Shown here: positions 1 through 64,000 of the stretch, piece after piece
Layout of the letters: every line of letters starts with the position of its first letter
Numbering within the stretch: the first letter of the stretch is position 1
Source of the DNA: Pseudosulfitobacter sp. DSM 107133
GTDB lineage: Bacteria > Pseudomonadota > Alphaproteobacteria > Rhodobacterales > Rhodobacteraceae
NCBI RefSeq assembly: GCF_022788695.1
Contig: NZ_CP085158.1
Coordinates: 1 to 64,000, forward strand
Direction: 5' to 3'
DNA length: 64,000 nucleotides
The notes under the pieces: generated by a model
Told to the model about the DNA's origin: nothing
Database searches by the model: none
Seen by the model: the letters and a program-made list of their open reading frames with translations, nothing else
Position numbers and translations under genes: made by a program

Positions 1-1356
1 ATGAGCGGTAGTTTAGAACAGTTTTTGACGGATCTGTCACGTGGGCTTGAGCGCACGATGGTGGCAGTGAACAAGGAACTCACCTTGCGTCAGCGCATCA
101 AGCGAACCTGGTCCATGCGCCAGTGCGCTAGGTTTCTCAATGTGAGTATTCAGTATCTGACCAAGTTCGCCAATTCGAGCGATGACTTTCCCGCAGGAGA
201 ATATGTTGGAAGAGAGCGTGTTTTCACGCTTTCAGAATTGATGCACATGCGGGCCCTTCTGGCAGCCTCGGCAAAGCGGCCGTACGACTACCTGGCCTGG
301 CGGAAGCCTGACGCACCTTTGCCCGTCATCTCGTTTGCAAGCCAGAAAGGCGGGACCGCCAAAAGTCTGAGCGCCGCGCATTTTGCCCAGTATCTCAGCT
401 TGCACTACGGCATGCGTGTCGGTGTTATGGATGCTGACCCGCAAAGTACAATAACGCTCTACTTCGTTGGGGGAGAGGGCCTTCCCCAAATGCCCGACGA
501 AAACACCGCCTCCATGGTGGACTTTGCTGGACTCTTTCAGTCGGAAGACGCGCCATATACCGACCACGATGCGCAAACGCTCGATAGCTTCCTTCTCAAG
601 ACCTCCTGGCCAGGCCTGCGTCTGCTTCCAGCTCACGGCGAAACGTCCGAGGGTGAGATCCAGATTGCGCGGCTTGTCCGCGAAGCCCCCGCCGGAAAGA
701 GCTTTTACCGCTACCTACGCGATGCCATCGACCGCTGGAAAGCGGGCCACCCACCGAAAACGCTACCCAACGAATTGGTAGTCGACGGCAAGGTCGACCA
801 GGAGCGGCTCGACACCGCACTAGCGGAGACGCTGGATGTCATCATCATCGACTATCAACCCGCGCTAACACTGTTCCAGTTGAATAACGTGATTGCGTCT
901 ACTTCGCTGGTCATACCGCAAACCATGAAGGGGTTCGACATTGCGACGTTGTCGACCTTTGTGACTGGCCTGCTTGGGATGCTTCAGCACATCCTGGCCC
1001 ATGAAAGGATCGAGATCGGAACCGGTGCGAACATGCTGTTGCCAACGATCGTTCAACGGTCCAATGCGCAGGATCTTAACCACATCGGAAACCTGCTAGA
1101 ACATTGCCCCACGGAGATTCTGCCCGTGTTTTATTTGCGTTCCGACGCGATCTCGAACGCTTCGGACGTCTATCAGTCCGTATACGAATACGAGCCAGAC
1201 ACGCCGGGAAAGCGCAAGGGGATCAACCGGTTCATCACGAATGCCGACGCCGTGAACGACGCCATAGTATCGCGACTCTGGCCAGGACTCGAACGTGGCT
1301 ACGCCAATACTTGGATGGACGAATTCTATGAAGATGACGGCGAGGGTGAAGCATGA
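1..1356 (+). CDS. repA: RepA, ParA-type partition ATPase of repABC
   Basis: This 451-aa protein is a RepA of the repABC family, a ParA-type ATPase that segregates plasmid copies and represses the operon. An N-terminal winged/HTH region (about residues 35-75) precedes the ATPase fold. The deviant Walker A motif KGGTAKS is at about 116-122, MDADPQ at about 143-148, and a Walker B-like stretch DVIIIDYQPA lies near 279. The ATG is the first base of the window, so its promoter, RBS and any upstream parS cannot be seen. It overlaps repB by four bases (ATGA), which points to translational coupling. Length is slightly above the usual 390-430 aa. Family assignment is secure. Confidence 0.95.
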   Translation: MSGSLEQFLTDLSRGLERTMVAVNKELTLRQRIKRTWSMRQCARFLNVSIQYLTKFANSSDDFPAGEYVGRERVFTLSELMHMRALLAASAKRPYDYLAWRKPDAPLPVISFASQKGGTAKSLSAAHFAQYLSLHYGMRVGVMDADPQSTITLYFVGGEGLPQMPDENTASMVDFAGLFQSEDAPYTDHDAQTLDSFLLKTSWPGLRLLPAHGETSEGEIQIARLVREAPAGKSFYRYLRDAIDRWKAGHPPKTLPNELVVDGKVDQERLDTALAETLDVIIIDYQPALTLFQLNNVIASTSLVIPQTMKGFDIATLSTFVTGLLGMLQHILAHERIEIGTGANMLLPTIVQRSNAQDLNHIGNLLEHCPTEILPVFYLRSDAISNASDVYQSVYEYEPDTPGKRKGINRFITNADAVNDAIVSRLWPGLERGYANTWMDEFYEDDGEGEA

Positions 1357-2375
1357 AACGCAGTATTCCAAGGTCGCTGGTCAGCAAGGCTACCAATCTC
1401 GATACAAACAAGGAACGTGCGAGCGGCTCCGAAGGCAGGACAGAATCGAGTGATGCTGTTTCGACTCCTTTCAAGGGGGCCGGCAGTGCCTGGAAATCAG
1501 GAGCGCTTGCGCAGTCGCAAGCTGCAGTAGAGCGAAGCAGAGCCGAGCTTTGTTTGGATATCCTCAACGGTCGCCATGAGATAAGCCTGTCGCCAGATCA
1601 AATCTCCGATCCAATGGGAACCGACCGCCGACAAGACTGGATGTCCCAGGAAGCCTTCAGGTCTTTGGTAAACAGCATCGCTTCGAACGGGCAGGACACG
1701 CCCATTCTAGTGTGGCCGGAGGATCCGGATTGGCAGCCGGATCCGTTGGACCCGTCGAATATCGCGGGGGTTCCATTCGTGATGCTGACAGGACGCCGCC
1801 GACTGGCTGCCGCGTCAGAGCTCGGTGTACCCCTTCGTGCAATACTTGCTCCGCCTGACGCGCGAAACGCTGAGAACAGCAAGTTTGAAATGTTGTTTCT
1901 GCGGTTTCGCGAGAATGAGGAGCGCGAGAATCTCAGCCCTTTTGAGCGATTGGTTTCGATTGGTGAAATGTATGAGACGCTGGCTTCTGGCGAAGAGAAA
2001 CTGACAGCTGTGGCCTTCGCCAAGAAAATTGGTGTGCATGAGAGCCTAGTCTCGCGAGCACGGTCCGTTTTCGCTGCGCAGGATCAAATCTTGAACACGT
2101 TCAAGAACGTCTACGACATGAGCTTTCGCGATTTACAGGGTGCTTTAGCGAGCTTGGAGAGAACGAACAAAGCCAAGCCAAAACCAAAGACAAAGCCCCA
2201 AAAACTCACCGTAAAGCGCAAGGTGGGCAACCGAAATCTTTCGGTCACTTCCGTCGATGGAAACCTATCAATCAAGGTTGCAGGAGTGCCGATTGACCAA
2301 GAGCGTCTCGAAAAGCTTGGAGACTTAGTCGCAAGCTATTTGAACGTCGAAGACGCGGAGAAGGATACCGACTGA
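1353..2375 (+). CDS. repB: RepB, ParB-type centromere-binding protein
   Basis: The 340-aa product is the RepB/ParB partner of RepA. It should bind parS and form the partition complex. The ParB N-terminal domain shows a GRRRLAA box at about residues 148-154 and a RENEERENLSPFER box at about 190-203, followed by an HTH (about 220-250, VAFAKKIGVHESLVSRA). The C-terminal part carries a lysine-rich linker (KAKPKPKTKPQ) and a short dimerisation-type tail. It overlaps repA by four bases and ends 227 bp before repC, a gap filled by the antisense RNA. No parS palindrome was recognised with confidence near it. Confidence 0.95.
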   Translation: MKRSIPRSLVSKATNLDTNKERASGSEGRTESSDAVSTPFKGAGSAWKSGALAQSQAAVERSRAELCLDILNGRHEISLSPDQISDPMGTDRRQDWMSQEAFRSLVNSIASNGQDTPILVWPEDPDWQPDPLDPSNIAGVPFVMLTGRRRLAAASELGVPLRAILAPPDARNAENSKFEMLFLRFRENEERENLSPFERLVSIGEMYETLASGEEKLTAVAFAKKIGVHESLVSRARSVFAAQDQILNTFKNVYDMSFRDLQGALASLERTNKAKPKPKTKPQKLTVKRKVGNRNLSVTSVDGNLSIKVAGVPIDQERLEKLGDLVASYLNVEDAEKDTD

Positions 2376-2448
2376 AGACAGCGTTGGTGAGATGTTCTTC
2401 GGAACGATGAGGCAAGGAGCAAAAAAGGAACGACAAGTGAATTAACGG

Positions 2449-2485
2449 CAAAAGAAAAGCCCCCAAGCGGTGTGGCCTGAGAGCT
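2449..2485 (-). terminator. Rho-independent terminator of the ctRNA
   Basis: The 7-bp stem (2458-2464 with 2479-2485, partly G-U) has a 14-nt loop. On the minus strand it is followed by TTTTCTTTT. The same architecture (7-bp stem, 14-nt loop, long T tract) occurs at 62885-62925 ahead of the second repC. Confidence 0.75.
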
Positions 2486-2503
2486 GATCTTAATGGTTTG
2501 GTC
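2449..2503 (-). ncRNA. Counter-transcribed RNA (ctRNA) of repABC
   Basis: A minus-strand transcript of about 55 nt is predicted in the repB-repC gap. Its promoter is at 2510-2538 and its 3' end is a hairpin at 2458-2485 followed by a U-rich tract (2449-2457). The stem pairs AGCUCUC with GGGGGCU (two or three G-U pairs) around a 14-nt loop. Position, orientation and size match the repABC ctRNA family, in which the antisense RNA pairs with the repC leader and lowers RepC synthesis, setting copy number and incompatibility. The exact start is inferred from the -10 box. Confidence 0.8.
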
Positions 2504-2509
2504 ACCTTC

Positions 2510-2538
2510 AAGATAAATCTCACAGGATTCACTGTCAA
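2510..2538 (-). promoter_or_regulatory. Promoter of the ctRNA
   Basis: Read on the minus strand, a perfect -35 hexamer TTGACA (plus-strand 2533-2538) is followed after exactly 17 bp by TATCTT (2510-2515). This is one of the best sigma-70 type promoters in the window. It points away from repC, as expected for a constitutive antisense RNA. Confidence 0.8.
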
Positions 2539-2602
2539 CGACGAACGCTTCTGAGCGAACGGCTTTCTTTTGCCTCCACACAACCGGAGGTGAGATACAG
2601 GC

Positions 2603-3883
2603 ATGAAACATACAGGTTGGCGCAAGCCGACACCGGGTCTTGGGGTTGCTGAGCAGCTTGCCCAAGCCGGTGAACGGGTAGCAGTACCCAAGACGCGGGC
2701 ATTTGTCGCGCTCAAGCGCGTTGGAGCGCATATCGGTCTGAAGGCCGGCGACATGATGCTCATCGATACACTGGGGGCCTTCACGCAGGCCCAGGACTGG
2801 GAGGAGGGGCAGCGCCCGATCGTCTGGGCCTCTAACGCCTATCTGATGGAACAGACCGGCTTCTCTCTGTCGGCACTGAAGCGTCATGCGCGGCGTCTGG
2901 CAGAGAACGGTGTGATCTCTTTCCAGGATAGCCCGAATGGCAAACGGTGGGGCCGCAGAGACGCTGAGGGGCGTATCGTCGAGGCCTACGGCTTCGATCT
3001 GTCGCCGCTTTCGGCTCGAGTCGAGGAGTTTGAAGAGCTGCAGGCCGAGTTGCAGGCCGAGCACGAGCTCTGCCAGCGCTTGAAGCGTCAGATCACGGTT
3101 GCGCGCCGGATGATCCGCGCGCGGATCGAGGCGGCGGTAAGCGGCGCGTTGCGCGGGCCCTGGACGCAATTCACGGGTCTCTTCGAGGAGCTTCTGGACC
3201 GACTTCCGCGCCGCCATCAAGCCTCTGAACAACTGGAGCGACTACTGGCGTGGTTCAAGGAACTTCAGGAACGAGTCGAGGTGGCCTATCTCAAGGCGAC
3301 TGGTGCGATAAACCCTGTGGAAAACACCGACAAAAATGACGCCCAAGTTATGAAGAAGACTCAAGAAATGAACCCCAGGGAGGTCATTTCTGAACCTCAT
3401 ATACTAATTACAAATCAACTTATTCCTGTAATAAGTAATTCCTCTGAAAAAGAGGAAGCGGCGGATGTCGTGCCCAATGCACGACCCGAGGAGCGGGTTG
3501 ATGGGGAACTGGAAGACTGGGTTGCAGAGGTGCGCAAGAAGCGAACCGCGCTTGACCTGCCAACAATCATGCAGGCCTGTCCAGAGTTCGCGTCCTGGGC
3601 GCGTAATATGGGCGGATTCCTGAAGGATTGGGGCGATCTGCATCGGGTTGCCGGGCAACTCAGGCCGATGATCGGGATTTCGGAGCATGCTTGGAACGTG
3701 GCTCAGGACCGAATGGGCACTCAGATGGCCACGGCTGCGTTTGCACTTGTGTTCGAGAAGCACAGCGCGGGCGAGGTTGCCTCACCAGGCGGATATCTGC
3801 GCGGCATGGTCGAGAAAGCCGGGGCAGGGGAGCTGCATCTTGAGCGTAGCTTTTATGGCAGGCTCAGCGGGCAAGCGGCGTAA
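2603..3883 (+). CDS. repC: RepC, replication initiator of repABC
   Basis: This 426-aa RepC is the replication initiator of repABC plasmids. The N-terminal domain contains a winged-HTH stretch (about residues 60-130: IDTLGAFTQ, LMEQTGFSLSALKRHARRLAENG). A charged helical segment (about 140-200) and a variable linker follow. The C-terminal domain (about 295-426) holds a WARNMGGFLKDWGD segment. Like other RepC genes it has an AT-rich stretch in its middle (about 3380-3470), where the family's origin is thought to lie. Translation should be controlled by the upstream ctRNA. The ATG at 2603 follows GGAGGTGAGATACAGGC, a good RBS. Confidence 0.95.
   Translation: MKHTGWRKPTPGLGVAEQLAQAGERVAVPKTRAFVALKRVGAHIGLKAGDMMLIDTLGAFTQAQDWEEGQRPIVWASNAYLMEQTGFSLSALKRHARRLAENGVISFQDSPNGKRWGRRDAEGRIVEAYGFDLSPLSARVEEFEELQAELQAEHELCQRLKRQITVARRMIRARIEAAVSGALRGPWTQFTGLFEELLDRLPRRHQASEQLERLLAWFKELQERVEVAYLKATGAINPVENTDKNDAQVMKKTQEMNPREVISEPHILITNQLIPVISNSSEKEEAADVVPNARPEERVDGELEDWVAEVRKKRTALDLPTIMQACPEFASWARNMGGFLKDWGDLHRVAGQLRPMIGISEHAWNVAQDRMGTQMATAAFALVFEKHSAGEVASPGGYLRGMVEKAGAGELHLERSFYGRLSGQAA
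3380..3470. other. Candidate origin of replication inside repC
   Basis: This is a clear local drop in GC within otherwise GC-rich repC. It contains a perfect dyad, ACTTATT at 3418-3424 and AATAAGT at 3430-3436, separated by 5 bp. In repABC plasmids oriV maps to an AT-rich segment within the repC coding sequence. The assignment here rests on that precedent plus composition, so it is a candidate only. Confidence 0.5.
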
Positions 3884-4257
3884 GAGGGTAAGATTAAAAG
3901 ATGTTACGCATCCGCAGATGTAGGCTGGGCTGTAGAAAAATATCTTGCCGGTCTGCTGAATCTGCTAACTATCTGCCAAGCAACGATAATTTAGCAACTT
4001 GTGCAAGATTTTGCCGATTCCCGTTGCCGATTTTGCGTCCCCAGATTCCTTTGCTGTTCCAAATCAATGGCTTCGACAAAAACGCAGGCATGGCGCGGTG
4101 TGGTGAGGATCCGCTGAAATTGGCCAGGACAGGGTCAATGCCCGAGAAAAGTAAAAGTGTCCTTCGGGTTTTGTGACTGACGGATGAGGGCCTTTGGGGT
4201 CCCTCGGATGGGTCCGGGCCGGGTTCCGGTCTGCCGTTCCTGATAGAGGGCATTCCG
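3884..4257. other. 374-bp stretch without a convincing gene
   Basis: The first part, downstream of repC, is relatively AT-rich. TCTGC recurs three times at 9-11 bp spacing near 3953-3980. The second part has a GAGGG/CCCTC hairpin near 4187-4215. The short open frame at 3901-4176 is arginine/cysteine rich with no recognisable family and is not called. Confidence 0.4.
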
Positions 4258-4728
4258 ATGCAAACAGGTGTCCTGCGCGTGTTGCGCGCGACCGCTGCCT
4301 CGTGGTGGCGACACAAGGAACTACGCCGAACCGATCAGCTGGGGCTGGCGAAGCGGCTCGAAAACGAAACCGTCCTGTGTGATCTCAGCCATCTGAAGCA
4401 GGCGGCGTTATTGCCAAACGCACATGTGATCTGCGGAGAGGGCGGGACATTCATCCATCTCGGTTGGACCACCGTTTCGACCTTCGCGCCGATCGAGCGC
4501 TTTCCCTTGGCCACTCTTGCGGTCGCACGAGGGACCCCGTTCATCGATATCCGACCCGTCACCGATGTCATCGCCTTCGCGAACCTGCCGCGGGTGGCGC
4601 GGGACGGATCGGTCGACCCTGACTCTTCGGGTCCCGGCAAGTCCGTGTCGCTGACCACCTACATCGACATGGTCGAAGCCCTCGGTGCCAGGATCGCCAA
4701 CGATCCGCGCCCCTGTCGGTCAACCTAG
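4258..4728 (+). CDS. Hypothetical protein
   Basis: The 156-aa frame has a plausible start (ATG after GATAGAGGGCATTCCG) and lies 41 bp before ardC in the same orientation. I do not recognise a family. The middle is hydrophobic/beta-like (HVICGEGGTFIHLGWTT) and the C-terminal half contains PFIDIRPVTDVIAFANLPR. It may be a fragment of a larger protein, because the composition is ordinary but there is no clear domain. The reading frame is real-looking but unproven. Confidence 0.45.
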   Translation: MQTGVLRVLRATAASWWRHKELRRTDQLGLAKRLENETVLCDLSHLKQAALLPNAHVICGEGGTFIHLGWTTVSTFAPIERFPLATLAVARGTPFIDIRPVTDVIAFANLPRVARDGSVDPDSSGPGKSVSLTTYIDMVEALGARIANDPRPCRST

Positions 4729-4769
4729 TCACCACTCCCTCTCACCAAAACTCGAAAAGGAGGCCAGCC

Positions 4770-5711
4770 ATGGCCCGATCCCGCACGCCCAAATTCGATG
4801 CCTCCGAGGTCATCACAAACGAAATCATCCGTATCATTGAGCGCGGCGTCCTGCCGTGGCGCAAGCCATGGACCGCAGGTGGCAGCTCTCGTCCCCTGCG
4901 CGTGGGCGGAGAACCCTACCAGGGAGTGAACAACTTCCTGCTGACGATGCGGACCGTGATGGCGGGCCACAGCTCTCCCTTCTGGATGACGTTGCCGCAG
5001 GCCAATGCCTTGGACGCAAAGGTTCGCAAGGGCGAGAAGTCCTCTGTCGTCGTTTACTACGGTCAAAGCCGGAGGGACGCCGGCGGCGATGAGCATGACC
5101 GCAGCGACGCGGATGATCACTCCGAGGGAGCCCGTATCTTCCGCTTCCAGAAATCCTACCGCGTGTTCAATGCCTGCCAGATCGAGGGCTTGCCCGACAG
5201 CTTCTTCCCCGACCCGGAGCCCGTGCCCGAGCATCCGCCGTCAGAGCCCATCCCGCACATGCAGGCGTTTTTCGATGCCATCGACATCACAACCGTCTTC
5301 ACGGGAACGGAAGCGTACTATCTGCCGCCCGTGGACAAGGTCTACATGCCGTCCATCACTCGGTTCCAGGACCCGCGCAATTTCTACGGGGTCTGGGTCC
5401 ATGAGCTGGCCCATGCCACGAAAGCCCCGCATCGACTGAACCGCGATTTCGGGTTCTCGAAGTTTGGCAACACGTCCTATGCGCGCGAGGAGATCGTCGC
5501 GGAATTGACCTCGGTGTTCCTGGGTCAGACGCTCGGCTTCACGGCGCATACGCTCGAGATGAATGCCGCCTACCTCCACAACTGGTTGCGGGTCCTTCGG
5601 TCGGACAAGGGCGCGATCTTCCGGCACGCCGCGGACGCGCAGCGCGCCTGTGATTATCTGATCGCCAGATCGGAGGCAGGCAGGGCAGGGCGCAGTGCCG
5701 AGGCCGCCTGA
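4770..5711 (+). CDS. ardC: ArdC-family antirestriction protein
   Basis: This 313-aa protein matches the ArdC architecture: an N-terminal ssDNA-binding domain (about residues 8-140, with VLPWRKPW and GVNNFLL) and a C-terminal zincin-like domain with HELAH at 211-215 plus the downstream glutamates EEIVAE at 240-245. ArdC proteins bind single-stranded plasmid DNA and are linked to escape from restriction during conjugative entry. All expected metal-binding residues are present. The start follows AAAAGGAGGCCAGCC. It heads the block of plasmid-maintenance genes running to 9.9 kb. Confidence 0.9.
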   Translation: MARSRTPKFDASEVITNEIIRIIERGVLPWRKPWTAGGSSRPLRVGGEPYQGVNNFLLTMRTVMAGHSSPFWMTLPQANALDAKVRKGEKSSVVVYYGQSRRDAGGDEHDRSDADDHSEGARIFRFQKSYRVFNACQIEGLPDSFFPDPEPVPEHPPSEPIPHMQAFFDAIDITTVFTGTEAYYLPPVDKVYMPSITRFQDPRNFYGVWVHELAHATKAPHRLNRDFGFSKFGNTSYAREEIVAELTSVFLGQTLGFTAHTLEMNAAYLHNWLRVLRSDKGAIFRHAADAQRACDYLIARSEAGRAGRSAEAA

Positions 5712-5734
5712 CCGCACGGAGAACGGAGACACCA

Positions 5735-5944
5735 ATGTCACGTAAGGAACCCAAGACGCTGCGGGTGGCCTGCTTCAGCGACGGCCGCCGCAAGATCATC
5801 ACCTTCAAACGCGGAGCTTATTGGTGGAGCCCGTCCGAGGGCGCTTATCCACTCTCGGCAGCGCTCGAGAGCATCAAGCACCAAGGCGGCTGGATCGAAA
5901 CCATCCCCAACCCGAATTACAGACCCAAAGGGCTGTTCGGGTAG
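5735..5944 (+). CDS. Small hypothetical protein (69 aa)
   Basis: A 69-aa protein starts at an ATG behind GGAGACACCA, 23 bp after ardC. It has a compact, aromatic-rich sequence (KRGAYWWSPSEGAYPL, QGGWIETIPNPNY) that looks like a small folded domain. No membrane segment or signal is seen. The function is unknown; tight linkage suggests co-transcription with ardC. Confidence 0.65.
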   Translation: MSRKEPKTLRVACFSDGRRKIITFKRGAYWWSPSEGAYPLSAALESIKHQGGWIETIPNPNYRPKGLFG

Positions 5945-6032
5945 GGCGCCTTCGGCCTCGATTCATCCGCCAAGCGGAAAAGAAAAAGCGGGCTTTGAGA
6001 AGGGTGTTTCAAACCTCTCAAAGGAGATCCCC

Positions 6033-6422
6033 ATGTCCATGAATGTTCAACCCCAGCCAGACCGTCCGGATCCGACCGTGATCGCGGTGCAGAACGACGC
6101 GTTTCGCAAACTTGCATGCCTTGGGGTGCCGCCCGCGCAACCCATCCAGGGCCGCATGCATGTCACCCGCTCGCTTATGGAGGCCGGCGATGGCTTCATG
6201 GCCGAGGCGGTCAAGGCAACCGGTGAGTTTGCCACATTCGAGCCTGAGAATGATCCCGAGGGCTGGCACGATTTCGGGGCGGTCGAGATCCGGGGAGAGA
6301 CCGTGTTCTGGAAGATCGATCTCTATGAAGCAGACTCGGACTTCCGCTATGGGGCTGAGACCCCGGACAATCCCGCCACCACCGTGCGCGTGCTGACCAT
6401 CATGCTGGCGCGCGACTGGTAA
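6033..6422 (+). CDS. DUF3768-like protein
   Basis: The 129-aa product resembles small alphaproteobacterial plasmid proteins annotated as DUF3768, with the typical block EGWHDFGAVEI...TVFWKIDLYEAD...YGAETPDNPATTVRVLTIMLA (residues about 75-127). The role is unknown; the family recurs next to ArdC and ParB-like genes. It has a strong RBS (AAAGGAGATCCCC) and a transcription terminator 37 bp after the stop. Domain assignment is from memory of the family pattern. Confidence 0.7.
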   Translation: MSMNVQPQPDRPDPTVIAVQNDAFRKLACLGVPPAQPIQGRMHVTRSLMEAGDGFMAEAVKATGEFATFEPENDPEGWHDFGAVEIRGETVFWKIDLYEADSDFRYGAETPDNPATTVRVLTIMLARDW

Positions 6423-6458
6423 GGCAGGGGACTCCTCACCCTGACATCTGAGACGATG

Positions 6459-6496
6459 AAGGCCCGCTGACCTCTCAAAGGGAAAGTGGGCCTTTT
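6459..6496 (+). terminator. Rho-independent terminator
   Basis: AAGGCCCGCT (6459-6468) pairs with AGTGGGCCTT (6485-6494), a 10-bp stem with one G-U pair and a 16-nt loop, followed by TTGT. It closes the ardC-DUF3768 unit before the ParB-like gene. Confidence 0.65.
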
Positions 6497-6577
6497 GTCG
6501 TGGTGATCCCTGAAGCCGGGGATTGGTCACGCGCGTGAGCGCGCGGGCCACACCTCACCCTCCTGGAAGGATATCCC

Positions 6578-8560
6578 ATGACCACAAGCTTTGCTCCCCT
6601 TACCGTCGCTATCGGCGATCTCGTCCCGCATCCCGCCAATGTGCGCAGCAACGCGCCGGAAACCTATGACCCCGAAAACATCGCCCATCTGAAAGCCAGC
6701 ATCGCTGTGCTGGGTCTCCTGCAGCCGCTCCTGGTCCAGAAGCTCGACGGGAAATACGCTGTCCTCGCCGGTGGCCGGCGCCATGCCGCGCTGAAGGAGC
6801 TGATCGCAGACAAGGCCGCCAAGGGCTTCACGGCGAAGACCAAGGTGGACTGCCGCCTTGTCCCTGAGGAGTGCGACGTCACCACGGCGCTGTCGCTCGC
6901 CGAGAACATCACCCAGGCGCCGATGAACGCAATCGACGAGTTCGAGGCTTTCGCCCGGATGATGGAGGTCGACGGCCAGACGCCCGAGACCATCGCGAAG
7001 ACATTCGGCACGACCGTCGCCGCCGTGAAAGGTCGGTTGCGCTATGGTCTGATCCACCCCGACATTCGCGCCGCGGCCCGGGCCAAGACGATCACGCTCG
7101 ACACGATGAAGGCCTTTGCCGAGCACCCGAGCCAGGAGGTGCAGCGCGAGGTCTTTGAGGCTCTCACCAAGGAAGACAGCTACCTGCAGGCCTATACCGT
7201 CCGTCAGGCGCTCAAATCCCGCGGGGTGCAGGTTAGCGACGATATCGGGGCCTTCGTGCGCGAAGACTATGAGGCGCGTGGCGGCGCTGTCGCGGCCGAT
7301 CTGCTGGAAGAGCATTCCGTGCTTGAGGATGCGGCTCTGGTCGAGACCATCCTGCTCGAGAAGCTCGGTGCCGCCGCCGCAGAGACCCGTATGAGGCTGG
7401 GCTTTGCCTGGGCCGATGCGATGGTGCGCTATGATTACGCGACCATGGCCGACTACGGCCGCGTCTATCCCGGCCCGATCGAGCCGGATGAGGCTGCCCA
7501 GAAGCGCATCGATGAGATCACCGCCGAGCTTGAGAAATTGCAGCTCGAGATGGAGGATGAGGGGCTCGAGGACGGTGCCTACAACGCGCTTTACGAGCGC
7601 GTGGACGCTCTGGAAGAGGAAGCGCGCGATCTGCAGGAGGCCTACAGCGCCGGGGACCTCGCACGGTCTGGGGTGATCGCCTCGTGGCAGGGTGGGCAGA
7701 TCACGCTCCATGTTGGTCTCGTCCGCCCGGAAGACACCGTCAAAGAGGAGGGCGCACGCGGCTCCTCGGCTGGCCCGACCGGGGAAGAAGCCCCGGACGC
7801 CGGCGAAATCACTTATCTAGCTTCACTGGCCGAGGACCTCAAGACCGAGCGAGCCATGGCCCTTGGCGCCGCGATGGCGCTGCATCCCGAGGCCACGCTC
7901 GATCTGACCCTCTTCAAGCTGGTGAGCGACGTTCTGGCCAGCGGCATGAGCGTCACGCAGGCGATCAAGGTTGAGGCCCGCAAGGAATACCGGACCCACG
8001 CCAAGATGGACGAGATCGACGGGACCTCGCTCGAGCAGGTGGCGGCGGCGCATGATGCGCTTGACCTCTCGTGGCTCGATGACACCCGCGCGCCCGCCGA
8101 TCAGTTCGCGGCGTTTCGCGCGCTGGAGACAGGGGAGAAGGCCAAGCTCGTCGCCTATGCCACGGCCAGCACGACGCAGTCCTGCTTCGCGCGGGACCGG
8201 CAGCGCGACAGCCTGATGCATGACTTCGAGATCGAGATCATGCCCGACATTCGAGCCCATTGGACGCCCAACGCGGCGCTGTTCAATCGCTTCAAGAAGG
8301 CCTGGCTCCTGAAAATCCTTGGCGAGGATCTGGGTCTCGCCCAGGAGGCAGTCACGCTGGCCTCTTCGAGCAAGAAGGAGATCGTCGCCTTCTGCGACAA
8401 GCTCTTCGCCGAACCCTTCGCCACACTCACGGACGCGCAGCGCGCTGCCGTGGCCGCCTGGTGCCCGCCGATGATGCAGACCGCCGGTATCGCCTTTGAT
8501 GAGGCGGAGCCCGCTTCGGAAACCCCCGAGCCTGACAGCGAGGTCGCGCAAGCGGCTTGA
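6578..8560 (+). CDS. ParB/Srx-domain plasmid protein (660 aa)
   Basis: The N-terminus is a ParB-type domain (about residues 8-110): VAIGDLVPHPANVR, a GLLQPLLV stretch, the AGGRRHAAL box and SLAENITQAPMNAIDEFEAF. An HTH-like segment (ETIAKTFGTTVAAVKGRLRYG, about 133-153) follows. The remaining 450 residues are long, helical and acidic, unlike partition ParBs (about 300 aa), with a coiled-coil-like stretch at about 305-350. This large ParB-like class is common in the accessory block of alphaproteobacterial plasmids and is not the partner of RepA here (RepB is). Possible roles are nuclease, transcriptional or DNA-protection factor. The function is unproven. Confidence 0.85.
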   Translation: MTTSFAPLTVAIGDLVPHPANVRSNAPETYDPENIAHLKASIAVLGLLQPLLVQKLDGKYAVLAGGRRHAALKELIADKAAKGFTAKTKVDCRLVPEECDVTTALSLAENITQAPMNAIDEFEAFARMMEVDGQTPETIAKTFGTTVAAVKGRLRYGLIHPDIRAAARAKTITLDTMKAFAEHPSQEVQREVFEALTKEDSYLQAYTVRQALKSRGVQVSDDIGAFVREDYEARGGAVAADLLEEHSVLEDAALVETILLEKLGAAAAETRMRLGFAWADAMVRYDYATMADYGRVYPGPIEPDEAAQKRIDEITAELEKLQLEMEDEGLEDGAYNALYERVDALEEEARDLQEAYSAGDLARSGVIASWQGGQITLHVGLVRPEDTVKEEGARGSSAGPTGEEAPDAGEITYLASLAEDLKTERAMALGAAMALHPEATLDLTLFKLVSDVLASGMSVTQAIKVEARKEYRTHAKMDEIDGTSLEQVAAAHDALDLSWLDDTRAPADQFAAFRALETGEKAKLVAYATASTTQSCFARDRQRDSLMHDFEIEIMPDIRAHWTPNAALFNRFKKAWLLKILGEDLGLAQEAVTLASSSKKEIVAFCDKLFAEPFATLTDAQRAAVAAWCPPMMQTAGIAFDEAEPASETPEPDSEVAQAA

Positions 8561-8569
8561 GCCATCACG

Positions 8570-8601
8570 CGACCCGCGCGAGGCATTCCCCGCGCGGGTC
8601 G
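8570..8601 (+). other. Intercistronic hairpin
   Basis: CGACCCGCGCG (8570-8580) pairs perfectly with CGCGCGGGTCG (8591-8601) over a 10-nt loop. There is no T tract, so it is more likely an mRNA-stabilising or attenuating hairpin than a terminator. It lies between the ParB-like gene and the next gene. Confidence 0.6.
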
Positions 8602-8633
8602 ACCCCTCCCACACCCAACGGAAAGACATCCTC

Positions 8634-9227
8634 ATGGCTATTCTCAAGTTCTCTGCCTCCGCAGTTGCGGCGCAGATCGCCCATGCGCGTGCCTGCAAAA
8701 CCTTCCTGCCCAACTGGAACGGGCCCGTGGACAGGCCGGCCCTGATCCTCATCGTCGGCAATGGTGTGCATCTGCGCTCGAACGGCATCGATGGCACGAC
8801 CACCCGCATCGTCACCACCGAACAGGCCGATCCCTCCTTTGCTTTCGCCGACGGCATGAACCCGTTTCGCGACACTGACTGGATGGCGCAGCGCCGCATG
8901 GCGTTTCGCGATCTGACCGGCCAGTTCTACACCGACATCCTCGACGATGTGCAGGTACTCATCGACCGGGGGCAGGGGGCCATCCGCCTCGCCACCGATG
9001 GCCACAGCATCCGCGTCTTCGTGCGCCGCGCCTCGGACTATCTCATCGGCGGGACCTACGAGGTGCCCTCGGGCCTCGGCGGCACCTTCCGGGTCATTCT
9101 CAAGGATGCCTGCGACACCTTCGCGATCGTGCAGAACTGCGGCAATTGCGAGGATTTCGACGCCATGCAGCCCTACCGCGTGCCTCTCGATGCGCTGATG
9201 GAACTCGATGATCGGAGGGCGGCATAG
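8634..9227 (+). CDS. Hypothetical plasmid protein (197 aa)
   Basis: The start is placed at ATG 8634 (MAILKFSASAVAAQ), not at the upstream in-frame ATG 8496, which would overlap the previous gene and the 8570-8601 hairpin. No family is recognised. The sequence is soluble and mixed alpha/beta, with a conserved-looking block YLIGGTYEVPSGLGGTFRV and a C-x2-C pair (NCGNCEDF, about residue 176). It is coupled to the following gene by a one-base overlap (TAGTG), so the two products probably act together. Confidence 0.7.
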   Translation: MAILKFSASAVAAQIAHARACKTFLPNWNGPVDRPALILIVGNGVHLRSNGIDGTTTRIVTTEQADPSFAFADGMNPFRDTDWMAQRRMAFRDLTGQFYTDILDDVQVLIDRGQGAIRLATDGHSIRVFVRRASDYLIGGTYEVPSGLGGTFRVILKDACDTFAIVQNCGNCEDFDAMQPYRVPLDALMELDDRRAA

Positions 9228-9880
9228 TGGGATGGCTTTTCTACACCGACCGCCGTATCAAATCCTACGCGGATGAGAAGGCGGAAATTACACGGCTCTG
9301 CACCTTCGAGGGCGACACGCGCAAAACTGAACTGGTCAAGGCCTGCAAGGTCGCCTCCACCTGGTATGCGGCGGCAAGGGTCACCAATCTCGACGGCACC
9401 GCTGTCGAAGACGCGACCTATATGACCGATGCGGATGGCTCCATCACGTTCGGGGCTGTCTTCCTCACCCGATACGATGACGGCTGCTGGGGCTACAAGG
9501 ACATGGAGGAAAGCGCGGGACCGGTCGAACCCCGCGCGCCACTGAGCCTATTGGCCCTGCTGTCCGAGCTGAAAGACCCAGACAGCTATGCTCATGCCTG
9601 GCGCCAGCGCTGCCAGGACTGGGCTGCGATCCCGGACTACGAGGAAGGCGACAAGATCAAGCTCGCAGCACCTGTGACGCTCACCGATGGCAGTACCTGC
9701 CAGATTGTCACCGCGACCCACTACAGGCGCGGGAGGCAAAAGCGCCGCTGCTACCGCATCGAGGAAACTGGTGGGCTCGTACGCCTGTCGAAGGCCTCGC
9801 TTGCGGGCTCGGAGCTGCTCAGCTCCGCGAAAGGTGCGGCTAGCCCGGTGCTGGCGGAGTTCCTGGCGGGGCGAAATTAG
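9227..9880 (+). CDS. DUF6927-like hypothetical protein
   Basis: The 217-aa frame starts with GTG at 9227, overlapping the preceding stop by one base. The N-terminus MGWLFYTDRRI and the block SITFGAVFLTRYDDGCWGYKDMEES match a plasmid protein family I recall as DUF6927. The C-terminal third is basic (RRGRQKRRCYRIEE) and could contact nucleic acid, but this is inference. The function is unknown. Confidence 0.7.
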   Translation: MGWLFYTDRRIKSYADEKAEITRLCTFEGDTRKTELVKACKVASTWYAAARVTNLDGTAVEDATYMTDADGSITFGAVFLTRYDDGCWGYKDMEESAGPVEPRAPLSLLALLSELKDPDSYAHAWRQRCQDWAAIPDYEEGDKIKLAAPVTLTDGSTCQIVTATHYRRGRQKRRCYRIEETGGLVRLSKASLAGSELLSSAKGAASPVLAEFLAGRN

Positions 9881-9937
9881 GTCCTGCGCCGGACGGTTCA
9901 TCGACCTGCCCGGCGACAGCAGATGCTGCGGCTTGTC

Positions 9938-9966
9938 TTGACAAGGCAATGCAAATGCATTACCTA
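9938..9966 (+). promoter_or_regulatory. prlF-yhaV promoter with operator in the spacer
   Basis: A perfect -35 TTGACA (9938-9943) lies 17 bp from TACCTA (9961-9966). The perfect inverted repeat AATGCA-AA-TGCATT (9948-9961) fills the spacer. A repressor bound there would block RNA polymerase, which fits autoregulation by an AbrB-fold antitoxin. RBS AGGAGA precedes the ATG at 10005. Confidence 0.65.
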
Positions 9967-10004
9967 TCGCGGGCAGCAAAGAACCTTTTCTTCAGGAGAC
10001 TGCC

Positions 10005-10331
10005 ATGACAGCCCTCGCACAAGATGTCTCGAAACTCACGGATCGGTATCAGACGACCGTGCCGGCGGGTGTGCGCAAACAGCTCAAGCTGGGCAAGGGC
10101 GACCAGATTCGCTACTGCACCGAGCCGAGTGGCAGGGTCTATATCGAGCCCGTGCGCAGCGACGAGGAAGATCCCGTGCTCGGAGCCTTTCTCGATTTTG
10201 TCGAGGCCGATATCAAGGCGCATCCGGACCGCATTCGGGCGTTCGATGGGGCTTTGCATGACCGTCTGGCAGCACTGGTCGGAGACGTTGACGTCGATCT
10301 CGATGCGCCGCTATCGCTCGAGGATGAATGA
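10005..10331 (+). CDS. prlF: PrlF-type antitoxin (AbrB fold)
   Basis: This is a 108-aa antitoxin of the PrlF/SohA class. An N-terminal swapped-hairpin AbrB/SpoVT DNA-binding motif (LTDRYQTTVPAGVRKQLKLGKGDQIRY, about residues 11-37) is followed by an acidic C-terminal region (DVDVDLDAPLSLEDE) that would wrap and neutralise the toxin. It should bind its own promoter at 9948-9961. Its stop overlaps the toxin start by four bases (ATGA), the usual TA coupling. Confidence 0.9.
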   Translation: MTALAQDVSKLTDRYQTTVPAGVRKQLKLGKGDQIRYCTEPSGRVYIEPVRSDEEDPVLGAFLDFVEADIKAHPDRIRAFDGALHDRLAALVGDVDVDLDAPLSLEDE

Positions 10332-10846
10332 GCGGCGATAGCGTGCCCGCCCAAGCGCCCCTTGTCGTAAACGGATGGTCGATTTATGCGCATCCGCTCT
10401 TTCTGGATCAGTTCGAAGGGCTGATTGAAGTGGTCGAGGCGCGTAAGGCACGCGATCCTAAGACCTGGCGCAAGAAAAACCCGACGAAACGGCTGGCCGC
10501 CATCTTCAAGCTGGTCACCGAGGCCATACCGGCAGATCCGGGTGCCGCCGCCTTCCGGCAAGGCGGCACACTCGGCGATCACCGCAAGCACTGGTTCCGG
10601 GCGAAATTCTTCCAGCAGTATCGGCTGTTCTATCGGTTCAACAGCGATGCGAAGGTCATCGTGGTGGCCTGGGTGAACGACGACAAGACCCTGCGCGCCT
10701 ACGGCAGCAAGACGGATGCCTATGCGACGTTCAAAGGGATGTTGGAAGATAGCAATCCACCTGACAATTTCGACGTGCTCTTGAAAGAAGCTGCAGCGGC
10801 GGGCAAGCGGTTCGAAACTTCCCTTGAAGCGGTGCCCGATCGGTAA
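10328..10846 (+). CDS. yhaV: YhaV-family toxin (RelE-like ribonuclease)
   Basis: This 172-aa protein matches YhaV toxins, ribosome-associated mRNA interferases of the RelE superfamily. Recognisable segments are GWSIYAHPLFLDQFEGLI near the N-terminus, the basic block KTWRKKNPTKRLAAIFKL (about 48-66), HRKHWFRAKFFQQYRLFYRF (about 87-106) and VVAWVNDDKTLRAYGSKTDAY (about 113-134). The length is normal and the frame is intact. It stabilises the plasmid with PrlF. Confidence 0.92.
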   Translation: MSGDSVPAQAPLVVNGWSIYAHPLFLDQFEGLIEVVEARKARDPKTWRKKNPTKRLAAIFKLVTEAIPADPGAAAFRQGGTLGDHRKHWFRAKFFQQYRLFYRFNSDAKVIVVAWVNDDKTLRAYGSKTDAYATFKGMLEDSNPPDNFDVLLKEAAAAGKRFETSLEAVPDR

Positions 10847-11137
10847 GTGCGGTCGAATGCCAGAGGGGGGTAGGTCACTTACATTTAGGCTGTCTATAAG
10901 GGGGGGTCTTCGTTACAATCTCCCGTCACCTTTGAGCCGAGTGAAATGGGCGATATTGGTGTGCAAGATGGCTGGTACGATGAAATTCTCAGAAGTCCCA
11001 CCATATCCGTACACCTGCCGTTCGCTGCGTCGTGTACGAACTGGTAAGATGCGGACAAAGGGTGCATTCGCTGCGGATGCGCAGATGGCTGCTTCAGGTT
11101 TGGCGCACCGATAGGACATTGCAGCAGGTCGCGCCGG

Positions 11138-11488
11138 TTAGTCCGTATAGCTTTGGCAGGCATCAACTCCGTTGGCTGTCGAGGCAAGTAGCTGATCTGC
11201 ATCACGGATGAGATCGGCGACCCGCCTGTCCGCCAGACGATACCGAACGAAGCGGCCTTTGCTGCGGCGACTGACCAGCCCGCATTCCAGCAGACAGCGC
11301 AGATGGTTCGAGACGTTGGGCTGACCCAAACCCGTATGCCCGACGATTTCCTGCACGTTGCGTTCGTCCGACACCAGCGCATCGAGGATCGTCAGACGGC
11401 TGGGATCGCTTAGGCCCCGGAAGAGCTTTGCCCGCAGTTCCAGTGTATCGGGTGCCGAAAGATCGTCTTGAATGTTTTGCGCTGTCAT
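11138..11488 (-). CDS. CmtR-like ArsR/SmtB metal sensor
   Basis: This is a 116-aa winged-helix ArsR/SmtB repressor. The start is set at MTAQNIQDDL (ATG at 11488), which has an AT-rich leader; longer frames run into the divergent gene. The recognition helix lies near NVSNHLRCLLECGLVSRR. Cys65 and Cys69 (CLLEC) plus Cys111 near the C-terminus match the three-cysteine site of CmtR, which senses Cd(II)/Pb(II). It lies divergent from the metal exporter at 11552 with a candidate operator between, so it probably represses that gene and itself. Metal specificity is inference. Confidence 0.85.
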   Translation of the reverse strand: MTAQNIQDDLSAPDTLELRAKLFRGLSDPSRLTILDALVSDERNVQEIVGHTGLGQPNVSNHLRCLLECGLVSRRSKGRFVRYRLADRRVADLIRDADQLLASTANGVDACQSYTD

Positions 11489-11505
11489 ATCATTATCCAC
11501 TGATA
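11488..11505. promoter_or_regulatory. Candidate ArsR-family operator
   Basis: The inverted repeat TATCA (11488-11492) and TGATA (11501-11505), with an 8-bp spacer, overlaps the start of the sensor gene and lies about 50 bp upstream of the divergent exporter. The layout suits shared repression of both genes. The assignment is by position and symmetry only. Confidence 0.5.
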
Positions 11506-11551
11506 CGTTAGCAGCGTACCTTTTCGCCCGCCACCACAAAAAGGATCGCAC

Positions 11552-12403
11552 ATGAGCCAGCCCGATAACAGCAAGTTGGCGACAGCCTCCTCCCCGATCC
11601 GAATGCGGGTGCAAGGCATGGACTGCGCGAAAGATGCCGCCGAGATCGAGCGCGCGGCCCGGTCTGCGGGCGTGGCCGAAGGCGACGTGAAAGTGTCCGC
11701 CGCCACCCACATCATGACATTGCGGATCGCGGACGGCGATCTGCCGAAAGTGCGGCCCGCGCTCGACGCGACCGGCTACGGTTTCGAGAAGATCGAGGAC
11801 GGCGATACATCGTCCGATCCGGCCTACAAGGACCCGAGCTATCGCCGCGCGCTCTGGATCGTGGTCGCGCTCAATCTCGGATACGGCGTGGTCGAAATGT
11901 TCGGCGGGTTCCTGTCCGGTTCGCAGGCGCTGAAGGCAGACGCGCTCGATTTTCTGGGCGATGGTGCGATCACGTTTCTGGGCCTGCTCGCCATCGGCTG
12001 GAGCCTGACATGGCGGGCGCGGTCGGCGATGATCCAAGGCGTGTTTCTGGGCCTTCTGGGCCTTGGCGTTGTCGGCAGCACGCTCTGGCGTGTCCTCAAC
12101 CAGACCACGCCAGAAGCCGGGTTGATGGGAGCCTTCGCGGTAGGTGCGCTGATCGTAAACATCCTCGCGGTGCTGCCGCTGCTAAAGCACCGCAAGGGTG
12201 ATGCCAATATGCGAGCCGTCTGGCTGTTCTCTCGCAACGACGCCATCGGCAACCTCGCCGTGGTCATCGCCGCCGGGCTGGTCGCGTGGCTTGGCAGTGC
12301 ATGGCCCGACCTGATCGTCGCGTTCGCGATCGCGGGGCTTTTCCTGCATTCGTCGTGGATGATCATCCGCGATGCCCGGAGTGACTTGGTGGAAGCTGAC
12401 TAA
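11552..12403 (+). CDS. Cation diffusion facilitator with N-terminal HMA domain
   Basis: The 283-aa product has an N-terminal heavy-metal-associated domain (about residues 15-80) fused to a six-helix CDF exporter (about 94-280). The HMA loop reads GMDCAKDAAEIE, so only the first cysteine (Cys25) of the usual CxxC remains. In the transport site the canonical ADxxHxxxD of TM2 is ADALDFLGD, and TM5 has FSRNDAIGN in place of HxxxD. This variant is found in a subset of CDF-like cation transporters. It probably exports a divalent metal (Zn, Cd, Pb or Co) from the cytoplasm, controlled by the divergent CmtR-like sensor. The substrate is not determinable here. Confidence 0.88.
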   Translation: MSQPDNSKLATASSPIRMRVQGMDCAKDAAEIERAARSAGVAEGDVKVSAATHIMTLRIADGDLPKVRPALDATGYGFEKIEDGDTSSDPAYKDPSYRRALWIVVALNLGYGVVEMFGGFLSGSQALKADALDFLGDGAITFLGLLAIGWSLTWRARSAMIQGVFLGLLGLGVVGSTLWRVLNQTTPEAGLMGAFAVGALIVNILAVLPLLKHRKGDANMRAVWLFSRNDAIGNLAVVIAAGLVAWLGSAWPDLIVAFAIAGLFLHSSWMIIRDARSDLVEAD

Positions 12404-12686
12404 CTCCATCATGGTGCGACGCGCCGGACGAAAGCCGACATTCGCGCGCCCCGCAGCATCGGTGAGTCTGGGCTCCTAGCGGTCGATCGCCGCGCGCTGC
12501 CTCAATGTCGGCTCTATTGATCAACAAGTTCGGCGGTTTTGCTGCGTGGCTTTCTCTTTGTTGCTGAGGAAGGCGGACCGCGTTGACGGCCCGCCCTTGT
12601 TAATAGCTTTCGGGCCCGTCACCCTGAAAAGCAAAAGCGGGCTTTTTGTCCTTTGGAACTCAGACCCAGATCCAAAGGAAATCCCC

Positions 12687-14858
12687 ATGACCAAGCCCAA
12701 ACCGGCAAATCCGGCTCTCTCAATCTCCGACGCTAACCTCGCCTCTGCGCTGGCGCAGATCGGCACGGAGATCGATCACCAGCCCCTGCGCAGCTCAGCG
12801 CTGGCGCGCATTATGCGCGAGACGTTTCATGGCAGCGATGCCGGCGGTGCCTGGGACTGGCGCATGGCATATGACCTGATGCAAGCCGCTGCCGTCCAAA
12901 TGCTGCTGCGTGGGAACAGCGAGGCAGGTGACATCGCCGCTGCAAAGCTGCTTGCCTCACGGCTGCTGACGGAAATGCGCCGGTCAGAGCAGCAGATCCG
13001 GCTGCAGCAGTTTTCCACGCCGTTGCCTTTCGCGGCAATGGTCGTGCGGGCGGCAGCCATTCGCAAGGGCGAGACTGTGCTGGAGCCCTCGGCTGGCACC
13101 GGTGCCCTAGCCGCTTTCGCCGCCCAGGCCGGTGCCGCGCTTATTCTCAACGAGATCGACCCCTTTCGCCAGCGCCTCCTGCGCGCGGTTTTCGGCGGCG
13201 AGGTGACGGGCCATGACGGCGAGCATATCGATGATCTGCTGCAGACGCCGGTTCTACCCGACGTCGTGGTGATGAACCCGCCCTTCGCCTCCTCGGTCGA
13301 TCGCTCCCGAGACAAGCACATCGCCGCCAAGCATCTCATCGCTGCTGCAAAGCGCCTGGCACCCGGCGGGCGGCTTGTGGCGATCATGCCGCCGGGATTC
13401 ACGCCCGAGCGCGATGCCGCGCATTGGTCCCGCGCCTGCGGTCTCCTGACGCCGAGATTGGCGCTGACGATGCCGGGGCAGGTCTACCGCAAGCTTGGCA
13501 CCTCTGTCGAAACCCAGCTGATGATCTTCGACAAGGTGCAGGAGGGCGGCGAGATGATCCGCGCCATTGTGTGCGATCTGGATGAGGCCCTTCTTTTTGT
13601 CGACGTCGTGGCCGCGACCCGGACCGAGAGTCGCCCCGTACAACAGGCGGCGGTGATCCCTCACGGGCCGCCGACCGTTCCATCATCTGCCCCGCGCAAG
13701 ACCGCCGCTTCGCCTGTTGCCGCCTCCAAACCCCGGGCCAATGCCGTCCGTCCGCTCAGCTTCACAAGCTTTGAGACCCCGCGCGACAACACGCCGATCT
13801 CGGACATCTATGCGCGCTACCGGCCGCAGCGGATCGAGATTGCGGGTGCGCAGGAACATCCCACGCCGCTCGTTGAAAGCATCGCCATGGCCTCGGTTGC
13901 CCCGCCCATGCCCTCAAACATGGGCAGTGATGACTTGCGGCTGCCCGCACGGTTGATCGGGGAGGGACATCTCTCCGAGGCGCAGCTGGAAACCATCATC
14001 ATGGCGCATGATGCCCATGGGCGCGATCTGCCCGGTCGGTTTACCATCGATGACGACCAGACCAAGCTGACGCGCGCCGATGATGACCCGGATGCACGTG
14101 CCTATCGCCTTGGCTATTTCCTCGGCGACGGCACCGGTTGCGGCAAGGGCCGCGAATGCGCGGGGCTCATTCTCGTGAACTGGCTTTCCGGGCGCAGGAA
14201 GGCGATCTGGGTCTCCAAATCCGCTACGCTCATCGAGGACGCCATCCGCGACTGGACCGATCTCGGCGGCTCGCCAGCCGACATCCAGCCGCTTTCCAAA
14301 TGGAAATCGGACCAGCCGGTCCCGATGGGCGACGGTATCCTCTTCGTCACCTACGCCACGCTGCGGTCCGCGGGCAAATGCGGCACCACGCGACTGAGCC
14401 AGATCCTCGAATGGATGGGCGCGGAGTTCGAAGGCGTGCTGGCCTTTGATGAGGCCCATGCCATGCAGAACGCAGCAGGGTCCGAGCAGGGCAGGGGGGT
14501 CAAACCCTCCCAGCAGGGCCTTGCTGGCCTGCGGCTGCAACTGGCAGCACCCCGCGCCCGCGTCTTCTACATCTCGGCCACGGGTGCCACGAGCGTGCAC
14601 AATCTCGCCTATGCCGCGCGGCTGGGGCTCTGGGGGCAGGGCCCCGAATACCCCTTCCCAAGCCGCGAGAGTTTCGTTTCTGCGATGGAAGCCGGCGGCG
14701 TGGCTGCCATGGAGGTGGTCGCGCGTGATCTTAAGACGCTCGGCCTCTACACGGCGCGCGCCCTCAGCTTTGATGGCGTGGAGTATGACGTGCTCGAACA
14801 CGCGCTCACCCCGGCCCAGATCGAGATCTACGACGCATACGCGGGTGCGTTTCGGACG
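12687..14858 (+). pseudogene. Methyltransferase-helicase (strawberry-notch type), 5' half
   Basis: This is the first 724 codons of a giant DNA methyltransferase/helicase, cut by the RIT element. The start is set at ATG 12687 (MTKPKPANPALS) behind CCAAAGGAAATCCCC; an upstream in-frame ATG at 12546 lies in leader sequence. An N6-adenine MTase-like domain (about residues 110-290) shows EPSAGTGALAAFAA and VVMNPPFAS. The helicase N-domain follows, with Walker A GDGTGCGKGRE (about 477-487) and a DEAH box, AFDEAHAMQNA (about 588-598). The frame is intact up to ...AFRT and then reads into the element. Rejoined with 18714-20804 it gives 1420 aa, the usual size for this plasmid family. Confidence 0.9.
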
Positions 14859-14884
14859 TTATGCGCAGCTGCGCATAACGTCCG
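14853..14884. repeat. 32-bp perfect palindrome at the left RIT end
   Basis: A perfect palindrome is centred on CAGCTG. It runs from CGGACGTTATGCG to CGCATAACGTCCG. The outer six bases at its left are the CGGACG shared with the right junction, and its last six bases are the start of the 34-bp terminal inverted repeat. It has no full counterpart at the right end. Confidence 0.9.
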
Positions 14885-14912
14885 TAATCGCGAGGACGCG
14901 ATAATGCGAAGG
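14879..14912. repeat. Left terminal inverted repeat of RIT element
   Basis: This 34-bp repeat starts CGTCCGTAATCGCGAGG and ends GATAATGCGAAGG. It is the exact reverse complement of 18680-18713. Confidence 0.92.
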
Positions 14913-14984
14913 AACGCGGCGCCATCGCTATTGTTCGGGGATTTGAGGGCTACGTCCTTCACATTATCTCTCCTTGGTTTGGGG

Positions 14985-15989
14985 TCAGAGGGTATCGAGC
15001 CAGGCGAGCAGGTCCGCGTCACGTTTCCATCGCGCGGGTCGATTTCCTGCTGTCGGAACGCCGACCTGTTCGAGCGCCTTTCGCTTGGTTTCGAGATTGG
15101 CCTGGGCGTAGTGGTTGGTCGTGTCGAGACTGACATGTCCCAGCCAGCTTCGGATGACGGTGATGTCGACGCCCGCCGCGACGAGGTGGACGGCCGTTGC
15201 GTGTCGGAAGCTGTGCGGCGTCACATGCTTCGAACGAAGCGTGGGTGTCGTTTTCGCCGCCGCCGCGACGTAGGCCGCCAGCTTGTACCGCACGCCCGAG
15301 GCTCCCAGTGGTTCGCCGTAGCGATTGACGAAGATGCGCTCATCGGGTGCGCGCGGCTGCCGCTCCAGCAGTTTCTTCAGCAACGTCACAGTTTCCGGCC
15401 AGAGCGGGCAGATACGTTCCTTTCGGCCCTTTCCGTAAAGACGCACGCAATACGGTGCTTCGAACCGGATCGCCTTGGGACAGAGATCGAGCGCCTCTTG
15501 GATGCGTGCACCACTATTATAGAGCAGCGACAGCAGCACATGGTCTCGCATCCCTTCGATCGTCGATCGGTTCGGCTGCGCGAGGATGGCCTCGACCTCT
15601 CCCGGTTCAAGGTAGCAGGGTGCGGCAGAGGGTTTGCGCTTGAGCGGGATCGTGAGGACCTCGGCGCATTGGGCGACATATTCGGGGCTCTTGTCCGCCA
15701 CGAAGCTGAAGAAGCTGCGGATCGCGGCAAGCCGACAGTTGCGCGTGCCGATCGTGCCCTTGCGACCATGCTCAGCATGGTTGAGGAACGCGCGCACCTC
15801 GCTGGCGGAGACGTCCGCCAGGGTGACCCGTGCGACACCAACGCCGTTTCGCTCCGCGACGAACCGGAGCAACAGCCGCCAAGTGTCCCGATAGGACTTG
15901 ATGGTATGGATCGAGGCGCTGCGCTGTTCTGCCAGCCATTCCTGGAAGAAGGCCCGCAACAATTCGGGGAACGGATTGGCCGATTTCAC
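14985..15989 (-). CDS. RIT tyrosine recombinase C
   Basis: This is a 334-aa tyrosine recombinase, third gene of the trio. The start is set at GTG 15989 (VKSANPFPELL), which overlaps the stop of recombinase B by GTGA; a longer upstream frame would lie inside B. An N-terminal SAM-like core-binding domain (about 5-95) precedes the catalytic domain with Arg in NSGARIQEALDL, HSFRHATAVHL (H-x2-R), the LGH motif and Tyr in TNHYAQANL. All catalytic residues are present. It presumably acts together with A and B in element movement. Confidence 0.92.
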   Translation of the reverse strand: MKSANPFPELLRAFFQEWLAEQRSASIHTIKSYRDTWRLLLRFVAERNGVGVARVTLADVSASEVRAFLNHAEHGRKGTIGTRNCRLAAIRSFFSFVADKSPEYVAQCAEVLTIPLKRKPSAAPCYLEPGEVEAILAQPNRSTIEGMRDHVLLSLLYNSGARIQEALDLCPKAIRFEAPYCVRLYGKGRKERICPLWPETVTLLKKLLERQPRAPDERIFVNRYGEPLGASGVRYKLAAYVAAAAKTTPTLRSKHVTPHSFRHATAVHLVAAGVDITVIRSWLGHVSLDTTNHYAQANLETKRKALEQVGVPTAGNRPARWKRDADLLAWLDTL

Positions 15990-17341
15990 GACAGTGCCTC
16001 CCCGTTGAGGCAGGGGGCGCCGACGGCGCGGAACCGCTCGCTGGCTTCCTGCAGCAGATCCTGCGTGACGGTGATGTAGACCAGCGTGGAGTTGATGTCC
16101 CGGTGACCCAGATAGGTCGAGAGGAAGTGCAGCCGGTCCTGCGGGTTGATGCCGATCCGGTACCATTGAAGGATCCGGTTCACGACCATCGAATGCCGCA
16201 GGTCATGCACACGCGGCCCCGTCCGCCCGGAGGGCGGCTTGAACCCGGCGCGGCGCATGACGTTGGTGATCATCGTGGTGACCGTCTCCGGGGTGTGATG
16301 CCCCTTGAAGTGGTTCTGCCAGAACAGCCCCGATTGCGGGTCCTGCGGAGCGCCAGCGCGCTGCCGCGCATCGAGATAGATGCGTAATTCGGTCATGACG
16401 CTGCCCGACAGCGGCAGGATCCTGGTCTTGTAGAACTTCGTTTCCCGGATCGTGATCGTGCCGGATCGAAGGTCGACGTCGCCCAGATCGAGCCGCGCAA
16501 TCTCACTACGTCGAAGCCCGGCGCAATAGGCCAGCAGGATCATGGTGTAGAGGGTCTTCGGCCGCAGCGGGGCATGCGGCGACGGATAGCGTCGGGCCAC
16601 ATCGAGCATGTGCCGGATGTCGACCGGGCTGAAGATATGCGGTCGCCGGTGCTCCCGCGCCACCTCTCGTTCCGGTCGCGGGTTGAAGCGTTTCGGCGGG
16701 ATGTTCGGATCGAGCCGGTGTCGCGCCTTTGTCAGGATGCGTCCCAGCTTCTGGCATTCCGCCGCGTGATTGCGGGTGGACTTGGCCGCCGCCCAATGGG
16801 ACAGCATCGTCTCGAGCGACTCGTCGGCCAGTTCCGGATGCGATTGCAGGAATCGGTCGAACCGCAGCAGCCAGTGAGCTTGCGCTTCGTATTGGTAGCC
16901 CCGGTTTCGCATCAGCGCGACATGGTCACGCATGACGCCGCCCAGAACGCTGCCGTAGGGCGCAGGCCGGTACAGCCCGGCGAGTGCCTCGTCGGGATTG
17001 GAGGAGGCAAGAGCCCGCCAGATCGGCTTGTTCTGTTTGATGTTGTGCTGCCTGCGAAGCTCTGCGACGGGATTGCCGGGGATCAACTCGTTCTGGACCA
17101 GATAGTCGAGGAAGCGGTCAACGATGCAGACTTGGTTCAACAGCGTCGACAATTTCCACCGCGTTGCCATTTCACCCAGCCAGTCCTCGAGCATCTGGCG
17201 ATCCACTGCTGAGTGCCGGCGCGCAACATCCTCGAAGCTGCGAAGGATAGACCGGTAAGTGTAGCTGCTTCTCTGTCCGAACCGGGACGTGCGGAGAAAG
17301 TCCTCGACAACGGTGTGATCGGGATCGTGCCAGGCGCTCAT
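15986..17341 (-). CDS. RIT tyrosine recombinase B
   Basis: This is a 451-aa tyrosine recombinase, middle gene of the trio, overlapping both neighbours by four bases. The N-terminal half is a long DNA-binding region. The catalytic half has YCAGLRRSEIARLDL (Arg), HDLRHSMVVN (H-x2-R), LGHRDINSTLVY (His and the nucleophilic Tyr). The frame is intact and the residues are complete. Tight coupling of the three genes implies fixed stoichiometry. Confidence 0.92.
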   Translation of the reverse strand: MSAWHDPDHTVVEDFLRTSRFGQRSSYTYRSILRSFEDVARRHSAVDRQMLEDWLGEMATRWKLSTLLNQVCIVDRFLDYLVQNELIPGNPVAELRRQHNIKQNKPIWRALASSNPDEALAGLYRPAPYGSVLGGVMRDHVALMRNRGYQYEAQAHWLLRFDRFLQSHPELADESLETMLSHWAAAKSTRNHAAECQKLGRILTKARHRLDPNIPPKRFNPRPEREVAREHRRPHIFSPVDIRHMLDVARRYPSPHAPLRPKTLYTMILLAYCAGLRRSEIARLDLGDVDLRSGTITIRETKFYKTRILPLSGSVMTELRIYLDARQRAGAPQDPQSGLFWQNHFKGHHTPETVTTMITNVMRRAGFKPPSGRTGPRVHDLRHSMVVNRILQWYRIGINPQDRLHFLSTYLGHRDINSTLVYITVTQDLLQEASERFRAVGAPCLNGEALS

Positions 17342-18567
17342 GACAGCACCTCCGAACCGGGCACGTCGAGCGCCACAGCCCGCAAATCTTCGGTGGCAAG
17401 TTTGAGATAGGCATTCGTGGACTCGGTCGATCGGTGCCCGAGCACGTCGCCGATGATCTTTTGCGGAACCGACGCCCGTAGTAGTTCAACCGCCCGCGCG
17501 TGGCGGAAGACATGTGGCCCCCGTTTCCCAACCGGGGTGACGCCCGCTGCCGCCAGACGTCTTTTGACCATGCCATACAGGTTCGTCATCCGCGTATAGG
17601 GCGCGAGGGAGCGGATGAAGACTTCCCGGCTTTCGACTTGCGGGCGCCCGAGGCGCAGATAGTCGAGCACCGCATCGCCGACCGGCGTCAGTAGTGGCAT
17701 GTAGGAACAGGAGTTGGTCTTGGTGTGACGGATGCGCAGGGATTCCGCGCGCCAGTCGATGTCGTCGAGCCGGAGACTGCAGATTTCGCTCTGACGCAGC
17801 CCGTAGATGGCGAGCATCTGCAGAATCGCATGGTCGCGCAGCCCCCTCGGCGACCTGTCCTTTCTGGTGGCCTCCAGAACTATGTCGATCTGGCTGCGGT
17901 CCAGGGTCGAGGGAATATCCTCGTAGGCATAGAGCATGGGGCCGATGACCTGTGCACTCAGATCGGTCGGAACTCGCCCTGACTGATGGAGATAGCGCAG
18001 CAGTGAACGGAGCCATGCGGCAGAACCCGCGAGCGATATCCGTCGCAGCCCGATGGCGCGCATGTCCATGTAGTGATCGATATCGCGCACGGCCATTGCT
18101 GAGAGATCGTCGGCGCCCCTGCGGCCGAAGTACCAGTCCAGAAAGCGCCGCGCCTCCCGGAGCCGTGCGTCGATTGTTTCATCTGCCAGCCCGCGCTCGT
18201 CACGCATCCAGGCGCCATATTCACGGCAGATCGCATGCCGAAGCGCTGTATCCGGCGCAATTTCGGCGACCGGTGGCCATGTGCCTTGGGCCAGCCGGAG
18301 CAACTTGCAGATCGCCGTACGAGGCACCCCATGCCAACGCGAACTGGGCGGACGGCCATAGCGTGAATGAAAGCAATGGACAGCGTGGCGGAAATACTGA
18401 TCGACCTGCGATGGCGTTACCAGCGCCACCGGCATGTCGCGCTCGGCCAGGTAGTCCAGGAACCGGCGGGCATAGAGCCGATGGTTGGCCACAACCACGG
18501 GATTGTAGTTCTGCTCCGTGAGCGATTGCGAGAGCTCTTCGATCAGCTCGTCGTGCGACTTCAACAT
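17338..18567 (-). CDS. RIT tyrosine recombinase A
   Basis: This is a 409-aa tyrosine recombinase, the first gene of the trio. The start is chosen at ATG 18567 (MLKSHDELIEEL) because GAGGAGACACTC sits just upstream; a longer frame reaches 18609. The catalytic domain shows IYGLRQSEICSLRLDD (Arg), HVFRHARAVELLR (H-x2-R), LGHRSTESTNAYLKL (His, Tyr). The gene reads toward the left end of the element and overlaps gene B by ATGA. Confidence 0.92.
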   Translation of the reverse strand: MLKSHDELIEELSQSLTEQNYNPVVVANHRLYARRFLDYLAERDMPVALVTPSQVDQYFRHAVHCFHSRYGRPPSSRWHGVPRTAICKLLRLAQGTWPPVAEIAPDTALRHAICREYGAWMRDERGLADETIDARLREARRFLDWYFGRRGADDLSAMAVRDIDHYMDMRAIGLRRISLAGSAAWLRSLLRYLHQSGRVPTDLSAQVIGPMLYAYEDIPSTLDRSQIDIVLEATRKDRSPRGLRDHAILQMLAIYGLRQSEICSLRLDDIDWRAESLRIRHTKTNSCSYMPLLTPVGDAVLDYLRLGRPQVESREVFIRSLAPYTRMTNLYGMVKRRLAAAGVTPVGKRGPHVFRHARAVELLRASVPQKIIGDVLGHRSTESTNAYLKLATEDLRAVALDVPGSEVLS

Positions 18568-18679
18568 GAGTGTCTCCTCAGACGGTTGGAAAGCCGCTGA
18601 GGTCTGCAATCAAAATAATGCGCAGCAAAGGTTGCGCCGACACCCAGAAAACAAGGAAAACAACGATAAACCTCGGACA

Positions 18680-18713
18680 CCTTCGCATTATCGCGTCCTC
18701 GCGATTACGGACG
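18680..18713. repeat. Right terminal inverted repeat of RIT element
   Basis: This is the exact reverse complement of 14879-14912 and ends in CGGACG, directly followed by the resumed host codons ATT CAC CAC. Confidence 0.92.
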
Positions 18714-20804
18714 ATTCACCACAATCTCGAAGCCGCGTTGACTGCGACCGGCGTCAACGATGCCTCGGGCGAGACCAATGCCTCGGCCGCACGCGCCTCG
18801 GCCAAGTCCCGTTTCGAGAGCACGAAACAGCGCTTCTTCAACCATCTCCTGATGGGCATGAAGGCTACAGGCATCATCCACGCCATCAAGGACGATCTGG
18901 CGGCGGGCAAGGCTTGCGTCATCCAGGTGGTCTCGACGGGTGAGAGCCTGCTGAAGCGCCGGCTTGAGGCGATGGACCAGGAGGACGAGCTGGTCGAGGG
19001 CGCGCTAACGCCGCGCGACTACGTCCTGGGATACCTCGAACAGGCCTTCCCGATTCATGCGCAAAAGCTGGTCGAGATCGACGGCAATATGGTGGCAGAG
19101 CCGCTCCGCGATGAAACTGGCGCGCTGGTCGTCTCGCGCGAGGCGCTCGCTCTGCGTGACGCGGCCATGATGGAGTTGATGACGCTGGCCCCGATCCCTT
19201 CGGCGCTGGATCAGATCCTCTGGGCCTTTGGCGACGATGCCGTGGCCGAAGTGACCGGAAGGTCGATCCGACCTCTGAAGGCGGACGATGGCCACCTCTT
19301 CATCGAGAAGCGCGCCGCCAGCAGCAATTCATCCGAAACCCAAGCCTTCATGGACGGCGAAAAGGATGTCCTGATCTTCTCCGATGCGGGCGGCACGGGC
19401 CGTTCCTATCATGCGGCACAAACGGCGAAGAACCAGAAACGGCGGCGGCACTACCTGCTGGAGCCCGGCTGGCGCGCGGATGCGGCCATCCAGGGGCTCG
19501 GGCGCACGCATCGCTCGGCTCAGGTCAGCGCGCCCTTCTTCCGGGTCTGCACCTCGGATGTGCATGGCGAGAAGCGTTTCACCTCGACGATCGCCAAGCG
19601 CCTCGACCAGCTGGGGGCCTTGACCAAGGGCCAGCGCGAGACCGGCTCGCAAGGCATGTTCCGCGAGGAGGACAATCTCGAAAGCCCGATCGCACGGGCG
19701 GCGCTGCGTGGGTATTTCGCCGATCTTGCCGCCGGGCGCGCTGAGGCGATGAGCTACGAGAGTTTCACCGACTGGACGGCCCTGCGGCTGATCGACAAGG
19801 ACGGGGTGCTCCTTGAGGAGCTTCCCCCGATCCAGCGGTTTCTCAACCGGGTGCTTGCCCTTCCCATCCACATGCAGAACGCGCTCTTTGCCGAGTTCAT
19901 GAGGCGGATTGCCGATCAGTCTGAGCGGGCGCGCGCGGCGGGCACGCTCGATCTCGGCGTGGAAACCCTGTGTGGCGAAAAGATCGAGCAGGTCTCCACC
20001 GAGGATCTCTGGACCTGCCCGAAATCCGGCGCCGTGACGCGGATCATCGGACTTGAGGTGACGGACCCAGTGTATGTCCTTGACGCCGAAGAGGCCATGT
20101 CGCGCAATCCCGACAAGCTACCCATGGTCAATCGCGCCTCCGGTCGCGCGGGGCTCATCTCGGCGCGGCCCATGCAGATGTATGACGAGGACATCGTCAC
20201 GCTGATGCGCAAGGCGGTGAGGCCAAATGGGTCTAGCTATCTGGAGGAGACGCGGTTTGAGTCTTCGGCCTGGGAAGACATCGGAAGGCCCGAGTTTGCA
20301 AGGCTTTGGGATGCCGAGGCAGCGTCCCTGCCAAAAACCACCACGACCAAGCTCTACCTGCTAACCGGGCTGCTGCTGCCCATTTGGAAGGACATTCCGA
20401 CCACCAATGAGCGCATCTACCGGGTCACGCCCGACGGGGCGACCGCCATGATCGGGCGCACGCTGAGCGAACAAGGGGCGGCCGCGCTGCGCGCCCGCTT
20501 CCTAGTCTCCAACCCGCAAACGCCGCGTGAGATGCTGATCGCCGCCCTTGGCTCCACCGCGCCTGTCGATCTGGGCCGGGGTCTCACCCTGACCCGTCGC
20601 CGTGTTGCAGGCGAGATGCGTCTCGAGCTGGGCGGCGCGGATCGGGGCATGATTGATGGCCTCAAGGCCATGGGGTGTTTCACCGAGATCATTGCCTTCC
20701 AGCTGCGGGTGTTCCTGCCGCATGGGGACGGGATCGACACGGGAACCATTCTGGCCCGGATCGTGGGCCAGCGAGCCGCTAGAGCGGCAGAACAAGCCGC
20801 CTGA
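18714..20804 (+). pseudogene. Methyltransferase-helicase (strawberry-notch type), 3' half
   Basis: This is the last 696 codons of the interrupted gene, without its own start. It continues IHHNLEAALTATG and carries the helicase C-terminal domain: IQVVSTGESLLKRRL, the block FSDAGGTGRSYHA, then WRADAAIQGLGRTHRSAQV (motif VI-like), as in strawberry-notch SNF2-like proteins. No frameshift or stop occurs from 18714 to the TGA at 20804, so the interruption by the RIT element appears recent or reversible. It cannot work as a helicase separately because Walker A and the DEAH box are on the other half. Confidence 0.88.
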
Positions 20805-20925
20805 AAAGTCAAAGCGGGCTTCCGGTCGGGCGTCGCAGATCGGGATTTGACCGGTCTGCGCGTTCCGGGCGCGCGCAGACCAATGCCACGCTCAGCCCCC
20901 CAAATTCAGACAAGAGGACTGACCC

Positions 20926-21312
20926 ATGACCAATCCCCAGATCGATTATGCCGCAATGGCGGCTCAGTGGCGTGCAGAGCGCGAAACCACCTTGAAGGCA
21001 TCCCGAGCGGAGCTGATCGCGCAATTGCGCGCGCTTGGCATCAGCGAGGTCACTGCCGAATACGAAGGCTACGGCGACTCCGGCAATGTTGAGGATGTGA
21101 CTGTGCAGCCTGCGGAGGTCCAACTGCCGGAACCGCTTGCCACCGCCGTGGGCGATTTCGCCTGGTCGCTCGCCTATCACCATCACCCGGGGTTCGAGAA
21201 CAACGAAGGCGGCTACGGCACGCTGACCTGGGACTTGCGCACCGACAGCATCAGCCTCGATCACGCGGACCGCTATGTCGAATGCTCGCACAGCTATGTC
21301 GAGGGACTTTGA
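20926..21312 (+). CDS. DUF6878-like hypothetical protein
   Basis: This is a 128-aa protein with the pattern VTAEYEGYGDSGNVEDV (about residues 45-62) and a C-terminal HHHPGFENNEGGYGTLTWDLRTDSISLDH block. I recall this as a small plasmid family (DUF6878). The DGSGDSG-like acidic/glycine loop may bind metal, but this is conjecture. The RBS is GAGGACTGACCC. The next gene starts one base after its stop, so they are co-translated. Confidence 0.75.
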   Translation: MTNPQIDYAAMAAQWRAERETTLKASRAELIAQLRALGISEVTAEYEGYGDSGNVEDVTVQPAEVQLPEPLATAVGDFAWSLAYHHHPGFENNEGGYGTLTWDLRTDSISLDHADRYVECSHSYVEGL

Positions 21313-21313
21313 G

Positions 21314-21775
21314 ATGGCCCATCCGCTTCATCATGCTGAAAGCTCTGCCCGGAAATTCGGCGGGGTGCCGTCTGACTATCAGTCCATACATGACTGGTTC
21401 GATGCCTCGAAAGAGCACCTGGCGCTCTTTACGCACCGAGCCATGCGCCATCATGCTCAAGGCCTGTTTGAAGCCGAACGTGTCTTCGGCCTGACCCTGA
21501 CCAATAGCGCTGGTCGGGATATCCCCGTGCGCTGGATCGGCGAGCAGCATGTCCGTGAAGATTGCCAGGGCCGCATCCCGAGCATGGCGGACTGGCTGCG
21601 ACGGATCCAGCCCGAGCCATGGATGGCCAATGGCCATATCGACCGGCATGTCGGCTCCGAGCCCTACGGCGATCCAAGGGTTGCCTGGGCCTCCGAGGTT
21701 GCCGCCGGAAGAACGCTTCTTGGCCTGAAGGATTGGATGGCGGCGCGCGCGACGCAAGCCACGCAAGGTGCCTGA
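21314..21775 (+). CDS. DUF6915-like hypothetical protein
   Basis: This is a 153-aa protein. The start is set at ATG 21314, right after the upstream TGA; an in-frame ATG at 21275 would overlap the preceding gene. The opening MAHPLHHAESSARKFGGVP and DYQSIHDWFDASKEH are characteristic of a plasmid family I recall as DUF6915. It is rich in His (HLALFTHRAMRHHAQG) with a possible metal site. The function is unknown. It is followed by a terminator at 21812. Confidence 0.75.
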   Translation: MAHPLHHAESSARKFGGVPSDYQSIHDWFDASKEHLALFTHRAMRHHAQGLFEAERVFGLTLTNSAGRDIPVRWIGEQHVREDCQGRIPSMADWLRRIQPEPWMANGHIDRHVGSEPYGDPRVAWASEVAAGRTLLGLKDWMAARATQATQGA

Positions 21776-21811
21776 CAGATCTCGGTCGTTTGCCAAACGA
21801 ATGCTGCATGG

Positions 21812-21838
21812 AAGCCCGGTTGGACGACCGGGCTTCTT
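21812..21838 (+). terminator. Rho-independent terminator
   Basis: AAGCCCGGT (21812-21820) pairs with ACCGGGCTT (21827-21835) over a 6-nt loop and is followed by CTTG. The short T tract makes strength uncertain. It lies between the DUF6915-like gene and the next gene. Confidence 0.6.
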
Positions 21839-21875
21839 GCGTCGTTTCTCCACCATTCTTCGTAAGGAGGTTCGC

Positions 21876-22178
21876 ATGACACTCGAAGACATCAAGGCGG
21901 CCGTCGATGCCGGGCAGACCGTGCATTGGGCCAATACCGGCTACGTTGTCCACAAGGACCGGCTTGGGCAGTACCTGATCACCTATGTGCCGAATGGTAG
22001 CTGCATCGGCCTGACAGACCGGAGCGGGCACCGGTTGAACGGAAAAGAGGTGGAGTTCTTCATAGTGCGATCCGAGGACGGCGCGGAAAATCCGGGCAGC
22101 CAATCAAGACCAGACGGGCAGGGGAGGGGCGTAGCACCCGGAGGCGCGGGGGCATTCCCGCTCGGACGGCAGCTTTGA
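21876..22178 (+). CDS. Small hypothetical protein (100 aa)
   Basis: The start is set at ATG 21876 directly behind a strong RBS (TAAGGAGGTTCGC). The first 65 residues look like a compact beta domain (VHWANTGYVVHKDRLGQYLITY). The last 30 are low-complexity Gly/Arg/Pro (GQGRGVAPGGAGAF) and may be disordered. No family is recognised. Confidence 0.7.
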   Translation: MTLEDIKAAVDAGQTVHWANTGYVVHKDRLGQYLITYVPNGSCIGLTDRSGHRLNGKEVEFFIVRSEDGAENPGSQSRPDGQGRGVAPGGAGAFPLGRQL

Positions 22179-22302
22179 CCCGTGGGCGAGGCTGAAAGGA
22201 AAGCAGGCTTTCTGGTTTGTGATCCCTCAAGGGGTCGAGAAAGCAATCCCGGATGCGTTGGCAAGAACGTCAGGCACCGGCCAATCCAAAAGGAACCATC
22301 CC

Positions 22303-23031
22303 ATGTTCGCAGGAACCCTCACCCGCAATGTCGAGACCGCAGCCGTTCAGTACACCGGCATGATCCACTCGACGCGCTTTGACATCGCCATTCAGCTCGA
22401 GGCGCGGGCCAAGATGTCCGAACGCAGCCCGGATTTTGACGTGACGGCAGTCAACAAATCAGGCCGCAAGGTGCGCATCGGCACGGCCTGGAACGAGACC
22501 GGCAATACCAGCGGCAACCCCTACATCTCGATGCAGATTGATGTCGGCCTCGGCCCGTTCCGGGTCAACGCGGTGCAGACGAAAGAGGCGCGCGCCGCCC
22601 AGAGCGGCGCATTCGAGATCATCCCGCTGGTCTCGAATGGCCTGATGAAATCCGGCTCGATCTCGGGCGAGCTCACCGCCATGGACGCCGACAACGCGTT
22701 CACCGGCTACATCGCCAACATGATGTTCGATCTGGAGTTCATGCTGATCGAGAACGGCTACAAATCCGAGAAGACTCACCCTGATTATCGCATCGAGGTC
22801 AGCTCGCCCTGGGGCACGCCGATCCGCGTCGGCTCGGCGTGGATGGCGAAAAGCAGCCGCACGGGCAATGACTACTTGTCACTGCTGATCAACACGCCCG
22901 ATGGCGACCTGCGCGTCAACGCCGTGCAGAACGAAGAACAGCGCGGCGGGCAGACCTTCTCGATCATCCCGTTCATCGACAGCGGTGAGCAGCCGCAGGA
23001 CGCGGGCGCGGGGCTCTCGCTGGTCGCCTAA
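22303..23031 (+). CDS. Tandem DUF736 protein
   Basis: This 242-aa protein consists of two DUF736-like halves. Matching blocks are KVRIGTAWNETGNTSGNPYIS...FRVNAVQ (about 55-90) and PIRVGSAWMAKSSRTGNDYLS...LRVNAVQ (about 180-215). DUF736 proteins are usually about 100-110 aa, so this looks like a duplication-fusion. The family is common on alphaproteobacterial plasmids and its role is unknown. The start is ATG 22303 after AAAAGGAACCATCCC. A strong terminator follows at 23066. Confidence 0.85.
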   Translation: MFAGTLTRNVETAAVQYTGMIHSTRFDIAIQLEARAKMSERSPDFDVTAVNKSGRKVRIGTAWNETGNTSGNPYISMQIDVGLGPFRVNAVQTKEARAAQSGAFEIIPLVSNGLMKSGSISGELTAMDADNAFTGYIANMMFDLEFMLIENGYKSEKTHPDYRIEVSSPWGTPIRVGSAWMAKSSRTGNDYLSLLINTPDGDLRVNAVQNEEQRGGQTFSIIPFIDSGEQPQDAGAGLSLVA

Positions 23032-23065
23032 TCGGCGCGCGAGGGGGAGACGATCTGAACCCAAA

Positions 23066-23096
23066 GGGGAACCGTGGGATCACGGTTCCCCTTTTT
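23066..23096 (+). terminator. Strong rho-independent terminator
   Basis: GGGGAACCGTG (23066-23076) pairs perfectly with CACGGTTCCCC (23081-23091), an 11-bp stem with a GGAT tetraloop followed by TTTTT. It is among the clearest terminators in the window. Confidence 0.9.
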
Positions 23097-23128
23097 CCGT
23101 GTCCGTTTGCGTGAAGGACGCCACCCGC

Positions 23129-23156
23129 TTGCGATCAGGTGCAAATGCGATACAAT
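23129..23156 (+). promoter_or_regulatory. Promoter of the 178-aa gene
   Basis: TTGCGA (23129-23134) and TACAAT (23151-23156) are separated by 16 bp, in an AT-rich stretch after the terminator. The predicted transcript starts near 23163, about 25 bp ahead of the GTG at 23188. Confidence 0.6.
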
Positions 23157-23187
23157 AATATACTAACGTAATGTCGAGGGCGGGCGC

Positions 23188-23724
23188 GTGGCGGCTAGAT
23201 CAGGGACGGTTCCATGGTTCGAGAGCTATGATGTTGAGGCAGAGGTTGAAGATCTCCTCACTCATATCGAGCGCTGCACCGGATTTGCGCTACCCGCCCA
23301 ACAGCGCGCCGTCATCATGTCCCATGCGACGGCGAAGCTTGATAAGAACCGGCAGGCATATCTAGAGGCCAAGGCGGCGGGAAAACCGGTGTCCACATCG
23401 CGCCGCGCTTATCTGACCGACCTTCAGGACACGATCTTCATGGCGATCCCGGAGGAGGACCTTGCGCGGATGCTGCTGCGCGAGCAGGTCCTTAACGACC
23501 CGTCATTTTACGCGGACGCAATGCACCGCGCCGCTGGGATCAGCGAGGATGAGCTTTTCATGGCGCTGTCCTCTTCGCTGAAAGACATGACAGTCCAAGA
23601 CGCCCGGGCCTTCGTCTCGAAGCTTTGGCACGGCACGATTGACGACAATGCCCGCAAATATGCCGAAGCCCTGAAGCGCCCCGAGCGTGAACCGCAGCCC
23701 GTTCGTCCGGGGAACACCGTGTAA
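23188..23724 (+). CDS. Hypothetical protein (178 aa)
   Basis: The best start is GTG 23188 ([20 protein letters not shown]), after GAGGGCGGGC. It is a soluble, mostly helical, acidic protein with no recognised family, no signal and no membrane segment. It is followed by the rhomboid-like gene in the same orientation; the two may form a unit, perhaps substrate/regulator and protease, but nothing in the sequence proves this. Confidence 0.65.
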
Positions 23725-23853
23725 GATCGAGGCCGTTCTCTTGCCTTGGGCCTTGACCAAGTTGGCCGCCTCAACCCCCTTTCCCGGAGGTGGCACCCTG
23801 TGCAGCGTGCGAAAGCCGCTGAAGGTGCTGTGGTGACGTCTACTGTCGCCAAC

Positions 23854-24453
23854 ATGATGAACCGGGATCACATGCGTGCCTTCTTTCGGCGCGCCGCGGC
23901 GCTTGTCGCCTTTGTCGCACTGCTCTGGGCGGTTCACCTCCTCAATTGGATTATCGGTTACGGCTTGAACCCGGCCTTCGGCCTGATCCCCCGGCACGTC
24001 AGCGGATTGGATGGTGTCATCGCCATGCCCCTCCTGCATGGAAGCTTCGCGCATCTTATGGCCAATACGCCGCCGCTCCTGGTGATGGGTGGGCTGCTTG
24101 TGGCAACGACCACGCGAGCCTTGCTGCCGGTGAACGCCGTGGTGATCGGCCTCGGCGGCGGTCTTGTCTGGCTGTTCGGAAGCTCGGCCATCCATATCGG
24201 CGCGTCAGGGCTCGTCTTCGGCTGGTTTGGCTTCCTCGTCGCGCGCGGCCTCGTGGATCGCTCACTGATCACGCTGGGCGCGGCACTGGTGGTCGGTTTG
24301 CTCTACGGCTCCATTCTCTGGGGCGTTCTTCCGGGTCAGCCTGGCGTCTCGTGGGAGGCTCATCTGTTCGGCGCTTTGGCCGGCGCGGCCGCTGCATTTC
24401 TTGTCCGAACGCATGTCCATGCGCCGCGTCTGGGCGACGTCGATCTGGATTGA
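23854..24453 (+). CDS. Rhomboid-family intramembrane serine protease
   Basis: This is an integral membrane protein of about 199 aa with roughly six helices. Rhomboid signatures are the loop [18 protein letters not shown], the catalytic serine in [11 protein letters not shown] (GxSG) and the catalytic histidine in [13 protein letters not shown]. Rhomboids cleave membrane proteins within the bilayer. The start is uncertain: ATG 23854 or 23857 is preferred because it leaves a short cytoplasmic N-terminus, but the frame is open from 23746. The substrate is unknown. Confidence 0.88.
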
Positions 24454-24646
24454 AGCAGTACGCCTGACTTGGTCGGCCCTAAGCTGCCGCTCGGCGAGCT
24501 CTCCGGCGCTGGAGCGCAGCTGCACTAGAACGGTCATTTGCATAGGCGGCAGAATTTTCAATGGGTAAGCATCAGCAGACTGGGATAAAATGCCATTTCG
24601 CTGCGGTTAATCGACCGACTTGGCTTTACTCTCAACTCAAATAGCA

Positions 24647-24675
24647 AAGTGCCCGATGGGTTGCACCGGGCACTT
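24647..24675. terminator. Bidirectional terminator
   Basis: AAGTGCCCG (24647-24655) pairs perfectly with CGGGCACTT (24667-24675). T-rich sequence lies on both outer sides (TCTTTGTT rightward, TTTGCTATTT leftward). It separates the converging protease and ABM-domain genes. Confidence 0.75.
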
Positions 24676-24696
24676 CTTTGTTAACGCAGCTCGAGA

Positions 24697-25416
24697 TTAC
24701 TTGGCAGCAAGGATGTCGAAATTGCGGACGTTTGCCACCACACCATCGTCCCATCCGCCCGAGACCAATTCCGAAGCCCTTTCATTCAGTAGCCCGGCGA
24801 CCTGTCCGGCAAAATGCGCTTCGCGGCCAGCATCGTCGGCAAAGATGTCGAAGATGGCAAAGTTGTTCTCGTCAATTTGCAGCGCCGCCCAGAACAATGT
24901 CATGGGTTCGGTATCTGCGACGATGGGGCCGGCGGCGGTCAGCAAGGCTGCCAATTCGCGGCCTTTCCCCGGCGCAGCTTCAAGCTTGATGTAAGTTGCG
25001 GTCGTTGCCGTGGTGAGATCAACCGGCGCCTTGACCGACAGGACATCGGAGTTGTTGATATTCGCGACAACACCTTCGTCCCATCCTCCGTCGACCAGTG
25101 TGTCGGCGTTTTGGTTCAAAGCCGCAGCAACCGCTCCTGAGAAGTGAGCGTTCCGTGCCTCTTCATCTGCAAAGATGTCAAAGATTGCGAGCGTATCGTT
25201 GGCTTGCAGAGCAAACCAAAGGACGGTGCCCGGCTCTGTGTCCCGCACGATAGGTGCGGCACCCGCCAGAAACTCCGCGAAAGCTTCGGACTGGCCTTCG
25301 GCGGCGGGCATGGCGATGTAGCTGGCGGTATGATTTTCCATTGGATTGTCCTGTGCAGTTGCAGAAGTTGCGATCAGAGCCAGTGCGGCGAGTGTCTGAA
25401 GAATTTGCGATTTCAT
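24697..25416 (-). CDS. Exported tandem ABM-domain protein
   Basis: This is a 239-aa protein with an N-terminal signal peptide (MKSQILQTLAALALIATSATAQ) and two repeated antibiotic-biosynthesis-monooxygenase-like (dimeric alpha/beta barrel) domains. The parallel blocks are TVLWFALQANDTLAIFDIFADEEARNAHF and TLFWAALQIDENNFAIFDIFADDAGREAHF, each ended by a GGWDxGVVAN motif. The start is ATG 25416. ABM domains act as cofactor-less monooxygenases or small-molecule binders. An exported tandem form is unusual and its substrate is unknown. It is divergent from a LysR regulator that probably controls it. Confidence 0.8.
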   Translation of the reverse strand: MKSQILQTLAALALIATSATAQDNPMENHTASYIAMPAAEGQSEAFAEFLAGAAPIVRDTEPGTVLWFALQANDTLAIFDIFADEEARNAHFSGAVAAALNQNADTLVDGGWDEGVVANINNSDVLSVKAPVDLTTATTATYIKLEAAPGKGRELAALLTAAGPIVADTEPMTLFWAALQIDENNFAIFDIFADDAGREAHFAGQVAGLLNERASELVSGGWDDGVVANVRNFDILAAK

Positions 25417-25576
25417 GGTCGGCCCCTGCTTTGAAGTGCATCGTGTTTGGTTTCGATGCACTCTTGTCCCATGCCGGATGCGGTGGACTCCAATTCCGAA
25501 ATGCTATTCTTTGATAGACATGGACTATCGAACTTGTTTTGATGGCGCGGCCGGAGATGTGACGGAGAATGCGGCG

Positions 25577-26449
25577 ATGGAAATGAACCAGATCAGATAC
25601 TTTCTCGCTGTCTGCGAGCACCGAAACTTCACCCACGCGGCCAGTGCCTCCAATGTCTCCCAACCTTCCTTGACGACTGCGGTCAAGAAACTTGAAGACG
25701 AACTTGGAGGTGACCTGTTTGTCAGAGACCGTGCAGGCTGCAGGCTGACCGCGCTGGGAAAACTCGTGCAGCCAAGATTGCAGAAAATATACGACGAGAC
25801 GCGACAGGCGAAGGCCGAGGCAGTCCGTCATATGCGGTTGGAGCGAGTTCCTATCACTGTCGGTGTCGGCGAAACGATTGGCCACAGCAGAATTTCGGCA
25901 GCTATGGAGCGTATGCGCAAGCGCGTGCCGCAAGCCGAAATCGAATTGATCGTTGCGTCATCCCACGAGCTTCTTTCCGGGTTGCGAGATGGTGACTTTG
26001 ACGTTGTCGTCACCGCGGACAAGGTCAGTGAAGACCTCTATCGTATAGACATTCTCTATGAAGAGGACTACAAGGTCGTGGTGTCAAAGTCGCATCCATT
26101 GTCTGAACTAAATACAATTTCTCTTTCGACGCTTGCTCAAACTGACATGCTTGACAGACTGAATTGCGAAATGCGGGATACTTTACATGGAACCTGCGCA
26201 GATCAAGGTTACGACCTCTACGCGGCCTATCGGTCAAATCGCGTGGATTGGTTAATCGAACTTGCCCGGCAGGGTTCGGGTGCGGTGATCCTACCAGCCA
26301 CCGCTATTCCATCAGACATGGGCCTGGTGTCGAAACCCATCGATGGCCTTGAAATAACACGAACTGTTTTGGCCGTTCGATATCGGCACCAAACGACGAG
26401 ATCAGAAACAAATGATCTGATCCGTGAGATTATGCGCACGCCAGCATAA
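25577..26449 (+). CDS. LysR-family transcriptional regulator
   Basis: This is a 290-aa LysR regulator. The winged-HTH is at the N-terminus (MNQIRYFLAVCEHRNFTHAAS and SQPSLTTAVKKLEDELGGDLFVRD), followed by the periplasmic-binding-like effector domain from about residue 90. The start is set at ATG 25577 (MEMNQIRY); the ATG two codons on is equally possible. It is divergently oriented from the ABM protein with 160 bp between, the classic LysR arrangement. The inducer is unknown. Confidence 0.9.
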   Translation: MEMNQIRYFLAVCEHRNFTHAASASNVSQPSLTTAVKKLEDELGGDLFVRDRAGCRLTALGKLVQPRLQKIYDETRQAKAEAVRHMRLERVPITVGVGETIGHSRISAAMERMRKRVPQAEIELIVASSHELLSGLRDGDFDVVVTADKVSEDLYRIDILYEEDYKVVVSKSHPLSELNTISLSTLAQTDMLDRLNCEMRDTLHGTCADQGYDLYAAYRSNRVDWLIELARQGSGAVILPATAIPSDMGLVSKPIDGLEITRTVLAVRYRHQTTRSETNDLIREIMRTPA

Positions 26450-27264
26450 CGACGCCGGTTATCGACCCGGGCGCATCGTGTATCATTCTGCAATTAGGGC
26501 TCAAACGATGCTTTCGTGCCATCAGGCTCGACTTACGAGTGGTTCTGAAAATGGGGGCAGGTCAAACTGGCGCTGACGCTGAGACAATAATTGTCGCAAT
26601 CATGTCTCAGACAGTATGCTTTCGCACTCGCAGTGAATGTCCGCTTTCCGCCGATCACGTCGAATGCCTGGACAAGCAATCCCTATAGTCGGCAGCGTAG
26701 TCCCTGCACATCAACCGTGGCCAGAGCCTTGCGGCCTCCCCTGCTCGGCTTCGCGTGTCGCAGGGGAGAACGGCCCTTCGGTCCGTCGCGCATTCGGCCA
26801 TGCGGCCTCACCGCGGCGTCGCACCCGGCGTCCCGGTTTGCCCGCCTCGCGAGCACGTCCCTCCCCGGCCGCTCCGCCGGATTGCGCTCTGGTCTGTTTT
26901 GCGGAGCAAAACGATCCCGCCGCTTCATCCGTCTCCCGCGTCCGGTCTGGCCGTTTGCCTGCTCGGGTCGGGCAAACCTACCGTCAAAACACACACACAT
27001 GAGTGCGGAAGCATATCCTCCGGATGGCCCCCAAATCAGCCCGCGTCAAGGATCGCAAAACTTTTCGGCGAGGGCGGTGCCTGTGGCGCTAGGGGGTCCC
27101 GTGCGTGAGGGTTCGCGTGTCTCAGGTGTTGCGCACGGAAAACTTTTGCGCCCGGCAAGCCGGCGGCTGCGCCGTCCCTGACCCGGGCAGATTCGGAAAC
27201 CAGGCATTCGGCCATGCCCCCACACTCACGTGGTGGCCTTGCAACCGAACACTGGAGACCAGAC
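26450..27264. other. 815-bp non-coding stretch with an IS-end-like segment
   Basis: No convincing gene is present. Around 26545-26582 the minus strand reads TGACCTGCCCCCATTTTCAG, which resembles the end of an IS3-family (IS407-like) element, but no transposase is attached. Next to it the arms CTGAGAC...GTCTCAG enclose a GACAATAATTGTC palindrome. From 26750 to 27240 the DNA is very GC-rich and all frames look like artefacts (Arg/Pro/Ala rich). It ends at the DUF2493 gene's RBS. Confidence 0.5.
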
Positions 27265-28194
27265 ATGGCTTACGACACCGCAAACACCTACGAGACCATC
27301 GAGCTTTTCGGACTGACCGAGAAGGACGCGCAGCTGCCGATCCCGGAAGATCACGTCCTGAGCGACCACATCATCCGCGAAAGCTTCGAGTCATTGCTCG
27401 GGCAGCTGCGCGGGACCGGGCTTGAAGCCGAAATCGAACCGCTGGCCCATGGGCTCGCGACGATCCTGCAGCGCCGCAAGGTGGCGCTCGGCAAGGAGGT
27501 CGACCGCACCGCCGACAAGATCGGCGCGCTGGCAAAATCCCACGACGGATCGGAGATCGCCGAGACCGCGCTCGAAGAGGCGCAGGCCCGCTTCGTGCAG
27601 CTGCGCGAGATCGTCAGCGCCATTGAGGTGATGAGCGAGGCGGCGGCGGAATGCTACGAGATTGAAACGGGCCACGCCTTCATCCCGGCGGCAGGCTCCC
27701 GCGCAAGCGTCCGGGCGCAAGAGACCGGGGCGGTCTTCGAGGCACGGCAGCTCCTGGAGCAGCACGACCGCGAGACTGCCGAGAAATCGAAAGTCGAGGG
27801 GGTTCCCCTGATCGTCTCAGGCGCCACCGACTGGACCGATGTCGATGTGATCTTCAACACGCTCGACAAGGTTCGCGAACGCATCAAGCAGAACCGCAAC
27901 CAGGAGATCTTCCTCTGCCACAAGGGTGGCAAGCACGGGGCGGAGATGATTGCGGCTCGGTGGGCCCGGGCACGCGGGGTCGCGCAGGCGCGCTTCGATC
28001 CGCGCTGGTCCGCGCACGGGCGGGCGGCACCGTTCAAGTGCAACGATGAGATGCTGGACGACAAGTTCGCGGCGACGGGGGTTGTACTCTTCGGCGGCAA
28101 CGGGGTCGCACTGAACCTCGGGCAGAAGGCGGAAGCGAAAGGCCTGACGGTCATGCGGGTTGCGGACCCGGCGAAGAAGGCGTCGCAGGATTGA
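27265..28194 (+). CDS. DUF2493/SLOG-type plasmid protein
   Basis: The 309-aa protein starts at ATG 27265 after ACTGGAGACCAGAC. The N-terminal half is helical. The C-terminal half (about 180-309) has a Rossmann-like SLOG/YspA fold: VPLIVSGATDWTDVDVIFNTLDKV, FLCHKGGKHGAEMIAARWARARGV and GVVLFGGNGVALNLGQKAEAKGLTVMRV. Such DUF2493 proteins are frequent in alphaproteobacterial plasmids. Nucleotide or nucleotide-derivative binding is inferred from the fold. A terminator lies directly downstream. Confidence 0.85.
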   Translation: MAYDTANTYETIELFGLTEKDAQLPIPEDHVLSDHIIRESFESLLGQLRGTGLEAEIEPLAHGLATILQRRKVALGKEVDRTADKIGALAKSHDGSEIAETALEEAQARFVQLREIVSAIEVMSEAAAECYEIETGHAFIPAAGSRASVRAQETGAVFEARQLLEQHDRETAEKSKVEGVPLIVSGATDWTDVDVIFNTLDKVRERIKQNRNQEIFLCHKGGKHGAEMIAARWARARGVAQARFDPRWSAHGRAAPFKCNDEMLDDKFAATGVVLFGGNGVALNLGQKAEAKGLTVMRVADPAKKASQD

Positions 28195-28730
28195 AGAGAG
28201 GGGGCCGCGCTTGGCGCGGCCCTTTCGTCATGTCTCATGGCGCGTGCGATCGGTCATGCGTGATCGGCAGTCTGCAGCGGCCGGCACTGCCATCCCTCTA
28301 CCCAGTCCGTCAGAGTGCGGCCCATCCGCATCGGTACGGGAGGGGGATGGTGAGCCCATGACGCACATCGTCAGCAGCGCAAGACGCGAGGGGTCGAGAC
28401 GTCGCACATGAGGCTGAAGACCTGCACGTCCCTCGGGGCGTGTTTCGGAACATCGCATCCACGCGGGCGGGCTCCGTCAGCACCCCGGCCAGGCTCGGCG
28501 GGACGCGGACGCTGATGGTGGCGGCTGCGTGATGGCAAGGGTCATCCGGATCACTCCTTTTTGCTCATAGATGTGGATCGCACGGGGTCGGCCCAATCGT
28601 GCCCTCCGCTTCGCTTCGGCAAGCACAAATACGGTTTCCACGGCTAGCCGCGGACCCTCCGCATTTGCGCTTGCGACCGGGCCTCTTGCCCCGTGCCGGG
28701 TGATCCCCATCGCAACAAGGAGTAACCCAA
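28195..28730. other. 536-bp region without a gene
   Basis: It begins with the terminator at 28202. The rest is GC-rich with no frame showing plausible protein composition. The last 30 bp supply the RBS (AACAAGGAGTAACCCAA) of the next small gene. Confidence 0.5.
28202..28225 (+). terminator. Rho-independent terminator
   Basis: GGGCCGCGC (28202-28210) pairs perfectly with GCGCGGCCC (28214-28222) over a 3-nt loop and is followed by TTTCG. It lies 8 bp after the DUF2493 gene. Confidence 0.8.
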
Positions 28731-28937
28731 ATGACCAACCACTACGTCGCCACCGTCCCCGTCAAGTTCACCGATACCGATGGCCAGGAGCGCACTCGAT
28801 TTCAGCGCGTGGGCGCGATGTTCCGCAACACCCGCAACGGGGACGGCTCGGAGTTCTTCAGCCTCAAGCTCGACTTCCCGGTCGCGGTCTCGGAGCTGGT
28901 GATGTTCCCACCGAGCGCGAAAGATCCCCAGGACTAA
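28731..28937 (+). CDS. Small hypothetical protein (68 aa)
   Basis: A 68-aa protein has a strong RBS (AAGGAGTAACCCAA). The sequence TDTDGQERTRFQRVGAMFRNTRNGDGSEFFSLKLDF reads like one compact beta domain and is distantly reminiscent of DUF736. The function is unknown. A perfect 11-bp hairpin follows. Confidence 0.7.
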   Translation: MTNHYVATVPVKFTDTDGQERTRFQRVGAMFRNTRNGDGSEFFSLKLDFPVAVSELVMFPPSAKDPQD

Positions 28938-28953
28938 ATCCTCTGACGAGGAT

Positions 28954-28984
28954 GGGCCGCCCCAGCACGATCTTGGGGCGGCCC
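28954..28984 (+). terminator. Strong hairpin, probable terminator
   Basis: GGGCCGCCCCA (28954-28964) pairs perfectly with TGGGGCGGCCC (28974-28984) over a 9-nt loop. No T tract follows, so termination may need Rho or the hairpin may protect mRNA. Confidence 0.55.
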
Positions 28985-29499
28985 GATCCCTGTTCCAGGG
29001 ATGCCGCGTCCGGCGGTCAGATCGCCCGAGGCGACTTCACGAAGCCGTCGGCCGCTGCGCGTTCAACAGACGCACTCCTCCCGAAATGATCAGGCCGCGA
29101 CAGACCGGCCAGTCAGCCTCAAGGGGGCCATCCACAAAAACCTATCGGCCAGGGCCTCCCGGTTTTTGCGGCAGAGATTTGGCAAGCCAAATCTGGCCCT
29201 CCTTGACCCTGCCTGTCCGCCCTGTCGGTGGGGTTTGCGCCCGCCCGCGGTTCCGTCCGAACACATGCGCGTTCGGCCAGACCCTCGGGCGGGGCTGGTG
29301 GACGGGACCCCTAGGACAGGTGGTGCACCCGGTGGTGAGGGCGGCAGAGCCGCGTCCCTGCGGGCCGCGGCGTGAAGCGGACACCAAGGCTGCCTGAGCC
29401 TGAATGCGACGTAAGTATATAATTGACATATCGGTATATTATCGTAAGGTGGGGGCAGCCTTGGTGGAAGGTGGCAGGAAATAGGGGGTCTTTCTTCGC
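28985..29499. other. Candidate oriT region upstream of the mob genes
   Basis: There is no gene here, but it is dense in repeats. CAAAAACC (29135-29142) pairs with GGTTTTTG (29161-29168), enclosing GGCC-AG-GGCC. A perfect AGATTTGGC-AA-GCCAAATCT follows at 29175-29194. An AT-rich island at 29410-29448 is bracketed by direct repeats CGTAAG (29410-29415 and 29443-29448). Nested inverted repeats plus an AT-rich stretch just ahead of relaxase genes is the usual oriT setting. The nic site cannot be assigned. Confidence 0.5.
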
Positions 29500-30081
29500 A
29501 TGTCTCGCTCGAAACGTCTCACGGATGCGCAACGTATGGAGATCGTGCGCGAAGCCGCGGACGGAGTCTCGACGTCCGTGCTTGCGAAGCGGTTCGGGGT
29601 GACACCGCGGGCGGTGCAATACACCTTGAAGAGTGACGATCAGCGCCAGCGCGATACGGCCGTGCCGGTCTTGGCGGTGAGTGTGAAAGTGACCCCTGAC
29701 GAGATGGCGGCATTCGATGCGGTGCTGGCGTCGGCGGGGATCGAGACCCGCTCGGAAGGGCTGCGCCGCTTGATGCAAGCGGCAGGTGGCACCTTTGTGG
29801 CGGACACATCGTTGGCGGCAGAGATGGCGCGCTATCGCGCCTCATTAAATGATGTTGGAAACGGTGTCGCCCAGATTGCCAAGCAGATGCAGAAGGCCAA
29901 CAGGGAGGGACAGGGAACTGGTGCTGAGTTCTCAGAATTGCGGCTTGCACAGATGCGCGGGTTGGCGCGATTCATCCTCGATAGTGCAGATGAGATTGAC
30001 CTGCTTGTGCGCCGCCGGCGTGACGCGATGCAGCTGAAAGCAACGGCTGCCTTGAAGGAGTTCGCCCATGCGGCTGAATGA
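29500..30081 (+). CDS. VirD1/MobC-like relaxosome accessory protein
   Basis: This 193-aa protein has an N-terminal HTH (LTDAQRMEIVREAADGVSTSVLAKRFGVTPRAVQYTL, about 7-43) and a C-terminal RHH/MobC-like part (KVTPDEMAAFDAVLASAGIETRSEGLRRLMQ, about 65-95), followed by helices. It overlaps the relaxase gene by 14 bases, so the two are co-translated. By position and domains it should bind oriT and assist the relaxase, and may repress the mob operon. The family assignment is moderately firm. Confidence 0.8.
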   Translation: MSRSKRLTDAQRMEIVREAADGVSTSVLAKRFGVTPRAVQYTLKSDDQRQRDTAVPVLAVSVKVTPDEMAAFDAVLASAGIETRSEGLRRLMQAAGGTFVADTSLAAEMARYRASLNDVGNGVAQIAKQMQKANREGQGTGAEFSELRLAQMRGLARFILDSADEIDLLVRRRRDAMQLKATAALKEFAHAAE

Positions 30082-32311
30082 TGCGGTTGGTGCCGTCACC
30101 GGAGAGATATTTGAGGATGGGTGGAGCCGGATCCGTGGCTCGATGCAGGGTCTGTATGCCTCCAAGCAAAAGCAGATGGTGCGCGCCGCTGCGGGACATC
30201 GGGCCGCTGTGTTCAAAGCGATCCGGGGCGGGGGCACGCATAATAAATCCCAGCTGTCCAACCAGCTCGAATACCTCACGACAAAGTCCACCCATATCGT
30301 CGACAGCAGCGGGTTCCTGGATGGCAAATCCAAGCTTGAGCGCGGCGAGATCAAAGACCTGACCGAGCGCTTTGCCAAGCGGTGGGACGCGGGGTTCAAA
30401 CCCAAACTTGGGCAAACCACACATCTGCTGATGTCCTTCCCGATTGGAACGCGCGGAGAGGACGTGCGCGACATCGCGACTGACGTGGCCGAGCGGTTCT
30501 TCCAGAAAGATGAAGGCCACTTTGATTATATCATTGCTGTACATGAGGACCGCGAGCATCCGCATGCGCATCTCGTATTGAATCGCCGCTCTCAAGAGGG
30601 CGAGTTTTTCTATTTGGCGCGCAATCATCGGTTCAACTATGACGACTTCCGGTTGGCGATGGTCGAAGAGGCCGAGACCTACGGCGTGCGGTTGGAGGCA
30701 ACGCGGCGGATAGATCGCGGCGAGGTGCATTACCCGGCCAAGACCCGCGAGGTCTATGCCGCCAAAGAAGAGGGCAGGACGCCAGTGGAGCGCGAACGGG
30801 TGGGTAAAGACCTGACCCGCACGCTTGCCGAGATCGCAAACACCAAAATCATATTCCACTCGCTGGCTGCCGAGGCGTCCTCCGAGAACCGCGAAGACAT
30901 TGCTGAGGTTCTGTTCCGTGCGGGCGAGGTTCTGGCGAAGGGTGGTCACGTTGAAACCGCAGGAGGCATTTACATGGCCGAAGACGAAACGTTCGAGGAT
31001 CTGCGCAGCCGCTACGCGGAGAAGGTCGCAAACATCACAGATTTGATCGCGGCAAAGCCGGATGCAGAGCGACCCGCGCTGGAGAAGTCTCTCAACGCAA
31101 TTCAAGCGCGGGTGCAGCATATGCAGCCCCTTGGGCTACGGTCCAATTCCCTCTCGGAGGTCCCATCAGAAGGCGGGGTTTATTCTGAAGCCAATATTCA
31201 GCAAAGCCAGTTGGAGCGTCTGTCTGAGCCACGGGTGCGCGCCCGCGTCGATGCAGCACTGCGCGGCACGGGGATCAGCACATCCGAGGTTGTGGCCCGG
31301 ATGGAGACGGGGGCGCAAAACGCGGCTCTGGAACATCAATGGATTGCGGATGATTTGTCCAAGGTGGCCGAGGCGAAGGATTTGAACCTTGAGCGCCGCG
31401 CGGATTTGGAACAGGCGCGGGATATCCTCAATGATGTACATGTGCAGCTGGGGACCATGCTGGAACGGGAAGGTGTGCTGCGCCGTGACGGTGTCATTGA
31501 AGACGCCCGCGAGGTGCAGGCGCATGTCACGCAAGCTCAGATCGAAACCGCTGCCAATGCCGTTCGCGTCGAGACTCGGATTGAAGCTCAGAGTGAGGAC
31601 CTTGATGAGGCCGTGATCGAAAGCCTTGCCGTAGAGCGTTTGGAGGACGAACAGCGGGACTATCTGCGCGACCATCCAGAGCTGATTGCGCGCCCGACCG
31701 ATGTGATCCGCACGGATGAGGAGGGCAGGGCGGTGATCGTAGATCAGGCCGCAGCAGACTGGGTTATCAATGAGGTCGAAGCGGCGCGTTTGGGGGCGCA
31801 CAGCAGCACGCCAATCTCCGTTTCCGTCGCGCGCGATCTACAGACGCGATATCCTGATATGCCCGAGCAGCTGGCGGAGGGTCTCGGCGACACTTACGCG
31901 CGTGTCTATGAAGCGCGCGGCGCTGAACGGGAGGAAAACCTGACGGAGCGCGAGACAGTCCAGAATGAGACGCCCGAACTGTCCCGTGTTCTCGCCCATG
32001 AACGGGCAGGGGAGTTGTCTTCGCCCTTTGAGACCAACCAAGAACGTGAGGCCTTCCGCAGCGATGTGGCGCGGGTTTTGGACGCGGCGCAGCTCGATCG
32101 CCTGAAGGAGGGTGACAGTGACGCTTTGGAAAATGTGATCGAAGATCGCCTTGATCGGCTCTATGTCGCAAAGGTCTATCTACAATCGGATGCGGCAACG
32201 GCAAACTCGGAGGCGTTGCGACAGGTTGTCGATGAGTTGGCAGACGTAGAAGTCGAGAGACACCGCGCGGCGGACGTGGACGGCGAGATTGAGCGGGGCC
32301 AGGTCCATTGA
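30068..32311 (+). CDS. VirD2-type relaxase
   Basis: This is a 747-aa relaxase of the VirD2/MobP-like class. The three-histidine metal motif is visible as VHEDREHPHAHLVLNRR (about residues 158-174), preceded by SHLLMSF-like motif I material (GQTTHLLMSFPIGT). The N-terminal 250 residues are the nicking domain. The rest is a long acidic helical tail that may carry the secretion signal for the coupling protein. It nicks oriT and pilots the strand into the recipient. It is coupled to the virD4-like gene downstream. The catalytic tyrosine was not assigned. Confidence 0.88.
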   Translation: MRLNDAVGAVTGEIFEDGWSRIRGSMQGLYASKQKQMVRAAAGHRAAVFKAIRGGGTHNKSQLSNQLEYLTTKSTHIVDSSGFLDGKSKLERGEIKDLTERFAKRWDAGFKPKLGQTTHLLMSFPIGTRGEDVRDIATDVAERFFQKDEGHFDYIIAVHEDREHPHAHLVLNRRSQEGEFFYLARNHRFNYDDFRLAMVEEAETYGVRLEATRRIDRGEVHYPAKTREVYAAKEEGRTPVERERVGKDLTRTLAEIANTKIIFHSLAAEASSENREDIAEVLFRAGEVLAKGGHVETAGGIYMAEDETFEDLRSRYAEKVANITDLIAAKPDAERPALEKSLNAIQARVQHMQPLGLRSNSLSEVPSEGGVYSEANIQQSQLERLSEPRVRARVDAALRGTGISTSEVVARMETGAQNAALEHQWIADDLSKVAEAKDLNLERRADLEQARDILNDVHVQLGTMLEREGVLRRDGVIEDAREVQAHVTQAQIETAANAVRVETRIEAQSEDLDEAVIESLAVERLEDEQRDYLRDHPELIARPTDVIRTDEEGRAVIVDQAAADWVINEVEAARLGAHSSTPISVSVARDLQTRYPDMPEQLAEGLGDTYARVYEARGAEREENLTERETVQNETPELSRVLAHERAGELSSPFETNQEREAFRSDVARVLDAAQLDRLKEGDSDALENVIEDRLDRLYVAKVYLQSDAATANSEALRQVVDELADVEVERHRAADVDGEIERGQVH

Positions 32312-34311
32312 GTGGATCCATGGGAAAGGCTTGGATTGCCATAGGGGTGGTTCTGGTCACCTTGGTGGCAGGGGCGATGGGCTACACCATTGCCTCGGCT
32401 GTGCTGACCTTTAAGGCGCTTGGGTTCAGCGCCGATATCGATTTTGGATATATCGCGCAAAATTACCTCTGGATCAGAGATAGACGGCCTGATGATTTCC
32501 AACTGATCAACCTGATCATTGGCGGTGCCGCCGTCGCGGGGCTAATGATGAGCCTTGCCCTTTCCGGCTCGGCCCTCACGCGCTTCGGGCAGACCCATTG
32601 GCAAAAGCGCGGTGAGATGAAAACCAACGGGTTCTTTGGCAAGCCAGGGACCGGGTTTATTCTGGGCAAATTGGGCAGCCCAAAGTCGCGGGCCCGCTAC
32701 ATCACATCTAAGGTCTTTCCCCATGCCCTGATCGTGGCACCAACGGGGCGCGGTAAAACCAGCGGCTTTGTGATCCCGAACCTGCTCACATGGCAGGGGT
32801 CTGCCGTTACGTTGGATGTGAAGGGCGAGTGTTTTGAAGCCACGGCGCGTCACCGTGCCGCCCAGGGCGACAAGGTCTACCGCTTTGCGCCCACGGACTG
32901 GGTAGGCAAGCGCACCCATCGCTACAATCCGCTGCTGCGCATCTATGAATTGGAAGACCCCGCGCGCCAGCAGATGGAATTGCAGCTGCTGGCGACCTTG
33001 TTTCTGCAAAGTGACAATGATCGCGTGCAAGGGCTTTTGAAGGGCGGCATTGATTTGTTTGTGGCCGCGGGCTTGCTGGCGTTCCAGCGCAAGAAGCCCA
33101 ACTTGGGCGAGATCTACCGGATCGCGGCTTCGGGGGGCAACAAGCAGAAAGAATATGTGGCGCGGGGCCACGAGATCGACAACAAAGCCGCGAAGTTGAT
33201 CTTTACGCGGCTGGCGTCCACCAACAACGACACGCTAACCTCCTATGTCTCGCTTCTGATGACCTCAGGTCTGGATCAATGGCAGAACCCGGCGATTGAC
33301 GAAGCGACGCAGGTTTCCGACTTTGATTTCCGCACGATCCGCAAGAAGCCCTTCACGGTCTATCTCGTTGTCCAACCGCTGATGGTGAAACCACTCGCGC
33401 CGCTAATCCGGTTGTTTTTCTCAGACCTTCTCTCGGCGATGCAAGAGAAGGAACCGGGCAAAGATGAGCCTTGGCCTGTGATGATCATGCTCGATGAGTT
33501 CAACCGCCTTGGCAAAATGCCCATTGTGGTCGAGAGCATCGAAACTCTGCGCACCTATCGCGGCCACTTGGCGGTGGTGACCCAAACCATCCCTGCCCTT
33601 GATGAAATCTACGGTGAAAACACCCGCCGCGCGTTGCAGGGCAACGCAGGTGTGAAGCTCTACCTCACTCCCTCAGATGAAAAGACCATCGAGGAGCTCA
33701 GCAAGGCAGTTGGGAAGACAACGAAGACAGTTATCACTCGATCGCGGTCCATTGGGAAGAACCCGTTTGAGGGGCGCAGTCAGTCCACACGGACGGAAGA
33801 GACATCGTTGTTGCCTGAAGACGAAGCGCGCCGGTTGCCGCTTGATGAAATTATCATGGTCGTGGATGCGCAAATGCCAGTGCGGGCGAAGCGGATCCAG
33901 TATTTTGATGATCGGCTGTTTGCGGCGATCCATGGCGCGCAGCGGGGCGAGTTGCCGTTTCCGGTGATGGGCGGAGGTGGCGGCAAGGCGGATGGTTCAG
34001 ATTTCGGCGGAACAGAGCGGAGTCCGAGCCAAGCTGGAACGAGTGCGGAGCCCCAGGTGCATGATGAGCGTCTGGATGGTCCAAACGAGGTCGGTTCAGG
34101 TAAATCAGTGCCGCCAGCCAAGAAAAGTTCGAAGGCTGTTCAAGCCGTTGTCGAAGAGGAGCAACGGCAGATGGAAATGAGCTTTGCCGACCAGGTTGAG
34201 ATGCAAATTGAGGAAATCGATGGTGGCGGTATAGATCGACTCGATACAGTGGTGGATGATTTGGACGGGCTGGAAAGCCGGTTGAAGCAAGGGGAGGGGG
34301 TGTCTGGCTGA
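32308..34311 (+). CDS. virD4: VirD4/TraG type IV coupling protein
   Basis: This 667-aa T4CP has two N-terminal membrane helices (about 8-33 and 66-88), Walker A APTGRGKTSG (about 144-153), VTLDVKGECFEATARHRA, and Walker B MIMLDEFNRLGKMP with the TQTIPALDEIYGENTRRA segment. It links the relaxosome to a type IV secretion channel. The start may be TTG 32308 (overlapping the relaxase stop) or ATG 32320. The C-terminal 100 residues are low-complexity and acidic. No virB channel genes lie in the window. Confidence 0.92.
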   Translation: MSGSMGKAWIAIGVVLVTLVAGAMGYTIASAVLTFKALGFSADIDFGYIAQNYLWIRDRRPDDFQLINLIIGGAAVAGLMMSLALSGSALTRFGQTHWQKRGEMKTNGFFGKPGTGFILGKLGSPKSRARYITSKVFPHALIVAPTGRGKTSGFVIPNLLTWQGSAVTLDVKGECFEATARHRAAQGDKVYRFAPTDWVGKRTHRYNPLLRIYELEDPARQQMELQLLATLFLQSDNDRVQGLLKGGIDLFVAAGLLAFQRKKPNLGEIYRIAASGGNKQKEYVARGHEIDNKAAKLIFTRLASTNNDTLTSYVSLLMTSGLDQWQNPAIDEATQVSDFDFRTIRKKPFTVYLVVQPLMVKPLAPLIRLFFSDLLSAMQEKEPGKDEPWPVMIMLDEFNRLGKMPIVVESIETLRTYRGHLAVVTQTIPALDEIYGENTRRALQGNAGVKLYLTPSDEKTIEELSKAVGKTTKTVITRSRSIGKNPFEGRSQSTRTEETSLLPEDEARRLPLDEIIMVVDAQMPVRAKRIQYFDDRLFAAIHGAQRGELPFPVMGGGGGKADGSDFGGTERSPSQAGTSAEPQVHDERLDGPNEVGSGKSVPPAKKSSKAVQAVVEEEQRQMEMSFADQVEMQIEEIDGGGIDRLDTVVDDLDGLESRLKQGEGVSG

Positions 34312-34757
34312 GATGGGTAAGGCGTAGCGCAACCATTGAATGCACGTAGATCACTGAACCAGTCGTTCGCCGCACCAGATTTGAAGGACAACAAAGCGGA
34401 TAAGGACGAAACCGCTCTGGCGGTATTGGCGCTTGTGGCAGGCGTAGCGCGTTGATTTGTGCGTTGTGATTTTGTGAACTGACGAACCTGTTGGACGATT
34501 GGGAGCTTTTTAATCTGACGACAGGAAGTTTCAATGTCAGACCAATATGTACCGGCTCTGCGCCAGCGATTTCTCGAAGACATGCAGATCAAGGGTCTGC
34601 AACCAAAGACGCAGACGATGTATTTGCGAGGGATGCGCGACTTCTTGTTATTCAAATTGAATGCACCGGTATTGAGGGAGCCTAAGAATTACCGGACGCC
34701 AGCTAATGGACAATACCAAGCGCCTGTTTTTGCTGTTAGCAGTGATTGCCTGGCTCG
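34312..34757. other. Boundary region between mob genes and metabolic island
   Basis: The 446-bp stretch has no intact gene. It contains the integrase fragment at 34534. The repeated string GGCGTAGCGC appears at 34320 and 34440. Composition is less GC-rich than both flanks, consistent with scarred insertion debris. Confidence 0.5.
34534..34665 (+). pseudogene. Truncated tyrosine integrase (N-terminal fragment)
   Basis: The first 44 codons (MSDQYVPALRQRF, then LEDMQIKGLQPKTQTMYLRGMRDF) match the N-terminal SAM-like domain of integrases that accompany IS91-type elements. After about residue 44 the resemblance stops and the frame runs into unrelated sequence, ending at 34761. The catalytic domain is absent. 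It is probably the remnant of an element or a recombination breakpoint at the left edge of the PQQ island. Confidence 0.6.
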
Positions 34758-35444
34758 TTAGAACAAGAACTGGCATCCCAACGTCTCGCGCAATGCAGCG
34801 ATCAGCTGGTCCAAAGTTTCGGCACTGGTATAAGTCCCGCCCGTCCGGTCGGCGAGGCACCGGGATGTACTTTCCGACGTATTGTAGTCGTTGTCGGTCT
34901 GCCGGTCCCATGAAAAGAACGTACCGCGCACTTTGAAACCGATCACATGGACGGTGGTGTTAAACCCGTCTGTTGCCAATTCGGCGGCCAGCATACAGGG
35001 CATGCCGCCACAGGTCTCCTTGCCGTCTGTGACCAACACTACGGTCGCGGGTTGCGTTTTGTAATCCAGCGTTTGCGCCGCCAATTTGACGGCCTGCGTC
35101 AACGCGGTGCTGCCACCGGGTTCAAGTGCGTTGATGGCTGAAATGATCAGCGAGGCGGCATTGGCTTCGGGCGCGAACCGCATGTCGACGCCCGAACACT
35201 CATCCGCGCCGTTGGGACCGTAGACGACAAGGCCAAGGCGACGGTTCTGCGCAATTTGCGGCAGTGCATCGGCCATCGCCCGGCGCGCCTCAAAAATGCG
35301 CGGCTCGTCAATGTCGTTGAAGCCCATCTCGGCCATGGAACCCGAACCGTCAACGACGATCATCGCGTCGGCGGCGCAATCGTCTGTCGCCATGGCATTT
35401 GTGGCGCCGAGAAGTGTGAAGATGAAAGTGAGGCATAATCGCAT
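34758..35444 (-). CDS. Secreted von Willebrand factor A domain protein
   Basis: This is a 228-aa protein with a signal peptide (MRLCLTFIFTLLGATNAMA) and a VWA domain. The MIDAS motif is DGSGSM at about residues 32-37, followed by the GGSTALTQAV block and VLVTDGKETC. Several cysteines (CGGMPC, RCLADRTGG, LGCQFLF) suggest disulfides in the periplasm. VWA proteins accompany some PQQ-dehydrogenase clusters (compare MxaC/MxaL), where they may help metal or subunit assembly. That role is only inferred from proximity to pqqABCDE. Confidence 0.85.
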   Translation of the reverse strand: MRLCLTFIFTLLGATNAMATDDCAADAMIVVDGSGSMAEMGFNDIDEPRIFEARRAMADALPQIAQNRRLGLVVYGPNGADECSGVDMRFAPEANAASLIISAINALEPGGSTALTQAVKLAAQTLDYKTQPATVVLVTDGKETCGGMPCMLAAELATDGFNTTVHVIGFKVRGTFFSWDRQTDNDYNTSESTSRCLADRTGGTYTSAETLDQLIAALRETLGCQFLF

Positions 35445-35627
35445 AACGCAAGCGTGTCACGGCACCTTCAAGCTGTCCAGAAATTTGCCGCTCTCAGGCA
35501 TGAGACGATGGTCGGAGGTATCTTCCAAAAGCATCGCGGGCGGGAATGCGCCGACAATGGGAGGCTCTGGTGGGTAAGATCCGCCGTCATTTGAAAATCT
35601 GGTTCATCTCCGAGGTTTGATACCTTA

Positions 35628-35638
35628 GTCTCATAGAC
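35628..35638 (+). promoter_or_regulatory. Candidate island regulatory motif upstream of pqqA
   Basis: GTCT-CAT-AGAC lies 61 bp upstream of the pqqA ATG. It resembles the GTCTAAT-type elements ahead of other island genes (51619, 51669, 53361, 61606). It may be a binding site for the LuxR-type regulator at 42231. Inferred from similarity and spacing. Confidence 0.4.
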
Positions 35639-35698
35639 AATCGCGAGGTCGCGACGAATACTTGAAGCTGAGAAAACGTAACCTGTGGAGGAAACACA

Positions 35699-35803
35699 AT
35701 GGCATGGTCTAAACCGATTATCCGCGAAATTGAATGCGGGATGGAGATCAACATGTACGGCCCGGACGGTGATCGCGAGCAAGACGACGGCGATCTGTTC
35801 TGA
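35699..35803 (+). CDS. pqqA: PqqA, PQQ precursor peptide
   Basis: This is a 34-aa peptide starting MAWSKPIIREIECG. The Glu and Tyr that become PQQ are at Glu16 and Tyr20 (E-I-N-M-Y), exactly the E-x3-Y spacing and position of known PqqA. The RBS GTGGAGGAAACACA precedes the ATG. Beyond Tyr20 it has an unusually long acidic tail (GPDGDREQDDGDLF) compared with the usual 23-29 aa peptides. PqqE crosslinks these residues on PqqD. It is followed at 24 bp by pqqB. Confidence 0.95.
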   Translation: MAWSKPIIREIECGMEINMYGPDGDREQDDGDLF

Positions 35804-35827
35804 TATTTCTGCGCGCGGAGAGTTGCA

Positions 35828-36724
35828 TTGACGTTTCGCGCGCATGTTCTTGGGTCGGCTGCCGGTGGTGGTTTGCCACAGTGGAACTGCGGGTGCGAGA
35901 ATTGCAATCTGGCGCGTGCCGGAACGATACCAGCGCAAACCCAGTCTTCGCTCGCCCTCAGCGCCAATGGCACCGAGTGGGCGGTTTTGAACGCGTCGCC
36001 CGATATTCGGGACCAGATGCATAAAGCCCCGCCGCTGCATCCGAGTGACCTGCGCAAATCCCCGTTGCGGTCTGTCCTGCTCACCAATGGCGATATCGAC
36101 CACATTGCAGGGTTGTTGACCCTGCGCGAGCAACAGGCTTTCACGCTTTTCGCCACGCCTGAAATTCATCGCGTGCTCGCCGAAAATCCGATTTTTAATG
36201 CGCTCCATCCGGACTTCGTCAAACGCATTTCGATTGAGCTGGGCTGCGAGGTCGAAATTGTACCGGGTCTGACGGCGCAGCTGTTTCCGGTGCCGGGCAA
36301 GGTGCCGCTCTATCTGGAAGGTGCGGAAGTCCAAACCGACCTGGAAGGTGAGCAGACGGTCGGGGTACATTTGCGGGCAGGGGGCAAAAACGCATTCTAC
36401 ATCCCCGGCTGTGCGGCGATGCGCGATACGCTTGCGGCGCGGCTGGACGGGGCGGATGCGGTTTTCTTTGACGGGACACTTTGGCAGGACGACGAGATGG
36501 TGCGCGCAGGACTGAGCCAGAAAACCGGGCGGCGGATGGGGCATATGTCCATGTCCGGCCCCGACGGTTCCATCGCTGCCTTCGAAGATATCAAGATTGC
36601 GAAGAAAGTTTTTGTCCATATGAACAATACCAATCCAGTGTTCCGGCCAATGTCGGAAGAGCGCAAAGCTGTGGAAGCCGCAGGATGGATCATTGCGCAA
36701 GACGGGATGGAGCTGGAGATATGA
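35828..36724 (+). CDS. pqqB: PqqB, PQQ biosynthesis metallo-hydrolase-fold protein
   Basis: The 298-aa PqqB belongs to the metallo-beta-lactamase fold and is implicated in oxidation of the PQQ precursor. The N-terminus VLGSAAGGGLPQWNCGCENC is diagnostic, including the CGCENC cysteines. The NGDIDHIAGLLTLRE segment corresponds to the HxDH-type metal region. The start is TTG 35828. It overlaps pqqC by four bases. Confidence 0.95.
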   Translation: MTFRAHVLGSAAGGGLPQWNCGCENCNLARAGTIPAQTQSSLALSANGTEWAVLNASPDIRDQMHKAPPLHPSDLRKSPLRSVLLTNGDIDHIAGLLTLREQQAFTLFATPEIHRVLAENPIFNALHPDFVKRISIELGCEVEIVPGLTAQLFPVPGKVPLYLEGAEVQTDLEGEQTVGVHLRAGGKNAFYIPGCAAMRDTLAARLDGADAVFFDGTLWQDDEMVRAGLSQKTGRRMGHMSMSGPDGSIAAFEDIKIAKKVFVHMNNTNPVFRPMSEERKAVEAAGWIIAQDGMELEI

Positions 36725-37467
36725 CGGCCACGCCCGCCGAATTCGAAGCCCGCCTGCGCCAGATCGGGGCCGAGCGGTATCACGACAAGCATCCGTTTCA
36801 CGACTTGCTGCATGGCGGCGACTGCACGCCCGATCAGGTCCGCGCATGGGTGATCAACAGGTTTTATTATCAGGCCAGCATCCCGATGAAAGATGCCGCT
36901 TTCATGAGCCGTGTCGATGATCCCGCGCTGCGCCGCGCGTGGCGGTCACGCATTGAGGACCACGACGGCACTGACGAGGTCGAGGGCGGCATTGCCCGCT
37001 GGTTGCATCTTGCAGATGCTGTTGGGCTAGACCGCGACTATGTCGCCAGTGCGCGCGGTGTCTTGCCAACCACGCGCTTCGCGGTAGATGCCTACGTGCG
37101 TTTTGTGCGGGACAAGACGCTGCTTGAAGCGGTCGCCGCGTCGCTGACCGAGCTGTTTGCGCCAAAAATTCACGCCGCGCGGATCGAAGGACTGATGGCG
37201 AATTACGCCTTTGCCGACGACACGAGCCTGTCCTATTTCCGCAACCGGCTGACACAGGCGCCCAAGGATGTGGCCTTCGGGTTGGGATGGGTTCTGGAGC
37301 ACGCCGATACTGCCGAGAAACAGGACGCGGTGGCGGCTGCGCTTGAATTCAAGACCGATGTGCTTTGGGCGCAGCTCGATGCGTTACATGCGGCCTATGT
37401 CACGCCTGCGCGTATTCCGCCGGGGGCCTGGGTGCCCGGTTCATACGTTTTGACCCCCGCATCATGA
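36721..37467 (+). CDS. pqqC: PqqC, PQQ synthase
   Basis: The 248-aa PqqC carries out the final cofactor-free eight-electron oxidation to PQQ. It is all-helical with the motifs YHDKHPFHDLLHGG (about 20-33), WVINRFYYQASIPMKDAA (about 43-60), RIEDHDG and TTRFAVDAYVRFV. The start is ATG 36721, overlapping the pqqB stop. The length is normal and the frame intact. Its stop overlaps pqqD. Confidence 0.96.
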   Translation: MTATPAEFEARLRQIGAERYHDKHPFHDLLHGGDCTPDQVRAWVINRFYYQASIPMKDAAFMSRVDDPALRRAWRSRIEDHDGTDEVEGGIARWLHLADAVGLDRDYVASARGVLPTTRFAVDAYVRFVRDKTLLEAVAASLTELFAPKIHAARIEGLMANYAFADDTSLSYFRNRLTQAPKDVAFGLGWVLEHADTAEKQDAVAAALEFKTDVLWAQLDALHAAYVTPARIPPGAWVPGSYVLTPAS

Positions 37468-37748
37468 CGGCGCTCGACGGTCAGGCAGTACCACGGATAC
37501 CGCGCGGCGTGCGGATGCATGATGATACGGTACGCGGCAAAACTGTCTTGCTGGCACCCGAGCGGGTCATCGACCTTGATGCCATCGGACTTGCCATTTT
37601 GCAGCAGATCGACGGTGAGAAAACCATGTCCCAGATTATCGAGACGCTCGCAGCGCTTTATGCCGCACCTGTTGCGCAAATCTCGGAGGATGTGTCCGGG
37701 TATGTGGTGGGCCTGATGGACCGCCGGATACTGGAGATTAAACCATGA
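37464..37748 (+). CDS. pqqD: PqqD, PqqA-binding chaperone
   Basis: The 94-aa PqqD is the RRE-type peptide chaperone that presents PqqA to PqqE. Characteristic segments are VPRIPRGVRMHDDTVRGKTVLLAPERVIDLD and ILQQIDGEKTMSQIIETLAALY. It overlaps pqqC and pqqE by four bases on each side, indicating coupled synthesis. Confidence 0.95.
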   Translation: MTALDGQAVPRIPRGVRMHDDTVRGKTVLLAPERVIDLDAIGLAILQQIDGEKTMSQIIETLAALYAAPVAQISEDVSGYVVGLMDRRILEIKP

Positions 37749-38827
37749 CCGCGCCCGCACCCATCGCCATGCTGGCGGAGCTGACCTATCGCTGTCCACT
37801 GTCGTGCCCCTATTGCTCCAATCCCGTCGAAATGGCGGCGCGGGAGAAGGAGATCTCGACGGAACTCTGGGTCGACGTCTTTCGTCAGGCCGCAGGCCTT
37901 GGCGTGTTGCAACTGCATCTGTCGGGGGGCGAGCCTGCCTCGCGGCGGGATCTGGTTGATCTGGTGGCGGGCGCGCGGGATGCAGGGCTCTATACCAACC
38001 TCATCACCTCGGCCATCGGCCTCACGCAGCGGCGGCTGGCCGAACTGGACGCAGCAGGGCTTGATCATGTGCAGCTGTCCTTGCAAGGCACGGACGCAGA
38101 TATGGCCGACCGGATCGGCGGGTACAAAGGCGGGTTCAAGCGCAAGATGCAGGCAGCGGCGTGGATCGTCGAGGCAGGTTTTCCGCTGACGCTCAACGCT
38201 GTGGTGCATCGCCAGAACCTGCACCAGTTGCCGGAGGCGATCGAGATGGCCGTTGAAATGAAAGCGCGGCGGATCGAAGTTGCGATTGTGCAATTCCACG
38301 GCTGGGCGATGCTGAACCGCAGCGCGATGATGCCGACACGCGCGCAGGCAGACGAGGCCAGCCGCGTCGTAGCTGACGCGCGCAAGCGGCTCAAAGGTCA
38401 GCTGGTCATCGACTATGTGCTGGCGGATTACCACGGCGACTATCCCAAGCGGTGTATGGGCGGATGGGGGCTCTCGGGCCTTAACGTCACGCCTGACGGG
38501 CTGGTGTTGCCCTGTCACGCGGCGCAGACGATCCCCAACCTCGTCTTCGATAACGTAGCGGACAAGCCCCTGTCGGACATCTGGTATCACGGCGCCGCCT
38601 TCAACGCCTATCGCGGCGAGGACTGGATGCAGGAGCCGTGTAAATCCTGCGATCGGCGCAAGCTGGACTTTGGGGGGTGCAGGTGTCAGGCGATGGCGAT
38701 TGCGGGCGATCCGGCGGCCACGGACCCGACCTGCATCAAATCGCCGTTGCATTCACGCATGCAGGAACTGGCGCAAGGGTTTTCAACGGATGACACCGCC
38801 GAACTGGTTTACCGCAAAAGCCCGTAA
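37745..38827 (+). CDS. pqqE: PqqE, radical SAM PqqA peptide cyclase
   Basis: The 360-aa radical SAM/SPASM enzyme makes the Glu-Tyr C-C bond in PqqA. The radical SAM cluster cysteines are in CPLSCPYC (about 18-25), followed by LHLSGGEPASRRD. SPASM-domain cysteines appear in LPCHAAQ and EPCKSCDRRKLDFGGCRCQ near the C-terminus. It ends the pqqABCDE operon, three bases before the convergent kinase gene. pqqF/G-type proteases are not present here and would be supplied elsewhere. Confidence 0.96.
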   Translation: MTAPAPIAMLAELTYRCPLSCPYCSNPVEMAAREKEISTELWVDVFRQAAGLGVLQLHLSGGEPASRRDLVDLVAGARDAGLYTNLITSAIGLTQRRLAELDAAGLDHVQLSLQGTDADMADRIGGYKGGFKRKMQAAAWIVEAGFPLTLNAVVHRQNLHQLPEAIEMAVEMKARRIEVAIVQFHGWAMLNRSAMMPTRAQADEASRVVADARKRLKGQLVIDYVLADYHGDYPKRCMGGWGLSGLNVTPDGLVLPCHAAQTIPNLVFDNVADKPLSDIWYHGAAFNAYRGEDWMQEPCKSCDRRKLDFGGCRCQAMAIAGDPAATDPTCIKSPLHSRMQELAQGFSTDDTAELVYRKSP

Positions 38828-38829
38828 CC

Positions 38830-41022
38830 TCACGAGACACTGCGGAGAAAGTCGAACAGCCTGAGACGGTCGATGGGTTTGGGCATCAGGTTCAACCCCA
38901 TCGAGGCACACTGTTGCGCAAGCGCGCTACTGCGGTCGGCAGAGATCATACGCGTCGGGATTGGCCCGTATTGCTGAATGATCCGTTGGTGCAGCTCGGG
39001 CCCCGACATGCCATCGCCCAACTGGCAATCGAGCAATAGTACATCGGGGACAAGATCGATGTCCCTGAGGATGGCAATTGCCTCCTCACCGTTGAGCGCG
39101 TGAATGACATGGGCGCCCCAGCCTTCGATCATGAGGGATATTGCGTTGGCAAGATCCCCGTCATTCTCCACAAGCAATATAATCTGACCGAGCTTCGGTA
39201 ACTTGGGGCTGTCGCTCATTGGTCTTACGGTCGTTTTTTGGGCTTTGTCACTGCAGAGGATCTTCAGCTCTACCGTAAAACAGCTACCCTTGTCCGGAAT
39301 GGAGCAGAGATGCAGCGGGTGGTTCAGGGACTTGCAAGCCCGTTCGACAATGGCCAGACCCAGACCCAGACCGGCCGCAGAGTTCGCCATATCCAGACGC
39401 TTGAACTCCTGAAAGATCAGTTTCTGATCAGCCTCTGCAATGCCAAAGCCCGTATCCCAGATCTCCATACGGGCCGTGGCCCCGCTGCGCCGCACGCCCA
39501 CAAGAACCTTGCCACTCTGCGTGTACCGGATCGCGTTGGAAATGAGGTTCTGTGCGATGCGCCGCAAATAGCCGGGATCACTGCGCACGGTCAGGCCGCA
39601 GCTCACGATGGTGAGATCCAGCCCCTTGTCCCGTGCTACGGGCGTCAACTCGTCGCTGAGAGGGCCAAGGATGGCGTCCAGCCGCACCGGCTGGATGTCG
39701 AAAGTGGGGCTGGTCGCGTCCAGTTTGGAGATGTCCAGCAAAGCTTCGATGATCTTCTCGACGCTGATCAAGGCTGTTTCGGCCTTGCCGATCACATTGA
39801 GTAGGTCTGGCTGCGTCAACCGGTCCGACACCGAAGCCACAAACAGTTTTGCAGCAGAAAGCGGTTGCAACAGGTCATGGCTTGCAGCAGCGACAAATCG
39901 GGATTTTGACGCATTGGCGCGCTCCGCTTCCGACAAGGCGATCCCCAACTCATTCGTGCGGTCCTGCACGCGCTGTTCCAGCACTTCGTTCATTTCGGCC
40001 AATGATTTCGCCGCAGACCGCTCGGCAGTGACGTCGGTAAAACTCATCACAAAGCCACGGTCCGGCATTTCCTGACCAAAAACGCTAAAGGTCTGGCGGC
40101 CGTTGCGCGTGACTTCAAAAGCAATCGGGGACCGCCCTTCATTGTGGTTGGCCCATCGCACCAGCATGTCGACGTCGAACTGGTCGGAGAAGATGAGCTG
40201 TTTTTCAAGCTGTTCGAGGAGAATGACAAAATTTCTCCCCAATGCTGCTTCCTGAGGGGGCAGATCCAGCAGCTGATTCATCTTCTTGTTCCAGCCCACA
40301 AGATTTTTTGCATGATCAAAAATGCAAACTCCCTGATTGAGATGGTCAAGCGTGGCTTGAAGGATCTGCGCCTGGCGGTCGCGCATCCGGTCCTGTTCTT
40401 TTCGTTCCAGCCGGATAATTTCGGTGACGTCCGTCTGCAGGATAACGGTGCCGCGACGGGCTGTGCGGTGTTCGCTGACCTGTATCCAGCGGTCATGTTT
40501 CAGACTGACATTGAACACCACATGGTTGTCGCGGTGCCGCTCGGTGCGCCGATTGGCCCACTGGGCGGGTGTCACATCAGGCGGCAGTGCGAGGGAGCTG
40601 CTTCGCGAAACCAGGTCGACGTAGTCGTTGAAAGGCAACCCTTCGACCAATCGCATCTCCACGTCTTTCATATCGCGGCAAAAACGGCTGTTGAACAGGA
40701 CGAGTAGGTCGTTGGAATCAAACAGCGCAAAACCTTCGTTGATCGTCTCAATAGCCTCACCCAGATTGGTGCGGGCGGTTTCGGTCTCGCGGTTGGCCTC
40801 TTCAAGCTGTGCATTGGATTCCTGCAACAGATCGAGTGTGCGCTCCAGATCAATGGTCCGTTCCTTGACCTGCATCTCAAGCAGGGCGGCCCGTTCGAAC
40901 TGGGCATAGGCAAGACCGGACTGTTCGTTTTTTTGCTCCACGCGGCGCATGAGAACTTTGGAAATCAGCAGCAGCTTTTCATTCTGGCGCTCGATGCTGT
41001 CGAGTGGGTTGATCAATGACAT
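38830..41022 (-). CDS. Hybrid histidine kinase with PAS domains and receiver (NahK/ErcS'-like)
   Basis: This is a 730-aa cytoplasmic hybrid sensor. An N-terminal coiled coil (about 1-90) precedes two PAS-like domains (about 90-205 and 220-345). A HisKA box with the phospho-His follows in FVAAASHDLLQPL (about 385). The HATPase has NLISNAIRYTQSG, WDTGFGIAE and GLGLGLAIVERA. The C-terminal receiver has Asp in VLLLDCQLGDGMSG. No transmembrane helix is seen. It follows the FIST gene by 5 bp. The arrangement resembles NosP-NahK/ErcS' next to quinoprotein alcohol dehydrogenase genes in Pseudomonas, so it likely feeds the LuxR-type regulator at 42231. Confidence 0.88.
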   Translation of the reverse strand: MSLINPLDSIERQNEKLLLISKVLMRRVEQKNEQSGLAYAQFERAALLEMQVKERTIDLERTLDLLQESNAQLEEANRETETARTNLGEAIETINEGFALFDSNDLLVLFNSRFCRDMKDVEMRLVEGLPFNDYVDLVSRSSSLALPPDVTPAQWANRRTERHRDNHVVFNVSLKHDRWIQVSEHRTARRGTVILQTDVTEIIRLERKEQDRMRDRQAQILQATLDHLNQGVCIFDHAKNLVGWNKKMNQLLDLPPQEAALGRNFVILLEQLEKQLIFSDQFDVDMLVRWANHNEGRSPIAFEVTRNGRQTFSVFGQEMPDRGFVMSFTDVTAERSAAKSLAEMNEVLEQRVQDRTNELGIALSEAERANASKSRFVAAASHDLLQPLSAAKLFVASVSDRLTQPDLLNVIGKAETALISVEKIIEALLDISKLDATSPTFDIQPVRLDAILGPLSDELTPVARDKGLDLTIVSCGLTVRSDPGYLRRIAQNLISNAIRYTQSGKVLVGVRRSGATARMEIWDTGFGIAEADQKLIFQEFKRLDMANSAAGLGLGLAIVERACKSLNHPLHLCSIPDKGSCFTVELKILCSDKAQKTTVRPMSDSPKLPKLGQIILLVENDGDLANAISLMIEGWGAHVIHALNGEEAIAILRDIDLVPDVLLLDCQLGDGMSGPELHQRIIQQYGPIPTRMISADRSSALAQQCASMGLNLMPKPIDRLRLFDFLRSVS

Positions 41023-41027
41023 GGGTG

Positions 41028-42197
41028 TCAGGCCTCGCCGCCATGGGTTTCGGCATAGATCGCCAGACCGGACATGGTGTGGTTGACGTGAAGCGGCCCG
41101 ATTTGTTCGCCATAGGTTGAAAAGCCGATGACCTTGTGACGGGTCAGTACGTCCGACACCTGGCGGGTGCTCTGTTTTTGCTCGGCTTCAATGCGGCGCA
41201 GAATGCAGTCACATCCTACGATGTCCGTCAGCGTGCCCATTCTGGACAGCTCGGTCAGCTTCTCGTCCAGATGTTCGGCCATGTCCCGCGGCTCTGCCAC
41301 AGTCAGCACCATGCCTTCGTCTATGGCAGAGAAGAACACCAACTCGCCTTTTGGCGTGACCTGCTGGATCGCGCGGACATGATGGGCACCGCCGATACGC
41401 ACGACGACCGGATGGGAGGCGAAAGTGAACTGGTCGAGCTGGTCAGGGTTCGTACCGACCAATCGCGCATATTCGCGCGCGGCCGGCTCTGCGTTGATGG
41501 ATTTCACGATGCGCCTGTCGGGATCGGCGTCGGTGACGACCATCTGAATATCCGTGGGGACAAGGTGATCAATGCTGAAGACCTGCGTTTTATGATCTGT
41601 CTGGATCATCGTCAGAACGGCAGCGTTTTGGCGCACCCGTCCATTAAATGACACGAACGTCTGTTTGAATCTGGTGCCGTCTCCCGCCGATCCGCCAAAC
41701 AGCGGCATGTCCCGCAGCGCAGGCGAGATCGCAGCCGTCAGGGTATCCTCGCGCAGGGAAAGGCCGTCCACCACGAGAAAGGCAAACCCATTCAGTTTTT
41801 TGGGGTTTCTATCGCGCAAGGCAACCCGGTCCTGCGCAATGCGGTCAACCGCGCTTTGGGTCTCGCGACCGTCAAGGTCTTCGACGAGGATCGAAATGCT
41901 GTCAAAATGTGCGGCGGGGTAGCCAAGTCCGAGGATCGTTCCCTCCTCATAGCCTCCCGCGCCGATTTCTCCGGCGGTGGTACAGGCTACAATATCAGTT
42001 GTGGGAAATACTGCGTTGAGTCTCTCTGAGACAGCAGCAAAATCGACATTCGGGGTCACAAAGACCGTGAGCAGGGCCAAGGGAGCGTCCCCCAGCTTTT
42101 CGCGCAGATGCGCGACCGGATCGTCGCATTTTACCGAGACCTGGGCCTGAGATAATACATGCACGTCCCGCCCGTTGCTCTGGATCTTTTCGGTCAT
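41028..42197 (-). CDS. FIST-domain sensor protein (NosP-like)
   Basis: This 389-aa protein is made of FIST_N (about 30-230) and FIST_C (about 235-375) domains: VFPTTDIVACTTAGEIGAGGYEEGTI, FGGSAGDG and the C-terminal CDCILRRIEAE block. The start is set at ATG 42197 (MTEKIQSNG). FIST proteins are small-ligand sensors, and the NosP subgroup binds heme and senses nitric oxide to inhibit a neighbouring hybrid kinase. The direct genetic linkage to such a kinase supports a sensor-kinase pair. Heme binding here is inference. Confidence 0.85.
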   Translation of the reverse strand: MTEKIQSNGRDVHVLSQAQVSVKCDDPVAHLREKLGDAPLALLTVFVTPNVDFAAVSERLNAVFPTTDIVACTTAGEIGAGGYEEGTILGLGYPAAHFDSISILVEDLDGRETQSAVDRIAQDRVALRDRNPKKLNGFAFLVVDGLSLREDTLTAAISPALRDMPLFGGSAGDGTRFKQTFVSFNGRVRQNAAVLTMIQTDHKTQVFSIDHLVPTDIQMVVTDADPDRRIVKSINAEPAAREYARLVGTNPDQLDQFTFASHPVVVRIGGAHHVRAIQQVTPKGELVFFSAIDEGMVLTVAEPRDMAEHLDEKLTELSRMGTLTDIVGCDCILRRIEAEQKQSTRQVSDVLTRHKVIGFSTYGEQIGPLHVNHTMSGLAIYAETHGGEA

Positions 42198-42230
42198 TCT
42201 GATCACCCCGTTCCGGTCACGATAGAGGTG

Positions 42231-42929
42231 CTATTCCCGGTTTGGCAAGACTTCGGAAAAATTCGCTTCATGTGCAACCAGCACCGCCTGGGTGCGGCTT
42301 TGAACGCCGAGTTTGCGCATGATCGCGGTCACATGCGCCTTTACAGTTGTTTCCGCAATCGTCAGGTCGAATGCGATCTGCTTGTTGAGCTTACCCTCGC
42401 AGATGAGGTTCAGGATACGGGCTTGCTGGTTGGTCAGGGACGACAATCTTCGCAGCGTGTCATCCTTGGCAGACCCCTCGCTGCCTTTGACAAAACCGGG
42501 CGGCGTGAAAATCTTGCCTTCCCTGATCTGGTCGATGGCATCCTTGAACACCGACCGGCGGCTGTGTTTGGGCACAAAACCCGCTGCACCGGATGTGATT
42601 GCGGCGTTGATGATTGTGTTATCGGTCATCGAAGAGACTACGATGATTTTCGACTCTTCGGACTTCCGGCGCAGCTGCATCAATCCGTCAAGGCCGCTGA
42701 CATCGGGTAGGTTCAAATCGAGCAGGATGAGGTGCGGCGCTTTGAAGGTGTCGAGCGTCTTGAGTGCCGATTGAAGGCAATCTGCTGTGCGAACTTCCAC
42801 GAACTCTGCCACCGACCGCAGGGTCAGATCAAGCGCATCGCAAAACAGAGGATGGTCATCGACGATGAGCGCCCAGGGTGCGATGTCTTGCAATAAATGT
42901 TTTGATATTGGCGATTGATGAGGTGTCAT
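42231..42929 (-). CDS. LuxR/NarL-type response regulator (AgmR/ErbR-like)
   Basis: This is a 232-aa regulator. The receiver domain has DDHPLF near residue 24 and phospho-acceptor Asp in LILLDLNLPDVSG (about 70). The C-terminal LuxR HTH reads LTNQQARILNLICEGKLNKQIAFDLTIAETTVKAHVTAIMRKL. Regulators of this type (AgmR/ErbR, PedR) activate PQQ alcohol dehydrogenase and pqq genes in Pseudomonas. It heads the operon with FIST and kinase. The IS5-type element lies 51 bp upstream of its start and could have changed its expression. Confidence 0.9.
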   Translation of the reverse strand: MTPHQSPISKHLLQDIAPWALIVDDHPLFCDALDLTLRSVAEFVEVRTADCLQSALKTLDTFKAPHLILLDLNLPDVSGLDGLMQLRRKSEESKIIVVSSMTDNTIINAAITSGAAGFVPKHSRRSVFKDAIDQIREGKIFTPPGFVKGSEGSAKDDTLRRLSSLTNQQARILNLICEGKLNKQIAFDLTIAETTVKAHVTAIMRKLGVQSRTQAVLVAHEANFSEVLPNRE

Positions 42930-42980
42930 GGCCCTACGCTAGGGCACAACAATCCAAAAGTCTCTTGTCAAAAAGTCCTA

Positions 42981-43821
42981 GGGCCTGTGGACAATCATCT
43001 TGAGGCTATAAGTGCTGCTACGAGGTTCCAACACGCTGCGTAACTGCAATCCGTTTTGTCGTATCTTGTGGCGATCCCTCTGAACTCTTTGATTTTTGCA
43101 AAGTAATTCTCTACCAAATGCCGCCACTTGTAGACCTCCGCGTCATAATCTCGCTGGGTTTTGCGGTTGGCTTTGGGAGGGATCACAGCTGTTGCACCGC
43201 GCTGGTCGAGGTCTTGCAACAGCCAGTCCGCATCGAACGCCTTATCTGCAAGCAGTGCATCAAATGAAACGCCTTTGATCAACGGCGCGACACCTTTCAT
43301 GTCATGCGCTTGTCCCGGCAGCAGCAAGAAGCGCACCAGATTGCCGAGCGCATCCACCAACGCCACGATCTTGGTCGTCAGTCCGCCGCGCGAGCGCCCA
43401 ATGGCCTGACTCTGAGTCCCCCTTTTGAGCCGGTCGCCTTCTGGTGAACCTGAACTATCGTTCCATCGATGAGTGCATATTCGAGGTCGACGTCTTCACT
43501 CATAGCTTTGAAAAGCCTCTCAAATACTCCGGACCTGGCCCACCGGCGAAACCGCCGGAACTGGCTGTTCCAATGGCCAAAGGCAGGTGGCAGGTCGCGC
43601 CACGGCGACCCCGTGCGTACCCGCCAGAAGACCGCTTCCAGAAACAAGCGATTGTCCTTTGCTGTGGCTCCGGCATCGCTGACCTTACCCGGAAGATGCG
43701 GTTCAAGCCGCTGCCACAAGATGTCCGACACCACAAACCGCTCCTCGTTCATTCAAACCTCCATTTTGGAAGTTTGAATCAGAAATCAGGCAAAATGGGA
43801 ATCCTGAATGTCCACAGACCC
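42981..43821 (-). mobile_element. IS5-family insertion sequence (IS427-like), 841 bp
   Basis: The terminal inverted repeats begin GGGCCTGTGGACAATCA at the left and, on the reverse strand, GGGTCTGTGGACATTCA at the right. The flanks share TA on both sides (42979-42980 and 43822-43823), a likely 2-bp target duplication. It carries one transposase in two overlapping frames. It sits between the terminator of the alcohol dehydrogenase gene (right) and the response regulator start (left). Confidence 0.9.
42995..43752 (-). CDS. IS5-family transposase (orfA/orfB, frameshifted)
   Basis: orfA (43752 to 43378, 124 aa) gives MNEERFVVSDILWQRL and the first catalytic Asp in YALIDGTIVQVH. The second frame supplies TQSQAIGRSRGGLTTK, the Asp in LLADKAFDAD and the Glu in HLVENYFAKIKEFRG, ending at 42995. 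The join is at an AAAAGGGGG run near 43423-43432 where a -1 shift moves ribosomes from orfA to orfB, as is usual in this IS group. Both parts look intact, so the transposase may be functional. Confidence 0.88.
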
Positions 43822-43833
43822 TAGTCGCCCGTG

Positions 43834-43865
43834 CCAAAAAAATGCGCCCCTACGAGAGGGGCGCA
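43834..43865 (-). terminator. Terminator of the alcohol dehydrogenase gene
   Basis: On the minus strand, TGCGCCCCT (43857-43865) and AGGGGCGCA (43843-43851) form a perfect 9-bp stem with a 5-nt loop, followed by seven T residues. It lies 20 bp after the stop of the dehydrogenase gene. Confidence 0.92.
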
Positions 43866-43885
43866 CAAGGTTACAGGGAGATTTC

Positions 43886-45652
43886 TTAGTTGTTGGAAGC
43901 AAGCTGCGCAGGCAGACGGAAGGTCCACAGCAGGCCGCCCTGGTTGAGGTAGTTCACCTTCTGGGCCACTTCGCCGCCCCAGAGTGGCACCGCACCACCC
44001 CATCCGGAGATTACGGTCACAAACTGTTCACCGTCCTGTTCCCAGGTGATGGGCTGGCCGACGATGCCGGAACCGGTCTGGAACGACCAAAGCTTGTCGC
44101 CGGTTTCGTCATCGAAGGCGATGAATTCACCCTCGGGCGTGCCTGTGAACACCAGTCCACCGGCAGTGGTCATCACACCGGCCCAAAGGGGCGCGTCGTT
44201 CTTGTACTCCCACTTGATCTCGCCGGTGTCGGGGTCCATCGCCTTGAGGCTGCCGATGTGGTCCTCGTAGTTCGGCTTGATCGTGAAGCCCGAACCAAGG
44301 TAGGCCGCACCTTTCTTGTAGGTGATCGGCTCGTTCCAGACGTCCATGCCCCATTCGTTGGAGGGCACATAAAACAGGCCAGTTACGGGCGAGTGTGCCA
44401 TAGGCATCCAGTTTTTGCCGCCGAGGAAGGAAGGCGACGAGAACACGACTTCCCCCTTGTTGCCATCGGCCGACGCAGCCGGGTCGCCGGGGCGATTCTC
44501 TTCGACGAAGATCGGACGACCGGTATCATCGATGCCGCTGGCCCATGTGATGTCCTTGACGAAAGGTGCGGCACTCACAAATGCGCCGTCCTCGCGGTTG
44601 AGAACATAGAAGTAGCCGTTGCGGTCGGCGGTAGCCCACCGTTTGTTGCCTGCGCGGTCTTCATAGGCGACGACTTCGTTCACCCCGTCATAGTCCCAGC
44701 CTTCGCGGGGCGTCGTCTGGAAGTGCCACTTGATCTCGCCCGTGGCCGGGTCGATACCGATGCGTGACGCGGCATAGAGGTTGTCACCGGAGTTGCCTTC
44801 TGTCGGCTGGCCCGCATTGCGCAGGTGGCTGTTCCAGGGGGCAGGGTTTCCCGCGCCGAACACCAGCGTATCCGTGTCCGCGTCATACGATCCACCGAGC
44901 CAGGTAGCCCCGCCGCCGGTTTTCCACATATCGCCCGGCCATGTCGCGTTCAGCGTGCCGGTCATCGTGCTTTCTTCGCCGTTCAGCATCCCCATGTGAC
45001 CCTCGATCACCGGACGATCCCAGATCAGTTCGCCGGTCTCGGTATCACGGGCTTGGACACGGCCGACCACGCCGAACTCACCGCCAGAGTTGCCGGTGAT
45101 GATCATGCCGTTCAGGATCAGCGGGGCGGCAGTGTAGCTGTACCCCGCCTTGTAATCGGCGATCTGCTTGTTCCAGACCACATCGCCGGTGTCCTTGTTC
45201 AATGCAACGATGCGCGCATCGAGCGTGCCGAAGTAAACCTTGTCGCCAAAGATGGCGGCACCCCGGTTCACGACGTCGCAACACGGCAGGATACCTTCGG
45301 GCAGGCGGGCGTCATACTGCCACAGCTCTTTGCCTGTCTTGATGTCGATTGCATACATCCGCGAATAGGAGCCGGTGATGTACATCACGCCGTCATGCAC
45401 GATGGGCTGCGTTTCCTGGCCGCGCTGCTTTTCACCGCCGAGAGAGAACGCCCAGGCCGGCACAAGGTTCTTGACGTTGTCCTTGTTCAGAGTTGTCAGC
45501 GGAGAGTGGCGTTGCAGGTGACGCCCCATGCCGTTTGTCAACACGTCACCCGTGGATGCCGTATCATTCGCAAGATCGGCCTCTGTGACGTCAGCGACCG
45601 CCAGGCTTGCCGTCATCATCGAAGCCGTCAGCGCCAAAATAAATCTGTTCAT
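43886..45652 (-). CDS. exaA: PQQ-dependent alcohol dehydrogenase, probable lanthanide type (ExaA/PedH-like)
   Basis: The 588-aa periplasmic quinoprotein has a signal peptide ([20 protein letters not shown]). It is an eight-bladed propeller with the adjacent disulfide Cys124-Cys125 (ILPCCD), Glu192 (GGEFG) and Asn269 (GAGNPAPWN) at the metal/PQQ site, and WDYDG with Asp320 (catalytic) and Asp322. The second Asp is the hallmark of lanthanide-dependent members (PedH, XoxF); Ca enzymes lack it. The C-terminal blocks ([34 protein letters not shown]) are closer to ExaA/PedH ethanol dehydrogenases than to methanol dehydrogenases. It oxidises alcohols and passes electrons to cytochrome c. The start at 45652 follows GGAGGAATACCGA. 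Confidence 0.92.
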
Positions 45653-45874
45653 TCGGTATTCCTCCCAAGAATTATCTGGTCCGGCCACACCTTATGAATG
45701 AACGGCGCAATCCGGCATAGCTCGACTATCTGCACAAAAAGGCAAAGCGGCTATTGAACAATGGTCGTATGTCCAAGGGCGTCTCGCCCAAGACCAAAGT
45801 CGCAGTGCTGACGCGGGTGCGAGGGGGCTAGTCTGGCAGTCGAACGGACACCCTTCCAGATCAAAGGACACCCC

Positions 45875-46849
45875 TTGCGAAACTTCATTACTGCTCTCTT
45901 TCTTTCTATGTCTGCTACGTTCGGGGTAACGCCGGTACGCGCTGAACTGCCCGTCTTGCGCATCGCCGTTCTACAGGTTGGAACGGTAAACTGGGAGCTT
46001 GATACAATCCGTCACCATGGCCTCGATACCGCCAACGGTTTCACACTCGAGGTTCAGGGCGTCGCGGGCGGGGCTGCTGCGATGGTGGCGTTCCAGGGGG
46101 GTGCTGCCGACGCGGTGGTGAGCGACTGGTTGTGGGTTGCGCGGCAGCGGGCTGCGGGCAAGGATTTCGTGTTTCTCCCCTATTCACGCGCAGTCGGTGC
46201 ATTGATGGTACAGGAAGAAAGCGCGGCGCAGACGCTTGCCGATCTGCGGGGCCGCAAAATCGGTATCGCAGGCGGTCCGCTGGATAAAAGCTGGCTGGTG
46301 CTGCGGGCCTATGCGGCTCAGGAATACGGCATGGATCTGAAGGCCGAAACCGAACAAGTCTTTGGTGCGCCCCCGCTGATCTTCAAGACAGCAGTTGATG
46401 GCGGTGTGGACGGTGCGATCAATTATTGGCATTTCAATGCCAAGATGCAGGCGCGTGGCATGCGCAAACTGATCGACATAGACGATGCCGCCCGCGCGCT
46501 GGACCTTGATCCGCAAACACCGCTGCTGGGATATGTCGTGAGGGGTGAATTGCTGCGCGCCAAACCGGGCCTTGTTGCAGGCCTTGCCGCGGCGTCGCGT
46601 GCGGCGAAAGATATCATGCTGTCGAATGATGCTGTATGGGACCGTCTGCGGCCCTTAATGAGCGCACGGTCAGATGCACAATTCCTAGCCCTCAGGGATG
46701 GATTTCGCGCAGGAATCCCACCAGCTGCTCCGGTTGACGAGCAGGCCGCGGCGCGCATGCTGGCATTGATGGCCGATCTGGGCGGTACCGAGTTGCTGGG
46801 GGATGCCACGACCCTCCCGCAAGGCGTTTTCTACAAACAGGTGCCCTGA
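45875..46849 (+). CDS. NMT1-type ABC transporter substrate-binding protein
   Basis: This is a 324-aa periplasmic binding protein. A signal peptide (RNFITALFLSMSATFGVTPVRA) follows a TTG start at 45875 with RBS AAAGGACACCCC. The fold matches the NMT1/SsuA/TauA class (LRIAVLQVGTVNWELDTIRHHGLD, GGAAAMVAFQGGAADAVVSDWLWVARQRAAGKDF). It is divergent from the alcohol dehydrogenase and sits upstream of its ATPase. The cognate permease is probably at 60764. The ligand is unknown; co-location suggests something needed for PQQ-alcohol metabolism. Confidence 0.85.
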   Translation: MRNFITALFLSMSATFGVTPVRAELPVLRIAVLQVGTVNWELDTIRHHGLDTANGFTLEVQGVAGGAAAMVAFQGGAADAVVSDWLWVARQRAAGKDFVFLPYSRAVGALMVQEESAAQTLADLRGRKIGIAGGPLDKSWLVLRAYAAQEYGMDLKAETEQVFGAPPLIFKTAVDGGVDGAINYWHFNAKMQARGMRKLIDIDDAARALDLDPQTPLLGYVVRGELLRAKPGLVAGLAAASRAAKDIMLSNDAVWDRLRPLMSARSDAQFLALRDGFRAGIPPAAPVDEQAAARMLALMADLGGTELLGDATTLPQGVFYKQVP

Positions 46850-46850
46850 C

Positions 46851-47462
46851 ATGCAGGCGTCACATGCCCCTGTGGTGGATCTTGATCTGCGGTCATTCGC
46901 GAAGAACGACACGGCAATCCTGGGCAGCATCAAGATCACCCTGAGCCCTGCGGAAACGCTGGCGCTAGTCGGGCCTTCGGGGATTGGAAAGACGTCGCTG
47001 TTGCGGATCATCGCGGGGATCGAGACGGGGTTCGAAGGCGACAGGCGGGTGCACGGAAAAATCGCGATGGTGTTTCAGGAGCCCACCTTGCTGCCCTGGC
47101 GCTGCCTGCGCGACAATATCACGATCCCGACCGGTGTTGATGCCAAAACCGCCGAGGATGCCTTGACGGAAGTCGGGCTGGCCGGGCGCGGCAGCGATTT
47201 TCCGGCGCAGCTTTCACTGGGCCAGCAGCGCCGCTTGTCTCTGGCGCGGGCGTTTGCGGTCAAGCCGACGCTCTTGCTGCTGGACGAGCCGTTCGTATCG
47301 CTGGACCCTGCGCTGGCCGATGAAATGATTTTGCTTTTCATAAGGCTGCGCGAGGCGCATCAGGTGGCCAGCATCTTTGTGACCCACGTCGTTGACGAAG
47401 CCGAGAAGATGGCGAGCCGCACGATCCGGTTGGCCGGATCACCGGCCCGTCTGGTCCTCTGA
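46851..47462 (+). CDS. ABC transporter ATP-binding protein (SsuB/TauB-like)
   Basis: This is a 203-aa ATPase. Walker A is GPSGIGKTS (about 40-48), the Q-loop is in MVFQEPTLLPWRCL, the signature is LSLGQQRRLSLARA, and Walker B is LLLLDEPFVSLDP. The H-loop is in FVTHVVDEAEKM. It starts one base after the binding-protein gene stop, so the two are one operon. It is shorter than typical SsuB (about 250 aa), lacking a C-terminal extension. Its membrane partner is not adjacent. Confidence 0.9.
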   Translation: MQASHAPVVDLDLRSFAKNDTAILGSIKITLSPAETLALVGPSGIGKTSLLRIIAGIETGFEGDRRVHGKIAMVFQEPTLLPWRCLRDNITIPTGVDAKTAEDALTEVGLAGRGSDFPAQLSLGQQRRLSLARAFAVKPTLLLLDEPFVSLDPALADEMILLFIRLREAHQVASIFVTHVVDEAEKMASRTIRLAGSPARLVL

Positions 47463-47470
47463 CAGCCGCC

Positions 47471-48262
47471 TCACCGCTTGCGCCCGACCATGCCACGTGC
47501 CGGATCGTATCCCCAGACGGCACCGGCGACAAAAACACCGGCGGCCAGCAGCGTCCACAACAGCGCCTCTCCGTTGAACTGGCCGTAAAGCGCGAAACGG
47601 ATCAGTTCGATCCCGTGTGTGAACGGGTTGAAAGCGCAGATTGCATAGAGAAGTTCAGAGCTTTCGGCCATTTTCCATAGCGGATAGAGTGCGGAGGACA
47701 AAAAGAACATCGGGAAGATGACGAAGTTCATCACACCTGCGAAATTCTCGAGCTGTTTGACAAAGCTCGACAAAACCAGCCCAAGCGCGCCAAGCATCAG
47801 GCCGACAATCAAGAACGCAGGGAAAACTGCGAGGTACCCCGCCACGGGGGCCGACACACCAAAGGCCGCCGCGATGGCCAGAAACGCGTATGCCTGCAAG
47901 ATCGAGATCAGAGTGGAGCCGACAAGTTTGCAAAACAGCAACCACCAGCGGGGCAGGGGGCTGGTCAGCAACAGCTTCATCGAGCCCATCTCGCGGTCAT
48001 ACACAAGGCTGAGCGAAGATTGCATGCCATTGAACAACAAGATCATGCCGCACAGACCCGGTACGATATATGTCTCGTAGGTGATGTAGGTCTGATAGGG
48101 CGCGATAATGCTGATGCCCAACGCCGCGCGAAAGCCTGCGGCAAAGACCAGCAGCCAGACGAGCGGCCGCACGAGTGCGGCGACAAAACGCTCGCGCTGG
48201 TGCACGAAACGCAACGCTTCGCGCAGCGAAATGGCGTAAAGCGATGTCATATAGGCATTCAT
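47471..48262 (-). CDS. ABC-2 type permease of PQQ-alcohol cluster (PedC/LutF-like)
   Basis: This is a 263-aa membrane protein with about six helices of the ABC-2 family (VRPLVWLLVFAAGFRAAL, VPGLCGMILLFNGMQSSLSLVYDREMGSMKLLLTSPLPR, FPMFFLSSALYPLW). The last gene of a five-gene operon, it overlaps the ATPase gene by four bases. Homologues of this cluster (Ped ABC genes in Pseudomonas putida, Lut in methylotrophs) are implicated in lanthanide uptake or handling; assignment is by synteny and family. Confidence 0.88.
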   Translation of the reverse strand: MNAYMTSLYAISLREALRFVHQRERFVAALVRPLVWLLVFAAGFRAALGISIIAPYQTYITYETYIVPGLCGMILLFNGMQSSLSLVYDREMGSMKLLLTSPLPRWWLLFCKLVGSTLISILQAYAFLAIAAAFGVSAPVAGYLAVFPAFLIVGLMLGALGLVLSSFVKQLENFAGVMNFVIFPMFFLSSALYPLWKMAESSELLYAICAFNPFTHGIELIRFALYGQFNGEALLWTLLAAGVFVAGAVWGYDPARGMVGRKR

Positions 48263-48975
48263 GCAGCCGCCCCTGTCAGCTTTAGAAAACGGTCGGAAAG
48301 AGGCATCTCTGCACTGATGTCGCCGGCGGTGCCATCGGCCAGAATTTTCCCTCGGTGCAGGATCACAAGGCGGTCGTCGGGGCGCACTTCATCGGCCAGA
48401 TGGGTCGCCCAGAGCACACAGGTGCCCTCTGCCGCCAGGTCGTGTACATGGGCCGTGATTGCATGGCGTGCCGCAGCATCCAAGCCGACGGTTGGTTCGT
48501 CCAGCAAAAGCACCGAAGGGCTGTGCAGAAGGGCGCGGGCGATTTCGGTCCGGCGTTTGTGACCGCCGTTCAGCGTGCGCGCTTTTTCACCGGCGCGGGC
48601 GCGCATGTCCAAACGGTCAAGTGCCGCATCAATGGCGGTCTCTGCCCTGCGGCCCGACATACCCTGCAACGCCGTAAAATAGCGCAGGTTCTGGCGCACT
48701 GTCAGATCCAGATCCAGCGTTGTCTGCTGGAACACGATGCCCAGATGCGACAGCGCGCGGCGTGGATGGTCCGACAGGGTCTCACCCGCAATCGTGATGC
48801 GGCCCTGCCTTGACACGATCAACCGCGTCAGCAGATTGAACAATGTCGATTTTCCCGCACCGTTGGGGCCCAGCAGGGCGCAAAACTGTCCTGACGAGAC
48901 CTCGAACGAGACGTCGTCCAACGCGACCTTTGACCCGTAGCGATAGCTCAGGCCGCTGATGGATAATCCTGTCAT
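48259..48975 (-). CDS. ABC ATPase of PQQ-alcohol cluster (PedB/LutE-like)
   Basis: This is a 238-aa ATPase with Walker A GPNGAGKST (about 36-44), Q-loop IVFQQTTLDLDLTVRQNLRYF, signature LNGGHKRRTEIARAL and Walker B VLLLDEPTVGLD. LNGGHKRR in place of LSGGQ is typical of the ABC-2 subfamily tied to PQQ alcohol systems. It overlaps the permease gene and the upstream small periplasmic protein gene by four bases each. It drives the PedC/LutF-like permease. Confidence 0.9.
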   Translation of the reverse strand: MTGLSISGLSYRYGSKVALDDVSFEVSSGQFCALLGPNGAGKSTLFNLLTRLIVSRQGRITIAGETLSDHPRRALSHLGIVFQQTTLDLDLTVRQNLRYFTALQGMSGRRAETAIDAALDRLDMRARAGEKARTLNGGHKRRTEIARALLHSPSVLLLDEPTVGLDAAARHAITAHVHDLAAEGTCVLWATHLADEVRPDDRLVILHRGKILADGTAGDISAEMPLSDRFLKLTGAAA

Positions 48976-49421
48976 TCGATGGTGATTTCAATCCGCTGGG
49001 TTTCACCCGTGCTGCCGGGTACTTTCATATAATAGCGTCCCGGCTTGATCGCCAAGAACCCGATCTCCATTTCGCCCGCTTCGTCGAACTCAACACTGTC
49101 GAGGCCAAGGGGTCTGATCTCAAGCCCCTCAACGACAATCTCGTCGATCCAGATCGACCGAAAGAACTCCGGCCCCGTCAACGCCAGCTCCTGCGAGCCA
49201 TCGCCGATGATCTCGAACTCGTAATAGGTGCCGGATTTCAGCACCCATGGACCCTCCGAAATGGGCATGCCCGAGGACAGTGTCAGGGGCGGCAGGTCTT
49301 CCTTATTCTTGCCCGACAGCACGCCCGCGGCACCAAAGCCGCTGTCGTGATCGTCCCCAAATGCCGGTGAGGACAGTGCAAGGCAGGCAATCAGCGTGGG
49401 TTTCAGCAGTGTTTTCAACAT
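48972..49421 (-). CDS. Small periplasmic protein of the cluster (possible LutD-like)
   Basis: This is a 149-aa protein with a signal peptide (MLKTLLKPTLIACLALSSPAFG) and a mature beta-rich, acidic sequence starting DDHDSGFGAAGV. Blocks include EGPWVLKSGTYYEFEIIGDGSQELALTGPEFFRSIWIDEIVVE and KPGRYYMKVPG. No catalytic motif is seen. It sits between the beta-propeller and ATPase genes, the place of small periplasmic proteins in Lut-type clusters, one of which binds lanthanides. Metal binding here is only a hypothesis. Confidence 0.75.
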   Translation of the reverse strand: MLKTLLKPTLIACLALSSPAFGDDHDSGFGAAGVLSGKNKEDLPPLTLSSGMPISEGPWVLKSGTYYEFEIIGDGSQELALTGPEFFRSIWIDEIVVEGLEIRPLGLDSVEFDEAGEMEIGFLAIKPGRYYMKVPGSTGETQRIEITIE

Positions 49422-49445
49422 GTGTATTCTCCGGTTGTCGTGTCG

Positions 49446-50417
49446 TTATGGACGAAAGGCGGCACCCCATGGAAAGCGTCCGACCTTGATTGTCTTGACG
49501 GCCTTGCGCGATGCCACGTCAATGACGGTCACGTCACCTGAAACACCGTTGGTGGTGAACAACTGCGAATGGTCCTCGTTGAACTCCATGTGCCAGACGC
49601 GGCGCCCGACGAGGATGTATTCTTCGACCTCGTAGGTTTCGGCGTTGACCGCAGCGATGTGATTGGACGGCCCGAGGGCGACAAATACGGTGCCGTAATC
49701 GGGCGTAAACTCGAAACCCACGGGCTGCACACGATCAGGATGCACGCCCTGCACCTCGAACTCGATCTTTCCCTTTTCGGTTTGCGTCGCTGTATCAAAC
49801 ACCGTGAGCGTGCCGCCGATTTCAGCGCTGACCCACATTTCGGTGCCCTGCTTGGCAAATTCGGCGTGGCGCGGGCGGCTGTCGACCAGCGTGTTGGCAA
49901 ACAGCTCGTTGGTTTCGGTGTTGATCCAATGCGCCATGTTCGTGGTTTCGGAGGTGGTGATGGCAATCTTGCCGTCCGGCGATACGGCCATGCCTTCGGG
50001 TTCAACGCCCACGTCGATCTGGGCCACAACCTCGCCGGTCTGCGTGTTGACGACCGTGGTGATCGCGTCGTCTTCGTTGGCGATATAGAGGTGGATGTCA
50101 TCGGGATGCAGCACGAATTGTTCGGGGTCTTCCCCCGAGGGCAGATCGCGCAGGATCTCGCCCGTGTTCGGGTCCATCACCTGGACTGAATCACTGTCGG
50201 ACGCGCAGATGTAGAGGCGGGTGAAGTCCTTTGAAAAGGTAATGCCGCGCGGGCGTTCGCCTGTGGGATAGGTCTGGATGACTTCCAGTGTGTCGGTGTC
50301 GATCACACTGACGGTGTCGTCCTTTTCGTTGGTGACCCAGATTTCGCCGGCGGTGACAGGCGCGGCGAGCGCCAGAGGCACAATCAGGGGCAGCAGTTTT
50401 GTCAGGGGTTCGTTCAT
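49446..50417 (-). CDS. PQQ-associated YVTN beta-propeller protein
   Basis: This is a 323-aa periplasmic protein. A signal peptide (LLPLIVPLALAAPVTAG) precedes seven YVTN-like repeats such as GEIWVTNEKDDTVSVIDTDTLEVIQTYPTGERPRGI and DIHLYIANEDDAITTVVNTQTGEVVAQIDVGVEPEGM. This class is regularly encoded with PQQ alcohol dehydrogenase ABC systems, where it may bind substrate or partner with the periplasmic binding protein. It overlaps the upstream binding-protein gene by four bases. Confidence 0.9.
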   Translation of the reverse strand: MNEPLTKLLPLIVPLALAAPVTAGEIWVTNEKDDTVSVIDTDTLEVIQTYPTGERPRGITFSKDFTRLYICASDSDSVQVMDPNTGEILRDLPSGEDPEQFVLHPDDIHLYIANEDDAITTVVNTQTGEVVAQIDVGVEPEGMAVSPDGKIAITTSETTNMAHWINTETNELFANTLVDSRPRHAEFAKQGTEMWVSAEIGGTLTVFDTATQTEKGKIEFEVQGVHPDRVQPVGFEFTPDYGTVFVALGPSNHIAAVNAETYEVEEYILVGRRVWHMEFNEDHSQLFTTNGVSGDVTVIDVASRKAVKTIKVGRFPWGAAFRP

Positions 50418-51574
50418 TGGAAAGCCTCACATTTGCTTTCGGGCTGATCCAGCCCGAGGGTATCGAGTTCATTGACGCGGTGCAGAAATCCTTCGAGAGG
50501 TGCCTGCTCCACCAGCGCGCGGGGGTGCACGATGGCGATGGGCTGGCGCAGCTGACCGTTCCAGGTGCGGTAGGTCAACGGGCGGCCCTTGAAGCCCGCC
50601 AACTCGAAATCATCTGACAGGATATAGGCGCGCACAGCGCCGACAACGCCGGTGTTCGCGCGCGTCACGGCTTCGCCTACGGTGCGCGCGGCGGCCCAGC
50701 CTGCGTAATCCTCGGATGCCATCGGGCGCAGGCTTTCCTCCTCGAAGCGGCTTTGCAGCTGTGCGGCGCCCCATTGCTCGATCACGCGGTCCCATGTCAC
50801 TGCCGACAGCCCTTCAGAGCCGACAACAGGCCGTGCAGCCCAAGTGTTGTAGAGAACGTAGCGCCCGAAATCATGCAATTCGTCCGCAACGATCAGCGCG
50901 TCATAATCGCCCAGTTCTTGCGTAAACAGGGGCACTTCTTGCGCTGCATTGCGCCGCATGTCCGCATCAAAAAGCCATTGCTTTTCGGGCCCGGGCTTTA
51001 GCCCGAATTTGACGAGCGAGGCGCGCATTGCCGCGGCATAGGCCTCATCCTGCGGATGCCCGCCGACGATCATCGCAAGGTCCGTCCAGCGTTTTTGCAC
51101 CAGTACCTGCGCCAGTGCATCGGTGCGCATTGCGACGGACGGGAGGGCATGCAGCAGGTTGGCGCGGCAGGCGTCATCACGCAGCGCCACATTGCCCGAT
51201 GATATGTTGAACAACAGCGCATCGCGCGCCTCTGGCAGATCGGCGATCTGGAGGATGATCTCCGGGGCGGCATTCAGGATCAGAAATTTCGTGTCCTGTA
51301 GCAAGATCTTTGCAGCGGCCAGCGGATCCTCCCCTTCCGCCACATGCCCGTCGATCAGCGCGTATGTCTGGCCAAGGAACCTGCCGGTCGTCGCATTGTC
51401 CGCGATCCCTGTCCGCACGCCCGCAAGGCCAAGATCGCCTGGGAGTGGATCAAGGTTGGACAGGGTAGGGGGCAAGGGCTGTTCGACGTGCAGATAGGCC
51501 ATTGTCACAGCGACATCGGCCTGCGCCATTCGGGCAAGGCCGAGGGTTACCGCAATCGCAAGTCTCAAGATCAT
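50414..51574 (-). CDS. PQQ-alcohol cluster ABC substrate-binding protein (PedA/LutA-like)
   Basis: This is a 386-aa protein with a signal peptide (MILRLAIAVTLGLARMAQA) and a branched-chain-amino-acid-binding type fold: AYLHVEQPLPPTLSNLDPLPGDLGLAG, RWTDLAMIVGGHPQDEAYAAAMRASLVKFGL and YILSDDFELAGFKGRPLTYRTWNGQLRQP. It is the first gene of the minus-strand operon (binding protein, propeller, small periplasmic protein, ATPase, permease). It is divergent from the cytochrome gene at 51738, sharing a 163-bp control region with two GTCTAAT elements. Confidence 0.9.
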   Translation of the reverse strand: MILRLAIAVTLGLARMAQADVAVTMAYLHVEQPLPPTLSNLDPLPGDLGLAGVRTGIADNATTGRFLGQTYALIDGHVAEGEDPLAAAKILLQDTKFLILNAAPEIILQIADLPEARDALLFNISSGNVALRDDACRANLLHALPSVAMRTDALAQVLVQKRWTDLAMIVGGHPQDEAYAAAMRASLVKFGLKPGPEKQWLFDADMRRNAAQEVPLFTQELGDYDALIVADELHDFGRYVLYNTWAARPVVGSEGLSAVTWDRVIEQWGAAQLQSRFEEESLRPMASEDYAGWAAARTVGEAVTRANTGVVGAVRAYILSDDFELAGFKGRPLTYRTWNGQLRQPIAIVHPRALVEQAPLEGFLHRVNELDTLGLDQPESKCEAFQ

Positions 51575-51618
51575 ATCCGCCTCCCGCTTTTGTCAAACGT
51601 ACCGCGCGCGCCGAAACT

Positions 51619-51675
51619 GTCTAATGAGACCTTCGTAGAATACCTGCCGAAGGGTGTACCCAACCAAAGTCTAAT
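51619..51675. promoter_or_regulatory. Two GTCTAAT elements in a divergent control region
   Basis: GTCT-AATG-AGAC (51619-51630) is an inverted repeat. GTCTAATAT (51669-51677) lies 69 bp upstream of the cytochrome start. The pair sits between two divergent operons of the island. They match elements at 53361 and 61606 and are a candidate activator-binding site. Confidence 0.5.
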
Positions 51676-51737
51676 ATCGCCACCGTTTGGCAGTCCTTAG
51701 ACATGTGGAAAAACACAACCTGACTTGGGAGAGTGAT

Positions 51738-52442
51738 ATGAAACTTCGTCTGTTCGCAAAAACAGCCCTGCCGACAATTATTCTGGCAGGCGCTGTCACC
51801 ACCGCATTCGCGGCGGGTCCGCCTATCGGAATCTCGCCGGTGGATACGGGCAGCCTGCCGTCAACGGGCGAGGAATGGTTGACCGTCAATCCCTACCGCG
51901 CGGACACGGCCGGTGTCGATGTCTGGAAAGAAGCTGTCGAGGTCGGTGCCTCGGGATACAACCAGAACTGTGCGCGCTGTCACGGAATCGAGGGCGTATC
52001 GGGGGGCCTTGCACCTGATTTGCGGTATCTCGAAGCCGAAGAATACGGCGACGAATGGTATGCGGAACGGTTCCGCTCGGGCATGACGCAGAACGGGATT
52101 ACCAAAATGCCTGCCTTCGAAGAGCAGCTGGGACAGGACGCCGCCTGGGCGATCCGAACATACATCGAAACGCGCCCCGACAGCGATGCAATGGATGCGG
52201 TGTCAGACGAACTGAAAGCCTTGCGCGACCAGATGGCAGAATACGCAAACAATGCAGAGGGCGCGGATGCGGAAGCATTACAGGCCCGGTTGACCGAGAT
52301 CGGCGAAGGGATTGATACGCTTTCCGGCGCGCCAGTTGCAGACTCCATTGCCCTGCGTGCGGCGGCTCAGATCGACGGTACGCCTGCTGCATACAAAACT
52401 GCGGCAGAGACGCTTACAATCGGATTGTCGGCGGCGAACTAG
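51738..52442 (+). CDS. Cytochrome c (PedF/XoxG-like electron acceptor)
   Basis: This 234-aa periplasmic class I cytochrome c has a signal peptide (MKLRLFAKTALPTIILAGAVTTAFA). The heme site is CARCH (Cys78, Cys81, His82) and the distal Met is probably in ITKMPAF (about 123-129). The C-terminal 80 residues form an extra helical extension. The start is ATG 51738 with GGGAGAGTGAT upstream. It is the expected direct electron acceptor from the quinoprotein dehydrogenase. It is followed after one base by the MoxJ/PedG-like gene. Confidence 0.9.
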   Translation: MKLRLFAKTALPTIILAGAVTTAFAAGPPIGISPVDTGSLPSTGEEWLTVNPYRADTAGVDVWKEAVEVGASGYNQNCARCHGIEGVSGGLAPDLRYLEAEEYGDEWYAERFRSGMTQNGITKMPAFEEQLGQDAAWAIRTYIETRPDSDAMDAVSDELKALRDQMAEYANNAEGADAEALQARLTEIGEGIDTLSGAPVADSIALRAAAQIDGTPAAYKTAAETLTIGLSAAN

Positions 52443-52443
52443 C

Positions 52444-53346
52444 ATGCGCGCCGTGACAGTCGCTCTTTCGCTGGCGCTTGCGGGCCTGTCCTTTGCGGGG
52501 CAGGCCCGCGCTGCCGATCCCTGTGCCGATTATGTGCCGCAACCCAAACCGCAGAATGCCGGCCGAGATGAGGTGGGGCAGGACCTTGATCAGATCGTGG
52601 AGCGTGGATTCATGCTGTTTGCGGTCTATGAAAACTACCCACCCTACAGCTGGGAGGAGGCGGGCAAGCCACGGGGGGTCGATGTCGACATTGCCCGCCT
52701 GATTGCCGAAGAAATCGGCGTTAAGGCACAATTCAATTTTGTGTCGTCGGACGAAAACCTCGAAGCGGATCTGCGCAACAACGTCTGGAAAGGAGCTGTC
52801 ATAGGTGGGCGTGTCTCGAATGTGATGATGCGGGTGCCTTACGATTCAGCGTTCAAGTGCCGGGTCGAGCAGGTGGTATTCACGGGCCAGTATTCCACCG
52901 AATCCATCGCCATCGCCTATGCCAAGTCCGAGTATCCGGACGAAAAGCCCGTACCGGCCTATTTCCGGTTTGATACGGTTGCGGTTGAAAACGATTCAAT
53001 ATCGGATTTCTACCTGACATCATTCGCAGGCGGGCAGTTGGCGGCGAATATTGCGAGATATCCCGACATGCAGGCCGCAATGACCGCGCTGAACGGCGGC
53101 GAGACGAAGGCGGCCATGGGCCCGCTGGGGCAGTTGGAATACGGGCTGACCGAGGCGACGGACGTACACCAGCCCCCCTTGGCAGGCTTTGCTGTCAGCA
53201 ATTGGACTTTGGGTGTCGGGGTCAACTTCCGTTTTCGGCCGCTGTCTTATGCGGTGGATGACGCGATCTATGCAGCGCTCGAGGATGGACGGATCGCAGC
53301 GATATTCGACAGCTACGGGTTGAGTTTCCAGCCCCCTCTGCGCTGA
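52444..53346 (+). CDS. Periplasmic binding protein of MoxJ/XoxJ/PedG type
   Basis: This is a 300-aa protein with a signal peptide (MRAVTVALSLALAGLSFAGQARA) and a class-3 solute-binding fold (FMLFAVYENYPPYSWEEAGKPRGVDVDIARLIAEEIGV, GVGVNFRFRPLSYAVDDAIYAALEDGRI). Proteins of this type accompany cytochrome c and PQQ dehydrogenases and are thought to help activate the dehydrogenase rather than import a solute. It is directly coupled to the cytochrome gene. Confidence 0.88.
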   Translation: MRAVTVALSLALAGLSFAGQARAADPCADYVPQPKPQNAGRDEVGQDLDQIVERGFMLFAVYENYPPYSWEEAGKPRGVDVDIARLIAEEIGVKAQFNFVSSDENLEADLRNNVWKGAVIGGRVSNVMMRVPYDSAFKCRVEQVVFTGQYSTESIAIAYAKSEYPDEKPVPAYFRFDTVAVENDSISDFYLTSFAGGQLAANIARYPDMQAAMTALNGGETKAAMGPLGQLEYGLTEATDVHQPPLAGFAVSNWTLGVGVNFRFRPLSYAVDDAIYAALEDGRIAAIFDSYGLSFQPPLR

Positions 53347-53356
53347 GATATGCGCC

Positions 53357-53391
53357 GTTGGTCTAATATGCCGCTGCGTCTCGTTGGACTA
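53357..53391 (+). promoter_or_regulatory. GTCTAAT element upstream of coxG
   Basis: GTTGGTCTAATATG (53357-53370) is followed 25 bp later by a related GTTGGACTAGC (53383-53393). The first lies 62 bp before the coxG-like start. It is part of the recurrent motif set of the island. Confidence 0.5.
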
Positions 53392-53422
53392 GCGTAGAGA
53401 AAATAAAAGTGGGGATTATGAC

Positions 53423-53941
53423 GTGAACCTTAGTGATACAAAGACGATCGACGCAGACCGCGCGACGGTCTATGCCGCCTTGCTGAACGCAGAGGTTTTG
53501 CAAGCCTGTGTGCCCGGGTGCCAGGAAATGACCGGATCACCCGAAAGCGGTTTCGAAGCCGTGGTGGTTCAAAAGGTCGGGCCGGTAAAGGCAACCTTCA
53601 AGGGCGCTGTCCAGCTGAGCGAGATGGTCGAGCCTGAAAGCCTGACCATCACCGGCGAGGGCAAAGGCGGTGCCGCCGGCTTTGCGAAGGGCGGTGCGAA
53701 AGTCCGTCTGGAAGCCGACGGCGACCAAACGATCCTGCACTACGACGTCGAGGCAAAGGTGGGCGGCAAGCTGGCCCAGCTTGGCAGCCGCATCATCGAT
53801 GGATTTGCCAAGAAAATGGCAGATCAGTTTTTCAGCAATTTCCAGGATGCCCTCGGCACACCATCGCAAGAGGTTGCCGCAACTGCCGAGGCAGCACCGG
53901 AACAGAAAAAAGGCTGGTTCCGCAAGCTGGTAAAAAGCTGA
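53423..53941 (+). CDS. CoxG-like protein (SRPBCC fold)
   Basis: This is a 172-aa protein starting with GTG at 53423. A polyketide-cyclase/CoxG fold covers about 1-145 ([65 protein letters not shown]). A Lys/Trp-rich tail ([11 protein letters not shown]) may contact membrane. CoxG proteins assist membrane association or assembly of CO-dehydrogenase-type enzymes. It precedes the S-L-M genes here. Confidence 0.9.
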
Positions 53942-53975
53942 GCGGGTCACGCGAGTACACCAAGGGAGAAACGAC

Positions 53976-54461
53976 ATGACGAAAGTAGAAATGACGGTCA
54001 ACGGGAAGCAGGTGTCCCGCGACGTGGAGGGGCAGACGCTTTTGGTGTCGATGCTGCGTGAGGATCTGCGACTGACGGGCACCCATGTCGGGTGCGATAC
54101 ATCGCAGTGCGGCGCATGCGTGGTTCATGTGAACGGAAAATCTGTGAAAGCCTGCACCATGTTCGCAATCGAAGCCGATGGTGCGGATATCAAGACGATC
54201 GAAGGGATGGCAGGCTCGGACGGATCGCTCAGCGTGATCCAGAGCGCGTTTCAGGAGCATCACGGATTGCAGTGCGGATTCTGCACACCGGGCATGGTGA
54301 TGACGGCGGCCAACCTTCTCAAGGACAATCCGAAACCGACAGAGGCCGAAGTGCGCCACTATCTGCAAGGCAATATCTGCCGTTGCACGGGATACCACAA
54401 CATCGTCAAGGCGATCATGGCCGCATCCGGTCAGGATGTCAGCGCCATCGCTGCAGAATAG
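53976..54461 (+). CDS. CoxS-like [2Fe-2S] subunit
   Basis: This is a 161-aa iron-sulfur subunit of a xanthine-oxidase-family enzyme. The N-terminal plant-type cluster has cysteines in [24 protein letters not shown] (about 40-62, several Cys). The C-terminal cluster is in CGFCTPGM (about 99-106) and ICRCTG (about 136-141). It passes electrons from molybdenum to FAD. The RBS is GGGAGAAACGAC. Confidence 0.95.
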
Positions 54462-54521
54462 CCCGGGCCGGAATACAAAGGCCGACGCCTACACAAAATA
54501 AAAGATTAAGGGAGAAGTTTC

Positions 54522-56894
54522 ATGCCGAAGGACACCGGAATTGGCGCATCGACACGCCGCCGCGAAGACGTTCGTTTCCTCAAGGGAAAAGGACAATACA
54601 CCGATGATATCCCGCCCGCCCATGATCAGGCGGCGGCGGTCTTCGCCCGCTCGACCGTGGCAAACGGCGTTATCAAATCAATCGACACATCCGTTGCGGA
54701 AAGCATGCCCGGCGTGCTGGCGGTTTTTACCGGTGCCGATTTCGCCGATGTTGGCGGCAACCCCGCAGGCTGGCTTATCAACAGCCGCGATGGCGAGCCG
54801 ATGAAGGAGCCCAAGCGTCCCGTGCTGGCCCACGGCAAGGTCCGTCATGTGGGCGATGCCTATGCCGCGGTCATTGCCGAGACGGAAAAACAGGCGCGTG
54901 ATGCGGTAGAAGCCATCGAGGCCGACATCGAGGAACTGCCCGCCATCATGGACGTGAAGGCGGCGCTCACATCGGACAATTTCGTACATGACGAGATTGG
55001 CACGAACCAGTGTTTCGACTGGGGCTGGATCGAAGACAACCGACGGGCCACTGATGATGCGATCAAAGGTGCGGCGCATGTCACCACGCTCGAGCTGGTC
55101 AACAACCGGTTGGTGCCCAACGCGATGGAACCGCGCTGCTCCATGGCAAGCTACAAAGAGAGCAGCGATGAATATACGCTGCACACCACATCGCAAAATC
55201 CTCATCTGACCCGGTTGCTGATTTCGGCCTTCGTGATGGGTATTCCCGAAAACAAGCTGACGGTAATCGCGCCTGACGTGGGCGGCGGCTTTGGCTCCAA
55301 GATTTACCACTACGGCGAAGAGGCACTGGTGCTGGCGGCGGCGAAACGCGTGGGTCGCACGGTCAAGTGGACGTCCGACAGGACCGAAGCGTTTCTGACC
55401 GATGCCCATGGCCGTGACCATGTGACCACAATTGAACTGGCCACAGATGCCGAAGGCAACTTTCTGGCCTTCCGCACCGAGACCTATGCAAACGTCGGTG
55501 CCTACCTGTCAAACTTTGCCACTGCCACGCCGACCTTTCTGCACGGCACGTTGATGGCGGGCAACTATACGGTGCCGAATGTCTATGTGAACGTCAAAGC
55601 GGTGTTTACAAACACCGCGCCGGTCGACGCCTACCGCGGTGCCGGTCGGCCCGAAGCGACCTATTCTCTGGAGCGGGTCATCGACAAATGCGCACGCGAG
55701 TTGGGCATGGACCCGATTGCCCTGCGGCGCAAAAACTTCATCAAGCCGGACCAGTATCCTTTCGCCTCCGCGGCCGGTCTGGAATACGATTCCGGCAATT
55801 ACGACGCCCTGATGGACAAGATGGAGGAAGTTGCGGACGTTGCGGGTTTCGCTGAGCGCCGCAAGGCGTCCGAGGCCAAAGGCCTGCTGCGCGGATTTGG
55901 TGTGAACGCCTATGTCGAGGCTTGCGGCATTGCGCCCTCCAACCTTGTCGGCGTGCTGGGCAGCCGTGTGGGTCTCTATGATGCGGCGACCGTGCGGGTG
56001 AACGCCACGGGCAACCTCAGTGTCATGGTCGGCGCGCACAGCCACGGCCAGGGCCATGAAACCGTGTTCCCGCAGATTGTCGCCGATATGCTGGGCATCG
56101 ACGCCCAAAGCATCGACATCGTGCATGGCGATACGTCCAAGATCCCCTTCGGGATGGGCACCTACGGGTCGCGTAGCCTTGCGGTGTGTGGCTCTGCCGT
56201 TGTCCGCGCCACCGAAAAGATCATCGCCAAAGCCAAGAAGATCGCAGGACATATGCTGGAAGCTGCCGAGACCGATATCGAGCTCAAGGACGGTCAATTC
56301 TCGGTCGTGGGAACGAACAAGGGCGTTTCCTTTGGCGAGGTAGCCCTCAAGGCCTACATCCCGCATAATTTCCCGATTGAAGACATCGAGCCGGGGCTGG
56401 AGGAAACAGCCTTCTACGATCCGGCCAACTTCACGTTTCCGTCAGGCGCTTACTGCTGTGAGGTCGAGGTTGATCCGGATACGGGCAAGGTGCGGGTAGA
56501 CCGCATGACAGCCGTGGATGATTTCGGCAATGTCATGAACCCGATGATCGTGACCGGCCAAGTGCATGGCGGTCTGGGGCAGGGCATCGGCCAGGCGCTG
56601 CTGGAAGCGGCGCGTTATAACGAAGATGGCCAGTTGGAGAGCGCGTCCTACATGGACTATGCCATGCCGCGCGCGGACGATCTGCCCTTCTATATCGTTG
56701 ATCACGGTCAGGGAACACCCTGCACCCACAACCCGCTGGGGGCCAAAGGCTGCGGTGAAGCCGGTGCCATCGGATCCCCGCCCACAGTTGTGAACGCTGT
56801 GATCGACGCCCTTCAATCGGGCGGCAAGAACGTCACACACATCGACATGCCGTTGACTCCACACCGTGTGTGGTCAGCCATGAACAACGCGTAA
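54522..56894 (+). CDS. CoxL-like molybdenum subunit, form II
   Basis: This is a 790-aa molybdopterin subunit. The active-site loop AYRGAGR (residues 370-376) identifies a form II enzyme. True CO dehydrogenases (form I) carry AYxCSFR with the catalytic cysteine, which is missing. Other recognisable blocks are GIGASTRRREDVRFLKGKGQYTDD, DVGGGFGSKIYHYGEE and KGCGEAGAIGSPP. In this island it is best read as an aldehyde-oxidising enzyme for the dehydrogenase product. CO oxidation is unlikely. The substrate is not established. Confidence 0.92.
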   Translation: MPKDTGIGASTRRREDVRFLKGKGQYTDDIPPAHDQAAAVFARSTVANGVIKSIDTSVAESMPGVLAVFTGADFADVGGNPAGWLINSRDGEPMKEPKRPVLAHGKVRHVGDAYAAVIAETEKQARDAVEAIEADIEELPAIMDVKAALTSDNFVHDEIGTNQCFDWGWIEDNRRATDDAIKGAAHVTTLELVNNRLVPNAMEPRCSMASYKESSDEYTLHTTSQNPHLTRLLISAFVMGIPENKLTVIAPDVGGGFGSKIYHYGEEALVLAAAKRVGRTVKWTSDRTEAFLTDAHGRDHVTTIELATDAEGNFLAFRTETYANVGAYLSNFATATPTFLHGTLMAGNYTVPNVYVNVKAVFTNTAPVDAYRGAGRPEATYSLERVIDKCARELGMDPIALRRKNFIKPDQYPFASAAGLEYDSGNYDALMDKMEEVADVAGFAERRKASEAKGLLRGFGVNAYVEACGIAPSNLVGVLGSRVGLYDAATVRVNATGNLSVMVGAHSHGQGHETVFPQIVADMLGIDAQSIDIVHGDTSKIPFGMGTYGSRSLAVCGSAVVRATEKIIAKAKKIAGHMLEAAETDIELKDGQFSVVGTNKGVSFGEVALKAYIPHNFPIEDIEPGLEETAFYDPANFTFPSGAYCCEVEVDPDTGKVRVDRMTAVDDFGNVMNPMIVTGQVHGGLGQGIGQALLEAARYNEDGQLESASYMDYAMPRADDLPFYIVDHGQGTPCTHNPLGAKGCGEAGAIGSPPTVVNAVIDALQSGGKNVTHIDMPLTPHRVWSAMNNA

Positions 56895-56907
56895 AGGGAC
56901 CCAAATC

Positions 56908-57696
56908 ATGTATGCATTTGACATAGAACGTCCAACGACAGTTGCAGAAGCGGTGAACGCGCTGAAAACGGATGAAGCCCAGCCTCTTGGCGGCGGGCAA
57001 ACCCTGATCCCCACGCTCAAGGCACGGCTCGCTGCCCCCAGCAAGTTGGTCTCCCTCAGCGCGATTGCGGAAATGATCGGAATATCGCGCGAAGGATCAA
57101 CGATCCGCATCGGCGGTGCGACGACGCACGGGCAGGTCGCGACAGAGTTGGCTGAGAGCTATCCCGCACTCGGCTATCTTGCCTCCAAGATCGGCGATCC
57201 TGCGGTGCGCAACCGCGGGACGATAGGCGGATCGGTGGCCAACAACGATCCCGCAGCCTGCTATCCGGCAGCGTGCCTCGCCTCCGGTGCGACCATCACC
57301 ACCAACACCCGCGACATCGCGGCGGACGACTTCTTTCTGGGCATGTTCGAAACGGCGTTGGAGGAGGACGAGATTGTGACGGCGGTGACGTTCCCCGTGC
57401 CGCAAAAAGCGGACTACCAGAAGTTCGAGCAGCCCGCCTCGCGGTTCCCGCTGGTGGGTGTGTTTGTGGCCAAGCACGACGACGGTGTGCGGGTCGCTGT
57501 CACCGGCGCTTCCGAGAGCGGCGTTTTCCGGTGGACCGAAGCAGAGGAGGCGCTGTCGGCGGATTTCTCCGCAGGTGCGCTGGACGGGTTGAGTGTGGAC
57601 GCAGACGGGATGATCACCGACCTGCACGGCGATGGCGCCTACCGCGCCCATCTGATCAAGGTTCTGACCGGACGGGCCGTTACAGCCTCACGCTAA
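56908..57696 (+). CDS. CoxM-like FAD subunit
   Basis: This is the 262-aa FAD-binding subunit of the molybdo-flavoprotein. Motifs are PLGGGQTLIPTLKARLAAPS (about 30-49) and RNRGTIGGSVANNDPAACYPA (about 99-119), the family's two FAD motifs. It begins 13 bp after the large subunit. A terminator follows at 57722. The gene order G-S-L-M differs from the classic M-S-L order of CO-oxidiser operons. Confidence 0.94.
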   Translation: MYAFDIERPTTVAEAVNALKTDEAQPLGGGQTLIPTLKARLAAPSKLVSLSAIAEMIGISREGSTIRIGGATTHGQVATELAESYPALGYLASKIGDPAVRNRGTIGGSVANNDPAACYPAACLASGATITTNTRDIAADDFFLGMFETALEEDEIVTAVTFPVPQKADYQKFEQPASRFPLVGVFVAKHDDGVRVAVTGASESGVFRWTEAEEALSADFSAGALDGLSVDADGMITDLHGDGAYRAHLIKVLTGRAVTASR

Positions 57697-57721
57697 GCTC
57701 GCATGCCTGAACAACACGAAG

Positions 57722-57748
57722 GCCTCCGCATAATGCGGGGGCTTTTTT
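57722..57748 (+). terminator. Terminator after the CoxGSLM-like operon
   Basis: GCCTCCGC (57722-57729) pairs with GCGGGGGC (57735-57742; one G-U) over ATAAT and is followed by TTTTTT (57743-57748). The T tract touches the stop of the convergent apbE gene. Confidence 0.85.
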
Positions 57749-58637
57749 ATGCAGGGGCCTCGACCCTCGAGACATCGCCTTGATCACTAACAAGCGTGAT
57801 CCGCCGGATCCCGAATGTCCCCACCGCCGCACGGATATCCTCAAGGCGGGCCATTGTCAGCGCTGTGGAAAACCCGTCCGCCATGGTTGCGGTCGCCGCC
57901 TCGACCGAGACTGTAGACCAACGCGGTTTTGCGTGCCCATGCAGGATATGCCCTTGACCGCCCAGCGGAACGGCCTTGGGGCTGGAGGTGGCGATGGCCG
58001 ACGAGGTGAGCGTGCGCGTGCCGATCATCCCGATTTCGGGGTCACTGATGCCCAGCCTCCACGGCCCGCCGGTGCCTCGAAATTCACCGATATTGACCAG
58101 CGTGCGCTCGAGCCCCGCATCCCGCAGCGCCTCGGCCACCAGATCTGTCGCGAACCCTTGGGCGATTCCGTTAAAGGTCAACGCCTGTCCTTCGCCCAAC
58201 GTAACCGACGCAGCACTATGGCGCACACGCGACCAGTCGATGAGCGCGCGCGCGGCCTCAGGTGGTTGCCCTTCGGCTAATGCGCGCCACAGCGGCTGAA
58301 CGGTGGGGTCAAATAGCCCGCCGGTTGCTGCGTGAACCTGTGTGCAGGCCTGCATCAACCTGCGAAACATCACATCGGGCGCATCAAGGTGCCCGGTCCG
58401 GTTCAACCGCGAGACTGTGGAGGCCGGATCGAACAGGTCGAATTGCGCCATAACGGCATCCAGAGACCCACGGGCGCGGTCCAATGCGGGCTCGGCAATC
58501 TCTGCCGGGGCATGCAGGGTTATGTCAACCTCCGCCCCCAGGGCACGACCCTGCCAGCGGTGGATCTGCGCCCGCGCGGGCGTCGCCAGCATGCAGGCGG
58601 CCGAGATAGACAAGAAACGCCGACGATTCAGTTTCAT
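57747..58637 (-). CDS. apbE: ApbE, FAD:protein FMN transferase
   Basis: This 296-aa exported enzyme has a Tat-like signal (NRRRFLSISAACMLATPARA). Conserved blocks are GRALGAEVDITLHAPAE (about 30-46), FDPTVQPLWRAL, GEGQALTFNGIAQGFATDLVAEALRDAG, LVNIGEF and VSVEAATATMADGFSTALTMAR. ApbE transfers FMN from FAD onto Thr/Ser of target flavoproteins in the periplasm. It overlaps the NosR-like gene by four bases, which points to that protein as its substrate. Confidence 0.93.
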   Translation of the reverse strand: MKLNRRRFLSISAACMLATPARAQIHRWQGRALGAEVDITLHAPAEIAEPALDRARGSLDAVMAQFDLFDPASTVSRLNRTGHLDAPDVMFRRLMQACTQVHAATGGLFDPTVQPLWRALAEGQPPEAARALIDWSRVRHSAASVTLGEGQALTFNGIAQGFATDLVAEALRDAGLERTLVNIGEFRGTGGPWRLGISDPEIGMIGTRTLTSSAIATSSPKAVPLGGQGHILHGHAKPRWSTVSVEAATATMADGFSTALTMARLEDIRAAVGTFGIRRITLVSDQGDVSRVEAPA

Positions 58638-60736
58638 TGCGCGGCCACCTTATGCAGTCTGCGCCCGTTCCGCGCCGCCACGATCAGCGGCACGCATTGT
58701 TTTGGGTCATCGTGGATCGTGACGCAATCAAGGCATTGGAAACATTCGGAATACTGGATTTCGCCGGTTTTCTTGATGGCTCCGTAGGCGCATTTGACGC
58801 GGCACAACTGGCAGGGCGATCCGCATTCCGCCCGCCTGTCGATCCATTTGCGGGTGCGTATCAATCCGCCGATCGCCATGACGGCGCCCAGTGGGCAAAT
58901 GTAGCGGCAGAACCCTTTGAACACCACCATGGACAGCACCAAAAGCCCCACCGCATAAGCCACATAATACCATTCGCGGACAAAGAACGTGGTCACTGCG
59001 GTCTTGAACGGCTCGACTTCGATGGCTTTGTCCAATCGCGCAGGGGCGGTGAACATGATCGCCACAAGTGCGAACAAGACGGCGTATTTGATCCATTTCA
59101 GGCGGTCGTCCCACGCATCGGGCACGTCAATCTGGCGGATGCGCAACAGTCTTGCGAGGTGGTGGGCGAACTCTTGCATCGCCCCGAAGGGACACAACCA
59201 GCCGCAAAACAGACCTCGCCCCCAGAGCACAAACCCGAGGATCGTGACAGCCCAGATGACAAGCGAGAAGGGATCGTAGAGTAAAAACGCCAGTGATCCG
59301 CCCTCGGCCACCGTACGGATCACCCCGAGCGGCGTAACGATCGACAACTGCCCTTGCCCCCACCAGCCGACAAACCCGATGACAAAGGCCAGAATCCCGA
59401 GGCGGATCGGTGTGAAATATCTATGCCCGGCCAGGCGGTTCAGGCTAAGGCCCAGCAGTGCGATCAATCCGACAAGAAAGACGGCGAGGATAATCAGATC
59501 CGCCGCACGGTTGCGCAACGCATCTACCCACGCAGGCGTCGGTTTGACCGCTTCGAGACGTTTGAAAAACCGCGCGTCCGTGCTGTGGGTGATGTCTACC
59601 GAGGCTGAACCGATTTCGGGTTTGAACATGCCATGCTCGCGCAGCGCCTTGATCCGCAGTGTCCATTCCGCAGTAGGATCGAACCCCAGCCGCCTGTCCG
59701 TGCGCAGGATCAGGGCAGCACCGTCGTGCAGTTCGTCGGGCAGGGCGTCATTCAGCTCAATGTAGATGTCGGCATCTCGCAGGGCTATCGGAAAACCGCC
59801 TTGTTCCGCGCTGATCAGATCGGGTGAGGTGTTGCGGATGAATTCATCGGTGACCAACCCGTGCCGTGCCGTCTCGATTACAAGAATGGGTTCGTCGCTG
59901 GTGGAGATACCCATAAACCCCTTCAGTTCAGCGAGGCTGCCGGGAGACAGCACCGCGCGGGCGATCGAGGGCGGGCCTATGTCCACAACCCAAAGATCGA
60001 GGAAGGTGCCGTCGGGATTGTCTCTTGCTTCCGGATCATCGTCGGCCCAGATCTTCCCTGCAAATTCAGCGTTTATCTCCGCATTCGACACGCGGTGACG
60101 GGTGACCAGTCCTTGTCTGACCAGATCCTCCCAGTCCAATGGCTCATCATAGGTAAGGTCCGGATAGGCGGGCGGACCTGTCGAGACGCCGCTCATCTTT
60201 TCGCGTGCGACCTTCAGCGTCGCGGCCAGCACGCTTTCATGGGCGATGCGCACGGAGGCGGTCGCTTTGGTGACGCCGTCAAGATAGACCAGCGCGGATC
60301 CGTCAGTTCCCGCGCCATAAGGCGTCCCGACCACCAGACTTTCGGTAATCGAATGGCCACGATATTGCTCGAAGAACTTGTGGAACGGTGCCTGTCCCAG
60401 CCCTGAGACAAAGATCGGCTCGTTGTGGGAGATCAGTTTGACGTCGAGAAAACGAGCTTCAAGGTCAAGGACCACCAGCACGTTGATAGGCGCACCGGAA
60501 AAGCCGGGCAGCGGTGCCATCGGCTCAGTCTCGAACACAAATCCTGCCTCGGCACCGCCCGAGTTCAGAAGCTGCCACACGCCTTCATCGTTGATCCTCT
60601 CGCCCAGCGACATCGGCGGAACGATGTAGGGCTCCAACGTCTCTCGATCCAGCGGTTCGGCGGCCAGCGCAATGCACGACACCAGCCATAAAGTGACCGC
60701 ACCAAGCACGATGTGTAATGTCCACTGGCGTTGCAT
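58634..60736 (-). CDS. NosR/NirI-family membrane iron-sulfur flavoprotein
   Basis: This is a 700-aa protein with an N-terminal export signal (LHIVLGAVTLWLVSCIALAA), a periplasmic FMN-binding domain (about 80-190) with the flavinylation-like stretch DGVTKATAS (153-161, Thr159 likely), and about five transmembrane helices. CGWLCPFGA and CRYICPLGA motifs (CxxxCP) are present, as is a C-terminal 4Fe-4S region (CQLCRVKCAYGAI...ECFQCLDC). NosR normally supplies electrons for N2O reduction, but no nosZ is nearby. With apbE and the PQQ genes it could be an electron conduit for the island. That role is inferred. Confidence 0.88.
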   Translation of the reverse strand: MQRQWTLHIVLGAVTLWLVSCIALAAEPLDRETLEPYIVPPMSLGERINDEGVWQLLNSGGAEAGFVFETEPMAPLPGFSGAPINVLVVLDLEARFLDVKLISHNEPIFVSGLGQAPFHKFFEQYRGHSITESLVVGTPYGAGTDGSALVYLDGVTKATASVRIAHESVLAATLKVAREKMSGVSTGPPAYPDLTYDEPLDWEDLVRQGLVTRHRVSNAEINAEFAGKIWADDDPEARDNPDGTFLDLWVVDIGPPSIARAVLSPGSLAELKGFMGISTSDEPILVIETARHGLVTDEFIRNTSPDLISAEQGGFPIALRDADIYIELNDALPDELHDGAALILRTDRRLGFDPTAEWTLRIKALREHGMFKPEIGSASVDITHSTDARFFKRLEAVKPTPAWVDALRNRAADLIILAVFLVGLIALLGLSLNRLAGHRYFTPIRLGILAFVIGFVGWWGQGQLSIVTPLGVIRTVAEGGSLAFLLYDPFSLVIWAVTILGFVLWGRGLFCGWLCPFGAMQEFAHHLARLLRIRQIDVPDAWDDRLKWIKYAVLFALVAIMFTAPARLDKAIEVEPFKTAVTTFFVREWYYVAYAVGLLVLSMVVFKGFCRYICPLGAVMAIGGLIRTRKWIDRRAECGSPCQLCRVKCAYGAIKKTGEIQYSECFQCLDCVTIHDDPKQCVPLIVAARNGRRLHKVAAQ

Positions 60737-60763
60737 TGATCGAGATTAGAAGCAGGTGGAAAA

Positions 60764-61612
60764 ATGCTCTATGCGACTATGGTAGGGCTTCGCTATTTCG
60801 CCTTGGGATTGGCGCGGGATTTGTGCATGGTAATTGCTATGCCTGACCACAACCCTCACCCCTCATTGCCGGTCGTGGTGATATCACTTTTCGGGCTGTA
60901 TTTGATCTGGGTCCTTGCGGCATGGGTAACAAGTGATGGTGCGGTCCTTCCCGGCCCTGCCGAGGTCTGGCGCGTCGGCTTGCTCGAGGGCCGATCGGGT
61001 GAGTTGCAGCGGCACATCTGGGCAACGCTCAAGCGGGTTGCCATGGCCTTCGCGCTTGCGATGGTTTTTGGCACGGTGGCGGGGCTGTTGTTGGGGTTCT
61101 ATCCGTATCTCAACCGCTGGTTCGGGCCATGGCTGATCGTGCTTTTGAATATTCCCGCATTGGTTGTTATCGTTTTGTGCTACCTCTGGATCGGTCTGAA
61201 CGAGGTTGCTGCGGTTACTGCTGTCGCCCTCAATAAAATGGCGATGGTGGCTGTGACCTTGCGCGAAGGGGTGCAGGCCCTGGACCCTAAACTTGGCGAA
61301 ATGGCACGTGTCTTCCGGATGCGGCCCATACAGCGCCTTCGCCATGTGACACTACCCCAGCTTTGGCCCTATTTTGCTGCCAGCACGCGCAACGGGTTGG
61401 CGATTATTTGGAAAATTGTGCTCGTGGTCGAGTTTCTGGGCCGCAGCGATGGCATCGGGTTTCAAATTCACCTCTATTTCCAATTATTCGAGACCCGCTA
61501 TGTTCTGGCCTACGCACTGAGTTTTGTGGTTCTGATGCTGGCGTTGGAATACGGGGTCCTACAATCGTGGGAACGACATGCAACACAGTGGCGCCGTGGG
61601 TCTTTGGTCTAA
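60764..61612 (+). CDS. ABC transporter permease (SsuC/TauC-like)
   Basis: This is a 282-aa inner-membrane permease with about six helices and the EAA loop EMARVFRMRPIQRLRHVTLPQLWPYF (about 185-210). The start is uncertain: ATG 60764 gives a 25-residue extension before PDHNPHPS; ATG 60827 or 60839 is possible. The class matches the binding protein (45875) and ATPase (46851), 13 kb away, and no other partner exists in the window. It is divergent from the NosR-like gene, only 27 bp apart. Confidence 0.88.
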   Translation: MLYATMVGLRYFALGLARDLCMVIAMPDHNPHPSLPVVVISLFGLYLIWVLAAWVTSDGAVLPGPAEVWRVGLLEGRSGELQRHIWATLKRVAMAFALAMVFGTVAGLLLGFYPYLNRWFGPWLIVLLNIPALVVIVLCYLWIGLNEVAAVTAVALNKMAMVAVTLREGVQALDPKLGEMARVFRMRPIQRLRHVTLPQLWPYFAASTRNGLAIIWKIVLVVEFLGRSDGIGFQIHLYFQLFETRYVLAYALSFVVLMLALEYGVLQSWERHATQWRRGSLV

Positions 61613-61620
61613 TCGACCAA
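61604..61620. promoter_or_regulatory. TTGGTC-TAATC-GACCAA inverted repeat
   Basis: A perfect 6-bp-arm inverted repeat spans the stop codon of the permease gene and lies 64-80 bp upstream of the cytochrome ATG at 61684. It contains the GTCTAAT core shared with sites near 51669 and 53361. Confidence 0.5.
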
Positions 61621-61683
61621 CGTCGCATTTGGCTTCGAGTTATGCTGTTGTAGCGTGCGGTTGGATTTCCGGAGGAACACAAC

Positions 61684-62064
61684 ATGCGGCTCGCATCACC
61701 AATGCTCATTGCAACGCTTCTTTCACTGGTAGCACCGATTGTGCAGGCAGAAGGTAACGCCGAGAAGGGCGCAAAGGTTTTTCGAAAGTGCAAGGCATGT
61801 CACGCAGTTGGCGCGCTTGCAAAAACTGGCACCGGACCGGTCCTGACCGGTGTCATGGATGCTGCCGCGATGAATGATCCCGACTTCCAGTATTCGGATG
61901 CTTTGATCAAAGCGGCACAGGACGGGCTGGTCTGGGATGAGGAAACACTCGCCGCCTTTCTGGCAAAGCCGCGCGATTTCTTGCGCGGAACGCAAATGTC
62001 GTTCTCTGGCTTGCGCAAGGAATCGGAAATTGAAGACATTATCGCGTATCTTGCTCAGCAGTGA
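61684..62064 (+). CDS. Cytochrome c (class I, c2-like)
   Basis: This is a 126-aa soluble cytochrome with a signal peptide (MRLASPMLIATLLSLVAPIVQA). The heme site is CKACH (about 51-55) and the distal Met is in GTQMSFSGL (about 102-110). RBS CGGAGGAACACAAC lies upstream of the ATG. It may carry electrons from the PedF-like cytochrome or from the dehydrogenase to the terminal oxidase. It ends the metabolic island. Confidence 0.92.
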   Translation: MRLASPMLIATLLSLVAPIVQAEGNAEKGAKVFRKCKACHAVGALAKTGTGPVLTGVMDAAAMNDPDFQYSDALIKAAQDGLVWDEETLAAFLAKPRDFLRGTQMSFSGLRKESEIEDIIAYLAQQ

Positions 62065-62205
62065 ACGCTCGTTATTATCAGGCACTGTGTGTGAGGCCTC
62101 CGCTGGTAACACTTTTTAGAATTATCAAGAGTAAATCGATAATTCAAAGAACGTATTTAACATAAGTCTGATTATACGCCAACGGGTTAGCGGCGGCGCT
62201 CTGTC

Positions 62206-62859
62206 ATGAGGCGGCTTGTGTCAACTGCCGCGATCATCGCGATCGGGCTTACACCGCTTGCTGCCAAACCTGCCGCCGCACAGGGCTACCAGATCGATTG
62301 TGCGATCCTCCTGTGCCTCGCAGGCGGTTGGCCTGCGTCGGCTCCCTGCGCCCGTGCTCGCGCAGAGTTTATCCGCCGGATCACGCCCTGGCCAATTGAG
62401 CCACCGCTGCAGATCTGGCGTTGTCCAATGCGTGCTGAGTTCGAAGCGCCGAACCCGGTTGAGCGCCTCTACAGATTGGCGGGGTTCAATCCGGGTCCAG
62501 CAGTCTCCCTGCCCCGAGAGCGAGAAACGCTCCAGCTCGCCCAAGCTGTCGGGCGTGCTGCGGATATCGACGTGACGGACCCTGCTTTTGATTTCATCCG
62601 CTCCATAGATGTCTTCCAGGTTACGGCACGTCAGAGGGAGGGCCGTGACGATTGCAACAGATATGCTTCTGTGCGGCGTGGCACGTATGATCAGGACGGC
62701 CAATTCCGGTGGCAAAACAGCTCGATAAGTGCCCTTCCTCCAGCCTTCCGAGGGGCCGAGCGATACGGCCAGAACTGCCCCGATATCTGGGTCCGTGCTG
62801 TGTTCGTCGATTGGGAGGATTTTGAGGGCACCTATGGCTTCGAACAAGTCAACTACTGA
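62206..62859 (+). CDS. Exported hypothetical plasmid protein
   Basis: This 217-aa protein starts with a signal peptide (MRRLVSTAAIIAIGLTPLAAKPAAAQ) and has six cysteines (DCAILLCLAGGWPASAPCARAR, WRCPM, DDCNRY, NCPDIW) that could form disulfides. I recall similar proteins on Rhodobacterales plasmids near transfer or replication genes, but cannot assign a function. No RBS of note. It lies between the metabolic island and the second replication gene. Confidence 0.65.
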   Translation: MRRLVSTAAIIAIGLTPLAAKPAAAQGYQIDCAILLCLAGGWPASAPCARARAEFIRRITPWPIEPPLQIWRCPMRAEFEAPNPVERLYRLAGFNPGPAVSLPRERETLQLAQAVGRAADIDVTDPAFDFIRSIDVFQVTARQREGRDDCNRYASVRRGTYDQDGQFRWQNSSISALPPAFRGAERYGQNCPDIWVRAVFVDWEDFEGTYGFEQVNY

Positions 62860-62885
62860 TCTCAAACAGTCACAGGCAAACGATA

Positions 62886-62973
62886 AAAAAGAAGAAACCC
62901 CCGCAAGGCGGCAACCAAGCGAGGGACTCAAAGAACAACGGAATTGGCGTTCCGTCAGATCAAATCAAACTGT
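62886..62973 (-). ncRNA. Second ctRNA, ahead of the second repC
   Basis: A minus-strand transcript of about 88 nt is predicted. An extended -10 (TGC-TAGAAT, plus-strand 62980-62985) with TTGCCT 16 bp upstream supplies the promoter. The RNA contains a perfect stem (62938-62943 with 62950-62955, 6-nt loop). It ends in a 7-bp terminator stem (62898-62904 with 62919-62925, 14-nt loop) followed by TTTCTTCTTTTTT. The layout matches the ctRNA of the first repC, but the loop sequences differ, as expected for compatible replicons. The exact ends are inferred. Confidence 0.7.
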
Positions 62974-63079
62974 GATCTCATTCTAGCAGTCCCGACAGTC
63001 AAGGCAATGAAAAAACGTGTCGCTCGCTGGGATACGGATGCCCTGTTGCAGCCTTGTCCCAATTCACAAGGACTAGACA

Positions 63080-64000
63080 TTGAACGTGATCCAAACCCAT
63101 CTCACCCTGCCGGAAGGCTGGACCAAAGGTGCTGTCATGGCGCTAATTTCAGAGGTTGCCCCGCATATAGGCCTGCGCCCGGCGCGCCTCGCAGTTCTGA
63201 ACTACATCATCGGGCGCACCCGCGCATCCGACTGGACCTCTCCCCATCGTGAACCGGTGTTTTTTGGCGCGCAAGATCTCGCAGCGGTCGAACTTGGCAA
63301 GACGTCGCGCCAGTTGCGAACGGATGAGGCCGCGCTGGCCAAGCTTGGGCTGATCGTGAAACGTGTCGCGGCGAATGGGGCCCGCTATGGTCGCGCTGGC
63401 CTAGGCTTGATACTGACTCCGCTGATCGCGCGACTGGAAGAGTTCATAGCCCTTCGCGATCGACTCCGTGCGGAACGGAGGCATTTGCGCGCTTTGAAGG
63501 ATCTTCGGTCCCTTCGTTTGCGTCACATGAAACGGTGCATCGCCGCCCTGCCCTCCTCGGCTATCAAAGATCCTGAGATCGCCAAGATTCTGGCCAGTTT
63601 CGATGAATGGCCACGCAGCGATGGGTTAAGCCGTCTCGGTCTGGAGCGGCTCAACGCCCATTTGAAGGCCAGTTCCGATCTGTGCAACAGCCTTGATGAT
63701 TGGCTTGAAAAACGTGGGCTTTCTTCCGACCAACCAGCGGAAAACTTCCGGCCCTTTAAACAAAACACCAGAGAAGAAACTCAAACTGTAAAGACGCCGC
63801 CCGCTGTGGATAACTCTGTAAGACACGCGGAAATTGCACAGAATGCATTGCCGTCACCAATTTCCTGCCCCGCGCCACCCACTCTGACGCCAGAGAATCT
63901 ATATCGCATTGCTGGCGACGGCCTACGCATGATGCTTGACGCGAGCCGAGATCAAAACCGACCTCTCAAAGAGCGCGACATCATCGAGGCGGCCTGGGCG
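63080..64000 (+). CDS. repC: Second RepC-like replication initiator (partial)
   Basis: This frame is open from TTG 63080 (RBS AAGGA, 7-bp spacing; GTG 63086 also possible) to the window edge, 307 codons without a stop. The opening LTLPEGWTKGAVMALISEVAPHIGLRPARLAVLNYIIGRT and VELGKTSRQLRTDEAALAKLGLIVKR are typical of the RepC N-terminal winged-helix domain. A helical segment and a Pro/Thr-rich linker follow. It is clearly different from the repC at 2603. No repA/repB accompanies it on the left, so it is either a solo repC or part of a second replicon beyond the window. Confidence 0.85.
   Translation, partial: MNVIQTHLTLPEGWTKGAVMALISEVAPHIGLRPARLAVLNYIIGRTRASDWTSPHREPVFFGAQDLAAVELGKTSRQLRTDEAALAKLGLIVKRVAANGARYGRAGLGLILTPLIARLEEFIALRDRLRAERRHLRALKDLRSLRLRHMKRCIAALPSSAIKDPEIAKILASFDEWPRSDGLSRLGLERLNAHLKASSDLCNSLDDWLEKRGLSSDQPAENFRPFKQNTREETQTVKTPPAVDNSVRHAEIAQNALPSPISCPAPPTLTPENLYRIAGDGLRMMLDASRDQNRPLKERDIIEAAWA

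Follow-up and report, generated by a model that had tools for sequence, protein, structure and literature searches.

Does the PQQ-linked alcohol-oxidation block on contig C5 of Pseudosulfitobacter sp. DSM 107133 form a self-contained trait that a plasmid could transfer in one step? C5 is a 135.5-kb contig, one of 13 in this genome, and the window (the whole stretch of 64,000 nucleotides that was analysed) corresponds to C5:1-64000. The first base of C5 is also the first base of a ParA/RepA-type partition gene, and RepC is encoded at 2.6 kb, which agrees with the earlier placement of the window on a plasmid; a chromosomal origin was rejected for a contig of only 135.5 kb. The backbone and border genes in the window are as follows (coordinates, strand, description).

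1..1356, plus: ParA/RepA-type partition ATPase (Pfam AAA_31)
2603..3883, plus: RepC replication protein of a RepABC module (PF03428, 206.7 bits)
30068..32311, plus: MobA/VirD2-type relaxase (PF03432, 49.5 bits, cut-off 24.6)
32308..34311, plus: VirD4-type coupling protein (PF02534, 285.9 bits)
34534..34761, plus: truncated tyrosine recombinase, an integrase fragment (subthreshold Pfam match, 21.6 bits against a gathering score of 27)
63080..64000, plus: second RepC-like gene, continuing beyond the window (PF03428, 79 bits)

The block proper spans 34758-61612, ends on the right at an ABC permease, and is cargo on a RepABC plasmid, next to its genes for relaxase and coupling protein. Apart from one IS5 element, window positions 26725-61641 are 98-99% identical, over about 35 kb, to three Sulfitobacter plasmids of 132, 239 and 396 kb (L020-L022), in a comparison from which the records closest to this genome may have been omitted. 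The initial annotation gave the block about 27 kb; this extent holds up to 61612, but the last cytochrome c (61684-62064) lies outside the conserved block because homology to the three plasmids ends at 61641. The proposed borders, an integrase fragment and a replication module, are both present, but only in part as borders. The second RepC-like gene sits in a 2.1-kb patch that is 97% identical to plasmid C4 of the same cell, and this right-hand module was rejected as a boundary of the block because it lies within the patch common to C4. On the left, the DNA of the integrase fragment aligns, up to 34644, with the first part of an integrase that is intact in Sulfitobacter sp. BSw21498, where it adjoins an IS91 transposase and stands at the place of the window's stump. 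A search for an empty insertion site revealed no matching right-hand flank between the compared plasmids, so that the point of insertion cannot be placed exactly.

Within the block, all parts named in the initial annotation were found: pqqABCDE, a dehydrogenase, electron carriers, ABC genes, a sensor and regulator module and a molybdenum hydroxylase. The left end and the cofactor genes comprise:

34758..35444, minus: VWA-domain protein with a likely signal peptide (PF13519; annotated as VWA in relatives)
35699..35803, plus: pqqA, precursor peptide of 34 aa (TIGR02107, 36.6 bits, cut-off 20)
35828..36724, plus: pqqB (homologue annotated as PqqB in L020)
36721..37467, plus: pqqC (PF03070, TENA/PqqC family; annotated in L020)
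37464..37748, plus: pqqD (homology to the annotated copy in L020)
37745..38827, plus: pqqE (TIGR02109, 559.6 bits, cut-off 381)
43886..45652, minus: PedH/ExaF-type PQQ alcohol dehydrogenase, exaA (TIGR03075, 764 bits, cut-off 480)

The genes pqqA to pqqE lie in order on a single strand, as in a PQQ biosynthesis operon, with pqqB and pqqD assigned by homology. The dehydrogenase gene is the only exaA-type gene in the genome, and its product carries the motif GWDYDG, in which a second aspartate follows the catalytic one at a distance of two residues. An aspartate at this position is the lanthanide residue. The best solved-structure matches to the dehydrogenase are 6zcv and 6zcw, which we take to be PedH and which both read GWDFDG, while 1flg, a quinoprotein ethanol dehydrogenase, presumably that of Pseudomonas aeruginosa, reads AWDFSG; the exa cluster of that organism thus differs in having a serine at the position of the lanthanide aspartate. 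The motif GWD[YF]DG occurs in all 89 rows of the dehydrogenase tree, which are the closest relatives by selection. The PedH/ExaF-class aspartate is consistent with the earlier description of the trait as lanthanide-linked.

The dehydrogenase is accompanied by two sets of transport genes.

45875..46849, plus: NMT1-type substrate-binding protein (PF09084)
46803..47462, plus: ABC ATPase adjoining the NMT1-type binding protein (a relative's annotated start corresponds to about 46851)
47471..48262, minus: PedC-type ABC permease (TIGR03861 over cut-off)
48259..48975, minus: PedB-type ABC ATPase (TIGR03864 over cut-off)
48972..49421, minus: conserved, likely secreted protein with no matched family (in 46 of the 63 fully flanked relatives of the best 80)
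49446..50417, minus: PedA2-type beta-propeller (TIGR03866 over cut-off)
50414..51574, minus: PedA1-type substrate-binding protein (TIGR03863 over cut-off)
52444..53346, plus: PedG/MxaJ-like periplasmic binding protein (PF00497)
60764..61612, plus: ABC permease at the right end of the shared block (PF00528)

PedA1, PedA2, PedB, PedC and PedF (listed below) all exceed their model cut-offs and lie side by side, as in a ped/exa-type cluster. The ABC permease at the right end could belong with the NMT1-type binding protein and its ATPase. Of the metal or substrate ABC system that had been proposed, the ABC genes are present, but a role of any gene of the block in lanthanide uptake would be putative. 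In Pseudomonas putida, PedB is given as an efflux-type ATPase (PMC12997753).

The genes for electron carriers and associated oxidoreductases are as follows.

51738..52442, plus: cytochrome c550 PedF with one CxxCH (TIGR04494, 159 bits, cut-off 122)
53423..53941, plus: CoxG-like protein (PF06240)
53976..54461, plus: molybdenum hydroxylase small (2Fe-2S) subunit (PF01799, PF00111; no NCBIfam model over cut-off)
54522..56894, plus: molybdenum hydroxylase large subunit with the motif AYRGAGR (PF20256, PF02738; no NCBIfam model over cut-off)
56908..57696, plus: molybdenum hydroxylase FAD subunit (PF00941)
57747..58637, minus: ApbE flavin transferase (PF02424)
58634..60736, minus: NosR/NapH-like membrane protein with a DGVTKAT motif (NF046105, 446 bits, cut-off 1000; Fer4_5)
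61684..62064, plus: CycA-like cytochrome c, outside the shared block (NF043008, 76 bits, cut-off 240)

The NosR/NapH-like protein stays below the model for NosR of nitrous oxide reduction (446 of 1000 bits). The FMN motif of NosR has GAT; here it reads KAT, and the pattern sought is missing in 8 of 29 matched stretches. The CycA-like cytochrome c has no match in the 41.7-kb stretches of L020-L022; a 57% identical cytochrome adjoins pqqA in another plasmid, THAF37.

Together, these genes suggest a scheme in which PqqA-E would supply PQQ and the periplasmic dehydrogenase, with PQQ and a lanthanide, would oxidize alcohols to aldehydes. Electrons would pass from the dehydrogenase to PedF and on to cytochrome c oxidase, and the NosR/NapH-like protein, flavinylated by ApbE, may provide a second membrane link. 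The aldehydes would be oxidized in the cytoplasm by the molybdenum hydroxylase. The claim that the block is self-contained and complete is not supported. The genes identified in the block include none for the maturation of c-type cytochromes, for synthesis of the molybdenum cofactor or for a terminal oxidase, and a whole-genome search for TonB receptors (PF00593) gave three matches, on C1 and C2, and none on C5.

Expression of the cluster would be switched by a module of NosP, a NahK-like kinase and an ErdR-like regulator, next to which an insertion element is found.

38830..41022, minus: hybrid PAS histidine kinase, NahK/ErcS'-like (NF041831, 388.6 bits, cut-off 1500; PAS_7, HisKA, HATPase_c, Response_reg)
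41028..42206, minus: NosP/FIST-type sensor (NF041558, 374.1 bits, cut-off 450; FIST, FIST_C)
42231..42929, minus: LuxR-type response regulator, ErdR/AgmR-like (NF041830, 155.6 bits, cut-off 390)
42982..43820, minus: IS5-family insertion with the transposase in two frames (target duplication CTAG)

All three regulatory models stay below cut-off in the window and, as with the NosR-like protein, the molybdenum hydroxylase and the CycA-like cytochrome, the names are thus given by likeness. The IS5 element, which does not appear in the initial annotation, splits exaA from the regulator genes and lies 52 bases before the regulator start; it may have changed regulation. That it has silenced or misregulated the cluster in this strain, by severing the regulator genes from exaA, seems improbable. 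In favour of this reading, the target duplication of IS5 is intact and the element is missing in the three near-identical plasmids, and an internal stop in the dehydrogenase of 2 of 40 family relatives indicates that loss occurs. However, no internal stop was found in those genes of the block that were read, the DNA is 98-99% identical to the IS5-free copies, and the transposase lies on the strand of the regulator, so that outward transcription is possible.

The cofactor operon may serve more than one enzyme. Plasmid C5 carries the genome's sole pqqE over cut-off, and a second pqq operon was rejected on this basis; contig C3 encodes a membrane dehydrogenase over the TIGR03074 cut-off. It is conceivable, though we consider it doubtful, that supplying PQQ to the C3 enzyme is a principal function of the plasmid operon, with alcohol oxidation being one of two uses. 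This would fit the three of five other genomes of the genus in which the membrane enzyme is over cut-off and pqqE is not. The operon, however, lies within the alcohol dehydrogenase block and does not adjoin the membrane enzyme, and one genome of the genus (G001) has pqqE but neither the membrane enzyme nor exaA over cut-off. Further, uptake of PQQ is reported for many bacteria that have PQQ enzymes (PMC12124388), and the C3 enzyme therefore need not depend on C5. Equally tentative is the idea that the plasmid acts as a mobile PQQ source, its pqqABCDE switching on a membrane-bound dehydrogenase of the glucose/quinate type on C3. If true, gain of one plasmid would render two dehydrogenases on two replicons active, and plasmid loss would silence both.

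Relatives of the dehydrogenase were used to examine how the cluster is distributed. The best 80 of 587 confirmed relatives, close kin by selection, provided 63 fully flanked loci (17 loci with short flanks were dropped), and neighbours were counted within 10-kb flanks. Among these 63 loci the recurrent neighbours are YVTN (60), PedA1 (59), PedG (57), PedF (56), PedB and PedC (49 each), the regulator (44), the kinase (35) and NosP (34). The NosR-like protein (17), ApbE (12), the hydroxylase large subunit (10), pqqE (8), the permease (8) and the VWA protein (1) recur less often, in flanks too short to separate absence from distance, and five plasmid-backbone controls recur in none of the 63. The initial annotation had called for a search for chromosomal and plasmid copies; both were found, the block being present on several plasmids with differing neighbours, some of them unrelated, and on chromosome-sized contigs (at least 700 kb, our own threshold, which megaplasmids could pass).

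Could the cluster instead be old and mostly vertically inherited on a stable secondary replicon, with transfer playing a minor part? Contigs of at least 700 kb hold 21 of the 80 fetched genome loci (best 80 of 587), and in three of the six family genomes with at most eight contigs and a match of at least 78% identity, the match lies beyond base 900,000 of a contig; position served here as the sign of a chromosome because contig numbers do not follow contig size. A quick tree covered 89 dehydrogenase rows, 59 of them unlabelled; nine rows are from plasmids, and four of these nine are near-copies. On this tree five label changes between plasmid and chromosome are required, three of them forced by starred branches. 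The labels cluster there (values as low arose in 4 and 10 of 500 label shuffles), which implies that switches between plasmid and chromosome have been limited. Against vertical inheritance stand the 98-99% identity across 35 kb to Sulfitobacter plasmids of three different sizes, the other carriers that are plasmids with other neighbours, and a patchy presence: the dehydrogenase is over cut-off in one of six genomes of the host's genus and was found, at no less than 78% identity, in 40 of the 198 family genomes sampled, a survey in which not every first-look candidate was scored. Mostly vertical descent is quite unlikely. The gene comparisons suggest rather that the cluster has, on an evolutionary timescale, relocated between chromosomal and plasmid sites in Roseobacteraceae. 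The block is thus mobile on this timescale, yet it is neither new nor fully self-contained.

Whether C5 itself can transfer was addressed with ten type IV secretion system (T4SS) proteins of plasmid pSpoCB-2, whose VirB1 to VirB11 labels are partly our own (the record names VirB2, VirB3, VirB9 and VirB10). None of the ten matched C5, on which the relaxase and coupling protein, used as positive controls, did match, and no VirB4 was found on C5; on the three near-identical Sulfitobacter plasmids, T4SS genes are placed after the block. C5 thus lacks the set that marks a conjugative plasmid, in which mating-pair genes share one replicon with relaxase and coupling protein, and is, alone, at most mobilizable, in line with the initial annotation. 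All ten proteins have homologues on plasmid C6 of the same cell (92-99% identity), which makes mobilization of C5 in trans plausible, most likely by this matching VirB system; the C5 and C6 coupling proteins share 80% identity. However, the VirB8-like match on C6 falls in two frames, and the T4SS there may therefore be broken. The T4SS of C4 was rejected as the natural partner, its VirB4 being 44% identical to that of pSpoCB-2, compared with 96% for C6. Overall, gene content and comparison make it very probable that the locus belongs to the ped/exa-type clusters for PQQ-dependent alcohol oxidation, in their lanthanide (PedH/ExaF) class, and forms part of the cargo of a RepABC plasmid that is at most mobilized in trans. 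If this is right, lanthanide-type alcohol oxidation and cofactor synthesis would move jointly as plasmid cargo among marine Roseobacteraceae.

Clusters of this kind are already known; related bacteria carry them on other plasmids as well as on chromosomes. The closest likeness is to pSpoCB-2 of Sulfitobacter pontiacus CB2047, which carries the same block, 98-99% identical, after the coupling protein. There, pSpoCB-2 has its own T4SS operon, whereas C5 has the IS5 insertion and another right side. A PQQ biosynthetic pathway on pSpoCB-2 is mentioned in PMC9044938. Flavinylated NapH-like gene clusters (PMC8238504) likewise pair genes for ExaA and a NapH-like protein, as a proposed electron route; in those clusters the flavoprotein takes the place of the cytochrome c of other microbes, whereas a PedF gene is present here too. 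The exa cluster of P. aeruginosa contains nosP, nahK/ercS', erbR, exaA and exaB as homologues of ped genes, and the ped cluster of P. putida KT2440 (the PedE/PedH system) shares with C5 a PQQ dehydrogenase, PedF, a PedG-like protein, PedA1, PedA2, PedB and PedC, an AgmR-like regulator and NosP-like and NahK-like (PedS1) proteins (both from PMC12997753). Compared with the KT2440 cluster, the block on C5 has a single dehydrogenase, of the lanthanide type, lies on a plasmid, and includes pqqABCDE, the molybdenum hydroxylase, the NosR/NapH-like protein with ApbE and the NMT1-type ABC set.

The initial annotation described a PQQ alcohol-oxidation block at 34758-62064, lying on a supposedly mobilisable plasmid. 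The block is real, and its plasmid location was borne out. C5, the contig to which the window belongs, is 135.5 kb in size within a 5.21-Mb genome of 13 contigs, and its base 1 coincides with the start of a ParA-family gene, followed by RepC. A RepC was also found at about 2.3-2.5 kb on contigs C2, C4, C6, C7 and C8, as expected if these are finished plasmids whose sequences were set to begin at the replication genes. The features on which the following account draws are:

2603-3883, RepC of C5
34758-61612, PQQ alcohol-oxidation block proper
42982-43820, IS5-family element
43886-45652, minus strand, exaA (PedH/ExaF-type PQQ dehydrogenase)
45875-47462, NMT1-type binding protein and ATPase
60764-61612, permease

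The plasmid backbone also carries a YhaV-type toxin gene (10328-10846). Two adjacent tyrosine recombinase genes (15986-18609) are situated between an ORF with a strawberry-notch-type NTPase domain and an ORF with the matching C-terminal helicase domain (12546-20804), as if a single gene had been split by them.

Within the block, pqqA, pqqE, the dehydrogenase, PedF and four parts of the Ped ABC system were confirmed by curated models, and pqqC with Pfam; pqqB and pqqD were assigned by their position in an annotated copy that is 98-99% identical. The block also holds ApbE, a NosR/NapH-like membrane protein, a PedG-like binding protein and a three-subunit molybdenum hydroxylase with a CoxG-like protein. 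The permease may be the partner of the NMT1-type binding protein and ATPase. A kinase, a NosP-like protein and a response regulator resemble NahK/ErcS', NosP and ErdR, respectively, at scores below the cut-offs of those models; likewise, neither the hydroxylase subunits nor the NosR-like protein reach the cut-offs of the NCBIfam models that they matched. The IS5-family element, with a CTAG target duplication on either side, lies between exaA and the regulator genes, 52 bases ahead of the start of the response-regulator gene. Among four near-identical copies compared, it occurs in the window alone and is absent from the three near-identical plasmids.

The best solved-structure matches of the dehydrogenase were 6zcv and 6zcw (quinoprotein ethanol dehydrogenase), which we take to be PedH. 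The aligned motif reads GWDYDG in the window, as against GWDFDG in 6zcv and 6zcw and AWDFSG in 1flg. The second aspartate of GWDYDG is a mark of lanthanide use. Every one of the 89 sequences in the dehydrogenase tree had GWD[YF]DG (82 with Y and 7 with F), these rows having been picked as closest relatives.

The block comes after the relaxase and coupling-protein genes of C5. The stretch 26725-61641 is 98-99% identical to three Sulfitobacter plasmids (132, 239 and 396 kb), broken by the IS5 element, and in these plasmids type IV secretion (T4SS) genes come after the block. Other genes follow the coupling protein in plasmids of Sulfitobacter sp. SK012 and Octadecabacter sp. SW4, and in BSw21498 an intact integrase adjoining an IS91 transposase does so. 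What remains of an integrase in the window aligns with the beginning of the BSw21498 integrase up to 34644. These differing genes, together with the stump, make the place after the coupling protein look like a cargo site. C5 is a patchwork on the right-hand side of the block. There, 62157-64267 shares 97% identity with C4 of the same cell, and this 2.1-kb patch includes a hypothetical gene as well as a second RepC-like gene (62157-64000). Further on, 65384-89282 is 99.95% identical to pSMR1-7 of Pseudosulfitobacter pseudonitzschiae, where the annotation of this 24-kb stretch lists CoA ligase, thiolase, acyl-CoA dehydrogenase and ABC genes.

None of 10 T4SS proteins of pSpoCB-2, one of the three Sulfitobacter plasmids, matched C5; its relaxase and coupling protein, as positive controls, did. 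VirB4 matches in the window's genome were found on C4, C6, C7 and C8, and all 10 of these pSpoCB-2 proteins matched C6 at 92-99%. The coupling proteins of C5 and C6 are 80% identical and their relaxases 69%. Judged by sequence, it is plausible that C6 could mobilise C5. The VirB8-like protein of C6 (L136:16624-17273), which matches as two pieces in different reading frames, counts against such mobilisation.

When 72,556 plasmid records were searched by tblastn, 567 contained relatives of the dehydrogenase, with a best-place identity of at least 99% in 3, 80-90% in 61, 60-80% in 21 and below 60% in 482. Plasmids of Tateyamaria, Sulfitobacter, Phaeobacter and Pseudosulfitobacter also carry the genes that surround the dehydrogenase, although in the Phaeobacter stretch exaA is not followed by the regulator, NosP and kinase genes, and THAF37 is without the hydroxylase at the corresponding place. 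Of 63 fully flanked genome loci, from the best 80 of 587 relatives, 49-60 had the Ped core genes, 44 had the regulator and only 8 had pqqE inside the 10-kb flank; none had any of five plasmid-backbone genes taken as controls. Plasmid and chromosome labels call for five changes on the tree (three of them forced by starred branches) versus 7.8-7.9 in shuffles; the label is thus clustered, yet repeatedly switched.

C5 carries the single gene of the window's genome that passes the methanol/ethanol PQQ dehydrogenase cut-off, and likewise the single one that passes the PqqE cut-off. Another quinoprotein is encoded on C3 (L017:4890-7502; 961 bits, cut-off 833), namely a membrane-bound PQQ dehydrogenase of the glucose/quinate family. 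One idea suggested by this arrangement is that the block might supply PQQ across replicons. In the family sample, 42 of 198 genomes had a dehydrogenase match, 40 of them at at least 78% identity. pqqE was above cut-off in 23 of these 40, lying within 30 kb of the dehydrogenase on one contig in 13, farther away on one contig in 2 and on a different contig in 8. Three of the 17 genomes without it above cut-off are near-complete, with at most eight contigs (G109, G178 and G197); others are drafts. Another 20 genomes had pqqE without this dehydrogenase. The membrane enzyme was above cut-off in 13 genomes, 6 with pqqE and 7 without. Four of the six genomes of the host's genus had it, pqqE being above cut-off in the window's genome and not in the three others; G001, of the same genus, had pqqE without the membrane enzyme. 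The 17 of 40 and 7 of 13 genomes without pqqE above cut-off may reflect PQQ scavenging or incomplete draft assemblies. Since PQQ import by bacteria without their own PQQ synthesis is known (from parts of PMC12124388), the absence of pqqE does not imply an inactive enzyme.

Searches of the openly accessible, non-preprint literature turned up no paper describing the block as a lanthanide trait carried on plasmids in Roseobacteraceae. Passages of PMC9044938 mention PQQ biosynthesis on pSpoCB-2 and state that the plasmid may be conjugative. The terms PQQ, pyrroloquinoline, alcohol and methanol were not found in the available main text of a paper on Sulfitobacter plasmids (PMC13386836), nor 'plasmid' in the available text of one on marine lanthanide metabolism (PMC11996626). 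Clusters of the kind to which the block belongs are already known and widespread. The ped cluster is reviewed in sections of PMC12997753, and a flavinylated NapH-like electron route is proposed for an ExaA-type enzyme in part of PMC8238504. The new point, a modest one, is the place of the block beside the transfer genes.
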